DNA of 64,000 nucleotides, from contig WHUX01000089.1 in the NCBI GenBank assembly GCA_015179025.1, positions 154,715 through 218,714 on the forward strand, in the 5' to 3' direction. The notes beneath the pieces are model-generated. The model was not told the DNA's origin, made no database searches, and worked only from the letters and a program-made list of their open reading frames with translations. Position 1 is the first letter of the stretch. Each line of letters opens with the position of its first letter. This stretch comes from Terfezia claveryi. Taxonomy: Eukaryota; Ascomycota; Pezizomycetes; Pezizales; Pezizaceae. Both the position numbers and the translations under genes were made by a program. This document shows, one piece after another, positions 1-64,000 of the stretch.

Positions 1-398
1 TCTACTGCGCCATCAGATACATCTCGACACGCCACGAGCCCATTGCGCTCGGCAAAGAGCCGACAGTCAAAGATGAGAACGTGACCCCAGATGACCCGGC
101 GACCTTTGAAAGTTCGGCATCCTATAGCCCCATTTTCTCTCTCTTGCTAATAATTTAACTCTTTGCAGTTGCCAAGGCCGAACTTGCAAAGGACCTCATC
201 ATGAAATCGAAACAAATTGAGCTTTTGATCTGCTCACTCCCAGGAATTGGTGTAAGCGAGGTCGAGCAGCAACAGAAGTTACGATCTTTAGAGAAGGAGC
301 TGCAAGAGGCAGAAGCTGAGAGAAAGCAAGCGGTGGAAGAGAAGGAGGATATGGTTGAGAGGCTGGATTCAGTAATACGAAGTATACGAAGGGTGTGA
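1..398 (+). CDS. med21: Mediator subunit Med21 (Srb7), 3' part
   Basis: This is the C-terminal part of Med21/Srb7, a subunit of the Mediator middle module that links activators to RNA polymerase II. The start is outside the window. I read an exon to 111, an intron 112-168 (donor GTTCGG, branch-like TGCTAAT, acceptor TTTGCAG) and a last exon 169-398 ending in TGA. The intron is placed by frame: read straight through, the first exon meets a stop just before the acceptor. Family-typical stretches are [11 protein letters not shown] in the first exon and [15 protein letters not shown] in the second, followed by a charged coiled coil (about 45 residues) that in this family forms the Med7/Med21 hinge. 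The 3' end faces that of the PI4-kinase gene 375 bp away. The donor is weak, so the exact junction is the least sure part. Confidence 0.85.
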
Positions 399-772
399 AG
401 CAAAACGGAGGTTAAATATGCGGAGGGCGTCAGCATCCAGCCATCGGTACATAGGGCATCTCTTTTTAACATTCCTTGCCGGCGTTCATAGGGGTCTTCA
501 TTTGTACGATTAAGTAATATACTCAACATTCTATGAGATTTTCACCACTTATCGAAGGTATCATGAACTGCTGGTTGGCTGCGTCCTTGCCCACTCGAAT
601 CACAACATAGACTTTCCTTTCACATGTGTGTGCAAACTGCAGAATGATACTTCATTATGCCAAGCTATATTATTCTCCACCAAAGAAAATCCTATAAAAG
701 AGGAATAAACGTGTTCTATCCAAATCCGTCCAAGAAACCAGAATAAGTATATAATTCCACAAATGCAGATCC

Positions 773-3348
773 TCAACACCAACTAAACACCGGATTATTC
801 GCCTTAACAGTTTCTAGTCTTTCAACAATGACCTTCCTTGTAGCATTCTCCATATCTGACGCTGCAGCGTAACCAAGATCGCCCTCCACATCATCCCCAC
901 CAAAGAAAGCAGCCGATATTGAGTTCCCACGTTTTCTACCAGTATTCTTAGAATGCCTGGAGTCGTAGCTTGTCCCTCTTTGCGGTTGACGTAGGCTCTC
1001 TGGTATGGTGTTGAGCGGAGGCTCATTTGGCGGCCGACTTTTTATCGACTGTGGAGAGCTTGAAAGAATTGAAACTTGTACCTCTTCTGGTGCACTAATT
1101 CGAGATCTGCCTATCTGAAATCTGCCGGCGCTGGGGATATCAGACGGAGGTGATAGGCCAAGCCCAAGAACGTCCGGATTTTGTATTGAAGGAGCAGATG
1201 CAACTGCTGTCGCTCCAATATCTATTTCTTCTTCCTCGTCATATGTTTGTTGGCAGGGGGCCTCTGAAGAAGGTACCCGAAGTGGAACAGCAACTGGAAC
1301 CTCCATTTCATCATCCTATACACCTCCCCATTAGTTGTCTTACACAAGAATATATATAGATATATAAGTACCCAGACATGGACCCTCGCACGCCTCGTGA
1401 GCTCCAAAGGTCCTTGATCGGGACATTTGAGAGTCTCGACTACATTAAATGCCTGTCCCTTGAGCACGGCCATCTGCTTGGAAAACATCCTTTCTTTGAA
1501 ATCAGCATCCATCTCGAAGAGCTCGCGAAGTTTTGCTTGTGTCTCCGACCACCACTTGGGTGACGTTAATATCGATAGGAAGTGATCACGTGTTTTAGTT
1601 GAGAATGGTTGTCCGATTAGCGATACAGGTAGAAATAGCCAGCTGTGAATATGTCAAGTAAATATATAAGTACTTCGGGACTACAATCAATTGCAAGTAG
1701 TATGGATCACTTACCCAAAAGGAAAACTCCGCCATTGATCTGGGTGTTTCCATGGAAATGCTAATGAATTATCAATTGCTCCAATTTTGAGCTTTGGAAC
1801 AGCTCCATTCATTGGAGTGGTCGCACGAGGAGTGGCAACCATAGGCTCCGAAAGCTGATACCCAGGGGATTCAGGCTGTGATGAGGAGGAACCAATGTCT
1901 CTCACCATATGTGATGATATAACGCTCCCTCTAATGGTGCCATTACCCAATGGCGTGCTTGGGTTCTCCCATTCAACTTTAATCATCCAATTGTCAAGGC
2001 CCCTGTCTGTATTTCGCATGATATAGTCGAGAACAACCAGCTTCTCCAGCTCTTCCCTAAATTGCTGCTGAACAGGCTCTGTCCATATAAATCTTCGAGT
2101 TTGAGGATCATCCGATGTATTAGGCCTATCTGGGGCATTTTCAACATCATTTACACCACTAGGAACACAGGTATAGCTCCAAGGACCTCGCCTCGGGGCC
2201 GCATCGGTACGAAACCCGGAATTTGTTGAGTCTGGCCAGGGATGTTTCCGGAAGAAAATATTCGCATCTGCAAAAAGTTCAACACCGAAACATAAGTGAA
2301 GGACTTATGATAGTGAGGACTTACTTACCTTCAAAGCCTTGCAAAAAGGCCTGAAAGCTTCCAACCTTTGGGGGCAGTGGTTTCTTTTTCCTATAGAAAG
2401 CTCGCCGGTCCCAGTAATCATAGTGAAACGATTTCGACGATACCCAAACAATCTCGGTATGTGGTACCAGGAACACTCTTAATTGCCTGTCCAAGACACA
2501 TGCCGCAGCTTCTGATATGTAGCTAAGGTTGGGTATAAGGCTAGATGTATACTTAGCGTCACGCCCTTCAGTAGGCTAAGAGTAAACCCACCAGCTACGT
2601 CCAAAGAAACAAGGGAATCTAGACATGCGGGTAAGCATCAGAACTCTTTATGTCACGGCTAATAACCTACAGATTCCTATGCAACCACTTTGTGGTTTTT
2701 GGATTGAGGTGGCCATATCTGAAAAAATAAACGTAAGCAGGATCCCCTAGAAATGCTGATGAAATGAGATCAAACTCACGGCTCTTCATCTTTTGGCTTG
2801 AAGACACCAACAATCTCCCCATCGCTAGTCCTCATAAAGTAACTTCCAGATGAGCCTTGTTTAATGAGCTTGGGCTCAACCCCTTTACTGATAGCAGCTC
2901 TCACTGCGTCAAACAGCTCAACAAATTGTTCCTTTGTAATGTGCCCATGCTCATTCGGCTCCAAGCTTCCCAGGCTTGAAACTGGCCTGTATCCGTCTGG
3001 AGGCACAAATACGGAATATACAATCTCCAACGGAGCTTCCTCTTGTAAAGACCTTCCTTTCTGTTTCCCGATTTTGAATTTGCTAGCAATTTCCTCCGCC
3101 CAACGCTCTAGTCGAGCATTGATAGCTTTGATGTCTACACCAGAGCTGTTCCTTCGCATTGGCGGCCCACTCCTGCCATCCGCGAAAACAGGAGGCGAGA
3201 AGGGTTCTCGTGAATGGTGAGAAGTAGCAGGAGGCCGTATAGACACCACTCTTGAGCGGAAGTTATCCTCGTCGAATTCATTGTCCGAGTCTGACAGCTC
3301 GGCATGCTGGGCTAATCTTTCATAGCCAGACGCAGGTGGTCGGGGCAT
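773..3348 (-). CDS. lsb6: Type II phosphatidylinositol 4-kinase (Lsb6-like)
   Basis: Predicted to phosphorylate phosphatidylinositol to PI4P on endosomal, vacuolar or plasma membranes. Seven exons on the minus strand: 3348-2780, 2718-2671, 2618-2592, 2540-2329, 2267-1715, 1642-1372 and 1315-773. They total 2223 nt, exactly 741 codons (740 aa). The nucleotide-binding segment KQGSSGSYFMRTSDGEIVGV ends exon 1, followed by PYGHLNPK. A cysteine-containing segment (FPCFFGRSCL) spans the 27-nt micro-exon and corresponds to the palmitoylated region of the family. The catalytic stretch LDYIMRNTDRGLDNW lies near residues 365-380, and the metal-binding AIDNSLAFPWKHPD follows about 75 residues later. The N-terminus and the roughly 180-residue tail are polar and probably disordered. 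All introns are GT-AG. The start is the first ATG of the long open exon. The gene looks intact. Confidence 0.9.
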
Positions 3349-5680
3349 TCTGTGTCAGTCAGGGCTTGTCAGGCTCTCAGCTCAGGTTGAAAATAATGTT
3401 TGTTGATAGTATCAGGAGCACCGGTAACCCGACAGCATGGCGTTGTCCGTTGGAGCTTTGAGGCTGGGCATCACGAGTGATCCGGTTAGTGCTACGTAAC
3501 AGTTCGATCTTCCGAAACGAACCAAGAACTAAGGTAAGGTACCCCTACGTGCGCAATACCGCGTGCAGCAACGGCCAGTAATGGGATCTACATGTTCAAT
3601 ATTGATATCAATATGAAACTCCCACTGATTCTAATCGCGACACGACAGTTAATCAGGGCGTACGTCCCAAAATGGCCAGGCGCTGGGGCCCGGTTAAGCT
3701 CGCCCGCAGCATGGGCTGGGAGCCCGAGGCGGCGGACACTAACGTTATCGATCATGCATGGAAGGCATATCGAATCTTCCATGATAACCCCCAGTCGGTG
3801 TCCCAGTCAGTTGAGTCTGACCAGATACCAATCTCTATCCCTAGCTAAACAATACAAGAAACAATCGGCTTACTCAGTAAAGCCTTTATCAGCATCATGA
3901 TTGCGAAGGCGCCTGCTGGAGTATGAAGGCGTAAGCTGGTTGTGTCCAACAAGACGTTGTCATTGTGCATTAGCAAGGCAACACCGACGCCACTTTTCCC
4001 AACATCCGTGAAGTAGTGTAAGTATTAGAACTCCACTGTCGATTTGATTGGCAGAGAAAAAATATCCTATGTTCTTCTCAATCCAAAAGAAGCAAAGAGC
4101 CTGAAGTACAACAATACTCTTACAGTCTGAACCCTCGCTAGCCGTCCTCCACTATTGATTGGAGAACCCTAGGAGTACCAGCTATTACTGTGCTTTGACT
4201 AGTTAGACTAGTGTTCTATCAACAGGCTTTGTAAGTGAGACGAGACGATAAAGCGATCTTGGATTACCTAGAGATGATTGTGGTGTAGCGTATGCCTAAG
4301 TAATGGGACGACGTGCTGCTATATCGGCTCATTATTATTTCTTTCCCCTTTATGGAACGCTCATCCACCAGATGTTTAACATTGAGTATTCAGGGTGGAC
4401 ACCTCCAGCCTATTACAGTCAGCGGATTAATATTGGCGGAGAGTGTAGCTATCATGTCGTAATCATCAACAGGGTCCAGGCAAGGGGAACTGCTTTATAT
4501 TTCAGTACTTCTGTGCTAAATATATCGTTTCACATTGACTGAGGTCTCTTGCACCGCCTACCTGGTGCAACACGAGAAGGCCATGGTCAGCCCTTTAATT
4601 GGCTTCTCTGTGGACCTATCAAAGGTTAGTCTGGTTATCAGGGCCGTATATTCATACCCTACCATCTTGAGCTATGCGCTGGTCTGCTTATATCAACGCT
4701 GGATCAATGATGCTCCTGGGATTCGAATGAATGCAATGCGTCCGTCTAGTTACTGGTAAATGCTAACAATTCAAGAGACCCCCTGTTTCTTACCCGTCCC
4801 AGCGGGATCTCGCGATATCAGTGAAGATCTTTACCATTTTCCTTGGATGGTTAATCTGCCATATAGGCAATGGTAATGTCTTGTTGGCACGATCACTCCT
4901 GCTAGCAATACAGTACCTAGTTAGTATGATCTCGTGTTGGGAGGACGGCGATTGATACAAACTTATTCATGCGGGAGCGTTAAAGATCTTGACGCGGGAG
5001 GATTAAACGAGCACCATTACTGTGAGCCTCAATTGACCAATTATCGGTAAAGTACCGGCTTTACTTTTTACTGGGAATTCTTTACTAAGAATTAAGACCT
5101 GTCTTTCCTAGACAAGGATCTTGTTTCTCAGGAACACGTTGAATGTATGCCACCGGTAGGTTAAACCGGTACATACATCTCTTCACTCCATCCTCTAAAT
5201 GCACCAACCAGTACCCTCCACAGCACATTGCTTCTCTCTACTACTTGCTTTCGGGATACTACCCTCATGCCGGTGCAGTTCTGTACAGCTGTCAGGTGGT
5301 CCAGCCATCCCACACAAGGAGATGACATAGGGAGACTAAGGGCTCTGGGAGTCTATTTGTAAAATATTTGGGTCAGATGCTCGACATGTCCAAGTTGTGA
5401 GAAATAGAAAGACACATCACAGACATTGCCTGCAGTATATCGATGGGTGACTGTGGAGCTTTGTCGACCAATTCTAATGGAGTCAACGACAGAACTTAAC
5501 TGGTGTTTATACCCCGTGGACGTAGACATCGGAGTATTCGATTGCCTCACCACATGTGTCAGTCTGCCTGGACTTCCTCCGCGGTTAAGCTAAGCGCCAA
5601 GCGACCAGGGGCGCTATTGTAGGATTGGGCCACGTTCCCAGGAAACAGAATGAAGGGGCAGTATCTGCAGCAAACGTTTG
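3349..5680. other. Intergenic region between lsb6 and the areB-type gene
   Basis: I see no supported gene in these 2.3 kb. A short open plus-strand frame at about 3600-3848, with an ATG at 3672, codes for about 58 residues (for example WEPEAADTNVIDHAWKAY). It has no recognisable match and could be a gene relic. An old copy of the micro-insertion motif (TAGTCTGGTT at 4627-4636) has only weak flanking duplications (ATCAAAGGT and ATCAGGGCC). The rest is of mixed composition and presumably holds the divergent promoters. Confidence 0.4.
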
Positions 5681-5681
5681 G

Positions 5682-5709
5682 TCTTGCCCCAGTCTGGTTA
5701 TCTTGACCC
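5682..5709. mobile_element. Micro-insertion with 9-bp duplication
   Basis: The insert AGTCTGGTTA (5691-5700) lies between TCTTGCCCC (5682-5690) and TCTTGACCC (5701-5709), an 8/9 direct duplication. It belongs to the TAGTCTGGTT micro-insertion family. Confidence 0.55.
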
Positions 5710-5740
5710 ATTTCCAGGCCCATTCGAGGCCAATAGTGCA

Positions 5741-6553
5741 TGCACGCTCACGTCGACACTCGTGCTGTACTCCTCCATTTCAGCCGTCCAAGGGTTACTG
5801 CGCCTGGTCCTGCATCCAACCGTTCGACACAGCAGTCGAGTTTGCAGTTACCCCCCTTTCCTCCCCACACACCCCTTTTGTTTCTTCCGCACACCTTCTA
5901 TCGCCCTTCTGTGCATAATCGCACTCCTTGCAAATCTAATACATATTTCAATCATTTTTTTTTTATCTTCCTAATCTCGCCCTTTTATCATCGTTCTGTG
6001 CCAGAACTCTGACCAGATCCTCACTCCCCCTCTCCAGTTCACGCCTACGTCCAACCAACCCCCATCCCATCCCTCCAATTCATCCCTCCCTAAATACCTT
6101 TTTTTTTTTCCTCTGCTGTAAATCTTCTTTTCTTCGATTTTGACATTTAGCCAGCTTCCGCACTCTCGTTTCTTGGTCTTAGTAACTGCTTGATTATATC
6201 TTTCCCACTGTCAATCGACATCACACTTCACCTAAAACGTACCGGCTCTGCTCTTCCTTCTAGTTCGCGCTTGTCCCTCCTCTGGCGTGAATTCAAGCTC
6301 TTGATACACACTGTTCATACATTCTATCAAAGGGGCTTCCCGCAAGCCCTACAGCTCCCGAACTGGCTCCCCTTCTATTCTCCCCTGCCCCAGAGCAGCT
6401 CCCCTCTCCGCACCAGTTCCTCCATCCTCACAGCACTAGCCGAGACGACTGGACGTTGCCTGCGATAGACTCCTCGAGGCCCTCGTCTAGGAATTCACAG
6501 TTGCCATCCTTATCCGCGCTAGCTGCGGCCGCCGTCCCTTCTCCTCCATTAAG
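5741..6553 (+). promoter_or_regulatory. CT-rich ATG-free leader with non-AUG coding extension of the GATA factor
   Basis: No ATG occurs between 5741 and 6667. From the stop TGA at 6288-6290 a frame stays open to a donor at 6554 (GTTGGT) and reads like protein (SRPSSRNSQLPSLSALAAAA, then VPSPPL). The intron 6554-6675 (acceptor GCATAG) joins it in frame to the ATG-initiated exon, giving a protein of up to 372 residues if reading began at the ATT codon directly after the TGA (6291). From established knowledge as I remember it, Aspergillus nidulans areB makes several products, including one from a rare start codon and one from a promoter within an intron; this arrangement fits that. The actual start codon cannot be fixed from sequence, and an upstream spliced exon with an ATG is not excluded. 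Confidence 0.6.
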
Positions 6554-6584
6554 GTTGGTACTAAGAGTATTTTCTAATCTTTCC

Positions 6585-6660
6585 TTATCCTTCCTTATCA
6601 TAACGACGTGTCTCCACACAACAAACTTTATCATATCAATTTCCAATTCTCATACTGATA
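6585..6660 (+). promoter_or_regulatory. GATA-site cluster inside the alternative first intron
   Basis: TTATC occurs at 6585-6589, 6595-6599 and 6628-6632, ATATC at 6633-6637 and GATA at 6657-6660, all inside the 122-nt intron 6554-6675 and just upstream of the ATG at 6668. The core read by GATA zinc fingers is GATA (TATC), so this is a plausible internal promoter region under GATA-factor control. Confidence 0.4.
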
Positions 6661-6667
6661 AAGCTCC

Positions 6668-7668
6668 ATGCATAGGGCGCTGAATGTGAATGGCGGTTTT
6701 GCCATGACCTTCGCTACATCTTCGCCAGGAGCCAGCACTGCAGGTCAAGGGACAACTCCTGTAAGTTTACTTAACAAACCTTCTTTGCCCCAAACAACTT
6801 TCTACGCGTTTCACTTGAACCATAAGTAACATGTCTCTCCAGCCGATCTGCCAAAACTGTACGACCTCAACTACTCCTCTATGGAGAAGAGATGAAGCAG
6901 GATCTGTGCTATGCAATGCTTGTGGCCTTTTCCTCAAACTACATAGCCGACCACGGCCCATCAGCCTGAAGACCGATGTCATCAAGAGTAGGAACCGTGT
7001 TAAGAACTCTGGCCAGTCTGCTAAGAAGAAGGTTAGCACCCAAGCAGTCCCTTAACATCAAGTCTCCTCTGACAGACTCCCTTCAGAGCCTCTTCGATCC
7101 ACCAAGGTCGGAAAATGGCACGCCCACAGCAGGACACAGAGCCCCGAGATCAAAGTTTTCGTCTGGAATGTCTACGGGTTCTGCGTCCCCACAGTCTCGG
7201 GCAGGAACCCCACTCCCTCCTGCGTCCTCTATTGCACCCCCATCCTTATTCGAGTCCTTGGTGAACGATAGTGCCCTTACTGGCAGTTCATCCCTCCCTC
7301 CACTCAGCCTTAATCACCACTCACCAGGCTCTATATCCTCTATCGAGATGAAGCACCTTGAACAGCCACAAACTATGGAATCAATCGTCAATACAAATAA
7401 TATACTGAGGACGAGAGTCAAGGAGCTCGAGCTTGTCAATGACATGTTCCGAGCCAGGGTTCACCAGTTGGAAACAAGCGAAGCCAACCTAAAGCGAACG
7501 ACGATCACTAATCGAGAAATCGAAGCACAACTCAGGCAATGCATCGAAGAATGCAATAAGCGGGAGGACTCCCTCAAGAGAAAAGTGGAAGATTTGGAGA
7601 GTGAACTCATGGGGATTAAGGACCCTCTCGCAAGGAAGAAGCTCCGAGTTTCAGATATCACTGTTTGA
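6668..7668 (+). CDS. areB: GATA-type zinc finger transcription factor, AreB/Gzf3/Dal80 class
   Basis: Nuclear DNA-binding regulator; the class usually opposes AreA-type activators in nitrogen catabolite control. Exons are 6668-6760, 6843-7031 and 7087-7668: 864 nt, 287 aa from the ATG at 6668. The zinc finger is C-X2-C-X17-C-X2-C, from CQNC to CNACG, followed by the basic tail [21 protein letters not shown] serine/proline-rich middle leads to a C-terminal coiled coil (about 95 residues, with [19 protein letters not shown]), the leucine-zipper-like dimerisation region of this class, and a basic end (ARKKLRV). The third exon must start at 7087 (AGC CTC TTC GAT), because the nearer acceptor at 7076 leads to an early stop. 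A longer form joins an ATG-less upstream exon (to 6553) through acceptor 6675. The AreB assignment rests on finger plus coiled coil. Confidence 0.85.
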
Positions 7669-9372
7669 TTGAGCTGAGCAGCTCGGCCATTATTATTCTT
7701 TCCTATTGGCGGTTTTCATAATGTGCCCTTCCATTCCTTTTGTTGACGGGCTTGCGGAAAAGTCTCGAGTTATTAAATCATGGAAACATTTTCTTGAGTA
7801 ATGGGTCAGGGTTTTTCTTTTAATGTTTAAGTTTCGCTATGGGGGAGGCTTCTGAAGGAGTAATAGGGAGGGTTGCATCTTTCGTTTTCCTTTGTGTTCT
7901 CTTATGGATCCCTTCTCGGTTTTGCTCTTTACCTGTTTTAATTTTTTGCTTACTTCAACGCTTTCTCAGGGCCTTCCTATTTTTTCTGCGATATCAGCGC
8001 TTTTGCTTTCTCTTTCTATTTTTGTTCTCATCTCCTACCTACTTATCGATCTTACATTGGCGGTCTTAAAAAGTTCTGTTAGCTCCTTTCATTTCCTTTG
8101 GATATAATATGCTGTTTAATATCTACGGACAGACGAGCAAATACCTTCCCCTTCTTGCATTGCTATTTAGCCTGTTCATTTTTTTTTGGCTACTGTTGGG
8201 TTGAATTACTTAGATACCACTACGTTGCTGTTGCTGATCAGGAGCGCCTTTTATGTAATACTGTTGGTGGTTTTTGCTCTTTTTCTTTTGGCTTAGGATA
8301 CCCTTGGTACTACTCTCGACACACGACAGAGGGTTGATTGCTATGGTCGTTGGGTTGGGCTGGGAATGATACGATCTAATCTGGTTGATCTCGACAGATA
8401 TGCTACTGTTTTTCTTCATTGCTATAGACTTTCTTGTACTTACTGCCACTGGAAAGAGATGGGAGCTGTGGAAAGAGATGGGAGCCGTGGAATGGATATG
8501 AGATACTAGTCTAGTTGTATAAGCTACTCCTCTACAAATACATTTAACTGATTAGGATGGGAAAGTGTCCTGTTTTCCTTTCAAGGCTATACCTCTTTCA
8601 GAGTTGGTGATGTGGATTTGTGATGTGAAGACATTGAAGGTTACATCAGGGATAGTTTAGAATTTAATGACTGGCTATCATTGGTCATTACGTCACGATA
8701 GACATTGGCAGTGGAAATTTTCAGTTGCTGACGATGGCAATGTCATAGATGTCATAGAAGGGAACTAGCCTACATTTCTCTCGTCTATTGGCATCCGTTA
8801 TTTGCTTCTTTTTTTGAACCATTGGTAGGGAAGTAACCTTCACGAAGTAATGAGTATTAAAAAAAAATAAAATAAGTAGGGTCCATGTAGATGTGTAGTC
8901 CCAGGTATGATAGCCAGGAGTTACTACATATGAAAGAGCTTATCGATACTATGGGTACTTTACTTATCAACGCATAACAGTTTTCCTTATTGTTTTATGC
9001 TTCTCCGCGGCCGCGAGGACAAATTTAAAGGTCGGCGAGCCGGCGCTGGAGGCAGCCAATGGGATGAGTACTTACAACCGTCGGGTTAGTTACGTATAGT
9101 ACCGAAAAGAACATGATGATGATGATGATGTGATATTACTCCAGCCTTGCAATATATATATCTCTGAGGGGGAGCAAGATGACACTCAAAATGGTATATA
9201 AGCTACATCTACAAAATAAACAGAATACGCAATATGGACCCAAACCTGCTCCAAAAACAATCAATGAGAGTACAAAAACATAAGTACATTCTCCCTTTAA
9301 TTCTTACTTATCTCTCCAATCATATGTAGACCGGTTCCTAATCCTCATCAGCAGCCGTCCCTCCTATTTCTC
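7669..9372. other. Intergenic, no gene seen
   Basis: The first few hundred bases are T-rich and probably contain the 3' UTR of the GATA gene. A short GAT/ATG trinucleotide run lies at about 9113-9130. I see no coding sequence, tRNA or convincing mobile element. Confidence 0.5.
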
Positions 9373-9817
9373 TTAATGCCCAATCTTAATCCCGCCGCAC
9401 TCGCAAATAGCGTAATAAAAACACTCACCAGGCACAAACGTGCTATGCGAGTCGAAGATACAGACTATAGCGTCATCACAAGGAGTCAGTCTCCATATAT
9501 CATCAGCCCGATAACCAAAGGCCAGCAAAGCAAAACATCCCCAACACCTCAATGGGAGAAAAAAATCCTTATCGTTATCAGAACGCCAATGTCTTGTTTT
9601 GATTCGCCCGGGCCGGCAGTGGTGTAAAGGAGGGCTGCGAACTGGTCTCACATTGGGTATCATCACGTGCAGGGGTACTTTGCAACGATGATAGGGAAAA
9701 AACCGAAAAGGCGGAGAACAGGGGTATAGATAAGGATACAGTATCAAAAATTGCTGGTTATTTTGGAAGCTGAGAGTAGTCTCGTACCCGCTGAGAGGAA
9801 AAGCCAACAGGGTGTGC

Positions 9818-9862
9818 CGGAGGACATGTCTGGTTGGCACAAGCCCTCCTTTGCGGAGGACA
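9818..9862. mobile_element. Micro-insertion, long form, perfect 9-bp duplication
   Basis: A 27-bp insert (9827-9853), starting TGTCTGGTTGGCACAAGCCC, lies between two perfect copies of CGGAGGACA (9818-9826 and 9854-9862). It is one of the two longest members of the family. Confidence 0.75.
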
Positions 9863-9943
9863 ACAGGATTGGCGTTGCGGATTAGGATACTTAGGAAAGA
9901 TCACTTATCGTAGCAAAAGTGGAATATCTCTCCACAAATGACA

Positions 9944-9989
9944 GCTCCAATCCTACGAGAGGCTTGTGCCAACCAGACTGGCTCCAATC
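9944..9989. mobile_element. Micro-insertion, long form, perfect 9-bp duplication
   Basis: A 28-bp insert (9953-9980), ending GGCTTGTGCCAACCAGACTG, lies between two perfect copies of GCTCCAATC (9944-9952 and 9981-9989). It is inverted relative to the insert at 9827 and interrupts a QNWGIDDWS / GAVICGEIF segment of the MFS relic. Confidence 0.75.
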
Positions 9990-11101
9990 GTCTATTCCCC
10001 AGTTTTGTGACATGCTGTGGGGATCAAAGACCTCAGAGATCTGAGCAAGTACCAAGCCTCATTAGGATGGGACATAATCCTCAGGTAGGGCGAAAACTTA
10101 CCATAGTTGGGTAAACGCCAAACAACAACTCCGTACGCGAGCCCGCTTATGCCAGATAACCAGAAATAGCCAGTGTGCAGAAAGGGCGCAGATTTGGGCA
10201 ATACATCTGCCTGGTAAGTCCGGACCGGTATATCAGACGAGACACCTGGAGCTGGCATGAGACTACCTGGAGGCACAAATGATTACGCATTTATATGCAT
10301 GTGCCATGCTCACCAACAAAGATGCATCCTGTAAAACTGCATATTGTTAGAATGGATATGCATTGCTTGACGGCTTTGGACAACCTTCGGACCAAAGCGC
10401 CTGTACCTGCATTCTTTATGAGCACACCCTTATGCGGGTCGGGGAAATCAGGCCCCTTACAGAATGTCCGATATTGCTGCAAGCAAGAAAGGGAATTAGT
10501 AACAAGGCCAAAAAGTTTCCGGAAAGTGATAGCGTAGTACTCACTTTATCGTCATCAGACCAATCCCAGTCATCACTCCTAGTACTCGCCAATAAAACCC
10601 GAAGTCAGCCGAGCGAATCAAAGCCCAACCTCGAATATCTACATGGCCATGATGAGCACCGTCAACTGGGTGAGGGGAACATACCTTGGGGTCTTTATCC
10701 TCGACGTTGTCGTCCGATGACGAGAAGGGGACGATTGAGGAGGTCTCCGTAACAGATTCCTATTCACTGTGCACCTTGTGCGCCTGCTATAGAGGAGGAT
10801 CCGGCAATGGTGGTCTAGTTCAATCTGAGGTCCCCCCAGACTTTGTGCGGTCTAGGTAACTTGTGTTGTGGTCACGTGCTGTCGGATGCATTGGTGCCGG
10901 AAGAACTCAAGTAGAGGAAAGGAAAAGCATCAGAGAGGAAACAAAATAAGCCTCATATCCATCCGCACGCCGTAACAGAGAAGCCAATGTAGATACGTAC
11001 ATATATCGGTAAGTAATATCCAACAAATAGAAACTGTCTACAAAATCTGCGGCACGATCTTCGGAAGCAACTATTGCCAAAACCCCCGGTACATGACGCA
11101 A

Positions 11102-13686
11102 ACCTTTCCAACTGGCATATTTCTCAAAATGTCATCTTCTTTATGAGCGGTTTTCTGATCTCAGTTCCTTATATTCCAACGCGAAGGGTCTTCTAGTATC
11201 GCTTACTTCTCACAGCACCTGCATTTTATGCATTTCAAAATACAAAATATTTTTATTCTCTTCCTATATATGTAGTACAGTAGCTAGATACAGCGAAGGG
11301 ACGGCAAAATCAAGCTAGAAACCACTGCCCAAATCTGCGCAAATCTGCCCAAATTACCGTGCAAATAAGCCTAGAAATCACGGTCCAAATAACCCCCGTA
11401 TCCTCGTGCAAGTAAGCATAGAAATCAGTGGCTACGTTGTAGGTAGGTTTCGGGAAGGAATGACAGGAAAAAATCTCTTAAGTCCCGGGTGGCCGCATAT
11501 TGGAAATAGGGAATCCCCAGGCTGCCAGCTCCCCAATGTCGGATCAGCTTAGAACCAGCTCCCTCTATCTTAGAACTCAGCTCCCGCTATCTTAAAACCA
11601 GCCCTGCGATGCCGGATTTGAGCTCCTCCAGCTGTTGGGAAAATCTACCACGTAGCAGGAAACAGCCACATAGAGAAGAGGTGGGATTCTGGGATTGTGC
11701 TTGCGGTCCTGATGTGTACAGTAATTATACTGGCGATTGTATCGGTCATTGTAGAATTCATACTGGTGATTGTTCTGTAGGTTGATTTTGTGGGGTACGG
11801 TGATTGTAGTGGTGATTATTACCTAGAATGGTGGTTGTGGTGATAATTATGGTTTAGAGCTATAAAGGCGGAAGGCTAGGAGTTAACCTTGCAAGCATGC
11901 CAGGGGGTGTAAGCGATACAGCAAGATCATCGGTTGCCCATGACGCAAACGGTATTTGCGGAAGCACAGGAAGCACCTGAGGATCGTGTGCTTCAGGAAG
12001 CGTTATGTGGTGCGTCAGGACGCAGTTTTTCTTTCGCTGATGGAGAAAGTGACCCCCCATCCTAGGAGACCGACAGTGAGAGCCCTGATTTGCTGCTCTC
12101 CAACTAGGCAGTGAGGCCGAGAGGTTGCTATTGATAGTTGTGTAGTTGTGGACACCAGCTGATGGTTGTGAGAGCTCTTCTTGTGCTCTCAGCTCCGAGC
12201 ACAGACAGGCGCTTACGAGGCTGGCAATATGTGCTTACATACAGATCACTATCATATATAGGTGGGCTTTGGGTGAACAAGCACGAGGCTTGTGTCTGCA
12301 AGCCGAAATTCTATTGTTTCAGTCATTATGGGGATTAAGAGCCATTATTTAATTATGGACCTTTTGGCTCACTACTATCTTCCATTGTCAACATCGCCGT
12401 TGTGTGGTACCACGGTTCCCCTCTTTATATCCCAAATGAGGTTGACTTGTAAGCTAATAAGTGAGATCGGGGTGAATGAATGGAATACACCATATCGCGA
12501 ATTACTACTCTCTCGAATCCTGCGACCTTATACTTACCATGCATGTATATGCCTACAGGGAGGACATCCGTGCTGCTTCCAATCCTACACGCGACTCGAA
12601 CTACATACTCCTTACAGGTCGTCGGAGTTGCATGCATGCTTTTTTGAGCTTCACAAACGTTTCCTATCCCCTACCAGGTATTAAATCTGAAATTCCAACT
12701 CGCCTCCACGGAGTTCCTAATGAAAGTCATTAAGGATAATCAGTAAGCATTCTTTGGCTTGCTGGAAGTGCGAGGGGTAGTGCAACCAGACTAACCACGA
12801 CATCACCAGTGACAAAGTCACTAGCTTGAATCAAAGCCTTTAATTTACCGAACGGGTGCTTTCTAATGGCTGTGGAAGACAAGCTGAATACAGCACGGTT
12901 GTTGTGTCCACGGCACTGATTGCGCCGTATGGGCAGTCCACACTGACTCTGCGACCAAGTACACATATTCGGCGTATGCACCGCAACTCGCTGAGCAATG
13001 GCGGAGAGCAACTGGATCCCGCTACCAAGGCGATTTGTCATACACTAACCAATATAGCCATTTCTGCAAGTCCGGAACCTTGAATGCTGTAGCTGACAAT
13101 GTCAACATAGGCATGTACCTCTCTGGTATATTGGTACTAGTCCTTACTGTTCTGGAGGGGGGGAAGAGAAAGTGAAAGTGAAAGAGAAAGGTGGCTATAC
13201 ATATATGAGGGTAGTGGTGAAGGTGATGCGACTGTCCAAGATTACGATTTCCTAGGTCACGATGCGGCTGCTGCGAAGAAATATGATTCTAGGCTAGGAT
13301 ATGTGGGGATGGGGAGATTTAGAACAGGAGTGGTTGGCGAAGGGTGTAAAAGAGGAATGAACTATTCAGAGCAAAGTTTTTGATCATGTAGGAGCCGTGT
13401 TATGAATACTAACCATTGGAGATGCTAATTTGTATGTAAGGTCAGGGCAGGGCCAGTTAGTTTCTTACAAGCAAAGCAGAGGAGTGGGAGGGGCAAGGGC
13501 ATCGGGGTGAGGGATGGGAGGGGGGTTTTGAGGGGGTATACAGGATGGTTGGGAGGGCTTTGGATGTTCGAGAGCTGGAAGCAATGGAATTGGGAGGAGG
13601 GTGGAAGCTCAGATGAGGATAGCTTGGGCGGGGGTGATGGGGCCTTACAATGAAAGGAAATGTTGCGTGGAGACGAGTGTGGGAAG
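11102..13686. other. Gene-poor region, possible relics only
   Basis: No gene can be supported. At 11320-11420 CAAATCTGC and related words recur. At 11700-11850 there is a degenerate GTGATTGTA-like simple repeat. An eroded micro-insertion motif (TGCAACCAGACTA at about 12781-12793) has no clear duplication. Confidence 0.4.
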
Positions 13687-13775
13687 GGTGCAGTGGAGGG
13701 TGCAGTGGAGGGTGCAGTGAAGGATGCAGTGGAGGGTGCAGTGGAGGATGCAGTGGAGAGTGTAGTGGAGGGTGA
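13687..13775 (+). repeat. 12-bp minisatellite
   Basis: About seven tandem copies of the unit GGTGCAGTGGAG with a few substitutions. The unit is a multiple of three, so it reads as a four-residue repeat in every frame. Confidence 0.85.
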
Positions 13776-13790
13776 GGGCACTTATCTACT

Positions 13791-14162
13791 GTGGAGTTTG
13801 GGAAATGGGCGATGGGGACAAAAGATAGGATTAATGTGTCTTTAAGAGAAGTGGGAGATGAGGAAGAGAAATTTGGCATTGTAAGATGGCAACCTGACAT
13901 TGCTGGCAAGAGACCTAACATTGTTGAAGTGAAGCAGGGGACTATGGGTGGGGGGCATAGTACTGTGGAGGACATTGAGATGAGGTATGCAACCAAGGCA
14001 GCAGAGGAGAGTGGTACCGTGAAACCTCTTAGGGAGAAGGGTAAAACTTATATTGTTCGACAGAAGCGGTCAGCTGAAATATCGATTGGAAGGAATAAGA
14101 GGCATAAGCTTGCCATCCTGGAAGAATCACTAGTGAAGGAAGTAGGATGGCAAGTGTGGTGA
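13791..14162 (+). other. Open frame of unknown status
   Basis: A 123-codon plus-strand frame directly after the minisatellite, polar and lysine-rich (for example FGIVRWQPDIAGKRPNIVEV). I do not recognise it, and it has no clear introns. It could be a relic gene or chance. Confidence 0.2.
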
Positions 14163-14919
14163 ATGGATAATACAATTGCGAGGTACTGTGTGGGACCTAG
14201 CCTGCAGGTCAGAGCAAGTTCAATTTCGGAGCGGACAAACTTTTCAGTGAGGGTGTTGGCTGAAGCGATTACTGCGTAGGGGAAGATACTGTGATGGAAG
14301 GTGCTGTTGGTTGACCGAGGTGTGGATGAGATAAAAGTGGAGTGGGTGAGTGAGGGCATTTAGATAGGAATACATGCTCTGCAGGCAAACCTCTCTCATA
14401 GGAGGGATTAGCTGTTTATGTATCTGGCTCTGGCTCTTACTGCTCACCTCGGTAATTCATTGGATTTTATTTGGCATTGTTACATTCCGTTCTATCATCT
14501 AGTTGTCATACCTAAAAATGGGCATGGGAAGTGAATGAACCATGGGCTTGTTTTTTATTATTTGCTATACCACGAAAACTTAATGGCGCTTGAATCATGA
14601 GACTGGCGATTTGCAAGGATTAGCTCAGGGTAACGATAACATGCTGTATCTGCTAAATTGTTTCGGATTCTAAATAGAGATCAGGGTTGCTTGATGTCAA
14701 TCACGGCAGAAAGATATAGTCTCCAAAACTCCAGATACAACTAATGTTCGAGATCTCTGCTCCTTCGCCTTAGATCTCCGACTTGAAGAAGTCTGTATGT
14801 ACTCTATAGAGTGAGTTAGGAAATACCAACCAACTGACATCTACAACCATAGACTGAAGAAAACGAGACATCCCGTCTGTTCTGCTTCAGAATGGGTGGA
14901 GGGGAAGCTTGCGGAATAT
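14163..14919. other. Intergenic, nothing recognised
   Basis: No coding sequence, repeat or structured element is evident here. Confidence 0.4.
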
Positions 14920-15420
14920 CACATAGGCTGGTTGCACTGTAGCCACTCCTCACAGGTGGGGGGATAATAGGATGAACTAGCTTTCAGATCTTGGTGAAAA
15001 GATCAAGACAGGACCCCTCAATGTAATTCCAATCGGTCCAATTTTGTATTCAAGTCAGTTGAAGCGTTCAATGTAAGTACTCTGATGGACTATTAAGGAT
15101 ATTCGACCCGGATTTCTGCGCTTTTCTGCGCTTTTCTGTACTTTCTGCACTTTCTGCGGCCATAAAAAGCTACATCTTTATGAGAGGGTGTGCAATTAGA
15201 CTAACTGAAAACTTATCCTAAAGTCAGAACTGCTATTCATTGTTCCCATTGCTACCATGCTATTATCTTGCTTTTTTAATCCTAGCACCTAAACCATTGA
15301 ACTGGGTGTGTTGTTTTCTCAAACCCCCAACTTTTGTGTTCCACTATGCCATATTCCAATCCTATCTTAAGAAACAAAAGAAAAAGGGCAAGAAAGGTGA
15401 ACACAGAAGAGGACAGAAAG
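14920..15420 (-). repeat. 3' flank shared by the coiled-coil gene copies (copy 1)
   Basis: Resembles 26650-27030 (both carry TAGGCTGGTTGCA and CACTCCTCACAG) and, from about 15085, 18200-18540 (TATTAAGG, TTTCTGCGCTTTTCTG-like words, CTTTTGTGTTCCACTA). The duplicated unit therefore extends several hundred bases past the gene's stop codon. Confidence 0.65.
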
Positions 15421-16619
15421 TTAAAGCGATGGGATCGATGGCCAATCCAAAAGTTCCCCTCTAATGACATATGAATGTTTGATGTTCGACCATCTAAGGT
15501 ATGCGAGTAATGAAGCAGCAATACAGGCGGGGAAATTCGAGTTATCAGTATTGACCCTCAGGAGGTGGAAAAACTCCCATGGATGAGCACGCTCATGCAT
15601 CCAGAACCACTGAAAAATATCCTGTCGGCTTTGCTCTGCTTGGCTCTCAGAGATCATCAACTCCGCACATAGTTCATTTAAGGCTGACTTGAAAGTCTCG
15701 CACTCCTTGATGCGATCGAGCTTTGATTGCACTTTTTCGTAAAAACCCTGAGAGCGAACACTGTCGGAGATGAACTCTACAAGCCAGTTAGTTTAATTCA
15801 TATAAATCACCAAGAAGCATTCTTTTCCTTACCTAGAACATGATAAGGATTCAACTTGCCCGTATCACGAAGATACTTGTACTTAAGATCCTGATCCACA
15901 ACGGAGGGATTAGTTTCATTTAACAACTTCCAATGCAAGTACAGGCACAGAACGGTACCGCTATCTCAAACTGTTGTTTGACTCGTTAGTTGCCATCAAA
16001 GAGGAAATCGTGTTGTAACTTCGGGTACATGCCTGGTCTAGTTTATGTCTGATATCACTTCCCACCTATTTTTCACTCGTTAGTTGCCAGAGAGGAAAAT
16101 CATACTGTAACTTTGGGTACATGCCGTGTGCGTGTTAAAATTCGCCTTTCTATCCTTAATAATACCCTCGAGTAATTGCATTTTGTCGTCATGACGCTTC
16201 ATAAGGTCCTTCTATTTTTCACTCGTTAGTTGCCAGAGAGGAAAATCATACTGTAACTTTGGGTACATGCCCTCTGTAGTTCCAAATCCGCCTTCTTATC
16301 TTTAATACTATCCTGGAGTAATTCGATATTTTCTTTATAAGACTTCTATTTTTCACTCGTTAGTTGCTATCAGAGAGGAAATCATACCGTAACTCTGGGT
16401 ACATGCCTTCTGTCGTTCCATATCTGCCTTCTGTTCTCCAATCATATCCTCGAGTAGTTTGATTCTGAATTCATAAGGCCTCTTTAGGGATTCGAAAATG
16501 CACTCCATGGAAACTGGTGGCACACTGATATGGGTAAAAACATTCCTTTGGTTTCTCATCATATCGATGGTCTTCCTTCCGAGATTCAACCGCTGCAGCT
16601 GGAGCTGCCGAGAGAACAT
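15421..16619 (-). pseudogene. Cassette-built coiled-coil gene, copy 1 (one-base deletion)
   Basis: Unknown family. Exons: 16619-16407, 16345-16271, 16211-16125, 16065-16033, 15970-15833 and 15776-15421. The first four are multiples of three in length and end at a conserved GCATGTACCC that acts as a GC donor; the near-identical 59-62-nt introns end in TAG or CAG. Every GT in these introns would put the next exon out of frame. Exons 1-4 encode short charged coiled-coil cassettes (IKLLEDMIGEQKADMERQK; IELLQDSIKDKKADL). Exon 5 encodes EIAVPF and YLHWKLLNETNP, and exon 6 a helical domain (ELCAELMISESQAEQSRQ). Exon 5 is 138 nt, against 139 in copy 2; the missing base after the EIAVPF codons shifts the frame, so I call it a pseudogene. 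An unrecognised extra intron could rescue it. Confidence 0.65.
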
Positions 16620-16800
16620 AGCTAGGCTAGGTTGATATATCAATAAATTGATGTAGGTAGCTGATACAATTGTAAGATTAGAGTGGGTGTCTTTGATGTG
16701 GAGCAGGACTATAATGAAAAGTGAAGGATTAAAAAATGGAGAGGGGGGAATGGAGACTGCAAATGTATAATGCTACTGCTGCCAAGGTGTGGGATTACAT
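16620..16800. other. 5' flank of coiled-coil gene copy 1
   Basis: Similar to 19729-19860: both contain TTGATGTAGGTAGC and GTGGGTGTCTTTGATGTGGA. The duplicated unit therefore also covers the promoter region. Confidence 0.6.
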
Positions 16801-16932
16801 ATTGCAACTGTGGTTTAGGTTTGTTACCCTGATCTATCCACTCAATATCGAATTGGATTAGTAAATATTGCAACTGTGGTTTAGGTTTGTTACCCTGATC
16901 TATCCACTCAATATCGAATTGGATTAGTAAAC
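16801..16932 (+). repeat. 66-bp tandem duplication
   Basis: 16801-16866 is repeated at 16867-16932 with essentially one difference at the last base, so the duplication is recent. The unit starts ATTGCAACTGTGGTTTAGG. Confidence 0.95.
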
Positions 16933-18199
16933 ATACGAACCGACCTACTAGTACAAGTTGATGTGAGCTGAAACAGCTGATACAGTCGACTGGGATCAAT
17001 TCTCCCTTTTCCCTTCTCTATATGAGGTCTGTATGAAGTGCCCCTACCCTCACCCTAGTCTAGTTGACCCTCACCCCTTATTACCATTACCTTGTGTTTT
17101 CTGCCTTTTAGGCCATAGCTATGAGGCTGCATACCGAATGTTATATATAATAATACAATAAGGATAAAAAAAAATAAAAAAAAAAAAAACCTGTTTACCA
17201 GCCTATATACCTTATTATCTAGTTATCCAATACATCTTCTCCCACTTTCTCTATCACCTACATCACAGGTAATACTTAGTATACGCAATGGGCTGTGGTG
17301 TTTTACAACCTATTTCTGAAAGGATTTCCCTGCGAGGATCATATTTCCCAGTTCGTGCGTGGAAGATCTCGGATATATATAACATACCAATATCTCTGCC
17401 CTTGCAACTGCAATTGCGCCAATATCTGGAAATATACCTTTATTTATTTTATTAGGCTTTTCCGAGTCGGAGCCTAAGGCTATCAGACAGTCCCGTTCCC
17501 TCATCTCAGAAGACTCGGTAAGCCCAAGGAACAACGAGCTACATGAACGCCCTATCTCCCGAACCAAACAAAAGCGACTTATAATTACCCAAACTAGTTA
17601 ATATTAGTTACCCTGAACTCACTCCTCTATACTCTAAATTTTACTCTTTTTTTTTTTTTTTTTTTTTTTCCAAAACTACTACCACTACTACCATTGCCGC
17701 TGCCTCCTCTATCTTTTATTCTCTCCTCCTTTTGCCCCTTCTCCCAGCTGCGGGTCTAGTATTAGGGGGGAGGGAGCCCCCCATGACTGCCCCCATTAGT
17801 TGGGGGCCTCTAGAAAGATGAGATTAAGAGCTAAAAAGTGCTCCAACCTCTCCCCCTCCCCTCTATTTATCAACCAAGTAACTCAACTTAAACCTTTTTC
17901 TTTCTTCTCAATAACTTTGCTATAAATTAGACAAAAATACCAAGTTGAAAAAAAAAAAGCTCAAGTTGACCTATATTGGTCAATAAATTAAATTCAATCC
18001 CATAATATTTAGTATATCCTTTTCTCCGAGTCAAGATTCAGCTCTGTAGTTAAGTAAATCTTTTTTAAGAGTTCTCTTATAAAAAATTTTTAGCTTAAAA
18101 AAAACTCTTTTCTCATATACTCGGTCAAATTTACCCTACCTTTTTCTAAGGCCAATGGGAAGGGTGATTCCTCACCGAAGTCATCTTGAAATTACCAGC
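16933..18199. other. A/T-rich intergenic region with homopolymers
   Basis: Contains A-rich runs at about 17167-17190 and 17950, and a T run at about 17647-17670. No gene is seen. Confidence 0.4.
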
Positions 18200-18330
18200 T
18201 ATCTAGACTATCAAGGCTATTCAAACTGGATTTCTGCCTTTTTTTGCGCTTTCTGTAGTCTTTCCGAGAGGCTGCAATTAAAATAAGTAAAACTTATCCC
18301 AATCCCAAGATCACTATATCAAAATCAAAA

Positions 18331-18359
18331 CTGCTGTCCCAACCAGACTACTGCTATCC
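18331..18359. mobile_element. Micro-insertion with empty paralogous sites
   Basis: The insert CAACCAGACTA (18340-18350) lies between CTGCTGTCC (18331-18339) and CTGCTATCC (18351-18359). The paralogous positions of the flanking repeat, near 15230 (AACTGCTATTCATTG) and 26825 (AATGCTATTCGTTG), lack both the insert and the duplication. Confidence 0.75.
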
Positions 18360-18540
18360 TATTGTTCTCATTACTATCATCATGCTGCTATCTTGCTTTT
18401 TATCCCAGCCCCTAAGCCATTTATGTTGTTCACACTCTGAATTACCCCCAACTTTTGTGTTCCACTACGCCATATTCCAATCCTATATTAAGAAACAAAA
18501 GAAAAGGGCAAGGAAGGTGAGTACATAAGAGGACAGAAAG

Positions 18541-19728
18541 TTAAAGTGATGGCCACTTCAAAACTTGCTCTCCAATGACATATGAATGCTTGATCCTCAA
18601 CTCTCGAAGGTATGCGAGGTATGAAACAGCAATAGAGGTGGGGTAATCCGTGTTACTAGTATTGATCGTCAGGCAGTTGGAACCCTCCCCTGTATGAGTA
18701 TAGCTGCAGAACCACTCATAAATCTTCTGCCGGCTTTGCTCTACGTTGACCTCAGAGATCTTCAATTCCGCACATAGCTCTTTCAAGATTGACCTGAAAG
18801 ATTCACTTTTCGCAATGCGGTTGAGCTTTGGTTGCACGCCTTCACGATCTACACTGCTAACGCTGTTGGCGATATACTCTACAAGCCAGTTAGTTTAGGT
18901 CATATAAAATCATCAAGTAGCATTACACTTACCCAGAACTCCACGGCAATGCAAGTACCTCATTTCACGAAGGCAGTTGTCTTGAATTTTCTGCTCCGCA
19001 ACGGCGGGATTAGCTTCATTTCACAACTTCCAATACAAGTGCAGGCAAGTGAATGGTACCGCAATCTCAAGCTGTACTTCACCCGTTAGCTGCCATAAAA
19101 GAGGAAATCAAACTGTAGCTTCGGGTACATGCCTTCTGAACATGCTGGAGTAGATTATTTCTGGTATCAAGGTCCTTCTATTTTTCACTCGTTAGTTTCC
19201 AGAGAGGAAAATCATACTGTAACTTTGGGTACATGCCCTGTACCGTTCAATATCCACCTTCTTATCTTTAATAATCCCCTCTAGTGTTTTGATTTTGTCT
19301 TCATATTGCTTCATAAGGTCCTTCTATTTTTCACTCGTTAGTTGCTGTCAGAGAGGAAATCATACCGTAACTTTGGGTACATGCCTTCTGTCGTTCCACC
19401 TCCGCGTGCTTATCTTCAATAATACCGTTGAGTAATTTGATTTTGCCTTCATAAGGCATCATAAGGTCCTCCTATTTTTTCACTCGTTAATTGCTATCAG
19501 AGAGGAAATAATACCGTAACTTTGGGTACATGCCTTCTGTCCTTCAATAACACCCTTGGGTACTTTGATCTCATCTTCATAAGGCCTCTTAGAGGTTTCG
19601 GACATCAACTGCACGGAATTTGGTTGCACACTCAAATGGGTAGCATCATTACTTTGCTTTCTTACCATATTGATGGTCTTCCTTCCAAGATTCAGCTGCC
19701 GCTGCAGCTGGAGGCACCGGGAGAACAT
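18541..19728 (-). pseudogene. Cassette-built coiled-coil gene, copy 2 (in-frame TGA)
   Basis: Paralogue of the gene at 15421-16619, same strand, about 3.1 kb away. Exons: 19728-19534, 19471-19385, 19323-19237, 19177-19133, 19071-18933 and 18878-18541, 891 nt in phase throughout. Introns 1-4 again have a GCATGTACCC donor (GC-AG). Cassettes read DLMMPYEGKIKLLNGIIEDK and DLMKQYEDKIKTLEGIIKDK. Exon 5 keeps its frame (EIAVPFTCLHLYWKL) but has TGA at 19023-19021, where copy 1 has TTA. The last exon (ELCAELKISEVNVEQSRQ) ends in KWPSL. The two copies therefore carry different lesions. The protein family is unknown to me. Confidence 0.65.
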
Positions 19729-20755
19729 AGCTAGGTTGGTATATGAATAGCTTGATGTAGGTAGCAGATTCGACAGTAGGGTTAGGGTGGGTGTCTTTGA
19801 TGTGGAGCAGGACTAAAGTGAAGGGATTTCCGTTCAAAAGATGTAAAGGGGGGATACAGACCGCTATATATACTGCTGCCAAAATACTGCTCAAGATTTC
19901 AATCATGCTAGACTACAGTCGTTTGTCTGTACGTGTTTGTATATGTCTGTCTGTATGTATTTGTTCGCTTGCTTATTTCGCATGTACAATGGAACGCAGG
20001 TTTAGTTTGTTGATCTATGTATCTAACCCACCTGCCCCCAAGACCTGAATCAAGGCAGCTTCAATCAAACGAAATTGATACACTCCCAAAGAGAATTTCC
20101 AATCCGACATTAACTTGGGAGTTTGCATATCTTTCATAGTAAAGATTATTCAAATCAACAACCTGCCTCTACTACTTGGATTGAAAAGAACAAATCCTTG
20201 GTGACCAGTCAAAGCTTATATAACCCAAAGCCAGCTTATATATGCAATCCAGTTGCTGTATGAGAAGCCAACAGTATTTTACATCATCAGGTGCTCCCAG
20301 CGCAGTTGTGCCATATGGTGATTATGACAGTTGGTACTTTGGTACTGGTAAATACTGAACATACATTAAGTCGCTTCCGCTTTACCCCATTCCTAACCCT
20401 CTTTCAGCTCCACCATAGAACGTTTCCTAGTCAACGAAATAAAAAATTTTAATGTCCTCACATGGAAGCGGGTACTAGTCAGTCTGTTGGCACGGAAGCG
20501 GGTGCGTGCGAGATAGAACTGGCTCCCACGGCGCCCAGATAGACCACAGGCAGCTATCTTTATAGAAAGATCTAGCAAATGCAGAAATTTGTTTGGAGAT
20601 TGTTCCAAAATTAATCTGCAACCCTATAGGTCTAATTTACAGATATCAAAATCGTAGAATCCTTACGGCACCACCTCCTATTACCGTAGGGTCGAGGGTA
20701 TTTGAAAGATATACAAGGTAACTGAGGCCGCTTAGGCCTGATATGGCAACGATCC
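19729..20755. other. 5' flank of copy 2 and gene-poor sequence
   Basis: The first ~130 bp match the flank of copy 1. A GT-rich stretch of TCTGT words is at about 19920-19970. Beyond that I recognise nothing. Confidence 0.4.
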
Positions 20756-21150
20756 CTAGGAATATGAGAAACATCTTCCACCACGTCTCGGTACTAACAA
20801 CTGTGATTGCAAAGATACCTCATCCACGCCCTGACACTGGGAATGTTGGTCCTTCAATATTTCTTGTTCCAGAGCGTTTTTGGTCGCCCCATCCCGTACA
20901 TGTAGAAGCATGAGTGGCAGTTCATGAGGTAAGCGAGGGATGATATGGAGGACTTCCGTTGGATCCTGTGGGAGATTGATGACATGGATCTTCCCACCTT
21001 TATATTGCCCCAAACCCCGAACTATATATACTCGGATTACCGAATGTACGAGGGCTAACATCATAGCCTCAGTAGGTGTCGGCATCCCTAACCTAACCAA
21101 TTCAGGTGGTATTTGCCCTGGGGACATGTCGGTTACAACTGAAAACTTAT
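20756..21150 (-). pseudogene. Helitron-associated DUF6570 fragment
   Basis: The minus-strand frame FSVVTDMSPGQIPPELVRL, then GMPTPTEAMMLALVHSVIRV, HVINLPQD and IIPRLPHELPLMLL resembles the DUF6570 region found N-terminal to the helitron-like domain of fungal Helitron Rep/helicase proteins. Typical features are the DPGxxPxxL motif, the aliphatic helix after xxEAMML and the INLPQD motif. The frame ends with a stop soon after LEQEILK. No HUH or helicase motif is visible nearby, so it is an isolated remnant. Confidence 0.55.
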
Positions 21151-23030
21151 GGATGCCCGACCAAGAAAGACCAGACCGCTATCCTTATTTCTCCTACTGC
21201 CCGAATCTTTGTCCCAATTCCGGCCCCCTCACAAATTGTACACTCCCCCGCTTGAGGATCTGCTATTGATTTGGCGAAATATCCTCCAAAGCCCTCGATA
21301 CAAAGCAAATCCTCGTAGCTGGCGGGGACGGAGAGGGGCAGGAGGAACACGGTGAGGAAGAGGTAACGGCGGGTAGGAGGAGAAGGATGAGAACGCAGGA
21401 GAGGTTCAAAACTTGAGGAAGTTTGCCGGTTCCGAAGCTGGCAACCGGTGGAGCTGGATCTAGTGGGAAGGCGTCACTTATCTTGATCTTCGTATATTTT
21501 ATATGGAGTCCTCACGGTCATCATCACAATTATCTTGTCCTACACGGATTGCATGTCTTCATACGTATGCCAGTTAGTGTCTAGAGAGCTGGGTCGTATT
21601 TATGATTACAACGGGCGCAGCAGATTGGATCCATAAGTAGATGTCGGCGGATACGGTAGGGGTGAGCGCATCAATAAGTTACGCGATCTGACATCTTAGA
21701 GAGCAAAGCTGAACCAAAGTACATTTCGTTTCAATTTCAACAATAATGTGGTCTCATGACCTCCCTCATCTCTCACATACGTGGTAAAAAAACCCAATGA
21801 TGGATGAAAAATTAAAATTAAAACTCCTCTTTGAAAGAAGGAAAAGATACTACAAAATTCTATCAAAGTATATCATCACACACCTCTCGGAGCTATATAC
21901 AATGCACGCTCTTGTACACCTCCGGTGCATCATCCTCAGTGCCCTCAGCTTCATGCACGAACCAGCTCTTAAAATCCCGAAGAAGGTCTTGGTGATCTAT
22001 GTAGCCCATTAGGCAAACGCTTGATAAAATGCGCCTTCTCCTGGCGACGAGGAAAACGTAGACTGCTGTTCTCATGCCACCGCCTTGAGAACCTGCACCC
22101 CGTACATGCTCCGCAACTCTTTGCCCAGTCAAGATTTCTCCAGTTTAAACTAGTAGTCTGAGATCTTTCTACGCAGCCGCAAACAGGACTCTCCAATCAA
22201 GACGCCCTATGTTTAGATGGTTGCCGTTTTGGGAAGTTACACAAGGGAGCCCCTTACCATTTCTGGTATCAAGCAGACTATGCATACCTACTTTTCAGCT
22301 GGTTGGCACCAGACTAACCATTTTGAGTACTGCATTCCTACTAACAAACCACATCGCTAACATACATAGAAAAAAAGCAATAGAAAATGTAGATTAATTT
22401 TCTAATAGAATGCAGTAATTATGCTAATCCACTTTGGTAGTCTCGTCATGCGCCAACTGATTACGCATTTTGAATATGCTCAACAATATCCAGAACTGTC
22501 ACAGATCTGGGAGAAGGCACAAAATTAGTCTGGTTGGCACAAAATATGGAAAGTTGCTGGGAGCAATGCTCGAAAAGTTGAGACGCGCGGAAGATAACAC
22601 TTCCTACGTTCAAATAGCACTCTTAGAATCCAAATGCAACTCTACGCTTTCTGGGATACTCCTCGCTGGGTAGTGTATTGCGGGATAATCTCTAACAGCA
22701 TGCTCCTACCAAAAATGAACCAAGTCTGTAGTATGGCTCTCTGAGAAGGAAAGAGACCATACAGTAAGCATGTAAGCCAAGCAGGACGCTGAGGTTAAAT
22801 ATTTCCACTGAGCAATTATAGCAGGCACCTCAATCACAGTATATATTATAAATACCGACTAAAAAGCTCTCCCTGCATGGATATTGTGGCTTTTAGTAAA
22901 AATCCCCAAAAGGCCTTATACATAATATATGATACTTAAATGGTGATTCCAAGTAATACCAACACCTAGACTAGTCGCCAAAGAAATCTTCCCCAGAAAT
23001 ACTAACAAAACCTTCTATCTCCTTTTGAAG
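21151..23030. other. Gene-poor region
   Basis: Nothing firmly coding. On the minus strand at about 21985-22115 a frame contains CGACTGCRFSRRWHENSSL, which could be part of a lost gene, but I cannot assign it. A double-ended trace of the micro-insertion family is at 22297-22317. Confidence 0.3.
22517..22545. mobile_element. Micro-insertion, perfect 9-bp duplication
   Basis: The insert TAGTCTGGTTG (22526-22536) lies between two perfect copies of GCACAAAAT (22517-22525 and 22537-22545). Because the family consensus continues GGCA, the right boundary could be shifted by up to three bases. Confidence 0.7.
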
Positions 23031-23887
23031 CTAGAATTCACTCCCGCAGTCGGTCCACTCTGAGGCAACAGTTCCACGTTCATCCGCATCCCTATCTATC
23101 TCAACCTCCCCCGACGACGACGACGACGAGAGAACCCCCTCCCAATCCACCCACTCCCCCACCTCACACCCCACCTCATCAAAAACCTCCCACCCCCACT
23201 GCTCCACGACCCTCCTCCTCCTCCCCTCCCACCTCCCCACCGCCTCATCCACCAGTCCATCCCACCTCCCATCTCCCCTCCCCCAGACCTCCTCTGAACT
23301 CAGATACCCACTCTCCCCTCCCTCCTCCTCCTCCTTCTCCTCCCCCTCCTCTCCCTGTTTGAAACCCCGCCCGCATACACGCATCCCATTTTCCGCGCCC
23401 CAGCACTCCTGGGGGCGGAGGTCAAAGCCGACAGATATACTTCCCCAGCGCCTCGATTCTGGAGTGGGGTTTGGGTTATTGTGGCGCGCGGAGAGGAGTT
23501 TCGCCGCGACGTGGAGCTCGTGCCTGTGCATGGCCAGCCGCCGGGGCTCGGGGAGGTAGCAGCATGAGCAGGTGTAGGATATCCAGCGCCAGTTGTCGGT
23601 AGTGAGGGTGTGGAGGTGTTGTTTTGCGGGAGGGGAGGGGGTGGGTGGGTGGGTACGGTGGAGAGTTGGGTTGGTGACGGTCTGTGGAGGTGTTAGTTGG
23701 ACATAATAGAGGGGACAGAGGAGGGGGCTACCTCGTGAAAGGAGGGCCGACTGTGTCGGCCGGCGCGGCGGATGTAGCCGTACCGGAAGAGGTGGCACTT
23801 GAAACGCTTTTTGGGGATGCTGGGGGCGCGGAGGTCGTGGGATTGGTCATCGGGGTGGATGGGAACGATGATGGTGGTGACTGTCAT
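23031..23887 (-). CDS. Small uncharacterised protein, paralogue of the gene at 25330
   Basis: Two exons, 23887-23732 and 23681-23031, with a GTAGCC donor and CCACAG acceptor: 807 nt, 268 aa, in phase. The start ATG gives MTVTTIIVPIHPDD. The middle contains YTCSCCYLPEPRRLAMHRHE. An acidic Glu/Gly-rich linker follows, then a tryptophan-rich C-terminal block, GLVDEAVGRWEGRRRRVVEQ then WGWEVFDEVG. That block is clearly related to KLVDDAVGVWEGKRRRCVEE in the gene at 25330. I know no function. The DNA is strongly biased (C/T-rich on the plus strand), so antisense frames are also open; homology with the second gene supports this frame. Confidence 0.7.
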
Positions 23888-24485
23888 GGTTGGTGGGTAT
23901 ATTTGAAAGATGAGATATGGTGATAGACGTGTGAGATCAATACGTGCACGAGAGAAACTGAACCTGGAACTTGACACCGCGGAGATAGGAAGAAGGGAGA
24001 GGAGTGCAAATATAGGTAGTCAATGAATAAATAGATGAATGAAGCAAGGGCTATCTATACAACAATTGTAACAGGTGCAGGAGGTATCTAGTATCTGTGG
24101 GCCTACTCCGTAGGCCTAGATCGATATCCAAAGGATTTGGGTATATCCACCACTGTCACCCCCTATCCTCCCTTAAAATTATCCATAGGACGTGTATAGC
24201 AGGTAGCTATGACTCAAGCTCCTTTTCAGCTTCCCGGGGGACATGAGTGAAGCGGCTGCGCAATGTTGTCGCAAAGATGGTTTCTTCAGGTTGCACAAAG
24301 CCGTGATTGTGGAGAGGTGCTGTGCGCTTCCGCACATCCGTACATGCAGTACATATGTACATGCACTGTTATGTTCCTAGCAGACGCAGATCCATGTTTT
24401 GCCCCTAGTCTCATGCCAAGACCCTTTTGCCCCGTGAATCGAAGCTGGCCACCAGCCCCCTAACCCTGGCGTTGAGGGTAACCTA

Positions 24486-24800
24486 CCGTAGTAATTGGCA
24501 ATTAACGCCCCCCTTCTCACATAACGCCCCCCCTATATTTAGAGAGTGTAAGTCTAACTATTCTACATATATCTTAAGTACATATGTAACGCTATCTATG
24601 TGTAGTTAGGTACTAAGGAGGGACAGTGCCATAGCATCAGAAGTTCCGCCAGACTACAGAAGTTCTAGCTAGATTAGTATCAGCCAAAAGATCAGGCTGG
24701 TGGTTGAGTCGTAGTCCATCTGGCCTAGCGCACCCAAGAACTCTAAATATAGGGGGGGCGGTATGTGAGGAGGGGGGGCGTTAATTGCCAATTACTATGG
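24486..24800. mobile_element. 315-bp MITE with long TIRs and TA duplication
   Basis: The left end CCGTAGTAATTGGCAATTAA and the right end (reverse complement) CCATAGTAATTGGCAATTAA begin inverted repeats of about 65 bp that run through poly-C blocks to TATATTTAGAG. Both ends are flanked by TA (24484-24485 and 24801-24802), as in Tc1/mariner-type elements. There is no coding capacity. A micro-insertion sits inside it at 24647. Confidence 0.8.
24638..24665. mobile_element. Micro-insertion inside the MITE, perfect 9-bp duplication
   Basis: The insert CGCCAGACTA (24647-24656; TAGTCTGGCG on the other strand) lies between two perfect copies of CAGAAGTTC (24638-24646 and 24657-24665). Confidence 0.7.
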
Positions 24801-24850
24801 TAGTAACCTAAGCCTTGCGCGGCTCCTATTTATTGGAGCGCAGCCCATGC

Positions 24851-24883
24851 AGCCCTACCATGCCAACCAGACTAAGCCCTAAC
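24851..24883. mobile_element. Micro-insertion, 8/9 duplication
   Basis: The insert ATGCCAACCAGACTA (24860-24874) lies between AGCCCTACC (24851-24859) and AGCCCTAAC (24875-24883). Confidence 0.6.
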
Positions 24884-24901
24884 TGATACCAAATTTGAAC
24901 T

Positions 24902-24930
24902 GCCACCGATTAGTCTGGTTGGCCACTGAT
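24902..24930. mobile_element. Micro-insertion, 8/9 duplication
   Basis: The insert TAGTCTGGTTG (24911-24921) lies between GCCACCGAT (24902-24910) and GCCACTGAT (24922-24930). It is opposite in orientation to its neighbour at 24860. Confidence 0.65.
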
Positions 24931-25329
24931 GATACTTGTGGTCATTGCCACCACTTCGGTGACAATTGGGATCCCCGCAGTACCCCGTAACATGTACCGA
25001 GTATCGCGGGTATATAATCTCTGCCTGCCCTATTCTCTTCGCTCGAACTCCCACTTCCACAATCCAAGCTCCTCGGAGCAAATGTATAGTGCGTGCTGTG
25101 CACGTTAAGTACATCGCAATCGCTCCTTTCATCCCCCCCAAAAAAACCAAACTTCTCTCGGTTCCTTTCGCTAGGTAATCGACAAAGAAATCATCCCGCA
25201 GATACCTAATTCCAAGAATACTTAACGTGCTCAGCCTGCACATCCGGTGCCCATCATCGATATCGAGACACTTTTATTCAGTGGAAATCCCCCAGCAACA
25301 ACTGTTAGCACTCCTAGCTGCTCATCACC

Positions 25330-26118
25330 ATGGACCCCAATACCGCCGACGACTTTCCCCCACTCACCTCCACTACCCTCGACCTACGCACCCCCTCCCT
25401 TGGCCCCCTCCGCCACCGTACACACTTGAAAAAATACTCCACAACCAACCTCCCTACCCGCGCCTTCCCCAAACCCATCCCCTTCTCCCACGCTCTCACC
25501 CTTCCCACAATCACCCTTGTCCCTGAGCTCTCCGCCTGGGAATCCGCTGGAATCTCCTTCTGCTTCTACAACGACCTCCTCCACCCAAACACCTCCACTA
25601 ATCTTCTCACCGCTCGGGCCCAGCGCAGACGCGTATATGCTGCTAGTAGGATAGCAGCGAGTTTAGTCTGGGGGAACCATTGTGCATGTCCGGGATGTAA
25701 GCGGGAGCGGAGGCAGATGAACCGGAAGGCCCGGAAGGCTACTTATACCAAGGGGGAGGTTGAAGATGGGGTTTTGGAGAAGAATGTGATGGAAGTTGAT
25801 GAACGGGAGATTAAAATGGGGGGCATCCCATGGTGGATAGAGGGGCATAGAGGAGAGGATGAGGATTATGGGTGTGATGAGCTGAGCGTGCAGATGCTTC
25901 CCCCGGCGAGAGATGCGTGGGCAAAGCTGGTGGATGATGCGGTTGGCGTGTGGGAGGGGAAGAGGAGGAGGTGTGTCGAGGAGTTGGGTTGGGAAGTTTG
26001 TAGTGATGTGGGCGCCTGTATATGTGCATGCTCGCCGAGCGTTTGGTCGGAGGATGGTGAGGAGTTTGGTGAGGTTGAGGATGGGGATTGGGATAAGATG
26101 TCTGTATGTACGGCTTAG
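25330..26118 (+). CDS. Small uncharacterised protein, paralogue of the gene at 23031
   Basis: A single open exon of 262 codons beginning MDPNTADDFPPLTS. The region around residues 30-75 reads RTHLKKYSTTNLPTRAFPKP and HALTLPTITLVPELSAWESA. A cysteine cluster (CACPGC) follows near residue 120. The C-terminal block KLVDDAVGVWEGKRRRCVEE then LGWEVCSDVG matches the minus-strand gene at 23031-23887. The acidic tail ends in DKMSVCTA. I do not recognise the family. The two genes are transcribed away from each other with about 1.4 kb and a MITE between them. No intron is needed. Confidence 0.7.
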   Translation: MDPNTADDFPPLTSTTLDLRTPSLGPLRHRTHLKKYSTTNLPTRAFPKPIPFSHALTLPTITLVPELSAWESAGISFCFYNDLLHPNTSTNLLTARAQRRRVYAASRIAASLVWGNHCACPGCKRERRQMNRKARKATYTKGEVEDGVLEKNVMEVDEREIKMGGIPWWIEGHRGEDEDYGCDELSVQMLPPARDAWAKLVDDAVGVWEGKRRRCVEELGWEVCSDVGACICACSPSVWSEDGEEFGEVEDGDWDKMSVCTA

Positions 26119-26649
26119 ATGGACCTGGTGCTCGTCTTAGGTCTGTATGTTAGAATTAAACTATACCACTACCCATGAAGTCCTGACTATATAGAAATTG
26201 AAGGATGAAGCATCGGGAGAGTGCGAGAGGATACGATGATCATGTACGCCTGTCTAATGTTGTGAGTTCGTGAGCGCTTATCTGATTCCTCTCACTCGAG
26301 AATCGTATCAAAAACAACACAAAATTGAAATATTCCAAAGATATTAAAGCTAGTCACCTTTCGTCCAGTTGGGAAAATTATGGTGGCAGTTAGTTCGTTA
26401 GCACAAGACGAGATTCAGGGTAATAACGGTACGCACACTCTAGAGTACCCAAGTACCCAAGTAGCTACGTACAAGCCTCAATAGGTATCTCTACCCCGAA
26501 ATAACATACCATATCATTGTAACACAGCACCCCCTTTACCGTTGCTGTATAATCCCAGTTTCGTTATACCCAGTACGGGGTTTATCCCAAGCAAAACCCT
26601 AGGATCAAGTCCATTTGTATGCGTGGGCACATTGTTTTTTTTTTCTTTC
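26119..26649. other. Intergenic, nothing recognised
   Basis: No coding or repeat signal is evident apart from the sequence that leads into the third copy of the coiled-coil gene flank. Confidence 0.4.
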
Positions 26650-27210
26650 TTTTGTAGGGAAACATAACGTAGGCTGGTTGCAAGTCACTCCTCACAGAGG
26701 TGTGGGGGCTGTGCTGGGCCCAGGAATGATACTCTGATAGACTATTAAGGCTATTCAAACTAGATTTCTGCACTTTTGTGTACTTTCTGTACTCTCTGCG
26801 GCCCTAAAAAGCTACAACCTAATGAAATGCTATTCGTTGCTCTCATTACCTATCACCATGCTGTTATCTTGCATGTTTATCCATAGAACCTAAACCATTG
26901 AACTGGATATGTTGTTTACGCTCCCCAATTTACCCCAACTTTTGTGTTCCACCATGCCATATTCCAATCCTATCTTGAGAAACAAAAGAAAAAGCACAAG
27001 AAAGGTGAACATAGAAGAGAATAGAAAGTTAAGGCTATGGCCACTCCAAAACTTTTCCCTCTAATGACATATGAATGCTTGATGTTCGAACATCAAAGGT
27101 TATGCGAGGAATGAAACAGCAATCAGGTGGGGTAATCCGTGTTATATACCAGTATTTATTGTCAGGAAGTTGGAAACTTCCCATGGGTAAGCATGCTCAT
27201 GAGGCGGGGC
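26650..27210 (-). pseudogene. Truncated third copy of the coiled-coil gene and its 3' flank
   Basis: 26650-27030 matches the 3' flanks at 14920-15420 and 18200-18540. About 27030-27205 matches the end of the last exon (reverse complement of CTAATGACATATGAATGCTT, and the WPS end). Similarity stops at about 27205, after GCATGCTCATG. Only the last ~60 codons remain, with extra small indels, so it is non-functional. Confidence 0.65.
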
Positions 27211-27967
27211 AGTATGTAATATGGAATAAGTAATTGTCATTGATGATTGAGTTTGAAGGTGGCAGGGCAAAATTCACATAAATATTTACAGTAAGTGACC
27301 GACAGCATGAAGGCTGTATCTGCTGTGCTTGATAGCTATCACTATATATTTGCTGAGTTGAGCTGTTTGGTTTGTGTGCAATTGGTAGTTAGAGATATGG
27401 AGCGATTGACCGTTTCTTTTTTTTTTTTTTCCAACGTATGCCCGTAGTCAACTTACGGGGCCTGAAAGCTTCCCCTTTAAAGGTTCGACCTGTGCTTTCT
27501 GGACAACAAGCGTAAGCTACGTACACCTGTGTCTTACCAATTGTTATGAAACTGTTAAAGACCCAAATCACCAACTCGACTCCGAATCCGGCCTCTTCCG
27601 TCCTCCGTCAAAATCATATACCTCAATTAGGAGCCTCGAACCTCCATCCCCACCCGACCCTCTAATATACAAATGAAAGTGGTATACCCTCCCCAGGAAC
27701 CAACGTGCTCCCATAATATTCCACATCTTCACATCATGTATTATCTCTGCTATGGGCCTACGATAGGGTATTCCGCGCACATTACAAATACTTTGGTGTC
27801 GATATACTTCTCAGTGTTGGCTGCTTTTGTTGGCTTCTTGTGTTTGACAGGTTGGGGATTCTTGCCTTAGTTTCTACCTGATGTCGGGTATGCTGTTTTT
27901 TGATTATGGGTGGTGCCGCAGGGCCGATGTCCTCTAACTACATTTCCTTTTTTAAACAGACAGATTC

Positions 27968-28486
27968 TCATAGAGTGAGAATCATCATTAACCCATCTTT
28001 ACATCCTCTGGCACCTTGTTTGTTGGTGGGTAGCGTATCACCCACTGGCTTCCTGTCCTTGGACCCCTCTTTTCCCTTCCCTTTATCCTTCCTCTTCCCC
28101 TTCCGCTCCACTGCCTGTCCCAACTCCTCAATTCCTGCTACCTGCAATACTTCCTCATCGGCTCGCTTGAGGTATCCTTCACCACCGGAGATACCCGAAC
28201 TCCACAGTCTGCCGTTCCTTCTCTCTACCTTTATTATCAATAAATCTTGGGAGCGATTGATTAACTGATATGACTGTAGAAGATATCTATTACGCCAATG
28301 TACAGCTAGGTGGCCAAAAAAGTCATCCCATCCCCTGCATAAACGCTGCATATTGGAGAATTTTTTATGGGTCACCCCCCCCCCCCCCCTTTCTTCTCCC
28401 CCTCTCACACATTTCCCATATATTTTAGATGTAAATAAAATCAATATTATTTTGCCACCATACCGTATGTTGGGGTAATAAATCAA
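27968..28486 (-). other. Open frame of unknown status
   Basis: A 172-codon minus-strand frame with a protein-like middle (for example RWDDFFGHL-like and RRNGRLWSSGISGGEGYL) and a lysine/glycine-rich end (KGKRKDKGKGKEGSKDRK). A poly-C run on the plus strand at about 28375-28389 crosses it. I do not recognise it; it may be part of a lost gene. Confidence 0.2.
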
Positions 28487-28556
28487 TCAAGAATGAGATA
28501 GGGTAATATTTCTATCCAGTGCTAAAATGTGGATCCCTGTTCAGGGTAAATTCTAT

Positions 28557-28995
28557 ATGTATAGTTCCATGCCATTAGTTTTTGCCCTTTGTCGTTTTTA
28601 CACCCAAACATGTCAACAATTCGAAAATACTGAAAACTATCAACCCCATGAATTAAGTCCACCCAAAGATCGAAAATTTAGTTACTATCAAGGACTTAAT
28701 GCTCATGATCTCTAAATACACTGTAAATGGAAAATGCTCTCGGTGGAAAATCCAGAAGTTTAAAGAGTGATTCCAAGTACCTTACCCATACAAATTTGTA
28801 TGACACTACTATGTATTTATGCCTCTCCAATATTCTAAAGCTTCCAGCCGATGAAATACCTTTCATATTCAGTACACACTTTCTTGATATTAGCAAAATT
28901 TTATAGCGTTGTTGCTTTTTGACACTCCACTTAAAAATGACGCTTTTGGTGTAAAAACACAAACGGCCGAAGACCAATGTCCTAGAACTATACAT
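28557..28995. mobile_element. ~440-bp element with ~55-bp imperfect terminal inverted repeats
   Basis: Left end ATGTATAGTTCCATGCCATT, right end (reverse complement) ATGTATAGTTCTAGGACATT. Similarity continues through TTTTTACACC at roughly 80% over 55 bp. No transposase is visible; a decayed MITE is the simplest reading. I could not fix the target duplication. Confidence 0.5.
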
Positions 28996-29103
28996 CGGTA
29001 ATACTTAATGCTTCTACCATCACAACTCTCATCGCTATCCTCTAGAGTTCCTCAAAAACTTTGCACCTCCTATTACCTATAAACGTAATCACTAAACGCT
29101 ACC

Positions 29104-29690
29104 ATGCCCTCGCTCCTAGCCAGTACCCGTAACCCAATCTGAATTTAAACGTATCAATTCCTTGCTGGACAAGGTTCAAGTATTTCGTCATACTGTCCAG
29201 AAGGATGGTGCTGAGTTTTTTCAGAAAAAAAGAATAGGTTCAGAATTTCATCAGCGACTTCTACCTATTCATAGCACACGCGGGCGGCTGATTAATTTGC
29301 TTGACCCTTGAATCCACCCGGGTTTCCGGGTTGCTCGTTATACCGTCCTGAAGGGTGGTGCATACGAGTATTGAGGTTTTTTAAAAAGGAATTGCTGGCC
29401 AAAGTGTTTGAGCAGGTGCAGTATGAATCTATACGCGCGGAGGATATGGATCAATGCGTTTTCCAATAGTGCTGTAGTGTGACCGTGTTATGGAAACCGA
29501 GGAACAGGCAATAAAATTTGGCCATCAAGTGGGCAGCCGTGTTAGTATCTTTGTGCATGAGACGCACTTGACAACCCAATACCATCATATAAATAACATT
29601 TATTCCACAGACGGAGTGCATGAAATTAGGGGCTCTTATTCACGAGGCTTTGGCAATCGGTGGGAATGCTTTATGTTGGACTGTTAACTG
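29104..29690 (+). pseudogene. Unidentified decayed coding sequence
   Basis: A plus-strand frame reads EFKRINSLLDKVQVFRHTVQ, KDGAEFF and HSTRGRLINLLDP before a stop. More fragments follow (HPGFRVARYTVLKGGAYEY) and then an ATG frame at 29490-29687. Amino-acid usage looks genic, but stops and frame changes break it. Family unknown. Confidence 0.3.
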
Positions 29691-30029
29691 GTAGTTTGGT
29701 GATCAGTCGTAGTAGGCATGTCTACAGTACTATGGACAAGTTAGGTTTCTGAGATCCAGCAAAGGGTGTCTGTTAGATATTGAACCTGAGAAGAGCCCTA
29801 ATATTGGGCACACTTGGCGCGTGCGGAAACCTGTGGCTTTCTAGTTGCAATTGGTATTCGCATACATCTAGAGAGACATACAGAGGCAGCTTGATAAGGG
29901 TCATAGTTGGGTCTATGCTAGTAGAGCTGGTTGGGATATTGCAATATATATTTGCCCAAAGCCTCCAGATCTTCAGTCACAGGAATTTGTGCATACCCTA
30001 GAGCTTGGGGTGAACATCATCCGTTGGAT

Positions 30030-31370
30030 ACTGTGAAATATCAGCCTTTCTTCATTAAAGCCTTAGCTGCATCCCATTTCGTATGCTTCTCCGCGAACAC
30101 TGCGAGCTCCCTTAAGAATTCCTCAGCCGGCCAGATTGGCTTCACCTCACCAAACTTTTCCTCCCAGGCCCCATCCCAAGCCATCCCTCTGTGTCCACGT
30201 CCATCCGCATATCTCTACCCTTTATATCATCAGCCATTCGAGTATCTGTCTCCACCTCTGAAGGAGTCACTAACTGAGTCTAATGGCTTAAAGTAGTTGC
30301 ATCCGTTTGAATACTCAGTTCTTCGATTTGGGGCCGACCTGAATCACTGGATGGAATGAGAGTAACATACTCAAGTATCTGGTCGACTTCCCATTTTCTG
30401 ACATCCGTTATGCTCTACAAGATCCTTCCCTGTTCATTCCAATATCTTTTAAGTATCCAGGGAGCTCAGACTCGAAGGCGGCTATTTTTGGTATGTCGTC
30501 CTCATTGACATCTGCTTTTCATTTGCCCTTTGGTTTTCACGTTCCTCACTGCCGCAGTCTCATTGCTATCGTCGGTTCCTTCCCCCTCATCCAACGCTTC
30601 CTCATTATCTCCACCTCTTCTCATCCCTTGTTTGCTTTCTCAGCCTATTTCCCCATCCTGATTTGAGTTCCAGAGATTTCGAGTTCTGTTCTTTCCTCGG
30701 CCGCATTCAATATACCAAGCTTATCCTAGAGGATGCGCTGTCTAGTCATCAGCGGGAGATCCAATCCGCATATCAGGGTAACAGGAGCTTCCAGATGTGC
30801 CACCAAATCCTTTCTACCTGAAGGATCTTCACGCCCAGATTGCCTCATCAAGCCTTCCATTAAGCCCCGCTTTTTTCAACATTAAGCACTATAGCTTTGA
30901 CCCTCGTGATCTCTTGCGTGATATAGCACACAAGCCATCCCAGAACACTTCCGATTTCCTCCTCGACAATTCCACTGTTCAATTCTTTTATGCTGGTTAA
31001 TTATGTCCTCATGTTCATGGATAATATTAGCAATCTCATTATTGGTTTCCGACGGTAGGGTTAGCAACCTCTCCGCGTCTGCTTTATGCAGCAGTTTCTC
31101 GACGACTTTCAACCAGGCTTCGGTCTAGTTGATCAATAGTTGTAGCTCAGTGGGTGAAGACTCTATGCATAGTCCAACCCCCGCCGGGTACTGCTGAAAG
31201 TAGGATCGTTGACATGAAGGGAATCGTTGGAGTAAGATGCCTAAGAGTGATGGAGTCGCCGCAGGACATGGTGAATTCTCATTGAAATTAGTCGTGGGTA
31301 TATGTTCATCGTCCAAATCCACACTAAGCATTCTTCTCTTGGAGAATGTTCGGAGATCCAGGTGCATGGT
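30030..31370 (-). pseudogene. Unidentified decayed multi-part gene
   Basis: Minus-strand pieces in order: 31367-31125 (HLDLRTFSKRRMLSVDLDDE, then HIPTTNFNENSP); 31112-30882 (VVEKLLHKADAERLL and NNEIANIIHEHEDIINQHKR), with VELSRRKSEVFWDGL in the next frame; then EEALDEGEGTDDSNETAAV, KIAAFESELPGYLKDIG, VRKWEVDQILEYVTLIPSSD and, last, EEKFGEVKPIWPAEEFLREL ending in KALMKKG. Stops and single-base frame changes separate them. The order suggests one former gene of about 400 residues, with acidic and helical segments. I do not recognise the family. Confidence 0.35.
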
Positions 31371-31613
31371 CCTCGTCCTTTACTTGAGTGCATACTACTT
31401 GTGTAGTAAGTCCATCTCTCCCACCTCCGGGCCTCAAGTCCAGTCCACATCTCAGGATCTCATCCTCTAGGTCCTGCATACTTAGATGCATACGTGCATA
31501 GCATAGATAGATAGCTTAGTCAGGTATGTCGGGCTTGGCAATGCCTATAGGGTCATATGCATGCTCAACATCATATCATCCTACAGACGGAACCCGAATC
31601 AACTCAGTAAGCA

Positions 31614-32167
31614 ATGTCGTCAAACATGCTTCGTCTGTTTAGACAACCGGCGGTCCGCCTGGCTATACACCGTATTCCACGACGTATTCAGTTTAGGGGA
31701 TTTATCAACGGGTCGGAAAATGAAGAGGGCTTATTCATACCAGGGGGGAAGCAAGAGGAAGAAGCCAGACAAAAGTGGGCTCCGAATAACTATGATCGTA
31801 TGGTAAGTCACTCTACATGTAATAGGTTACTGGCTCAACTAACGGTCGAATAGTGGGATCATGTCGATAAGCTGGATGACCGTGTCGCTGGCTTGACGAA
31901 GGCATGTATCATATTCAATAGTAGATGAAGCTTGACTAACGATGGTAGGACTTGGGAGATTTCAAAGGCGATGTTGGCATGAAACTAGGCGATGTCAACA
32001 AAAGTCTTGGAGAGCTTGCTACGAGGATGGAAGCAGGATTTGGGAGAATCGAAACGAACATGGAAAAGAACTACGGGGAGCTTAAAGCTGATATAAAGCC
32101 ACTTGTTTGGCAAGTCCGTATCCTACTTGGAGGGGCGTCGCTGGTATGTATAATATATTACTCGTGA
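31614..32167 (+). CDS. Small coiled-coil protein, array copy 1 (3' end lost)
   Basis: Unknown family. Exons: 31614-31802 (MSSNMLRLFRQPAVRLAIHR, a basic, possibly mitochondrial leader), 31854-31901 (WDHVDKLDDRVAGLTK) and 31949-32167 (DLGDFKGDVGMKLGDVNKSL, then ELATRMEAGFGRIETN, one MEKNYGELK unit and DIKPLVWQVRILLGGASL). Intron 1 (51 nt) is GT-AG with a CTAAC branch; intron 2 (31902-31948) starts GCATGTATC and keeps the frame only as a GC-AG intron. Copy 2 has a further intron and a last exon with a membrane segment. Here a deletion near 32181 removed that acceptor, so reading runs into the old intron and stops at TGA (32165-32167). Probably a truncated product. Confidence 0.5.
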
Positions 32168-32479
32168 ACTACCAGTTATTTCAATAAAAAGCTGGCGGAT
32201 GCAATGCCTCAACCTATTTCTGGGCCCGTTGTCGCCCATAAGATCGATCTAAAAAAATAGGTTCTGTCGGTCTATAGATGGCTTAGGGAGGCTTGCTGGC
32301 TTTCGAATGGTAGATCACGGTGTTTGCTGGTTTGTATTACAAAAGGTGCTTAAAACGGTACGGCATTAGATAATCAATTCTGTTACTCCGTCACATCTGT
32401 ACTTCTCATACACTTGTGAATCAAAAAACGCCCCTGTAATCCCCCCCGGTAGCCAGCAACAACACGTCATATATCCAAT

Positions 32480-32605
32480 CATGGTCAAAATCAGGAATGC
32501 TCTAAACCATGATTACCCTCACATCCTGTCAAAATCTACAATCTACCACCCAATCTACAATAAAAAGAAGATCGCCCAAGTGGTCTTGAGCTATGAATAC
32601 ACGTA
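32480..32605 (+). other. Repeated open exon-like block, copy 1
   Basis: Starts with ATG (MVKIRNALNHDYPHILSKST, then IYHPIYNKKKIAQVVL) and runs into a good donor (GTAAGTAC). The same block recurs at about 34180-34305. No downstream exon could be found. It may be the 5' exon of a second gene carried, incomplete, in the array unit. Confidence 0.3.
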
Positions 32606-33090
32606 AGTACATGGCCTAAATTTAATTACATGGCCTCCCACGCCCCCAAAGTCACCGAACTTGTATAAGGTATTCAAAGCTTCCAGGGTTGAAATCGATT
32701 AGCCCAAAGGCGATTTTCCCTACTTTAAACCGGTGATATATGGTCAAAGTTATGACTGTGGAGTATATGGTACAAGACATCTATATTTTGGGTCTACATA
32801 TAAGGCATATGTAATTGTGCTTTTAAAAGGATTCTGAGTTCAAATAAAAACTCCATCTCAAGCGCAATCCAGTACCTCACGTGGGGAGCCGAGCATCAGA
32901 TATTGCATTCATAAGTAGCCAGTAATCGCGAGAGGGTCAATACTTTTGTAGGACATGCAAAGTCCAGTCCACATCTCATGCTCAACCCGGATCTCATCTT
33001 CTAGGTCCTGCATACTTAGCTGCATACGTGCATAGCATAGATAGATAGCTTAGTCAGGTATGTCGGGCTTGGCAATGCCTATAGGGTCAT

Positions 33091-33888
33091 ATGCCGGGCG
33101 ACCTAGACTTAGAGAATACATGCTCAAACATGCTTCGTCTGTTTAGACAACCGGCGGTCCGCCTGGCTATACACCGTATTCCACGACGTATTCAGTTTAG
33201 GGGATTTATCAACGGGTCGGAAAATGAAGAGGGCTTATTCATACCAGGGGGGAAGCAAGAGGAAGAAGCCAGACAAAAGTGGGCTCCGAATAACTATGAT
33301 CGTATGGTAAGTCACTCTACATGTAATGGGTTACTGGCTCGGATAGTGGGATCATGTCGATAAGCTGGATGACCGTGTCGATAAGCTGGATGACCGTGTC
33401 GCTGGCTTGAGGAAGGCATGTATCATATTCAATAGTAGATGAAGCTTGACTAACGATGGTAGGACTTGGGAGATTTCAAAGGCGATGTCAACAAAAGTCT
33501 TGGAGAGCTTGCTACGAGGATGGAAGCAGGATTTGGGAGAATCGAAACGAACATGGAAAAGAACTACGGGGAGCTTAAAACGAACATGGAAAAGAACTAC
33601 GGGGAGCTTAAAACGAGTATGGAAAAGAACTACGGGGAGCTTAAAGCTGATATAAAGCCACTTGTTTGGCAAGTCCGTATCCTACTTGGAGGGGCGTCGC
33701 TGGTATGTATAATATATTACTCGTGAACTACCAGTTATTTCAATGCTGATATCCATTAGGTTATAGTGTTTCTCGTGAAAACTTATCTCGATGAGCACAA
33801 CATTTTCAACAAAAAGCTGGCGGATGCAATGCCTCAACCTGTTTCTGGGCCAGCCGTTGTCGCCCATAAGATCGATCCAAAAAAATAG
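33091..33888 (+). CDS. Small coiled-coil membrane protein, array copy 2 (most complete)
   Basis: Exons: 33091-33306, 33347-33415, 33463-33702 and 33760-33888: 654 nt, 217 aa. The start gives MPGDLDLENTCSNMLRLFRQ; an inner ATG at 33133 corresponds to the leader of copy 1. Exon 2 has the seven residues DKLDDRV twice. Exon 3 has three 11-residue MEKNYGELK units. Exon 4 adds VIVFLVKTYLDEHNIFNKK, so LLGGASLVIVFLV is a likely membrane segment. Intron 1 is only 40 nt and has lost the CTAAC branch of copy 1, so splicing may be poor. Intron 2 (33416-33462) uses a GC donor; intron 3 is GT-AG. Family and function unknown. Confidence 0.55.
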
Positions 33889-34776
33889 GTTCTGTCGGTC
33901 TATAGATGGCTTAGGGAGGGTGCTTGCTGGTTTTTCAATGGTAGATCAAGGTGTTTGCTGGTTTGTATTACAAAAGGTGCTTAAAACGGTACGGCATTAG
34001 ATAATCAATTCTGTTACTCCGTCACATCTGTACTTCTCAGTAGCAAAAGCGAAGCTATGCGAACGACTAGAGGCTTGGTATGAGACTAGTACTTCTCATA
34101 CACTTGTGAATCAAAAAACTTGATAACCGCCCCTGCAATCCCCCCCGGCAGCCAGCAACAACACGTCATATATCCAATCATGGTCAAAATCAGGAATGCT
34201 CTAAACCATGATTACCCTCACATCCTGTCAAAATCTACAATCTACCACCCAATCTACAATAAAAAGAAGATCGCCCAAGTGGTCTTGAGCTATGAATACA
34301 CGTAAGTACATGGCCTAAATTTAATTACATGGCCTCCCACGCCCCCAAAGTCACCGAACTTGTATAAGGTATTCAAAGCTTCCAGGGTTGAAATCGATTA
34401 GCCCAAAGGCGATTTTCCCTACTTTAAACCGGTGGGTGATATATGGTCAAAGTTATGACTGTGGAGTATATGGTACAAGACATCTATATTTTGGGTCTAC
34501 ATATAAGGCATATGTAATTGTGCTTTTAAAAGGATTCTGAGTTCAAATAAAAACTCCATCTCAAGCGCAATCCAGTACCTCACGTGGGGAGCCGAGCATC
34601 AGATATTGCATTCACGAGAGGGTCAATACTTTTGTAGGACATGCAAAGTCCAGTCCACATCTCCTGCTCAACCCGGATCTCAACTTCTAGGTCCTGCATA
34701 CTTAGCTGCATACGTGCATAGCATAGATAGATAGCTTAGTCAGGTATGTCGGGCTTGGCAATGCCTATAGGGTCAT

Positions 34777-35448
34777 ATGCCGGGCGACCTAGACTTAGAG
34801 AATACATGCTCAAACATGCTTCGTCTGTTTAGACAACCGGCGGTCCGCCTGGCTATACACCGTATTCCACGACGTATTCAGTTTAGGGGATTTATAAACG
34901 GGTCGGATAATGAAGAGGGCTTATTCATACCAGGGGGGAAGCAAGAGGAAGAAGCCAGACAAAAGTGGGCTCCGAATAACTATAATCATATGGTAAGTCA
35001 CTCTACATGTAATGGGTTACTGGCTCGGATAGTGGGATCATGTCGATAAGCTGGATGACCGTGTCGCTGGCTTGACGAAGGCATGTATCATATTCAATAG
35101 TAGATGAAGCTTGACTAACGATGGTAGGACTTGGGAGATTTCAAAGGCGATGTTGGCATGAGACTAGGCGATGTCAACAAAAGTCTTGGAGAGCTTGCTA
35201 CGAGGATGGAAGCAGGATTTGGGAGAATCGAAACGAACATGGAAAAGAACTACGGGGAGCTTAAAACGAGTATGGAAAAGAACTACGGGGAGCTTAAAGC
35301 TGATATAAAGCCACTTGTTTGGCAAGTCCGTATCCTACTGGGAGGGGCGTCGCTGGTATGTATAATATATTACTCGTGAACTACCAGTTATTTCAATGCT
35401 GATATCCATTAGGTTATAGTGTTTCTTGTGAAAACTTACAGTCCCTAG
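34777..35448 (+). CDS. Small coiled-coil protein, array copy 3 (truncated)
   Basis: Exons: 34777-34992, 35033-35080, 35128-35355 and 35413-35448. Two MEKNYGELK units in exon 3. The last exon keeps VIVFLVKTY and then meets foreign sequence (SP, stop) at the array breakpoint, so the C-terminal ~30 residues are lost. Intron 1 is the 40-nt form without a branch site; intron 2 (35081-35127) has the GC donor. Probably not functional. Confidence 0.45.
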
Positions 35449-35646
35449 ACAAAAGTCTTGGTAAAACATATGATCGGCAGCAACGAAGAGCCTCACACGC
35501 GATCCCTCCCTACCAGGAAAAATGAAATATCTCAATTACCAACCGACAGAACTATATGAAAATTAAAATGAAGGTAGAAGAGATATAGGAGAAGCCACAG
35601 ACTGAAAGATTTGTGGAGTAAATACATGATGGTGGAGCAGTGACAG

Positions 35647-35790
35647 TTAGTAGCGGGTATACCAGCCCTTAGAACGAATTACAGCAGCAACCCGGTCAGG
35701 CATACTTTGCCAGAGGGGCTCAAAGACTCCAGGGCCAAGGGAGTCCCAAACAACTGGTAGGACCCTACGCCATACGTGCCCGAACTGCTT
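35647..35790 (-). pseudogene. Tc1/mariner-type transposase, C-terminal relic
   Basis: The minus-strand frame HVWRRVLPVVWDSLGPGVFE, then PLWQSMPDRVAAVIRSKGWY ending TRY-stop, matches the conserved end of Tc1/mariner transposases, where a tryptophan precedes SMPxRVxAVIxxKG. Nothing of the DDE core remains upstream. Confidence 0.6.
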
Positions 35791-36360
35791 CTGGCCCTGT
35801 CATCAAACTCATTCCGTGTGGTGCCACCTAGGGCCCGGGCCTCCCTGATTTAGCCTAGATCTTTTGTCCGTTCACTTATCAGCGGTGGTGGAAGTGTGAC
35901 TGCAGCGACACTTAGGTTACCGTCGTTTAGTAGTGACGAGACCACTTTAGCAACGGGCCCAAGGCGTGGCTTTTTAAATCCCTTTCCTACCGCAGAATCC
36001 TGAGACTCTCTATGGTCACGACCACAAGAATACCCCTCCCACCCCGATAAACGCAAAGGCAAACATAATCTGTGGCATCAATCGATCTGGCCCCATCACA
36101 GAGCCTATTGGTGATCTGCCGGATAGAAAGCATCCTGCGCCTGACTTGTCGATATCATCGCATGCTCCATTTGCAAGGGGTTAAACTCCCGGGGTTCTCA
36201 ACCTTTTCCCCGGGGTTAAGATTCATGATCAAATCTCTAAAACAATGCCCTGACGTTCTGCTTAAATACGTGGGGAAATGCTTTAGCTAGTGAGATACGC
36301 GTGGCTGGTGGAGATGCCTTGTCACGGGGTTATGGATTCCTTAATGTGGAACTCGATCTC

Positions 36361-36393
36361 AGATCAACTGTGCCAACCAGACTAAGATCAACT
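36361..36393. mobile_element. Micro-insertion, perfect duplication
   Basis: The insert GTGCCAACCAGACTA (36370-36384) lies between AGATCAACT (36361-36369) and AGATCAACT (36385-36393). The match extends to ten bases (AGATCAACTG) if the first G of the insert is counted as duplication. Confidence 0.75.
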
Positions 36394-37397
36394 GGCTGCC
36401 CGCTCATACAAAGCTTGTTCCCAGAACTTTCCAATGGCCCTAATTTCAACCTCTCCGAGCCCAGTCTTGAGGACTTCTACCCAAATATCAGAGTTTAGAA
36501 GGCCATGCCTCTGCTCTTGGGCTCGGTTCTTTCACGACACCCAACCGTACGGTTAGGTGCGGTGAAATAGGTTGCGCTGCTGGTGCAGTTTACTGACCCG
36601 CGGCGAATCGAATAGCAGCCTGGATATGCAGTCGTCTCTGCAGCTTTGCGATGGTGAGGGGATAAAAAAAGCAGACCTGGTACTTGTAAATCTATAGTGT
36701 GTATTCACCGTCAGGGCATGCTCGATCGACCCCAGAGAAAGGTGTGGATTTTTCCAATTTTTCCCGAAAATTGCCTCGGAAAGTAGCCAGATCGATTGAT
36801 GTCGCAGATATTGTTTGCATTTGCGTTATGCTTAGGATTTCGCGGTAGTAAAGGGATATAAAAAGCCAGACCTTGGGCCGAGTGGTCTCGCCACTGCAGT
36901 TCCGCGATGGTTACTGAATGTCTCTGACGGACGGATGACTGAGTCCCATGTTTCTTGAACGCTTTCGAGTTCTAATACTCCTGCCCCCACCATACTGCAT
37001 TGAGCCAATTTTTTATTTCAAAGGGCCGGGACCACAGGCGTGATGGAGGGGTTATGCGAATATACAGAGGTAAGTTTCTAAGGGTAATACTCTTGAGTGT
37101 GTGGATGCAATAAGAGACGTTATATGGAAATAGAGATATACAAAATATAGAAGATATAATTATAAAGGTCTGACTGTATAGATTTTTGTCAAATGGAGGT
37201 TTGTCTGTCTGCCATGAACGGAGTGAAAAGCTGTGTCAGGACATCCATCGAGGTCGTGAAGGTTGATGTCAAATTACAGTCTCCCCCTTACCCTTATATT
37301 ATTCGGACACTCATAGCTGAACAAATGATTCACGGCACAATGCTTGATCAATTTCACTGCCTTTCCCATTCCAGAATCCAGAGCCGTGGTAGCCCCT

Positions 37398-37427
37398 GGT
37401 ACAGGTTAGTCTGGTTGGGGTACAGGT
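37398..37427. mobile_element. Micro-insertion, perfect 9-bp duplication
   Basis: The insert TAGTCTGGTTGG (37407-37418) lies between two perfect copies of GGTACAGGT (37398-37406 and 37419-37427). Confidence 0.8.
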
Positions 37428-39571
37428 CTCAACCTCGTGTGGCGGACCAAAGGTTGGCCATCACATTCTGGGATAGATATGCAGTGTTCCCAGTACTTAA
37501 ATACCGATAGGTCCAGGTTTACAATATCGAGATTTAGCAAGAGTTGATGATGAGCGGCTGTTGGAATGTATATGTGTAGGTAGGGTGGATAGAAACTTGA
37601 AAGAAAGTGAATGCATCCTTGCGGTAAGGTGCGTATGAGGCAAGATGGTTTTGTGATATCGACTCCTCAACCTAACTCTCTCACAATCTTCACTTTCTAA
37701 CCTATATCATATGCAGAGCCCCGAGACTAGGACGGTGTTTGCGGTTTCGCATAGGCGTTAAGCGGTGGAAGTTACCCTGAAGCACCTCGCTTCACTGAAC
37801 CGCTATTGAGCGGGACCATAGGAACAGCCCCAAGTTAAGAACTACTTAACTAGAAATCCCAATATATTTAATCCTCAAATGAATTAGACCCTGAAACTTC
37901 TTCCAATTCTATCATTCCCGCCCCTATTCATTTAAATTGCTAGCCCGAGATGTAGAGCCCAGAACATTCCCCTTGTAATTACAATTTACCAGTACTATTT
38001 ACCCAAGTGTGTACTGGAGTTCATTCAGACTTATCCTTTTCTCCTGCACGCCGATGGCTACAACCTGGGTGAGAGCCTCAGTTGTAGAAGAGTGTGTTCT
38101 CTAGTTAAGTAGGTTTACCTTAGTCCCTTCTACTCGAGCGTTATATTTGCATGGCCCTACCGAGCACTAACTGGGTGAATACTTAGATTATAGCTTCAGA
38201 CTGTAGGTATTGCGGTAGCTGAATCATTTCGATTAACCCACGCCGACGCTACACATTTGTTGTGATTGGGCATGGTTTTGATGGTTTTCAATTTTTACCA
38301 CTTCTCAAGAGAGCGAGTTTCTCTGGTCGAGGGGGGGGGTTCCGCTTTGGGAGAGGAATGTACGTAACATGTGGGGGTGGGGAGCGACGAACTAAGTAGC
38401 TTCAGGGTGGCTAGGTTTTTCAAGAGGCACAGCACAGCCCTGGAAAATGTCACCTAAACCCGACCAGAGTTCAGGGTAACCCAGCGTAACTTGCACAAAT
38501 GCTTCGTCTCTAGGTTAGGAGCATATCTACCTACCTAGGGAACGAAAAGTGTTGAGATAATAAACCACAAGTAATACCACAATTAATAATACTAAAGACT
38601 CGTACTAGTGCCTACTCAATCCCTCAATCCCTCATGCACGCTTCGCCACTTAGCGCTAAACATCGAATCCCAAAACTTCTTATTAAAGCCATAGGGCTAT
38701 CCCGAGGTCCTCCCCCCAAAGAAATATCTTCAAAACGTCCAAACCGCCAGCTGCTGGATACATGCAAGTCCCACATAACATCTACCCTCAATCAAGCAAG
38801 CTGTCCTCGTGCTCCCATACACATGCATAACCATGCATGTCGTTTCTATTTATACTTGACCCCCCCGGCCCATGTTAACTGCTTACTGTGCATCTAGATC
38901 TATACAGATATATATCTCGACGTCAACATTTGATGTCGTACGAGGCGAAGTAGTACATAACGTGCGTTTAATTATATATCCCCTTGCTGCAGTTGAGCGC
39001 GTACGGCATTTATCACGAGACTGAAATTTCTTTTTTTATTTCTTCAGCTGAAAATATTAAAATTAATAAACAGCGAGGAATATCTTTCCACAGGAGGTAT
39101 CTCGATGCCCAGCTGCAGGTGGTCTGGTTGGCAACATCGAATAAACAACCAATATACACCGCTAAAAGCACTATCGAATATCTATATAGCAGCATGCGAA
39201 TCTAAATAAATACCAACGCACCGATACCCCCCGTGCAATAATGCCAGTGTGGATGTACAAAACAGTGATATACAATTAATCTAGATCTATTACCCTCGCA
39301 ACAAAAACACCTAAAGTACTAGTAACCACTATACGCGTACCGCGTTTCATAAAACTGCTTCACTTTACCACCAATGACTTAATATTACCGATCACCTTGC
39401 TACTGATATTGAAGGTACCCGGTTCCGTTCCACATATCGGCTGATACTATATATCTTCAATTACAGTTCGCAATAATGCAACCATCATACACCCAGGCTG
39501 CCACATGTAATGTATTTATCTGCACATGCAGTTCCAGATAGAGTTGCTGCTGAGACATACAAGGGAACATG

Positions 39572-39602
39572 AAGAAACTCTAGTCTGGTTACAAGGAAAC
39601 TC
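39572..39602. mobile_element. Micro-insertion, 8/9 duplication
   Basis: The insert TAGTCTGGTTACA (39581-39593) lies between AAGAAACTC (39572-39580) and AGGAAACTC (39594-39602). Confidence 0.65.
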
Positions 39603-41733
39603 TAATCTCTGCTGAAGCTTAACCTATACAGTACACCAACCCCCGGAGTTAGGGAATAAGGGAAGTATAGTACACTACAAGAGTATGATATATCAGATTA
39701 GTATCTATGTTTATTAATATGTCCAATTCAATTCACCATAATAGATACCGGATCGTGCTTCCGGGGATGTGCGAGTCGATTGTAGGAGACAAAGGGCCTC
39801 GCTCCCTCCTTTCGCCTGGTCATATCTATCTATTTCTCGTGTATCCCCTGAGGTAGGTAACCGAGTGTACGGAGTTGGCACCATCTGTGACTTTTTTTCT
39901 TTTGAGCAACCTCCCGAGCAGAGATACCTACCTACTCAACAAACTTACGGCTACTGCTTTGTATTCGAGTATGCATCCACGAATGGAACGGAATTCGATA
40001 TCATCCCTTGAGGCTGAATAAATATCCTGTAGTTGAAGTAAGATGACTGATTGAAGGCTAGACATCAAGTAGGAGTGAATTGCCATATGAATCCTGTCGA
40101 GCCATCCCACGAGCACCGGTATGCTCATGAATTCCGCTTAGGCTGAGATACACCATACCCAATCTCGTCGGGTGGAGCAAAGGCCCCGCGTCGTTGAATA
40201 TTGCCGTCGTCTACCATCTCGACCACATCCTCCACAGTCTCCTCCTGCCGCTAGTTAGTAAGTGATAGCATTCCCCCAAGGTATACCTTAGCCTTAAAAG
40301 TAACCTTGGCGAATAGATCGATACTATAAATATCATTTGCGTTTACGCTACCGGTCCTTTGATATTTGACACTATGTAATCATTGTGTGCACTTAAATTC
40401 ATGACATCGTCATCCAAGAACTATTCATGACTCTTAAGGATGCATTCACTTGTTGTAGAACAAGCTAATGCAATGACAAGTCATGATTACCGATACTATA
40501 CCCCAGGCATTAATATAATGACTTCTTCCATATATCAAGGAACCTGTACCTACAAGCCTGTGGGCTTTCATGCCCACTCCTAATCCATCCAAATCTAACA
40601 GCACTACATATTTACCACAGTACTCTAGCTGTCAATATATATACTTATTTGCGACAAGTAAGCTCGCATGCTAGGCCGACAAATCAGCGAATCTCATCTA
40701 TACATGCCATACATCAAGCCAAGCTCACAAGAAACACACTCACACGCACAATCCCGCCGCTGTGCATCCGTCTCCGCGCCTGCCAGTCGTCGCCCGATCC
40801 CGTTACACATACCTTACACATACGTTACACATCCCTATGCATATGCACATTGGCGACATCCGACCTCGGATCCGGGCCCGGCTTACTGTAGGTACGCAAG
40901 GAAAAAGTGCGTAAAAAAAGTATAAATCCAAAGGCAGTGGCGTGCCTCTAAAGCTTGGTTCTGCGGGATCACTTGATAGGCGTGAAGTATATGTCGTGCT
41001 GATACTGGAGTAACGTTTTCCGATGCTCGTTTCGGGTAGGTATGCAATGAATACCGATGCCGCCGCAGACACTTAGACGTTCGGCATCCCGCTCGCGTAA
41101 CCCACTCTATACCCAGTACTCGCAGCCGCTCCGGAGTAGGTGATGAGCCCCAAAGCAAGAAAGCATCTCCCCCCGCCAAGCCTGTCGACTTCCCAATCTA
41201 GCGCTCACTTCCCAATCAAGTAACTCCTCAAGCAATGCTTCTGTTACCTAATCCTCGCATAAGCGATTGGTCACCAGAGATGATGCAATTGCCCCTAGAA
41301 AAGATAGATGACTCGGAAGGCGGGAAAACCAGACTGACGGAAAATTGAACCGGGGTAAATGAGAGTGGGAACTCGTGGTTCAAAGCCTGGGGAGAGGGCT
41401 CTTTTGTTTTGATTTTTCGTGTTTGAAGTTCGATCACTCCCGCATTCGGCGCCTGATGAACTTGAGTATACGAGATTGACACCACAATAACAAATAATAA
41501 TACATCATTAAGGTAGGGCCACGCCATCTTCCGAGAAACAAAACACAAACCGGGGATTGTTTCACGATACTCCACAGCTGCCCAAAGCCGCGATAGTGCA
41601 ACAGAAGAGTGGCATAGAATTTGCGACAAAGCAATCACGAGCGACGCCTGAAGTCTAGGGTATCCCGCCTCCGACCACAGATCTAAAACAGACGGTCCGC
41701 AACAAGGCATCAAAGACACCCATCTCAACCGAC

Positions 41734-43238
41734 ATGAAAGCCGTAGTACTAGAGAAAACCGAGGGAACGCCTGGGCAGGTTTATTATCCGTAAGCACGCT
41801 CCCTCACAAATGAAATTTTACCCCTTGCGCATCGCATCAATCACTCCATCAGTCCGTACTGACATCGCTAAAGTCTCAAAGCTATCGATCTGCCAATCCC
41901 GACGCCAGCGCCGACAGAAGTTGTTATCAAAATCCTCGCGGCGGCACTAAACCACAAAGACCTCTTCTGCCGCCAACACCTGTACCCTGGTGTCGATTTT
42001 GATATCCCGCTGTTCGGGGATGGAGTTGGCATCGTAGTCGCAGCCGGAACACCCACGCTGGAGAGACAGTGGAAGGGGAAAAAAGTCGTCCTGGTGCCTG
42101 GGCGAGGGTGGACATCCGACCCTAATGGCCCAGAAACCGGGAACTATGCAACCCTAGGCGGAACCAGGTTTCTCCCTAATGGTAAGCCTTTTGGGCCCCG
42201 AGCGAGGAAGGGTGGGGTTTGCATGTGCTGATAGCTATGGTGCGGGAGAAGGAACGCTTCAGGAATATGTCGCATACCCTGCAGAGGATATCGAGGATGC
42301 ACCGTTACATCTCACTAATACAGAGGCAGCTGCGCTTCCTCTCTGTGGACTGACTGCTTACCGCGCAACGGTTACCAAAGGCCACGTCACTGCTGGCCAG
42401 AATGTCCTGGTCACTGGTATCGGCGGGGGTGTCGCCCTAAATGCGATGCAATTCGCTGCTGCACGCGGCGCAACGGTTTTCGTCACATCCTCGTCCGAAG
42501 AGAAGCTGAGCAAAGCCAAAGAGCTAGGTGCAAGTGCAGGGGTAAACTACAAAGCATCCGATTGGGAAAAGCAATTGGCAAAGTTGCTCCCCAAGAGCAG
42601 GCCATACCTTGACGCGGTCATCGACGGTGCTGGAGGAGAGATCGTCAATAAGACGTCGGGAATACTAAAACACGGTGGTATCATTGTAAGTTATGGCATG
42701 ACGCTAGGCCCACAGGCACCTTTCACCATAAAGGCATTGTTGAAGAATATCGAGGTACGCTCATCGCAGCCAACGGACACCCCTGTCTGCTTTGACTTTC
42801 CCTATCGACAGTTCAGCCATGCAATTCGGTGGGAATGATCTAACTTAAGCTAACGGTGATCTGCTGCTGTAGATGCGTGGCTCCACAATGGGTTCGCGAA
42901 AAGAATTCGCTGATATGGTGAGACCCCCATCCAATACCCCTAGTTGTTGGCGGTTTGGTGAACCCCTTTGCATTTGGATAGAGCCAAGGCGGATCGTTAC
43001 ACAGCCATTGCATTGGTCAACCATCATTTCAAGGTCCCTCCCGATCCACAGCTAACCACCATAATTTATTTGAGTGCAGGTGGACTTGGTCCGAAATAAG
43101 CAGATCCACCCGGTGATCAGCCATGTGGTAAACGGCCTGAATAATGTAGACGAGTTATTTGAGATTATGAAAAGGGCCGAGAACTTTGGGAAGCTCGTGG
43201 TGACAGTGTCGGATGAGGGCGACCTGGCAAAACTGTAA
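41734..43238 (+). CDS. Zinc-type alcohol dehydrogenase-like MDR oxidoreductase
   Basis: Medium-chain dehydrogenase/reductase, probably NADP(H)-dependent; substrate unknown. Exons: 41734-41789, 41874-42181, 42252-42754, 42873-42917 and 43080-43238: 1071 nt, 356 aa. The start MKAVVLEKTEGTPGQVYYPL and the GroES-like part (PAPTEVVIKILAAALNHKDL) are typical. GTLQEYV opens exon 3. The nucleotide-binding fold starts with NVLVTGIGGGVALNAMQFAA (GxGxxx motif, near residue 180). The C-terminal exons read MRGSTMGSRKEFADM and IHPVISHVVNGLNNVDELFE. The first intron uses the acceptor after GCTAAAG; this junction is set by frame and the family pattern. I did not see the structural-zinc cysteine loop, as in quinone reductase-like members. 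The gene looks intact, isolated among decayed sequence. Confidence 0.85.
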
Positions 43239-46200
43239 ACAGGTGGATTGGGATTAGTGCCAGGAACATAACCAACTGTTGAGCAGGATGTAATGATAAT
43301 ATGATTGATGATTGGCGCAAGCGCATCGGGAACGAGCCAAAATAGCAAACGAATGCATTTTCCACACGGAGCGCAAGCCATTTTCGCCCCGAGTCTCGTA
43401 TCGCCAGACCAACGCCAAATTATCAAAACCAATGCGAGGGCGGGTGAGATAGCAAACGGGCACAGCCAGGTGGTGATTTGGCCGGGCTACGGCGGCCTGA
43501 TTGGCCCACCACGGCGGGGCATCTCATAGACGTGATGTGATGTGCCACAGCTCGAGCGTTGGGAGGGGCTGCGGACAATCACCTTTGTCTGCGACTATAG
43601 AGATTGCTCTTGGCTGGTCTCTCCCTACCTTTCATCCCAAGAGATCGTTGCAGATTAGCGACTGCTGCCAGGGTCGTTATTCGACCGCGACAAGGGTTGA
43701 CTCGGCCACAGTTGACATGGGAGATTCTGTGCCCAAACGAGCGTATTAAAGGTTGGCGTATAATGTCAAAATAGTATGTATCTGGAGCAATACACTCGTT
43801 ACAGAACGCACCCGATGCACGCCCCGTGTCAACCGCTTGGTTGGAAGCAAGGTATGTAAACCGTCAAGGAAAAAAAAAAATTCCGATAGCTCATATTAGC
43901 ATAGTGATTGCTTTTCTCGATGATGTGACTGGAGGGCAGAGCACTGCGAGTGAGGTGTCATAGAAAAAAAAGAGGCTGCCACTTCTGGGATTTTGAGAGC
44001 TGCGCTTCGTCCGTCGTTGGCAACTGTCATTGGATCTGGTGCGCCCCCCCCCCTCCCGGTAGGATAGGGCACTGTATCCGGGTAGGATCTCCGGGCCCTC
44101 GGACAGTCCCATTTTAATTATTAATTACAGTACAGTACATATATTTGGGGGAAGGGAGGACTTCTCGAGATGATGCCGCTGCGAATTCCTGTCACTAGCG
44201 CGAAAACGTGACAGCCAGCTGAGGGATTATTGTGGTGATAGCCAAACTGCCGTTGGAATGTCTCGTAAAAAATAAATCTAGGCCTCGCTAACGGATCTTC
44301 GACACCGGCTGAGGCGCATGAAACAAGAGCCTCGGCAGAATGGTTTCTTCGTCATTCGAGCAAACCACAAACCTCAAGCAGCTTCTCCAACATCATTGAA
44401 AAAAGAAAGCACATGAGGGTACACAACACAAACATCAAGGGAACGATCATCCTCCCCGTTAAATTGGCCTAACAAGTTGGTCTCCATGCCAACCAGCTCC
44501 CCCATTGGTTAGTCAGCGATTGTCACGTCGGAACTTACCGTAGATGTAGATACCGGTACATCATGTTATTCAGAGCGGCGCACATGTCCTTCCAGGCAAA
44601 TCGAAGCGTCAATGATTTGTGGATAAGCTTGACCTAACCTGATATCTAATCTACCCGCATGTATGGTATCTAGGTTTGTAGGTATGTAGGTACCGTAACT
44701 TGATGTGCTAATGTGGGTTCTTCTCCACGACATTTGATACATATGTACCAACAGAGGGTGTGCCTCGTGACTGTACCGCTACCATCGGACTGCCCCTTGT
44801 AAGGTCCTCTAAAGCAGTTAGATCTGACCCATCCCTGTGAAGATGTGGCTCGCCTGCAACAGAGGTAGTACCTGCGTAACATTCAGACTCAAGAGGAGCG
44901 TGAGACACGCAGACTCCAAATTCGGATATCTAAGACATTTTTTTTCTTGGCTTCAAACTCATTCTTTGAGAATGTGCCAAACGTTCTTATTCTAGTAAGT
45001 GATAGCGATCCGCGGCTGATGGAGACCCAGAATTGCTGGAAAAGCGGCCATAGCGTTTGCACGCCATTGGCTACTTTTCTTCCGTAGATAGTATGAAATT
45101 AGCAGACAGGTTACGGATAACTCTGGTTCGATTGAGGCGGCGGGCAATTTTTTCTGTTTTCAATCTCAGGGAAGTGAGGGGAGGGTATAAGGATATGAGG
45201 GTATGATGGTATGCGCTCACTAGCAAACGTTCTGTAAGTCAGCCGTGGTTATTCTCGGTGGTGAATGTAATAAAGTAACAGGGGATCCAAGTGATGGTGA
45301 TATGCGCTTGTCCGCCTCAATTTCCACCGTCAATCAGAAGCGAGAAGCTCCAAACTCTAAAGTGAGAGGCTGGATCATAGACGTCAAATTTGTCAGACAA
45401 CGAGGGGGAGGTTGTGGTGATGGCCCAAGGACGCACGTTTGATTGAGTCAAGATCGCCCTCTGGAGCAGGGGCGATGTGGGAAGAAACTGTGGGGAGAGC
45501 GAAGTCTCTCGGAAGAGCAGCGGCGTGGGTTGATTAGGTTGCACGGTTGCGGCGATGATTGACAGACGATTCCATTCGCGGTCAGAGCGGCCTGACCCCA
45601 TGAGCGCCCCTGGGGGGGAGCGAGGACAGGGAGCGAGGTCAGGGAGACGAGAGGCCCGGCCGAATCCGATTAATCTCTGGCAAATTTTATTTATTTCTGG
45701 AGGATGTTAAATTTCAGCTTTTGTTCATTTTCCGACCCGCGGTATGACAAGAGGGAGCAACTGTGAGCGATGCGGATGCGATGCGAGGTTTAGAGTTCCT
45801 GGCGCACCCATTGCATGCAAAGAGGGAGGAAGACTCCGCGGGGGGGGGCACAGCTCTGCTTGGGCCATCGAAAGTAACGTTAACATTCATGTAGGGAAGC
45901 CCAATTTGCCCTTGTTTTCCGTGAGAATTCAATCGACTCACCAACCAATCTGTACGGAAAGGTGTGCGGGCGTGGGCGTGGGCGTAGGGTGGGCGTGGGC
46001 GTGCCTTGGGGGCGGAGGGGGGCACGAAAAAGAAACAGAGTGCCATTAGGCCCGATGGGATCGAGGAGCATTTCCAGGGGAAAGAGAATGGAGTGATGTG
46101 GGCATGGCATTCTGGGTGGTGGGCAACGAGAGGATGGGAGGGTGAGGAGCAGCGGCGCGGGTGAGTCCCTTTTTTTTTTGTTCCTTCGGGCGCGCTGCGC

Positions 46201-47907
46201 CGGGGGAAGAGACTCTGGTTGGGCAGGCAGGCAGACAGCTTGGGATGGAGGGGGTTGGCCGATTGGTCCCGTGGGGCGTCTTCAGAATAGAAGCAGCTCG
46301 AGTGTTTGGGCGACCGAATTGCCATAATTGAGTCTCCCATGGGCCGTTGGGAGGGCCGGCGAGACGAGCTGAGGGGGAGGGGGGGCAAATCACATTTCGC
46401 GCGGCGGCGATATGTATTCCCGTTCTGCCCGTCCTCTCCTTGCCCTCTCTCTCTCCTTGCCCTCGCTCGATGTCTCGATGCCTCGATGCTGCATCGCACC
46501 GCAGCAGGCGAGGCTTAGTCTACTCTAGGAACGCTCAATCGTGAGGCTGCACTCCCTCCGTCCTGGCATCAGGAAGGCTGGCTTGCTCGCAGCGACTGCT
46601 GGGGGCAGGGATACCGACCTACACACCCCCAACCCACTCATTCCCCCATCCCATCCAGCCGGTCGGTGCACACACACCAGCCCACCGACCGCGCACACAC
46701 ACCTTTCGCACGCACTAACACCACCCCCCCCCCCCCCCCCCTTCCCCTCCTGCGAGAATACGTAGGGTCAGGCAGCCCAGGTAGCTCAGGCAGGACAGGG
46801 ACAGGTACAGGATTACCTACTGTACATCCATCATCTCTTAGCGGCCATGGGCGAGGGATTGTGGGGGGAGAGAGGCATAGGCAATGCAATGGGCGGTTGC
46901 GCGAAACGAAGCGAACACAGGCCCATGGGACAAGCGGGAGAGATGCTGGGTAGCGAGCACGCTCATCTCGAGCTATTAGCCTATAGATGGAGGTTGAGCA
47001 CGCAGAACGACAGGAGTGTTGATGGGAGGCGAATGCAGAGACGAAAGCCCAGCGCCCGCTGGAGGGTGAGGAACTGGATGTGAGAAAGTGGACGGCCTCA
47101 GCAAGAGGCAGAAACGTCGAGAGGGCGAGGGGCAGAACGCCCTTGTATTTTGTGAATTTCTTTTTTCAAAATTGGCTGCTGATGGGAAGGGAGCTGCAGG
47201 CCCTCCAACGGACCCAACCTCCTCCCTCCTCCACCAGGCTGCTGTGTTCTATCCCCCTCGTCGAAGCTCACAGCTGGCCCCCCCCTTCCGCCACTACCCT
47301 GAATACCTGCCCCCTTTCGTCCTCCAGATCGACCGCCTTTCCTGGTTCTTCCATGTCTCCCGTGGCTTCTTTGGTCTTGACCAGGAACCCTCCACAGGAA
47401 TAGCTCCGTGCAACCCCCCCCTCCGACCCCCGGCCAGCACTGCAAAAGAAGTACGGGTCGATACCAACAAACAGTACCCATTCACACACACCCGCCCCCA
47501 CCTCGATTAAGCCCCTCCTTGAATCCAGAGAGATCACTTGCTCAGTCCTAGCCTTATATCCACCTGACGCTCACTTTTCTATTCCATCTCTTACCTTGCA
47601 CAAGATCTCTCATCTTGACTTTCGGTCTCTCACACCCCCCTCCCCCACCTCCCCTCCCCTTACAGGACCAACACTGCGCCTGTCAATATACAATCTGTCT
47701 CGCATCTTATTTCTACTATATACACAATCTTCAATTACCGTAGCAGCCGGCAGTAAGAGACTGACTGATATAGCAACTGCAGCTTATACTTCCAGATTAA
47801 CCAGGCTATAGGAAGGAAAAGCAAAAGAAAAAAAAAAAAAAAAAAAAAACCGAGCTACTGTATTATCGACGTTGGATTGGGTTGCGTACCGGTACTTCAC
47901 TACCTGC
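43239..47907. other. Long gene-poor region upstream of medA
   Basis: No supported gene. 45.6-47.5 kb is GC- and CT-rich with simple runs: C runs near 46715-46741 and CACA repeats near 46665-46705. An A run of about 28 lies at 47829-47849. Composition alone keeps long frames open on both strands here. Developmental regulators such as medA often have large upstream regions, so this stretch may be regulatory. Confidence 0.4.
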
Positions 47908-48672
47908 ATGCGAGCTGCTGCTTGATCCTCAAAGTCTGAGTCGTCGTTCAAGTGGTCGCATCGGTGTTCAGCTTCCTCCATTTGATTTCACCCATCCACA
48001 CCAACACCGACGCCATAGCTTCCTCCATTCGATTCCACCTTCCACCCCCAAATCTCAGTCCTCACATCAGTCTTCTTGCAGTCCGATCCCTTGCAACAGG
48101 GCACCCGCACTCTCTCAGTGCATATATCCTCCTATCTGACACCCTTTCCACAGGCTGTTCACTTTCCCCAAGTTCCAGATCTTGATATTGACTGCCTGTC
48201 TCCCATCAAACAGCCGAAGTCAATTACCCGGCCTCAGTTTACAAAGCACAAAGCAGCAACTAGACAACTCGGTAGGCTGATCGACCAGGCACCCCCTTGA
48301 TACCCGCATTCACGGCTTGAGATTTCCGACTCATTGCTCCACATCTGCTTCGACTTCCGGGGTGATTCGAGCACTTTATAATTGAGACTTACTTCACAGA
48401 CGCGGAGCTTTCGCGCGTCTTCACGAGGTTCAGTTAACATCTTCAACCGTGGCACTCAGCGCTGTATATTGTCATCCTGCACAGGTAGGCTTTCGTGTTA
48501 CTGCCTCTTGCGGAAATTCTGTGTCTGACCAATACCAAAATAGCCCGGCAGAGCCTTGGTGGGACATCCCTCAGGAACAAGTTACGGCCTCCCAGAGTTG
48601 CTCACAGTGAGAGCAACCGGTACAGTAAATTTCGAGGACGGCCTGGTGGCCAAGTCAGGCGTGCTATTGTCA
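47908..48672 (+). promoter_or_regulatory. medA leader: micro-uORF, then a 762-nt ATG-free stretch with a likely leader intron
   Basis: ATG at 47908 opens a five-codon frame (ending TGA at 47923-47925). After it no ATG occurs until 48673, the start of medA. A likely leader intron is 48485-48543 (donor GTAGGC, acceptor AAAATAG). The stretch is C/T-rich. Long leaders with upstream frames are, to my memory, described for Aspergillus medA. Confidence 0.5.
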
Positions 48673-50967
48673 ATGCCTGCCTACGGGAAGCCCCCTCAGC
48701 AGCAGCGCCAGCAGCAGCAACAGCAACAACAACAACAGCAGCAGCATCAAGCGCAGGGTAAGTGTGAGTTCATCGCACTTTGCATAGTAAATATCTAACA
48801 TGTTGGTGGAATCAAGACTATGATGGGAGGCCGATAGTTCCACATATTCAGACCGCGCAGTCAACACCATATTACCCTTCACAATCACACTATGCTCGCC
48901 CACACCCCCCCCAACGCTCTCCGCAGGTCCCGCAGGTCCCGCATGGCCATACTCCACATTACCCGTCTCAATCGCACTCGAAGCCAACGTACCAGCACCG
49001 CTCATATGAAGACCCTTCACTGCCCTTGCCCAATGTTATAAGCACTCACCCCAGTTCAGGAGTGGAAGGGAGCACATTCACCGTATACTTGCAATCCCAG
49101 GCAGATTTGACGACAGATTCTCGTGCATTCAAATTCATGTTTGGATCATTTAGATGCAGCCCAACACTATCGAAAAGCGAGGATCGCGGCAGTGGTTTCT
49201 ACGTATTGACTGGGCATGTGCCAGCATCTTCATTGACAGGATGGATTGCCCCACAAATAAGCGTTTACTTGGTGATAGAGGACGAAGAAGGTCAGGAGTT
49301 AAATACAACCGAAATTGGGACATTCACATATACCGACGTAGCAGCTCAACCAGTATATTCACCGGCGACAAGTACCCCACGGAAGAGGAAGATGTCAGAT
49401 GCTGATGAAACACGAAGTTCTACAAAAAGACCCACAAGTCAACCGTTGATCAGACCAAAGGGGGATGATTATGGTGTTTACAGCTACGCTCCAAGCGGGG
49501 TTGCAGGTGTATCATATTCTGCGTATGTTCCATTCACTCCCCCAGCTGGCAGCTACACGTCGACTGTAACAACTGACTTTACCTTTCGAAGTCAATACCC
49601 ACCTCAATCGTCTCCGCGGAGTTATACGTACAATGGATACCCTGCTACATCGGAAACACAAAGCCAAACAATCGTGGCTCCACAGCACATGCCACACTGG
49701 GCACACCCATACCCCAATTCCGGGACTGGTTCTTCTGTTACTGGCAGTATTCCTCCACAATCAGTGGCACCGAGTTCCTCAAAAATCCCACCTCCAACTC
49801 AATCTCCTCAAGAGGCCAACCCACCACTTGTACGAACATCAACCCTTCAAACTCACCAAAACCCTGGGAGTACTGGGTCTGGATCATTCAATCCATATGG
49901 GATCTATCCACATACATCCAAGGCTGTACTTAACATTGACGGTGATCTTGATACCGTTGCTGTATCCCCTTGGACTCAAGAGGAGATAGACAACAAGAGA
50001 AAACTAGTGCAATTTTGGCGCAATCAGAAAGGAGCAACAATCAATACCAATTTTGCCGTGGTATCGACGAGCGAAAGGCAGCCAAATAGCATCTGCATCA
50101 GTTGCATCTACTGGGAGGAGAAGGGAGAGTGTTACGTCACTAGTGTCGACTGTATCTATTTATTAGAATCACTAATTTCTGTGAGGTTTACAGTGGAAGA
50201 AAAGAATAGGATTCGCAGGAACCTGGAAGGATTCCGTCCACTAACTGTCTCCAAGGCCAAGGCAGATAGCGAGAACTTCTTCAAACTTATCATGGCATTC
50301 CCAAATCCCAAACCAAGAAATATTGAAAAAGATGTGAAAGTGTTTCCATGGAAAATTCTCGGACTGGCTCTGAAGAAAATCATTGGAAAATACGTGAGTT
50401 TCATTACAATACTTTTTTATCCTACCATAGCTAACGCTTAACTTGTTCAAGTCTGCTAGCTACTCCTCGACAGCTGCCGTTTTGCCCCAAGCCCCCAACC
50501 AACAATCTTACCAGGGCTCGCAGGGAAATGAAAATGCTGTCACTACGACAGAAACTTTGCCAATGGCTCAAACACCAGCCTTGGACCCGACTTCGACTGG
50601 TGCCCCTTCTTCCAGTCATACCCCCCGAACAGCTAGTTCTCCTGTGAACAGAAACCCGATTCAGAAAGATAAGCCGATGACTGGACGTCTCAATAAAGCT
50701 ACCGTAGATCTCCAGCCATCCTCGATTGTGCATCCATCAATATCGAATCAAGCCTCACAAATGTGGCCTCCACCGCATCAAGCTCCTCCAAATCCCAAGG
50801 TACATCCTGGGTCTTCTTGGGATATGCTTGGGTATGTTGATGCTACAGGATCGCCAACTGTGTCCACCACATCGCAAGGAATCCATTACCCACGAGGGCC
50901 ATATACATCAGATAAAAGGGATATTGCATCAGGAGCCGGTCACAGTCTCCCAAATAGCGGGCCTTAA
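48673..50967 (+). CDS. medA: MedA/Medusa developmental regulator (DUF7082)
   Basis: Fungal regulator of conidiophore development (medA in Aspergillus, acon-3 in Neurospora), thought to act in the nucleus. Exons: 48673-48757, 48817-50393 and 50452-50967: 2178 nt, 725 aa. A CAG/CAA run codes for the polyglutamine tract after MPAYGKPP. An IPT-like segment follows at about residues 110-200 (FTVYLQSQADLT, ISVYLVIEDEEGQELNTTEI), then a basic stretch (PRKRKMSD). The hallmark C-terminal domain spans about residues 400-556: AVLNIDGDLDTVAVSPWTQE, WRNQKGATINTNF, NSICISCIYWEEKGECYVTS, RRNLEGFRPLTVSKAKADSE, MAFPNPKPRNIEKDVKVFPW, ending IIGKYSASY across the second intron. The tail is polar and disordered. 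The gene looks intact. Confidence 0.92.
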
Positions 50968-53900
50968 TCCACGATCTCTAAAATATTGACGCTTCTTCAC
51001 GGGAACACGGTGCAAACGGGACATGGAATAAGGTGGACATGGTTTGCTAGGGTTGAGAGATATGGTGTTCTTTGTTTCTTTATTTTGATCTATTCTTTCA
51101 AGAGCTTCTCGCAGCCATATTGCATTTGTTTTGTTTTCGCGTCTGAGAAGGTGGAGCATGGCTATCACGGTGTTACTCCTTTTTGATATACATCTACATT
51201 TCAGTTTATCACAGGACACCTACACGTTTGCGTTCTGCCTTGGAAATATTGAGGAAGGCCCACAGAAATCGAAGGATAGGCAACGGTTCATGTTTCAACA
51301 CACATCCCGACACCGCCAGACCAATCAGCATAATGGAACGACAGCGCGCATTTGCCAGTCGGATGAATGCAAAAGTTGGAAACTCGAACCAAAGCGCGCG
51401 CATATCGCACTAAATTTATGGACCATATTACCATTGGTTTTCTCACAACTCAGCATATTGCGGGGCTACACCGCCATTGTATTATTTTCTTTTACTATTT
51501 TCAGTTTTATTTTCGGGAGGCTTTGTTTTGTATCTTTTTGGGGGGGGCGTGGGATGCGAGCAATATTCTTTTTACCTGCCAAAAGAATGCGTACGGTTTC
51601 GTTCCGGTGTACGAGCGTTTTGTCTACTTTTGGATTTAATATGTCTACCCATTTCATTTCCTTTATTAGCTACAATTGTATGATATTCGGTTACAATGGT
51701 GGGAGATATATGCGGTTTCTCTGGATGTTTGGATTGGGTATTTGGGCAGTTTGCGGATATCGATTTACAGCATGGGAACATATTAGTTTAGTTAGTACAC
51801 TGGCTATATTTGGGCTATTTGGGTTGTTTGGGCTTTTTTGTTTGGTTGGCCTTCGGATCTTTTGCTATTGATCGGGTCGGGTGTGCTATTTGGGTTTGTT
51901 TTGGTCTGTTTGTATCGGGCTCATTTTTTTTCTTTTTCCTCTGGAAGCTTTTTCTTTCTCAATTAGTTTAAGTTTCTTATAATAACCAAACGAGAATTAT
52001 TACCCCGCTTCGTGAGTGATCATGGGCATCTATCATCATTATACATCAATCAATATCCTCAAACACATCTTCATTGAGGCGAGCGTGAAAGGCCCTGGAA
52101 CTTGCAGCTTTAGTTTTACGGACTGTGGTGCATGTGTGTGTCGTGTGTGCGGTATGGATGGATGCCTTGTTCTTGTCCCCCTTGTCCCCGTCGCCCAGAG
52201 TACCTAGGATGCCCTGGTTAGTTGTAACTTGACCGCATCAATTGTTTCATTCTTCTGCAACCTCTTACCAGTCTCTATTACAGTATCACTTTTGTTTCGA
52301 CAGTGCCAGTTCTTTAGATTCTAGCCTGTACGCCCATTATACTGGGGGGGGAAGCACGCGCAGCCACGCCCTGGAAACGAGGAAAACTGAGACTCTGATG
52401 CTACTGCCGGCGGGGTTACCAGATTCATGTGGCCGGATAGTGTATACATGATCGATATCAATAAGTTTTTTTTTGTTTTTGTTTGTTGTTTTTGTTTTTG
52501 TTTTTGTTTTCTGCTGATTTTTGGTATTTTTGTTTGGTCTTCTCGCGGGATGACCTTCAGTCTGAAAACTGCATGCATAATGAAGGCATTCTATCTAAAC
52601 TAATGCTCCGTAGCACCGCCGGCAGGTCGTACACGATACCGCGCCCACGCCCCGCTCCACCCCGCCCACTCGGTACATACTATGTATGTATGTACATGTA
52701 TAGATTATCTATAATCTATATCAGCGCGCATCTTATGCTTATCACCTTTGTCGAGGATTGTATGTACTGTAACTGTGACTATGCCACCCCTACTACACTT
52801 CAGCTCTGTCGCATTGGTGAACGGCGCATTATCATATGCCTCCCCAACTTACTCGCATCCCCCGTATCAGCGTCAACGCTACTTACCCAGGAATCCCCCT
52901 TTTCGCAAAACTCAAACCCAGAAACATGAGAGAAAATGTAGAACCCCTTTAGGACAGAAAAATAATTACCGGTGATCTGAGTGAGAATCACATATGGTTT
53001 CCTAATGCGGCGATTACCTTCCGTGATTCCCCCCGTCCACCTAAAAATCCCCATAACCCACCCCTCCCCAATCCTAAGCTGCCCAATGGGTGACTGCATC
53101 CCTGCACGATATTATTTTGGACCGGGGATTCGGTAAGTGCTATGCAAGACCCAAAAGTCCTTCTGACCGACCTCCCTTTTACCTGCCTAGTTTTTTTTTT
53201 TTTTTCCTCAGGTGCTGCATGTAGGTCCCTGTATGAAAAAAGTGGATGTATGCACTGCACTGTGCTTGGTTCCTGTGCGACCAATTTAGACTAGGTACGG
53301 AGTACGTTGGAGACCACCGGACGCATGTTAGATACCCAGCTGCTGCGCGTGCACACGCGCGAACGAGCGCCATAGACTGGGGACGGACAGTCTCGGGATG
53401 GGTAGCTGAGGCAGCAAGCACATGCTCTTACACCCGTATATGTATGCATGATTATAATATTAGAAGTACGCCATAGGAGAACGCGCTGCATTTAGGGGAT
53501 TATTTCGCCTGCTTTGATAATTAGTATATGCTGTGCACGAGCGTACAGTAATATTACCTTCATAGGTCGTAACACCTAAACTATCCAGCAAGTTCTCGAG
53601 CCCACGGAGAGGGAACCAGTAGCAACTTGCTGCGTAATATTCGAAGAGTGTGATAGAAAGCTTAACACGCATACCTAGTACAGCAAACCTTGCGGCGCTG
53701 CCCCTTGCGCCAGATCCCCAACCCCTTCTAACTTTCTTTCCTTAACCTTCTGCCCTTGTAGTCCTAACACGCGCCGCAGAGAAGACGGTATCCTCCTTGT
53801 TGTTAGAAATTTATGTCGTGCGAATTTTGATAATGATGCTTGTTGTTGACATTCCTTGGCCACCTTCACGAGGTTGTGTACCGAGTTACGCAAGCTGTAG

Positions 53901-56900
53901 ATCCGTAAACAGCCCCACCTCCATTCCTCACTTTCAATATGCATACTTGGGACCCAACCAAGCTCGCCTCTCACATCACCGCCTCTCATTTGGTTCCCCA
54001 ATCCCCGTTTCTCGCGTACAATTGGCCAGGGTGAAAACCATGAAATAAGACGATGAATAGGTAATATGTATGTAGGGTTGGACCCTTGCGCTGTTGCTTT
54101 TTGGGCGATTCTGTCTTGTCGGGAAACATGGTAATTTTTGGCTACGGCCATGCTTCTCTAGAGAAACAGCTGCAACAAATAAAAGTCATATATCGTAAAA
54201 CTGGACTACATATCGTAGTTCATTCCGCTACATATCTATGTAGCTTTGAGATCGAACTCAACAGCTGCTTACTTAGTGAGGTTGTTGTCTGATGATGTCT
54301 GTGATGTAGTCTAGAGTGGGACTTGCTTAAGCTTGTTTTTGGTTGCGAGACTTCCGCCCCGCAGCGCAGGAAGCACATCCGCAGTGTTTTGTAGTCACAT
54401 GGCACTCATGCACACCACCAGAGAACTTTTCCCCCTCGTCCTCCCAATGCGGGTTCACGCGCTGCAGGGAACTCGATGCATCAGGTTATTGGAGGCCAAC
54501 CTCAATATTCAGGAGGATTTACAACTTGCTTTTCAGGTGAGTGAGTCGATTGGTTAGAGTATGATGTCCAATGACCGCCCGACTGGTTCTTCCGCGTGAG
54601 TCTCGAGACTATGTGCAATTGTACAAGGATATCCTGCCAACCTAGAACCCCCACAAGACAAACCCATGAGCCTTGAGCATGCACATGACGCAGGTTATAA
54701 TCTTGTGCCTGGGAATTGTTAGGAGTTGCGGTTGCTAACACATTCTGAAGGGACAAAGACGAGTCATAGATCATTTGGGATATCATGACCTACATACAAC
54801 TGTCTTTGTTGTTACACAGCGCGCCAACCCACCCCCAACTTCATGGTCTTTGAGGAGCGGATTCGAACGCCCAGCAAGTGCGTTTCTGCTGTCCGTAACC
54901 ACGCGATAAATTTTTTGTTCTTGCATTTGTTGGTGACAACCTCCCATGTCATATTTTCCTTACATATGTACTTGAGTAGAGTATTGAGGCATGCCATCGA
55001 ACCAACAGCATGGATGACCCTGACAAGCCAGCCCTTGCCTTTAACAGAAACATGGGTAATTTTTTGGTCCCGCGCTTTTTGTTGAGTTGCAGGTGATCGA
55101 TCAAAGTAAGAAATTAGGTAGTTGCGCATCGCCATAAGTAAAGTTGATGAAAATCGTCTGGTCTCGTGTACCTGTGGCTGTAGACCGCATATGCATCCTT
55201 TACGACCGATGCAACGAAAAAGTCCGATTGAACGCGACGAAGCAAGAGTACATGACAATGGTCCCAACGTCGTAGGATGATGGTGTACACGGTGCACGCT
55301 CAACAGAGAGCTGAAGGGTAAGAGAGTCATCTGGTGTCTAGTAATTCGCGTCAGATTTTGGTTCTTGCACTTGCACCCTTATACTACCAACAGGCTTCGA
55401 TCTCGTCCCGAGCATACAACGCCAATCAATTTTTCCTGCTGAGTACAGCAGTTATACTCATCATATTTTTTTCCCCGCCTGGCAAGTCGGTACCTTCACT
55501 CAAGGTAGCACTCGCTTACTTTTCCCTATTGGGCATACGAGGACACCCACCATTAATAAACATTCGAGCTGGGTATCAATTACAAATGTGAAGATCATGA
55601 TACCCCTCTTTGACGTCTCAAGAGGGGAAAAGGAAGAAGAAAAAAGCAGGGGGTGGGACTCAGCTACTTTGCAGTTGGGCAGGTCAAAGCGGAAGCAAAG
55701 GGGCCTCGAGGCGCCCGAAATCCTGTTGTGCCGATACGTATACTGAAGTTGGCTGTGTAATTCCAAACAGAGGGTCTGGAGTCCTGTTATCGGTTTTGCG
55801 CATACGGCATGGGCTTCTGATATCTCGAGGCGTCAAGCCCTGCCCATATTCTCCAGCCTGCAGTCTCGCTTGTTGAGATACTGCAGAAACAGCCGTGTCA
55901 AGTTTGGGTGGGACCGGTGAGTCGAAATGGGATATCCTTCCACCAGCACCATCAAAAAGGGTAATGACGGCATGCACCATGACCAACCTGAGAGAAAAGT
56001 TAGAGTCTGTTCGCCCTTGCTTTACTACTTTGGTTTGGATCGCCTGTGATTCCGAAACGGTGGTGATGCGACAGGCTGAATGCGGTTGTGGGATAACACA
56101 ACTGACCATAAACCCCGGTCACTGGCACCGAATTCCAGAAGACCGATATTCGAGATGGTGGCCTACAGAGACATACTGTAAGACGGTTACTAGAGTAAGG
56201 GAGGGCGTATGCTGTTTCAATCCCTTAAATTGATCGGCAACTGGAAGCTCGGCTGACCTTTCGGCGTTCACAACAATGGTGTTGTACCCCAAGGCTTTAT
56301 TTTGTACCTTTGATATCCGATTTTTTTCGGGCGGATAATCGGTCATCAATTTGATACCTTTGTGCCTGTGGAGGACAATCCGCTCATCAAGAGTGACAAT
56401 TGACCAACCAACCAACCAGGCCAACCATTGCAGACATCATCCTAAACGGGTAATTCTCCAAGGCTGGGCCAGGAACCAGACAATTCGCCAGGTATCCACC
56501 AATATCAGCCTCAGAATTTATTCAGTGACTATTTCTCTCCACGGCAGCTTTGAAAACATGCATATGTGGATATACCGTTGTTGGGAAATAGTAATAAGTA
56601 ATGTGCTCACCAGTCTCACGTTATCTTACTACTGGTGCCTAATTGGTGCGCTGCTTTACTGCTTTAAATGTCGCCGATTTAAATCTGACAGGGCACGTAA
56701 CTCTGAATAAGCACAACACTCAATGAACACGTAATTCCTTTTGCCCTGTATTGAGGATGCGGTATTTTTGGCCAACCTCACCAAATCTCACTCTTTCCGT
56801 ATGAGGTGGAGGAAGGGACTGTTAAACCACACTTTACTTGTAAATTCCACTTAGCAGCCTTGAATTTGTTGTTTATGTTCACCAAAAGTTACCCTCAAAT

Positions 56901-57345
56901 CAATCAATTCAGGGTAACGCTCTAGAGGTCTTAGTCTGCCATCCATCTTCCAAACCCCATGAGTAAATAGTCTAATCTTTCTAAATAGAGACGCTTGGGC
57001 AGAAATACCATTAGGGCCAAAATAAGGTACTTCTTGACTTCGAGGGTCTATAGTTTCTCCCACAATCGAGAATCTCCAGCAAGAGGGGCTCCAATATGAG
57101 AAGCTCGACTGTTCCTACAAACCTCCACCCGGGTAGAAAAATCATCCAACCAGCTCTATGACACCAAAAAAGTCTATAGAAGCTTTAGGACTCGTATTCT
57201 TACCCCTCTCGACGGTGCCCTAAGTGAAGGTACAGTATATGGACTAGAGTAATGTACTGCGTAACGATCGACACCGGCCCCCTGCCACATGCCGTAATAT
57301 TCCAATATCTCCATCAATAGATGCGATATCGATGCAGTAAGAACA
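50968..57345. other. Gene-poor region downstream of medA
   Basis: The first ~1 kb is T-rich and contains the medA 3' UTR. Simple T/G-rich repeats lie at 52466-52512. Two minus-strand frames may be gene relics: 54812-55330 (172 codons, with TWEVVTNKCKNKKFIAWL) and 56851-57063 (KMDGRLRPLERYPELIDLRV). Neither is recognised, and the second continues upstream with in-frame stops. Confidence 0.35.
54812..55330 (-). other. Uncharacterised open frame
   Basis: A 172-codon minus-strand frame starting MTLLPFSSLLSVHRVHHHPT. The second half is the more protein-like part (MRNYLISYFDRSPATQQKAR, HAVGSMACLNTLLKYICKEN). No domain is recognised. It could be a relic of a transposon or of a host gene. Confidence 0.25.
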
Positions 57346-57934
57346 ATGAATATGGGCTAAAAACACTCGAAAAAGTCAAATTTAATATCTCCAACCCACT
57401 CCGATCTACGCTGAACCCTCTATAGCACCTGAATTCGCAATACCACTTACGAGCACCCCTCTAGCATAATCCACCCCCACCCGCCCCACACTGCCTACGA
57501 CAACCACTGCTAGCTGCCATAGGTTCCCTAGAGGTCCACTCTATAAGCCTTATTAGTATAGACTCAAGCTGCTCACTGTATATAGAACTACATGGACTAC
57601 AAACTGTACTGCTCTGTAATACTTTTGCAAGCTAGCCCCCTCGGTATCGAATTTCAGCTATTTTAAGCGATTCAATCAAGCTATATTTGTGGTACTGCAA
57701 TCTCAAGATCTTAGGGTGCCCCTCTATACAGTATTTTAAGCCCAGCATGTTCCGTAGCTTCTGAATCATGCAAATTTCTGACCAAGCTCTATATATCTCG
57801 ATATACAATGTATTCGGCCTCAAGGGTCCTAGCAATCATAATACTAAGCCGCTCGATTCAATACAGGCTTAGCCGAGACTTTTGAAGGCCCTTGATCTGT
57901 TTCTACGACTGGGGCTTCTTCTCTGTGCCATTGT
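57346..57934 (+). repeat. 589-bp inverted repeat, left arm
   Basis: Near-identical to the reverse complement of 58246-58833; by eye I found one substitution in the outer half (CCTACGAC against CCCACGAC). Each arm contains the same 67-codon frame (57632-57835 minus, 58344-58547 plus; MLGPLRPNTLYIEIYRAWSE), which I do not recognise. Confidence 0.95.
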
Positions 57935-58245
57935 TTTTCTTATGAGTAGGAAGACGCAGGAGTATTCAGAGCTACTTGAAGGAGGTTAAGAGATATTGAC
58001 CAGTTGAGGGTAGCTGAGATGCGTTGGGTGGAGAGGTGTCCGAATACCCAAAGGTACCAGCCACAGACTTGCACTAGCAGCGCAGCAGGGCCAGCACCAG
58101 CACCAGCACTGAATACAGGCATGTGGTTAAGGCGCCTACCTTGCGCTTGAGCCAATATGGCTCAATTGAAGCTCGTGAAATTTATGAGCTTCAATCCTAG
58201 AGATGATATAACGTACACAAACTCCTAAACCCTCAAAAAACTTAA
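57935..58245. other. 311-bp spacer of the inverted repeat
   Basis: Contains two short hairpins, TTGAGCC-AATAT-GGCTCAA and TTGAAGCTC-GTGAAATTTAT-GAGCTTCAA, at about 58148-58194. An A-box-like TGGTTAAGGCG precedes them, and the second hairpin's 3' arm resembles a degraded B box (GCTTCAATCC). I do not see a foldable tRNA. Confidence 0.5.
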
Positions 58246-58833
58246 CAATGGCACAGAGAAGAAGCCCCAGTCGTAGAAACAGATCAAGGGCCTTCAAAAG
58301 TCTCGGCTAAGCCTGTATTGAATCGAGCGGCTTAGTATTATGATTGCTAGGACCCTTGAGGCCGAATACATTGTATATCGAGATATATAGAGCTTGGTCA
58401 GAAATTTGCATGATTCAGAAGCTACGGAACATGCTGGGCTTAAAATACTGTATAGAGGGGCACCCTAAGATCTTGAGATTGCAGTACCACAAATATAGCT
58501 TGATTGAATCGCTTAAAATAGCTGAAATTCGATACCGAGGGGGCTAGCTTGCAAAAGTATTACAGAGCAGTACAGTTTGTAGTCCATGTAGTTCTATATA
58601 CAGTGAGCAGCTTGAGTCTATACTAATAAGGCTTATAGAGTGGACCTCTAGGGAACCTATGGCAGCTAGCAGTGGTTGTCGTGGGCAGTGTGGGGCGGGT
58701 GGGGGTGGATTATGCTAGAGGGGTGCTCGTAAGTGGTATTGCGAATTCAGGTGCTATAGAGGGTTCAGCGTAGATCGGAGTGGGTTGGAGATATTAAATT
58801 TGACTTTTTCGAGTGTTTTTAGCCCATATTCAT
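58246..58833 (-). repeat. Inverted repeat, right arm
   Basis: Reverse complement of 57346-57934. Its outer end coincides with the first base of the copia LTR (58833), so the retroelement either inserted at the arm edge or cut the arm short. Confidence 0.95.
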
Positions 58834-59115
58834 GTAGGAAACACTCTCACGTGGCACAAAATCACGGGAAATGCAGGTAGCTGGGAATGGCTAATTGGGA
58901 CGTTCGTGGTATGAAACCGGTCGTCCCAATATGGCTAATTGGGATATCTCGAGAAAGGATAAAAAGGGCCAGAATTTGTCGCAGGATGAAGGAATAGAAC
59001 ACAAGGACCATAGCAATCAAGTCTATAGCGATACCTTTGATAGCTCTCATCTTATTTGAATATACACACTCGATTTCTTCACAATTCCTCGCTCATATAA
59101 CCTCGTAATCTTACA
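58833..59115 (+). repeat. 5' LTR of a Ty1/copia retrotransposon
   Basis: A 283-bp segment beginning TGTAGGAAACACTC and ending AATCTTACA, that is TGTA...TACA. It is followed at once by a primer binding site and by gag/pol. No second LTR is in the window, so the outer boundary is inferred from the TG/CA ends and the edge of the inverted repeat. Confidence 0.75.
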
Positions 59116-59134
59116 GGTTATGAGCCCGGCGCTC
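59116..59134 (+). other. Primer binding site, half-tRNA type
   Basis: GGTTATGAGCCCGGCGCTC is complementary to GAGCGCCGGGCTCATAACC, which I recognise as the anticodon stem-loop region of a fungal initiator tRNA-Met (anticodon CAT). Priming from an internal tRNA fragment is known for Drosophila copia and related elements. Confidence 0.6.
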
Positions 59135-59277
59135 AAGGCAAAGAAGCAATAAGAACAAAAGACAGTTGAGATATCTGTGGTACCAACCCAGTAACACTGC
59201 CGTTCAGAAAAGCAGAAGCCCAAAAGCCGTGGCCGCCCTATCGTTGCAACATAAAGAAACCCTGCGAAACTTAGCAT

Positions 59278-59610
59278 ATGCCTACACACCGATCCTGGTC
59301 AAAGAAAATAAACCGTCAGAACAAGCAACTCTTCAAGAATCTCTCCAGAAATAAATCTTCAGGAATCACCACAACTCCAAGAGAATCGCTGTCAGACACT
59401 GAATACCTAGAACAGGAATTACGCAGGAGTGGGCTATACAACGAGGTACTAGTGATAGAAGAACAACAAATAGAAGAAAACCATCAAGAGCTCGGAAATC
59501 TCTTAACCGACCTTGATACCCAAGAAGCAGAAACATCTCTACTGGACAAAGAAATCCAGTACGAGGAGCAACTAATAAGCTTCGACCAGATATACCCAGC
59601 GCTCATCTAA
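59278..59610 (+). CDS. Pre-gag open frame of the copia element
   Basis: 110 codons from ATG to TAA. The stop (59608-59610) directly abuts the gag ATG at 59611 in the same frame. The product is basic at the start (MPTHRSWSKKINRQNKQLFK) and acidic and helical later (EYLEQELRRSGLYNEVLVIE). It could be a separate leader protein, or an N-terminal part of Gag cut off by a TAA mutation. No family match is known to me. Confidence 0.45.
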   Translation: MPTHRSWSKKINRQNKQLFKNLSRNKSSGITTTPRESLSDTEYLEQELRRSGLYNEVLVIEEQQIEENHQELGNLLTDLDTQEAETSLLDKEIQYEEQLISFDQIYPALI

Positions 59611-62346
59611 ATGAGCGGCACAGCAGGACCAGCTCCAGAAACCGAATCAGAGCACGAAGTCAAATATTCAAATCTCCCAGTCAACATTCAGGTTCAACGA
59701 AGAAGAGGGCGAAGAGCAAGAACTCCACCTCCTCCACCACTAGATTCACCAACACCACCTCCAGTAACCATGTCCAAAGAACGATCAATCCCAAAGATCA
59801 AGCCCAAGCTTAGCGGACAACAGGACTATGCTCAGTGGATACTATCTATTGAGCAAACGCTTAGCAGCTATGAACACAAAGATGAGACAATATGGGAAAT
59901 CGTCACTGGAGATGTCCAAGATCCAGATCCCACAGCTACCGGAAAAGCCAGAGATACAGATGCTAAAGCCTGGAAGAAAGACAACAACTTCGCAATCCTT
60001 ACAATGAAAAGAAATTGCGAGAAAGAGGTTGTAGATATTATCGGACTAGCCAGAACAGCCAACGAAGCCTATAAGGAGCTGAAGGCCAAATTCGAAGGCA
60101 AGACTGTTACCACACTCGGAGCTCTACTTATTAGAGTCATTAAACTCAGCTATGACGACAGAAATAGTTCAATCGAAGAACATATTAGCGAGTTCGACAA
60201 AAAGTGGGGATTCATGAGATCTATGCTGGGAGGAACAATCCCAGACGACCTTAAAGAATTCGGAACAATATTGACAGGCCTAAGCAAAAACGACCAAGCC
60301 AAAGGGACGTTTCTGCTAGCTACTCTTCCGCCCTACTACAATACTCTTATTGAAAATATCCAGATGAAGAGTGGACTTACCTATGGCGATATTACTACTC
60401 ATCTCAAGACATACGTCCCAGGAAGGCAAAAAGGGAAAAGAAGAGGAGATAATGCTGGAGATTCGGTACAAAACCCAGTAGTACTCAAGACAGGAGCTGG
60501 CAGGGGACGAGATCAAGGAGATAATGGCAAAAGATGTGACTACTGCATCAGCAAAGGATGGAAAGGACTCAACCACACAGAATCCAAGTGCTTTACCAAA
60601 AAGCGTGAAAAGAAAAAAGTCAAGAAGGCTAAAAAGGAAGATTCCGACAATGAAGAATCTGATGAAGAAGGAGTCACTATCAAGGTTGTTCAGATTGGGA
60701 AAATAAGGGTAGGACGTGAAGGATGTTATGAATATGACACAGCAGCCACCCACCATACGACCAACGAATATGACCGACTTACCGATGTCCAACACAACCT
60801 CAGCATCAAGGTATCCACTCACGATCAAACCGAATCCATTTGCCATACTCTAGGAACTCTAGTCTTCAGACACAATGGCCGCAACATCTGCCATGAGCAA
60901 TGCTTATATGACCCCACATACAGCAACATTATTAGCGGCCTTTGGATGCCAGAGGACTTCGTCATGCAAGGAAAAAAGGGCAAGGTAGAGCTAAAAACAG
61001 GAAGGAAAATACTCTACAAAATGGATCGAGATATTGATGGGATATGGATCAAGCCTGAGAATACAGTCGAAAACTGGAAAGGAGCAGGAATCAAAAGGAT
61101 CGAGGGAACTAGTAAGGAAACTGCAATCAGCCTACATGAAAGGTATGGACATATTTCCTATAAAACCCTCAAGACTCTCCCCAAATACCCGAAGGATCAG
61201 AAAGAGAAGATCCGATGTAAGGCGTGTGAATAAGGGAAGGCCACCAAACCGGCTACACCCAAGCAGCCTAAAGATCTACAGATTAGGACAAACCGACTTC
61301 TAGAACGGGTCCATGCAGACCTTGTCGGACCAATCGAACCTCCTATACCTAGCAAACAATATCGATATCTGCTAGTAATTGTGGACGACTTCAGCCGGTA
61401 TATAGCTGTATAGCCCCTTCGAAAGAAGAGCGAGACTGGAAAACCATTAATGGAAATAATCAATAAACTGGAAGCAGCCACAACCCTACGAGTCAGCCAA
61501 ATCCAAGCAGACTGGGAAGGAGAATTCTGCAATAATGAGCTTCAAGAAGAACTAAAGCAACGAGGCATAGCCTCTAAAGAAACTATCCTAAAGCATAGCG
61601 AAACAAATGCTATAATTGAACGAGCAAACCGAACAATCCTCACTATGAGCAGGACTGCTCTGATAGGATCAGCCCTACCTAAAAGCCTGTGGGACAAAGC
61701 TTCGAGCTGGGCAGCCTATACGAAGAATCGGATTCCCCATAAAACTCTTCAGGGAAAAACCCCCATCGAAATCATGCTCAAAAAGGACCTGGAAGCCGAA
61801 CGAATAAAGCTAAGACCATTTGGGCAGCGAGTCCTCTGTTTTAACTACGATATCTCCGATAAGCTCTCTCCAAGAAGCTATGAAGCCAATATAATTGGTT
61901 ATACAGAAAGCTTTGAGAGCTACCAGGTGCGAACAGACACTGGCCAGATTAAGCTTGCCCTCCGGCCAGTCTCTATAGAAAGTTCGGAGACTAGCAGCTC
62001 AGAATCTCTGGATAAAGCCCCTAGTGAGAGGCTTAGGGAAAACGACATTATCCTGGAAGACCCAAAATCATCGATACCAGTTCTCCAACCCATGGCACCA
62101 CCTCCACTAAAGAGGCCTAGAAAGACTACTCGAGATTAGGAAAGCATGGTCGGTACCAGGAAATCAGAGCGACAGCCAGTCAGGAGGAAGATATTCGTAG
62201 TAGGAGCTGACCCAGATCACCCAACCGATGAGCAAGCCCACAACTCTCCACAAGCCGAAGAATGGGCTAAAGCTCGAGCTAAAGAACGAGAGCAATTGAA
62301 TCGATATGGGGTATACACCAACATCAGCAAAAAAAATTCTCCATCA
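59611..62346 (+). pseudogene. Ty1/copia gag-pol, three stops, truncated before reverse transcriptase
   Basis: One continuous frame from 59611 with stops at 61231 (TAA), 61411 (TAG) and 62137 (TAG). Gag has the UBN2-like core (SGQQDYAQWILSIEQTLSSY, ISEFDKKWGFMRSML, LLATLPPYYNTLI) and one CCHC knuckle (C-X2-C-X9-H-X4-C at CDYC...CF). The protease motif reads DTAATHHTTN, with alanine where DTGA is usual. The integrase has the HHCC finger (LHERYGHISY ... CKAC) and DDE core parts ADLVGPI, IQADWEGEF and IIERANRTIL. After the integrase the frame reaches EWAKARAKEREQLNRYGVYT, the entry to the reverse transcriptase, and breaks at about 62343. RT, RNase H and the 3' LTR are missing. Confidence 0.9.
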
Positions 62347-62732
62347 TGACGCAGCAACTAGTTTTGTTCCACCTGGTGCACCACCAAATTCCTGCTGCCT
62401 CTCATGCACCCTGTTCATACTACAAAATTTCTGCTCCCACTCATGCACCCCATGCGCATCCTCAAAATATATGCTCTACACCTCGAACACCATCAAATTC
62501 CCACTGCCTCTCATACACCCTATGTGCACCCTCAAACTTCAGCAGAAAAAATAAACAAATCTGTATCCGGACGCATCAACTACTTTTATACCATCCCATG
62601 TGTTACAATTTTCTGCTTACCTCTATACGCCCCCACACATGCCCTCCTAATATTGGCCTGGCACCTGTTTTACATCCGACACTTCACGTTCTTTGTGGCT
62701 CTTCTCTCAACTGGTCACAAGTTTATTATTTC
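62347..62732. repeat. Subterminal repeat region next to the transposase gene
   Basis: Imperfect repeats of CTCATGCACCC / CTCATACACCC with CTGCTGCCT or CCACTGCCT between them (about 62385-62540). Arrays of short subterminal repeats are usual at CACTA-type ends. I could not find a CACTA/TAGTG terminus. Confidence 0.4.
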
Positions 62733-64000
62733 CTAATCATAAATCATATTCCATGTCTCTAAGTCTATTCTATTATTTACCAACCAACTTTCCCCCGGCT
62801 CTAATGGTATCAAATGCGCAATCCCTTCTATTTGTGATATCTTAACTATAACCCCTTCCCCACTCATCGGCAATCCAACGCGAACCATCCCTTCCGTGCC
62901 CTGCACAGTATTCAACCCAATGCATTGAAGCAGATTCACATGCGCCAACTGGTGCACCATTCCTGCTATAGTTATTACTTTGAACAATGCATTGATTCGT
63001 CCTGGTATTCGACCATTCAGCGTCCCTACTGGTGCCTCATCCAATGCACGCTGTCTCCTTACCCATATCCAATCGTATCTTTCCTTCCTGTGAAATTTCT
63101 CGGTGCATCTAGCATTGTGCAAAATGAACCCTTCTCCACTGAATTTTGGCACTGGAATTTGAAGCACCCCATATGAACGAATTTCCTGAACTAACAGCTC
63201 GGTAGGGTCGAAATCCATGCTTCTAACTTCCTGCCTTAAAAACGCTTGCGTTGTCAGCACCAGATCTGGCAAGCCAGTTACACGCTCCAGATCCTCGAGG
63301 CTGGATATTAATCCCAACTCAATTTTCCCCCGCAACTTCAAGTAGACCTGTTTTCCGACACCTGGCGTCACATCTCCGTTTTGCCTAACCTGGTTCCATA
63401 GATTAAGTGTCAAGTCCTTCATAGCAAAAGTATGATCCCTCGTGTAGGTAGTAACTATCTGTGGTGTTGCATTAACCCTATTACTTCGACGGTAAGCATC
63501 CTTAAGGCCTTTATGCATAGCTTCACTGATATTCGTGGAATATTGAGCTAGAGCCCCAAACTTCGGAATCTGTTCGGCATAATGGGAGATTAAATGGATT
63601 TTTGGGAAATTGAAGTGCGCCCCTTCTTGTAAAATCTCATTCACCAATTCCCGACGGTGCAAGGTATTTTCTTGACGCATCCTAACCTTTTCCGACACCC
63701 TGAGGTCTTCAACCAATGATCCCGCTTGTTCCTTCAACAAATCCTTATGTGCTTCTGCAGCAGCCTTTCTTGTTTTCTTATCAGCACGGAACCTCAAGAA
63801 CACAGCTTTAGTTTCATGAAACACACGCAAATATTCTTGTAAATAAGAAACTGTCTTATCCGTATGACTAGGATACTGAGTCATGAGATAGAAGTCAGTG
63901 ATGCTACGTACGCAGCGAATTGCTCGGTTGAACTCCTGTACCTGACCTCCGGTGGGCCGTGGTTGGTTGGCCTTCCGACGCAACGCCGCGGTAATGTTCC
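62733..64000 (-). CDS. Plavaka/CACTA-type transposase, C-terminal part
   Basis: The open minus-strand frame ends at TAG/TGA near 62733 and is still open at the right edge, so the N-terminus is outside the window. At least 422 residues are present. Hallmarks of fungal Plavaka (EnSpm/CACTA) transposases are in order: HFNFPKIHLISHYAEQIPKF, GALAQYSTNISEAMHKGLKD, AYRRSNRVNATPQIVTTYTR and DHTFAMKDLTLNLW, the KDZ-like end of the catalytic domain. A region of about 180 residues follows (WIWVRRQRALDEAP, GRINALFKVI). No stop or frameshift occurs in the visible part, unlike every other transposon gene here, so the element may be young. Confidence 0.85.
   Translation of the reverse strand, partial: NITAALRRKANQPRPTGGQVQEFNRAIRCVRSITDFYLMTQYPSHTDKTVSYLQEYLRVFHETKAVFLRFRADKKTRKAAAEAHKDLLKEQAGSLVEDLRVSEKVRMRQENTLHRRELVNEILQEGAHFNFPKIHLISHYAEQIPKFGALAQYSTNISEAMHKGLKDAYRRSNRVNATPQIVTTYTRDHTFAMKDLTLNLWNQVRQNGDVTPGVGKQVYLKLRGKIELGLISSLEDLERVTGLPDLVLTTQAFLRQEVRSMDFDPTELLVQEIRSYGVLQIPVPKFSGEGFILHNARCTEKFHRKERYDWIWVRRQRALDEAPVGTLNGRIPGRINALFKVITIAGMVHQLAHVNLLQCIGLNTVQGTEGMVRVGLPMSGEGVIVKISQIEGIAHLIPLEPGESWLVNNRIDLETWNMIYD

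Follow-up and report, generated by a model that had tools for sequence, protein, structure and literature searches.

Short inserts with a constant TAGTCT end, each bracketed by a 9-bp target-site duplication (TSD), are confirmed as a genome-wide feature of Terfezia claveryi. New here are the bimodal length of the inserts, the clustering of long-class ends near the centre of a small hairpin, and rare inserts that carry both ends. We put an even chance on the explanation that the inserts are scars left when end joining repaired the excision sites of non-autonomous palindromic DNA transposons only ~41–54 bp long. More tentatively, we propose that a nuclear transposon may consist of two transposase-binding ends in a 41–54-bp perfect hairpin, moved by a candidate transposase with a 9-bp stagger and a 15-nt internal cut, and that its thousands of end-joining scars would form a readable genome-wide record of its jumps. 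A search of literature titles and abstracts found no description of such inserts.

Inserts in the window and across the genome

The window, which is the whole 64,000-nucleotide stretch analysed here, holds all eleven inserts listed in the original prediction. Eight start with exact TAGTCTGG next to a 9-bp repeat that matches at at least 8/9 positions: the 11-bp insert TAGTCTGGTTG at 18340–18350 (minus strand), 22526–22536 (plus; TSD GCACAAAAT) and 24911–24921 (plus); TAGTCTGGCG (10 bp, 24647–24656, minus); TAGTCTGGTTGGCAT (15 bp, 24860–24874, minus); TAGTCTGGTTGGCAC (15 bp and the modal form, 36370–36384, minus); TAGTCTGGTTGG (12 bp, 37407–37418, plus; TSD GGTACAGGT); and TAGTCTGGTTACA (13 bp, 39581–39593, plus). 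The other three were read by eye and have a changed or lost end base. These are AGTCTGGTTA (10 bp, 5691–5700, plus; end base changed), which starts CAGTCTGG and lies between TCTTGCCCC (5682–5690) and TCTTGACCC (5701–5709); TGTCTGGTTGGCACAAGCCCTCCTTTG (27 bp, 9827–9853, plus), which starts TGTCTGG between two copies of CGGAGGACA; and CAGTCTGGTTGGCACAAGCCTCTCGTAG (28 bp, 9953–9980, minus), which starts CAGTCTGG between two copies of GCTCCAATC. The repeats themselves are as first described: six are perfect (9827, 9953, 22526, 24647, 36370 and 37407) and five match at 8/9. By eye, the TSD at 22526 has six bases in common with the continuation of the arm.

The family is broader than originally given (10–28 bp and a single start): one-ended inserts reach 36 bp and two-ended inserts 54 bp, other starts occur, and four more members lie in the window. 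The latter are TAGTCTCGTACC (12 bp, 9777–9788, plus; TSD 8/9), TAGTCTAGTTGA (12 bp, 17056–17067, plus; perfect TSD CCCTCACCC), TAGTCTCATGCCAAGACCC of a second end family (19 bp, 24406–24424, plus; perfect TSD TTTTGCCCC) and TAGTCTCATGCC (12 bp, 35155–35166, minus; TSD 8/9). Overall, 14 of the 44 TAGTCT sites in the window are repeat-flanked, compared with 76 of 3762 sites across 119 permuted 6-mers. Two of the 14 enclose 50–51 bp, possibly by chance.

The genome-wide motif search with flanking 9-mer controls, proposed as a check at the outset, showed a strong excess. The 12-mer TAGTCTGGTTGG has 4088 exact copies in the 72.6-Mb genome (34 for its reversed control), and an exact 20-mer has 495 (0 for its control). 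A flanking 9-bp direct repeat is present at 100 of 177 distinct 12-mer sites (73 match at 9/9 and 27 at 8/9; sites too close to a locus end were skipped), while the same test succeeds at 4 of 177 when the 9-mer is taken 11 bp further up and at 2 of 177 when it is taken from another site's flank; a recognisable TSD is absent (≤6/9) at 63 of the 177. The TSD is exactly 9 bp long, with columns −9 to −1 matching at 90–99% and column −10 at only 22% over the 100 sites, and its sequence varies between sites and is mutated at some. By extrapolation the putative scars number ~2200 for this one end word, and perhaps more than 10,000 for all end families. Outside this genome, the exact 20-mer occurs in no viral contigs and once in 257 billion bases of prokaryote genomes, which by estimate is about the chance level.

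A comparison of paralogous copies (L013 and L025) reveals a clean empty site, in which a 40-bp gap corresponds to the 31-bp insert plus the 9-bp TSD. A second pair (L040 and L037) provides an approximate empty site, and a third (L099 and L007) was discarded as unusable. Some inserts are nested inside others, one is present in both terminal repeats of two Mutator-like element (MULE) copies, and inserts are located in contigs of up to more than 1 Mb. The constant TSD length and the empty site, together with terminal inverted repeats on the two-ended, TSD-flanked copies described below, are features of class II transposons.

These data confirm, far beyond the window, the initial reading of insertion events in which one end is constant, the other varies and the duplication is always 9 bp long. 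A short word at high copy number could also be a regulatory motif under conservation, or could arise as an artefact of the library or the assembly, and Tn5 library chemistry also yields 9-bp duplications, but we give these explanations next to no weight. The duplications are site-specific and nearly missing from the controls, and a regulatory motif is untenable as the flanks are duplicated. A library artefact is rejected on account of the nested inserts and the insert within the MULE terminal repeats; mutated TSDs and the existence of several end families argue against it as well, and the TAGTCT end differs from the Tn5 mosaic end.

Junctions, insert lengths and two-ended copies

The junction between the TSD and TAGTCT is exact, while the opposite junction is variable and sometimes lacks the first 1–2 bases of the adjoining TSD, which gives it the look of a product of end joining. 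In 15 of the 27 TSDs that match at 8/9, the mismatch falls at one of the two bases adjoining the variable junction. Microhomology of at least 1 bp is present there in 10 of 22 cases against ~5.7 expected, a weak signal, and the dinucleotide TA, a potential residue of the second end, precedes the right TSD in 8 of 83 one-ended inserts against ~5 expected by base count, which is no clear excess.

One-ended inserts range from 8 to 36 bp in length. Their distribution was compiled from 93 distinct TSD sites, reduced to 52 by dropping those found via the 20-mer or two-ended searches and requiring the exact 12-mer, and it is bimodal, with 30 inserts at ≤17 bp, none at 18–22, 21 at 23–36 and one above. 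The short class (9–16 bp) has a sharp mode at exactly 15 bp, which accounts for 14 of the 22 inserts in the 12–22 range and 14 of all 52; TAGTCTAGTTGGCAC inserts at two sites are also 15 bp long. In two cases an arm with one G missing ends at 14, so the position of the proposed cut may be bound to sequence rather than measured. Further inserts start with TAGTCTC, TAGTCTGGC or TAGTCTA, and these several end families share the outer end.

The long class peaks at 28–31 bp, not at 36. Many of its members stop just beyond the centre of a small hairpin, some of them having crossed the loop into the second arm, and many long one-ended tails run through the same GTA loop into the complementary arm. 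In 40 long one-ended tails (32 from the 177-site set and 8 hand-picked among other end families, with at least one further suitable tail omitted), the mean stem is 2.9 bp compared with 2.1 bp after shuffling, a value reached in 0 of 1000 shuffled sets.

Two-ended inserts with a TSD of at least 8/9 number 22 in the loci read and measure 19–54 bp; one is a nesting artefact, and another (L116) has the form 15+15. The set includes a perfect 51-bp palindrome with a perfect 9-bp TSD, GCAAGCGAG, on both sides and a predicted fold of −30.6 kcal/mol (z −14). A search for the full palindrome with AAGCC arms returned one place at ≤3 mismatches. The loci read include 20 picked from inserts with seemingly unlike ends and from the first-listed of the 139 two-ended pairs found at spacings of 32–62 bp; in the loci read, 45 distinct two-ended places were tested. 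The idea that unlike-ended inserts join two unlinked ends was rejected, as the flanks of L190, L191 and L192 show one insert nested in another; L089 is a possible mixed-end case that a single-base change could explain.

Proposed scars of a palindromic element and the alternatives

The preferred explanation, scars of a palindromic mini-transposon, supposes an element made of two TAGTCT-ended arms that face each other across a small loop as a perfect or near-perfect palindrome. Its transposase would insert with a 9-bp target stagger, and on excision would cut one strand exactly at the border and the other ~15 nt inside the element. This long staggered cut within the terminal repeat is suggested by the mode at 15 bp, and would resemble that of the P-element transposase at 17 nt. 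Were both ends cut, one flank could retain up to 15 nt of arm and the other could lose its arm right up to the TSD, which would leave ≤15 bp, and retention of both arm pieces would give the 15+15 form. Were a single end cut, the residue would be at most 51 − 15 = 36 nt, and the 23–36 class would result from trimming close to the centre of the hairpin. End joining would then close the break. The two origins first offered were MULE-type excision scars and an ultra-short mobile sequence. The data favour a combination of the two, in which an ultra-short palindromic element left scars or else inserted abortively; a MULE origin finds no support in the seven MULE copies followed to their repeat edge.

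Several observations count against this model, including the missing TAGTCT transposase, the lack of a TA excess, the weak microhomology, the two arms that end at 14 and the long-class peak at 28–31 bp. As two-ended copies are rare relative to one-ended ones, the model requires that almost all insertions were later excised, and no locus was seen to have an intact element beside a scar. In rice, most excisions are reported to leave filler sequence or deletions in the flanks (PMC4423477). Here, by contrast, many TSDs have stayed intact, yet the TSD-less sites among the 177 fit flank trimming.

The main rival, which we consider possible but rather doubtful, is direct one-ended micro-insertion, a tagmentation-like process in the cell in which a full element was never at the site. 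Transposase-bound end fragments or single-stranded hairpins would be attached to a single strand of the target at a 9-bp staggered cut, with end joining closing the other side. The scarcity of second ends speaks for this process: of 53 unbiased TSD rows, no more than 4 terminate in one (three distinct inserts, as L116 is counted from both sides), the 139 two-ended pairs compare with 4088 copies of the 12-mer, and an outer TSD lies beyond both ends in 15 of the 45 pairs read. The clean empty site agrees with it, the sharp 15-nt size would suit a transposase-protected end, and the Tn3 family is known to transpose in a one-ended manner that leaves the second end variable (PMC4133298). The perfect 51-bp palindrome and the near-perfect copies all have TSDs, however, so complete elements did insert, and some long-class inserts cross the loop and end within the second arm, which a free fragment need not do. 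In addition, we know of no source of free end fragments.

An improbable alternative is that the scars derive from a conventional element of at least hundreds of bp, whose TAGTCT terminal repeats would be ~28 bp long and would have left the palindromes as fused remnants. Footprints usually come from larger elements, the several arm families have a common outer end, and many two-ended inserts can be read by eye as n+m arm pieces with arms of up to ~28–30 bp. Against this, genome-wide spacings were searched up to 102 bp, and an outer TSD was found at 0 of 21 two-ended pairs at 72–101 bp (21 of the 51 found, 20 chosen by hand and one already read); loci L001–L043 and the window likewise contain no TSD-flanked end pair above 53 bp with one mismatch allowed per end. 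Furthermore, read-through of the same GTA loop recurs, and fresh fusions each time would not repeat it.

In the reverse orientation the inserts look like 5′-truncated retroposed copies, as their 3′ end is constant and their 5′ side breaks off near a hairpin. An origin by retroposition of a small hairpin RNA is very unlikely, as the TSD is exactly 9 bp whereas target-primed reverse transcription gives duplications of variable length, no A tail is present among the listed inserts, the two ends are equivalent in the 15+15 and 51-bp copies, and no Rfam family reaches the cut-off in the window.

Past excisions of transposons are difficult to count, since what they normally leave behind is a few bases or an untidy deletion. 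The scars proposed here have length and direction and lie within a duplication of fixed size, so that thousands of single events could be read, sized and dated. If the scar reading is true, end-joining outcomes could be studied from sequence alone. The size floor of eukaryotic transposons would also become testable, as the 51-bp palindrome holds nothing beyond two ends, and insertions of 8–36 bp represent an added class of recurrent mutation in this genome.

Transposase search and comparison with known systems

Neither an autonomous element nor a transposase with TAGTCT ends was found among the MULE copies, with the P and Merlin profiles, or among TSD-flanked pairs in the loci read. MULEs duplicate 8–11 bp, a range that includes the 9 bp of the inserts, and a search for a full element combining these ends with a MULE-type transposase had been suggested at the outset. 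The seven MULE copies (of 21 PF10551 matches) that were followed to their terminal-repeat edge have other termini, of the AAACCTTTGAAAT type, the AACATTTGAAAT type or CGGACTGACTC. At this edge a 9–10 bp TSD can be made out by eye in four copies (C173, C60, L044 and L045); the other three have none, which makes their true ends less sure. Four more PF10551 places (L054, L055, L210 and L211) show no terminal-repeat pair in the part read. On the 7 of the 21 matches read to the repeat edge, there is so far no support for a link to MULEs. Published TSDs are similar in length, at 8–9 bp for Muta1 (PMC5225508) and mostly 9 bp for the foldback-type Tm1 (PMC3169594). As described in yeast, Muta1 donors lacking TSDs yield predominantly 1–4 bp deletions and TSDs favour precise excision (PMC5225508), an outcome unlike the 8–36 bp end residues seen here.

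The P-type transposase profile PF21787 has no match in the genome, and the search is uninformative because the control genomes were equally silent. The P superfamily duplicates 8 bp, the inserts 9 bp, and no two-ended copy in the set described above exceeds 54 bp. The likeness to the P element lies in its cleavage, which is reported to be exact at the transposon 3′ end and 17 nt inside the terminal repeat on the other strand (PMC7776569); this stagger predicts scars made of the TSD plus an end piece, here with a mode of 15. The Merlin (IS1016-like) profile PF12762 (DDE_Tnp_IS1595) also has no match, with the control positive in 1 of 14. Transposases of the KDZ (Kyakuja-Dileera-Zisupton) group are present with nine matches, and their reported TSDs are 7 bp for Kyakuja and 8 bp for Zisupton (PMC12730594) as opposed to 9 bp.

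Mitochondrial GC clusters and double-hairpin elements are described as ultra-short mobile palindromes (PMC2800124), as the elements proposed here would be, but the inserts differ in their exact 9-bp TSD and in their location in large contigs of the 72.6-Mb assembly. One-ended transposition in the Tn3 family likewise combines a constant with a variable end (PMC4133298), although this family is bacterial and its inserts are long. The two-ended, TSD-flanked copies resemble MITEs in being short and non-autonomous, with inverted ends and high copy number. Tn3-family duplications are 5 bp, and MITEs are usually larger than the two-ended copies, which at ~41–54 bp have no unique inner part; their arms meet at the loop, and mostly one end is kept.

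Inserts and their nine-base-pair duplications

All eleven inserts listed in the original prediction, which share a TAGTCT-type end and lie between 9-bp direct repeats, were found in the window with their repeats as claimed. When a repeat was sought directly left of the TAGTCT word and 6–60 bp to the word's right, 14 of the 44 TAGTCT sites in the window carried one at 8/9 or better, compared with 76 of 3762 sites over 119 permuted 6-mers. The window covers positions 154,715–218,714 of contig C783. Across the assembly (72,558,070 bases, 794 contigs), the exact 12-mer that starts the insert consensus occurs 4088 times and its reversed control 34 times; for the 20-mer the counts are 495 and 0. In a first site set, the repeat was present at 58 of 108 TAGTCTGG sites versus 146 of 5000 random positions. 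The anticipated excess of flanking 9-mers over controls was borne out at 177 distinct exact 12-mer sites, with 73 repeats at 9/9 and 27 at 8/9, against 4 when the 9-mer was taken from 11 bp further up and 2 when it came from another site's flank. A word-free search of the loci read returned 255 exact 9-bp repeats spaced 8–60 bp apart, 47 of which enclose a TAGTC-starting insert on either strand, a proportion that is not a genome rate because these loci are enriched for such sites. Extrapolation gives about 2200 duplication-flanked inserts with the 12-mer genome-wide; for inserts of all kinds, the 12–15 in this one window would scale to a rough figure of about 13,600–17,000.

The duplication (TSD) is exactly 9 bp, as nine columns match at 90–99% and the tenth at 22% (100 good sites). 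The nine duplicated bases, compared at 93 distinct sites, have a G+C content of 49% and no strong base preference, except that A is scarce at the last position (11/93). For the 31-bp insert at locus L013, a paralogous empty site is present in locus L025 (97.8% identity over 89 bp), and the gap between them is 40 bp, equal to the insert plus one TSD. A second empty-site case, L040/L037, is less clean, with a gap of 21 bp and not 24; the pair L099/L007 was not usable. Sequence comparison indicates that the inserts are insertions and not ancestral sequence.

Junctions, lengths and end families

The sites were located by their TAGTCT end, and hence the exactness of that border is set by selection; what the junction test shows is that the duplication starts directly at it. 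On the opposite side of the insert the stopping point varies. Among the 27 repeats at 8/9, mismatches cluster beside this variable junction, at column -9 in 10 and column -8 in 5. Of the 177 sites, all with an intact 12-mer, 63 lack a recognisable repeat (6/9 at best) and a further 14 reach 7/9. Since mutational decay would probably have damaged the 12-mer too, we read the variable side as trimmed and then end-joined, and this junction looks like a repair junction. Microhomology there is weak. In some inserts TA, CTA or GACTA precedes the right TSD, like leftover bases of a second end; TA does so in 8 of 83 one-ended inserts, no clear excess.

Fifty-two distinct good sites came from searches that did not select for length, and their insert lengths are bimodal: 30 measure at most 17 bp, 21 fall at 23–36 bp, 1 is longer and the 18–22 bp range holds none. 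Exactly 15 bp is the length of 14 of the 22 inserts of 12–22 bp, and of TAGTCTAGTTGGCAC inserts at two further sites. Arms without one G give 14 bp in two cases, and therefore the stop may be sequence-bound. The TAGTCTC family contributes two 16-bp inserts, at copies of one repeat, and one of 19 bp, so the length gap does not hold for all families. By starting sequence, a TSD is present at 26/80 TAGTCTC sites, 26/57 TAGTCTGGTTGC sites (two-ended copies counted from both sides), 9/23 TAGTCTGGC sites, 8/50 TAGTCTA sites and only 1/26 TAGTCTT sites. A 50-bp stretch starting TAGTCTCATACC at window positions 34039–34088 (minus strand), flanked by perfect 9-bp repeats, could belong to the second end family as a larger member or could have arisen by chance.

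Hairpins and two-ended copies

Many long inserts contain one arm, a small loop (often GTA, also GAAA, GGTA, TGTT and others) and then a few bases of the complementary arm; other long inserts end at the loop or short of it. The mean stem in forty distinct tails, eight of them hand-picked and the set not independent because many have a common arm, is 2.9 bp versus 2.1 bp in shuffles, a value reached by 0 of 1000 shuffled sets. Genome-wide, TAGTCTGGTTG faces its complement across 10–40 bp at 139 places and across 50–80 bp at 51, against 0 for the reversed control at either spacing. A TSD lies outside both ends at 15 of the 45 places read with the shorter spacing and at 0 of the 21 read with the longer. 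Two-ended copies are rare: 22 of 19–54 bp with a TSD at 8/9 or better were seen among the loci read, one of which, L186, is a nesting artefact. Locus L116 holds two 15-bp ends joined, and locus L056 a palindrome of 51 bp that is perfect throughout and bounded on both sides by perfect TSDs GCAAGCGAG, with a fold of -30.6 kcal/mol (z -14). When the 31-bp core of its arm family was searched with up to 3 mismatches allowed, L056 was the sole place to match.

At locus L159, three copies of the 9-mer CGTCAGATC have two inserts between them, from tandem or repeated insertion at one site. A repeat in contigs C143, C222, C238, C362, C655 and C124 carries the same facing-end pair, TAGTCTGGTTGGCATGCAACCAGACTA, or a close variant of this pair, and its copies could serve to date inserts.

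Proposed mechanism and search for a source element

The established features of the mechanism are insertion with a 9-bp stagger, one junction that is exact and one that varies, two classes of insert length, and a full form that is a hairpin. One strand would be cut at the border of the element and the other about 15 nt within it; a passage in PMC7776569 gives the same cutting pattern for P transposase, with the internal cut at 17 nt. In a 51-bp element, a near-end cut at 15 nt would leave at most 15 bp, and a far-end cut at 15 nt at most 36 bp. These predicted maxima coincide with the upper limits of the two length classes, to within a base for the first, and the long-class peak at 28–31 bp would need the added assumption of trimming at the hairpin. 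The main rival holds that end fragments were inserted one-ended, with no full element ever at the site. It predicts the same junctions as the model in which the inserts are scars, and the sole difference between the two is whether a full element once stood there. Footprints, MITEs, P-type staggering and one-ended transposition are known one by one; rice excisions, in a passage of PMC4423477, mostly show flank deletion or filler and are clean in 8 of 94. Our literature search found no description of a palindromic nuclear transposon of 51 bp that has directional scars in the thousands.

The proposed source, a MULE-type element with TAGTCT ends, did not emerge: the genome has at least 21 MULE-domain matches, but all seven copies traced to a terminal-repeat edge have other ends. 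A few bases in, these start AAACCTTTGAAAT-like (contigs C790, C173, C112 and C60), AACATTTGAAAT-like (C773) or with CGGACTGACTC (loci L044 and L045). From reading of the edge sequence, a TSD of 9–10 bp is present at C173, C60, L044 and L045 and none at C790, C773 and C112. The copies in C790, C773 and C173 have inverted repeats of ~2 kb built of many internal repeats (L099–L102, L107–L108 with L047, L049 and L053), and in the C790 and C773 copies the same TAGTCTGGTTG insert of 11 bp, together with its duplication, sits in both terminal repeats. L044 and L045 are compact copies of ~2.6 kb ending CGGACTGACTC, their sequence reading as 9-bp TSDs TTGTTGAGG and TGCTACCTA. KDZ genes are present (9 matches); the TSDs that a passage in PMC12730594 gives for Kyakuja and Zisupton are 7 and 8 bp, in contrast to 9 bp here. 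The genome search returned 0 matches for Merlin and 0 for the P element, whose control was silent.

Genes in the window have a fungal look and include those for a DUF7082 protein, a zinc-binding dehydrogenase and a copia-type gag. The last belongs to a copia-type retrotransposon remnant at window positions 59611–62139 (plus strand) with a gag_2 domain match, and the frame after gag_2 looks like a putative integrase.
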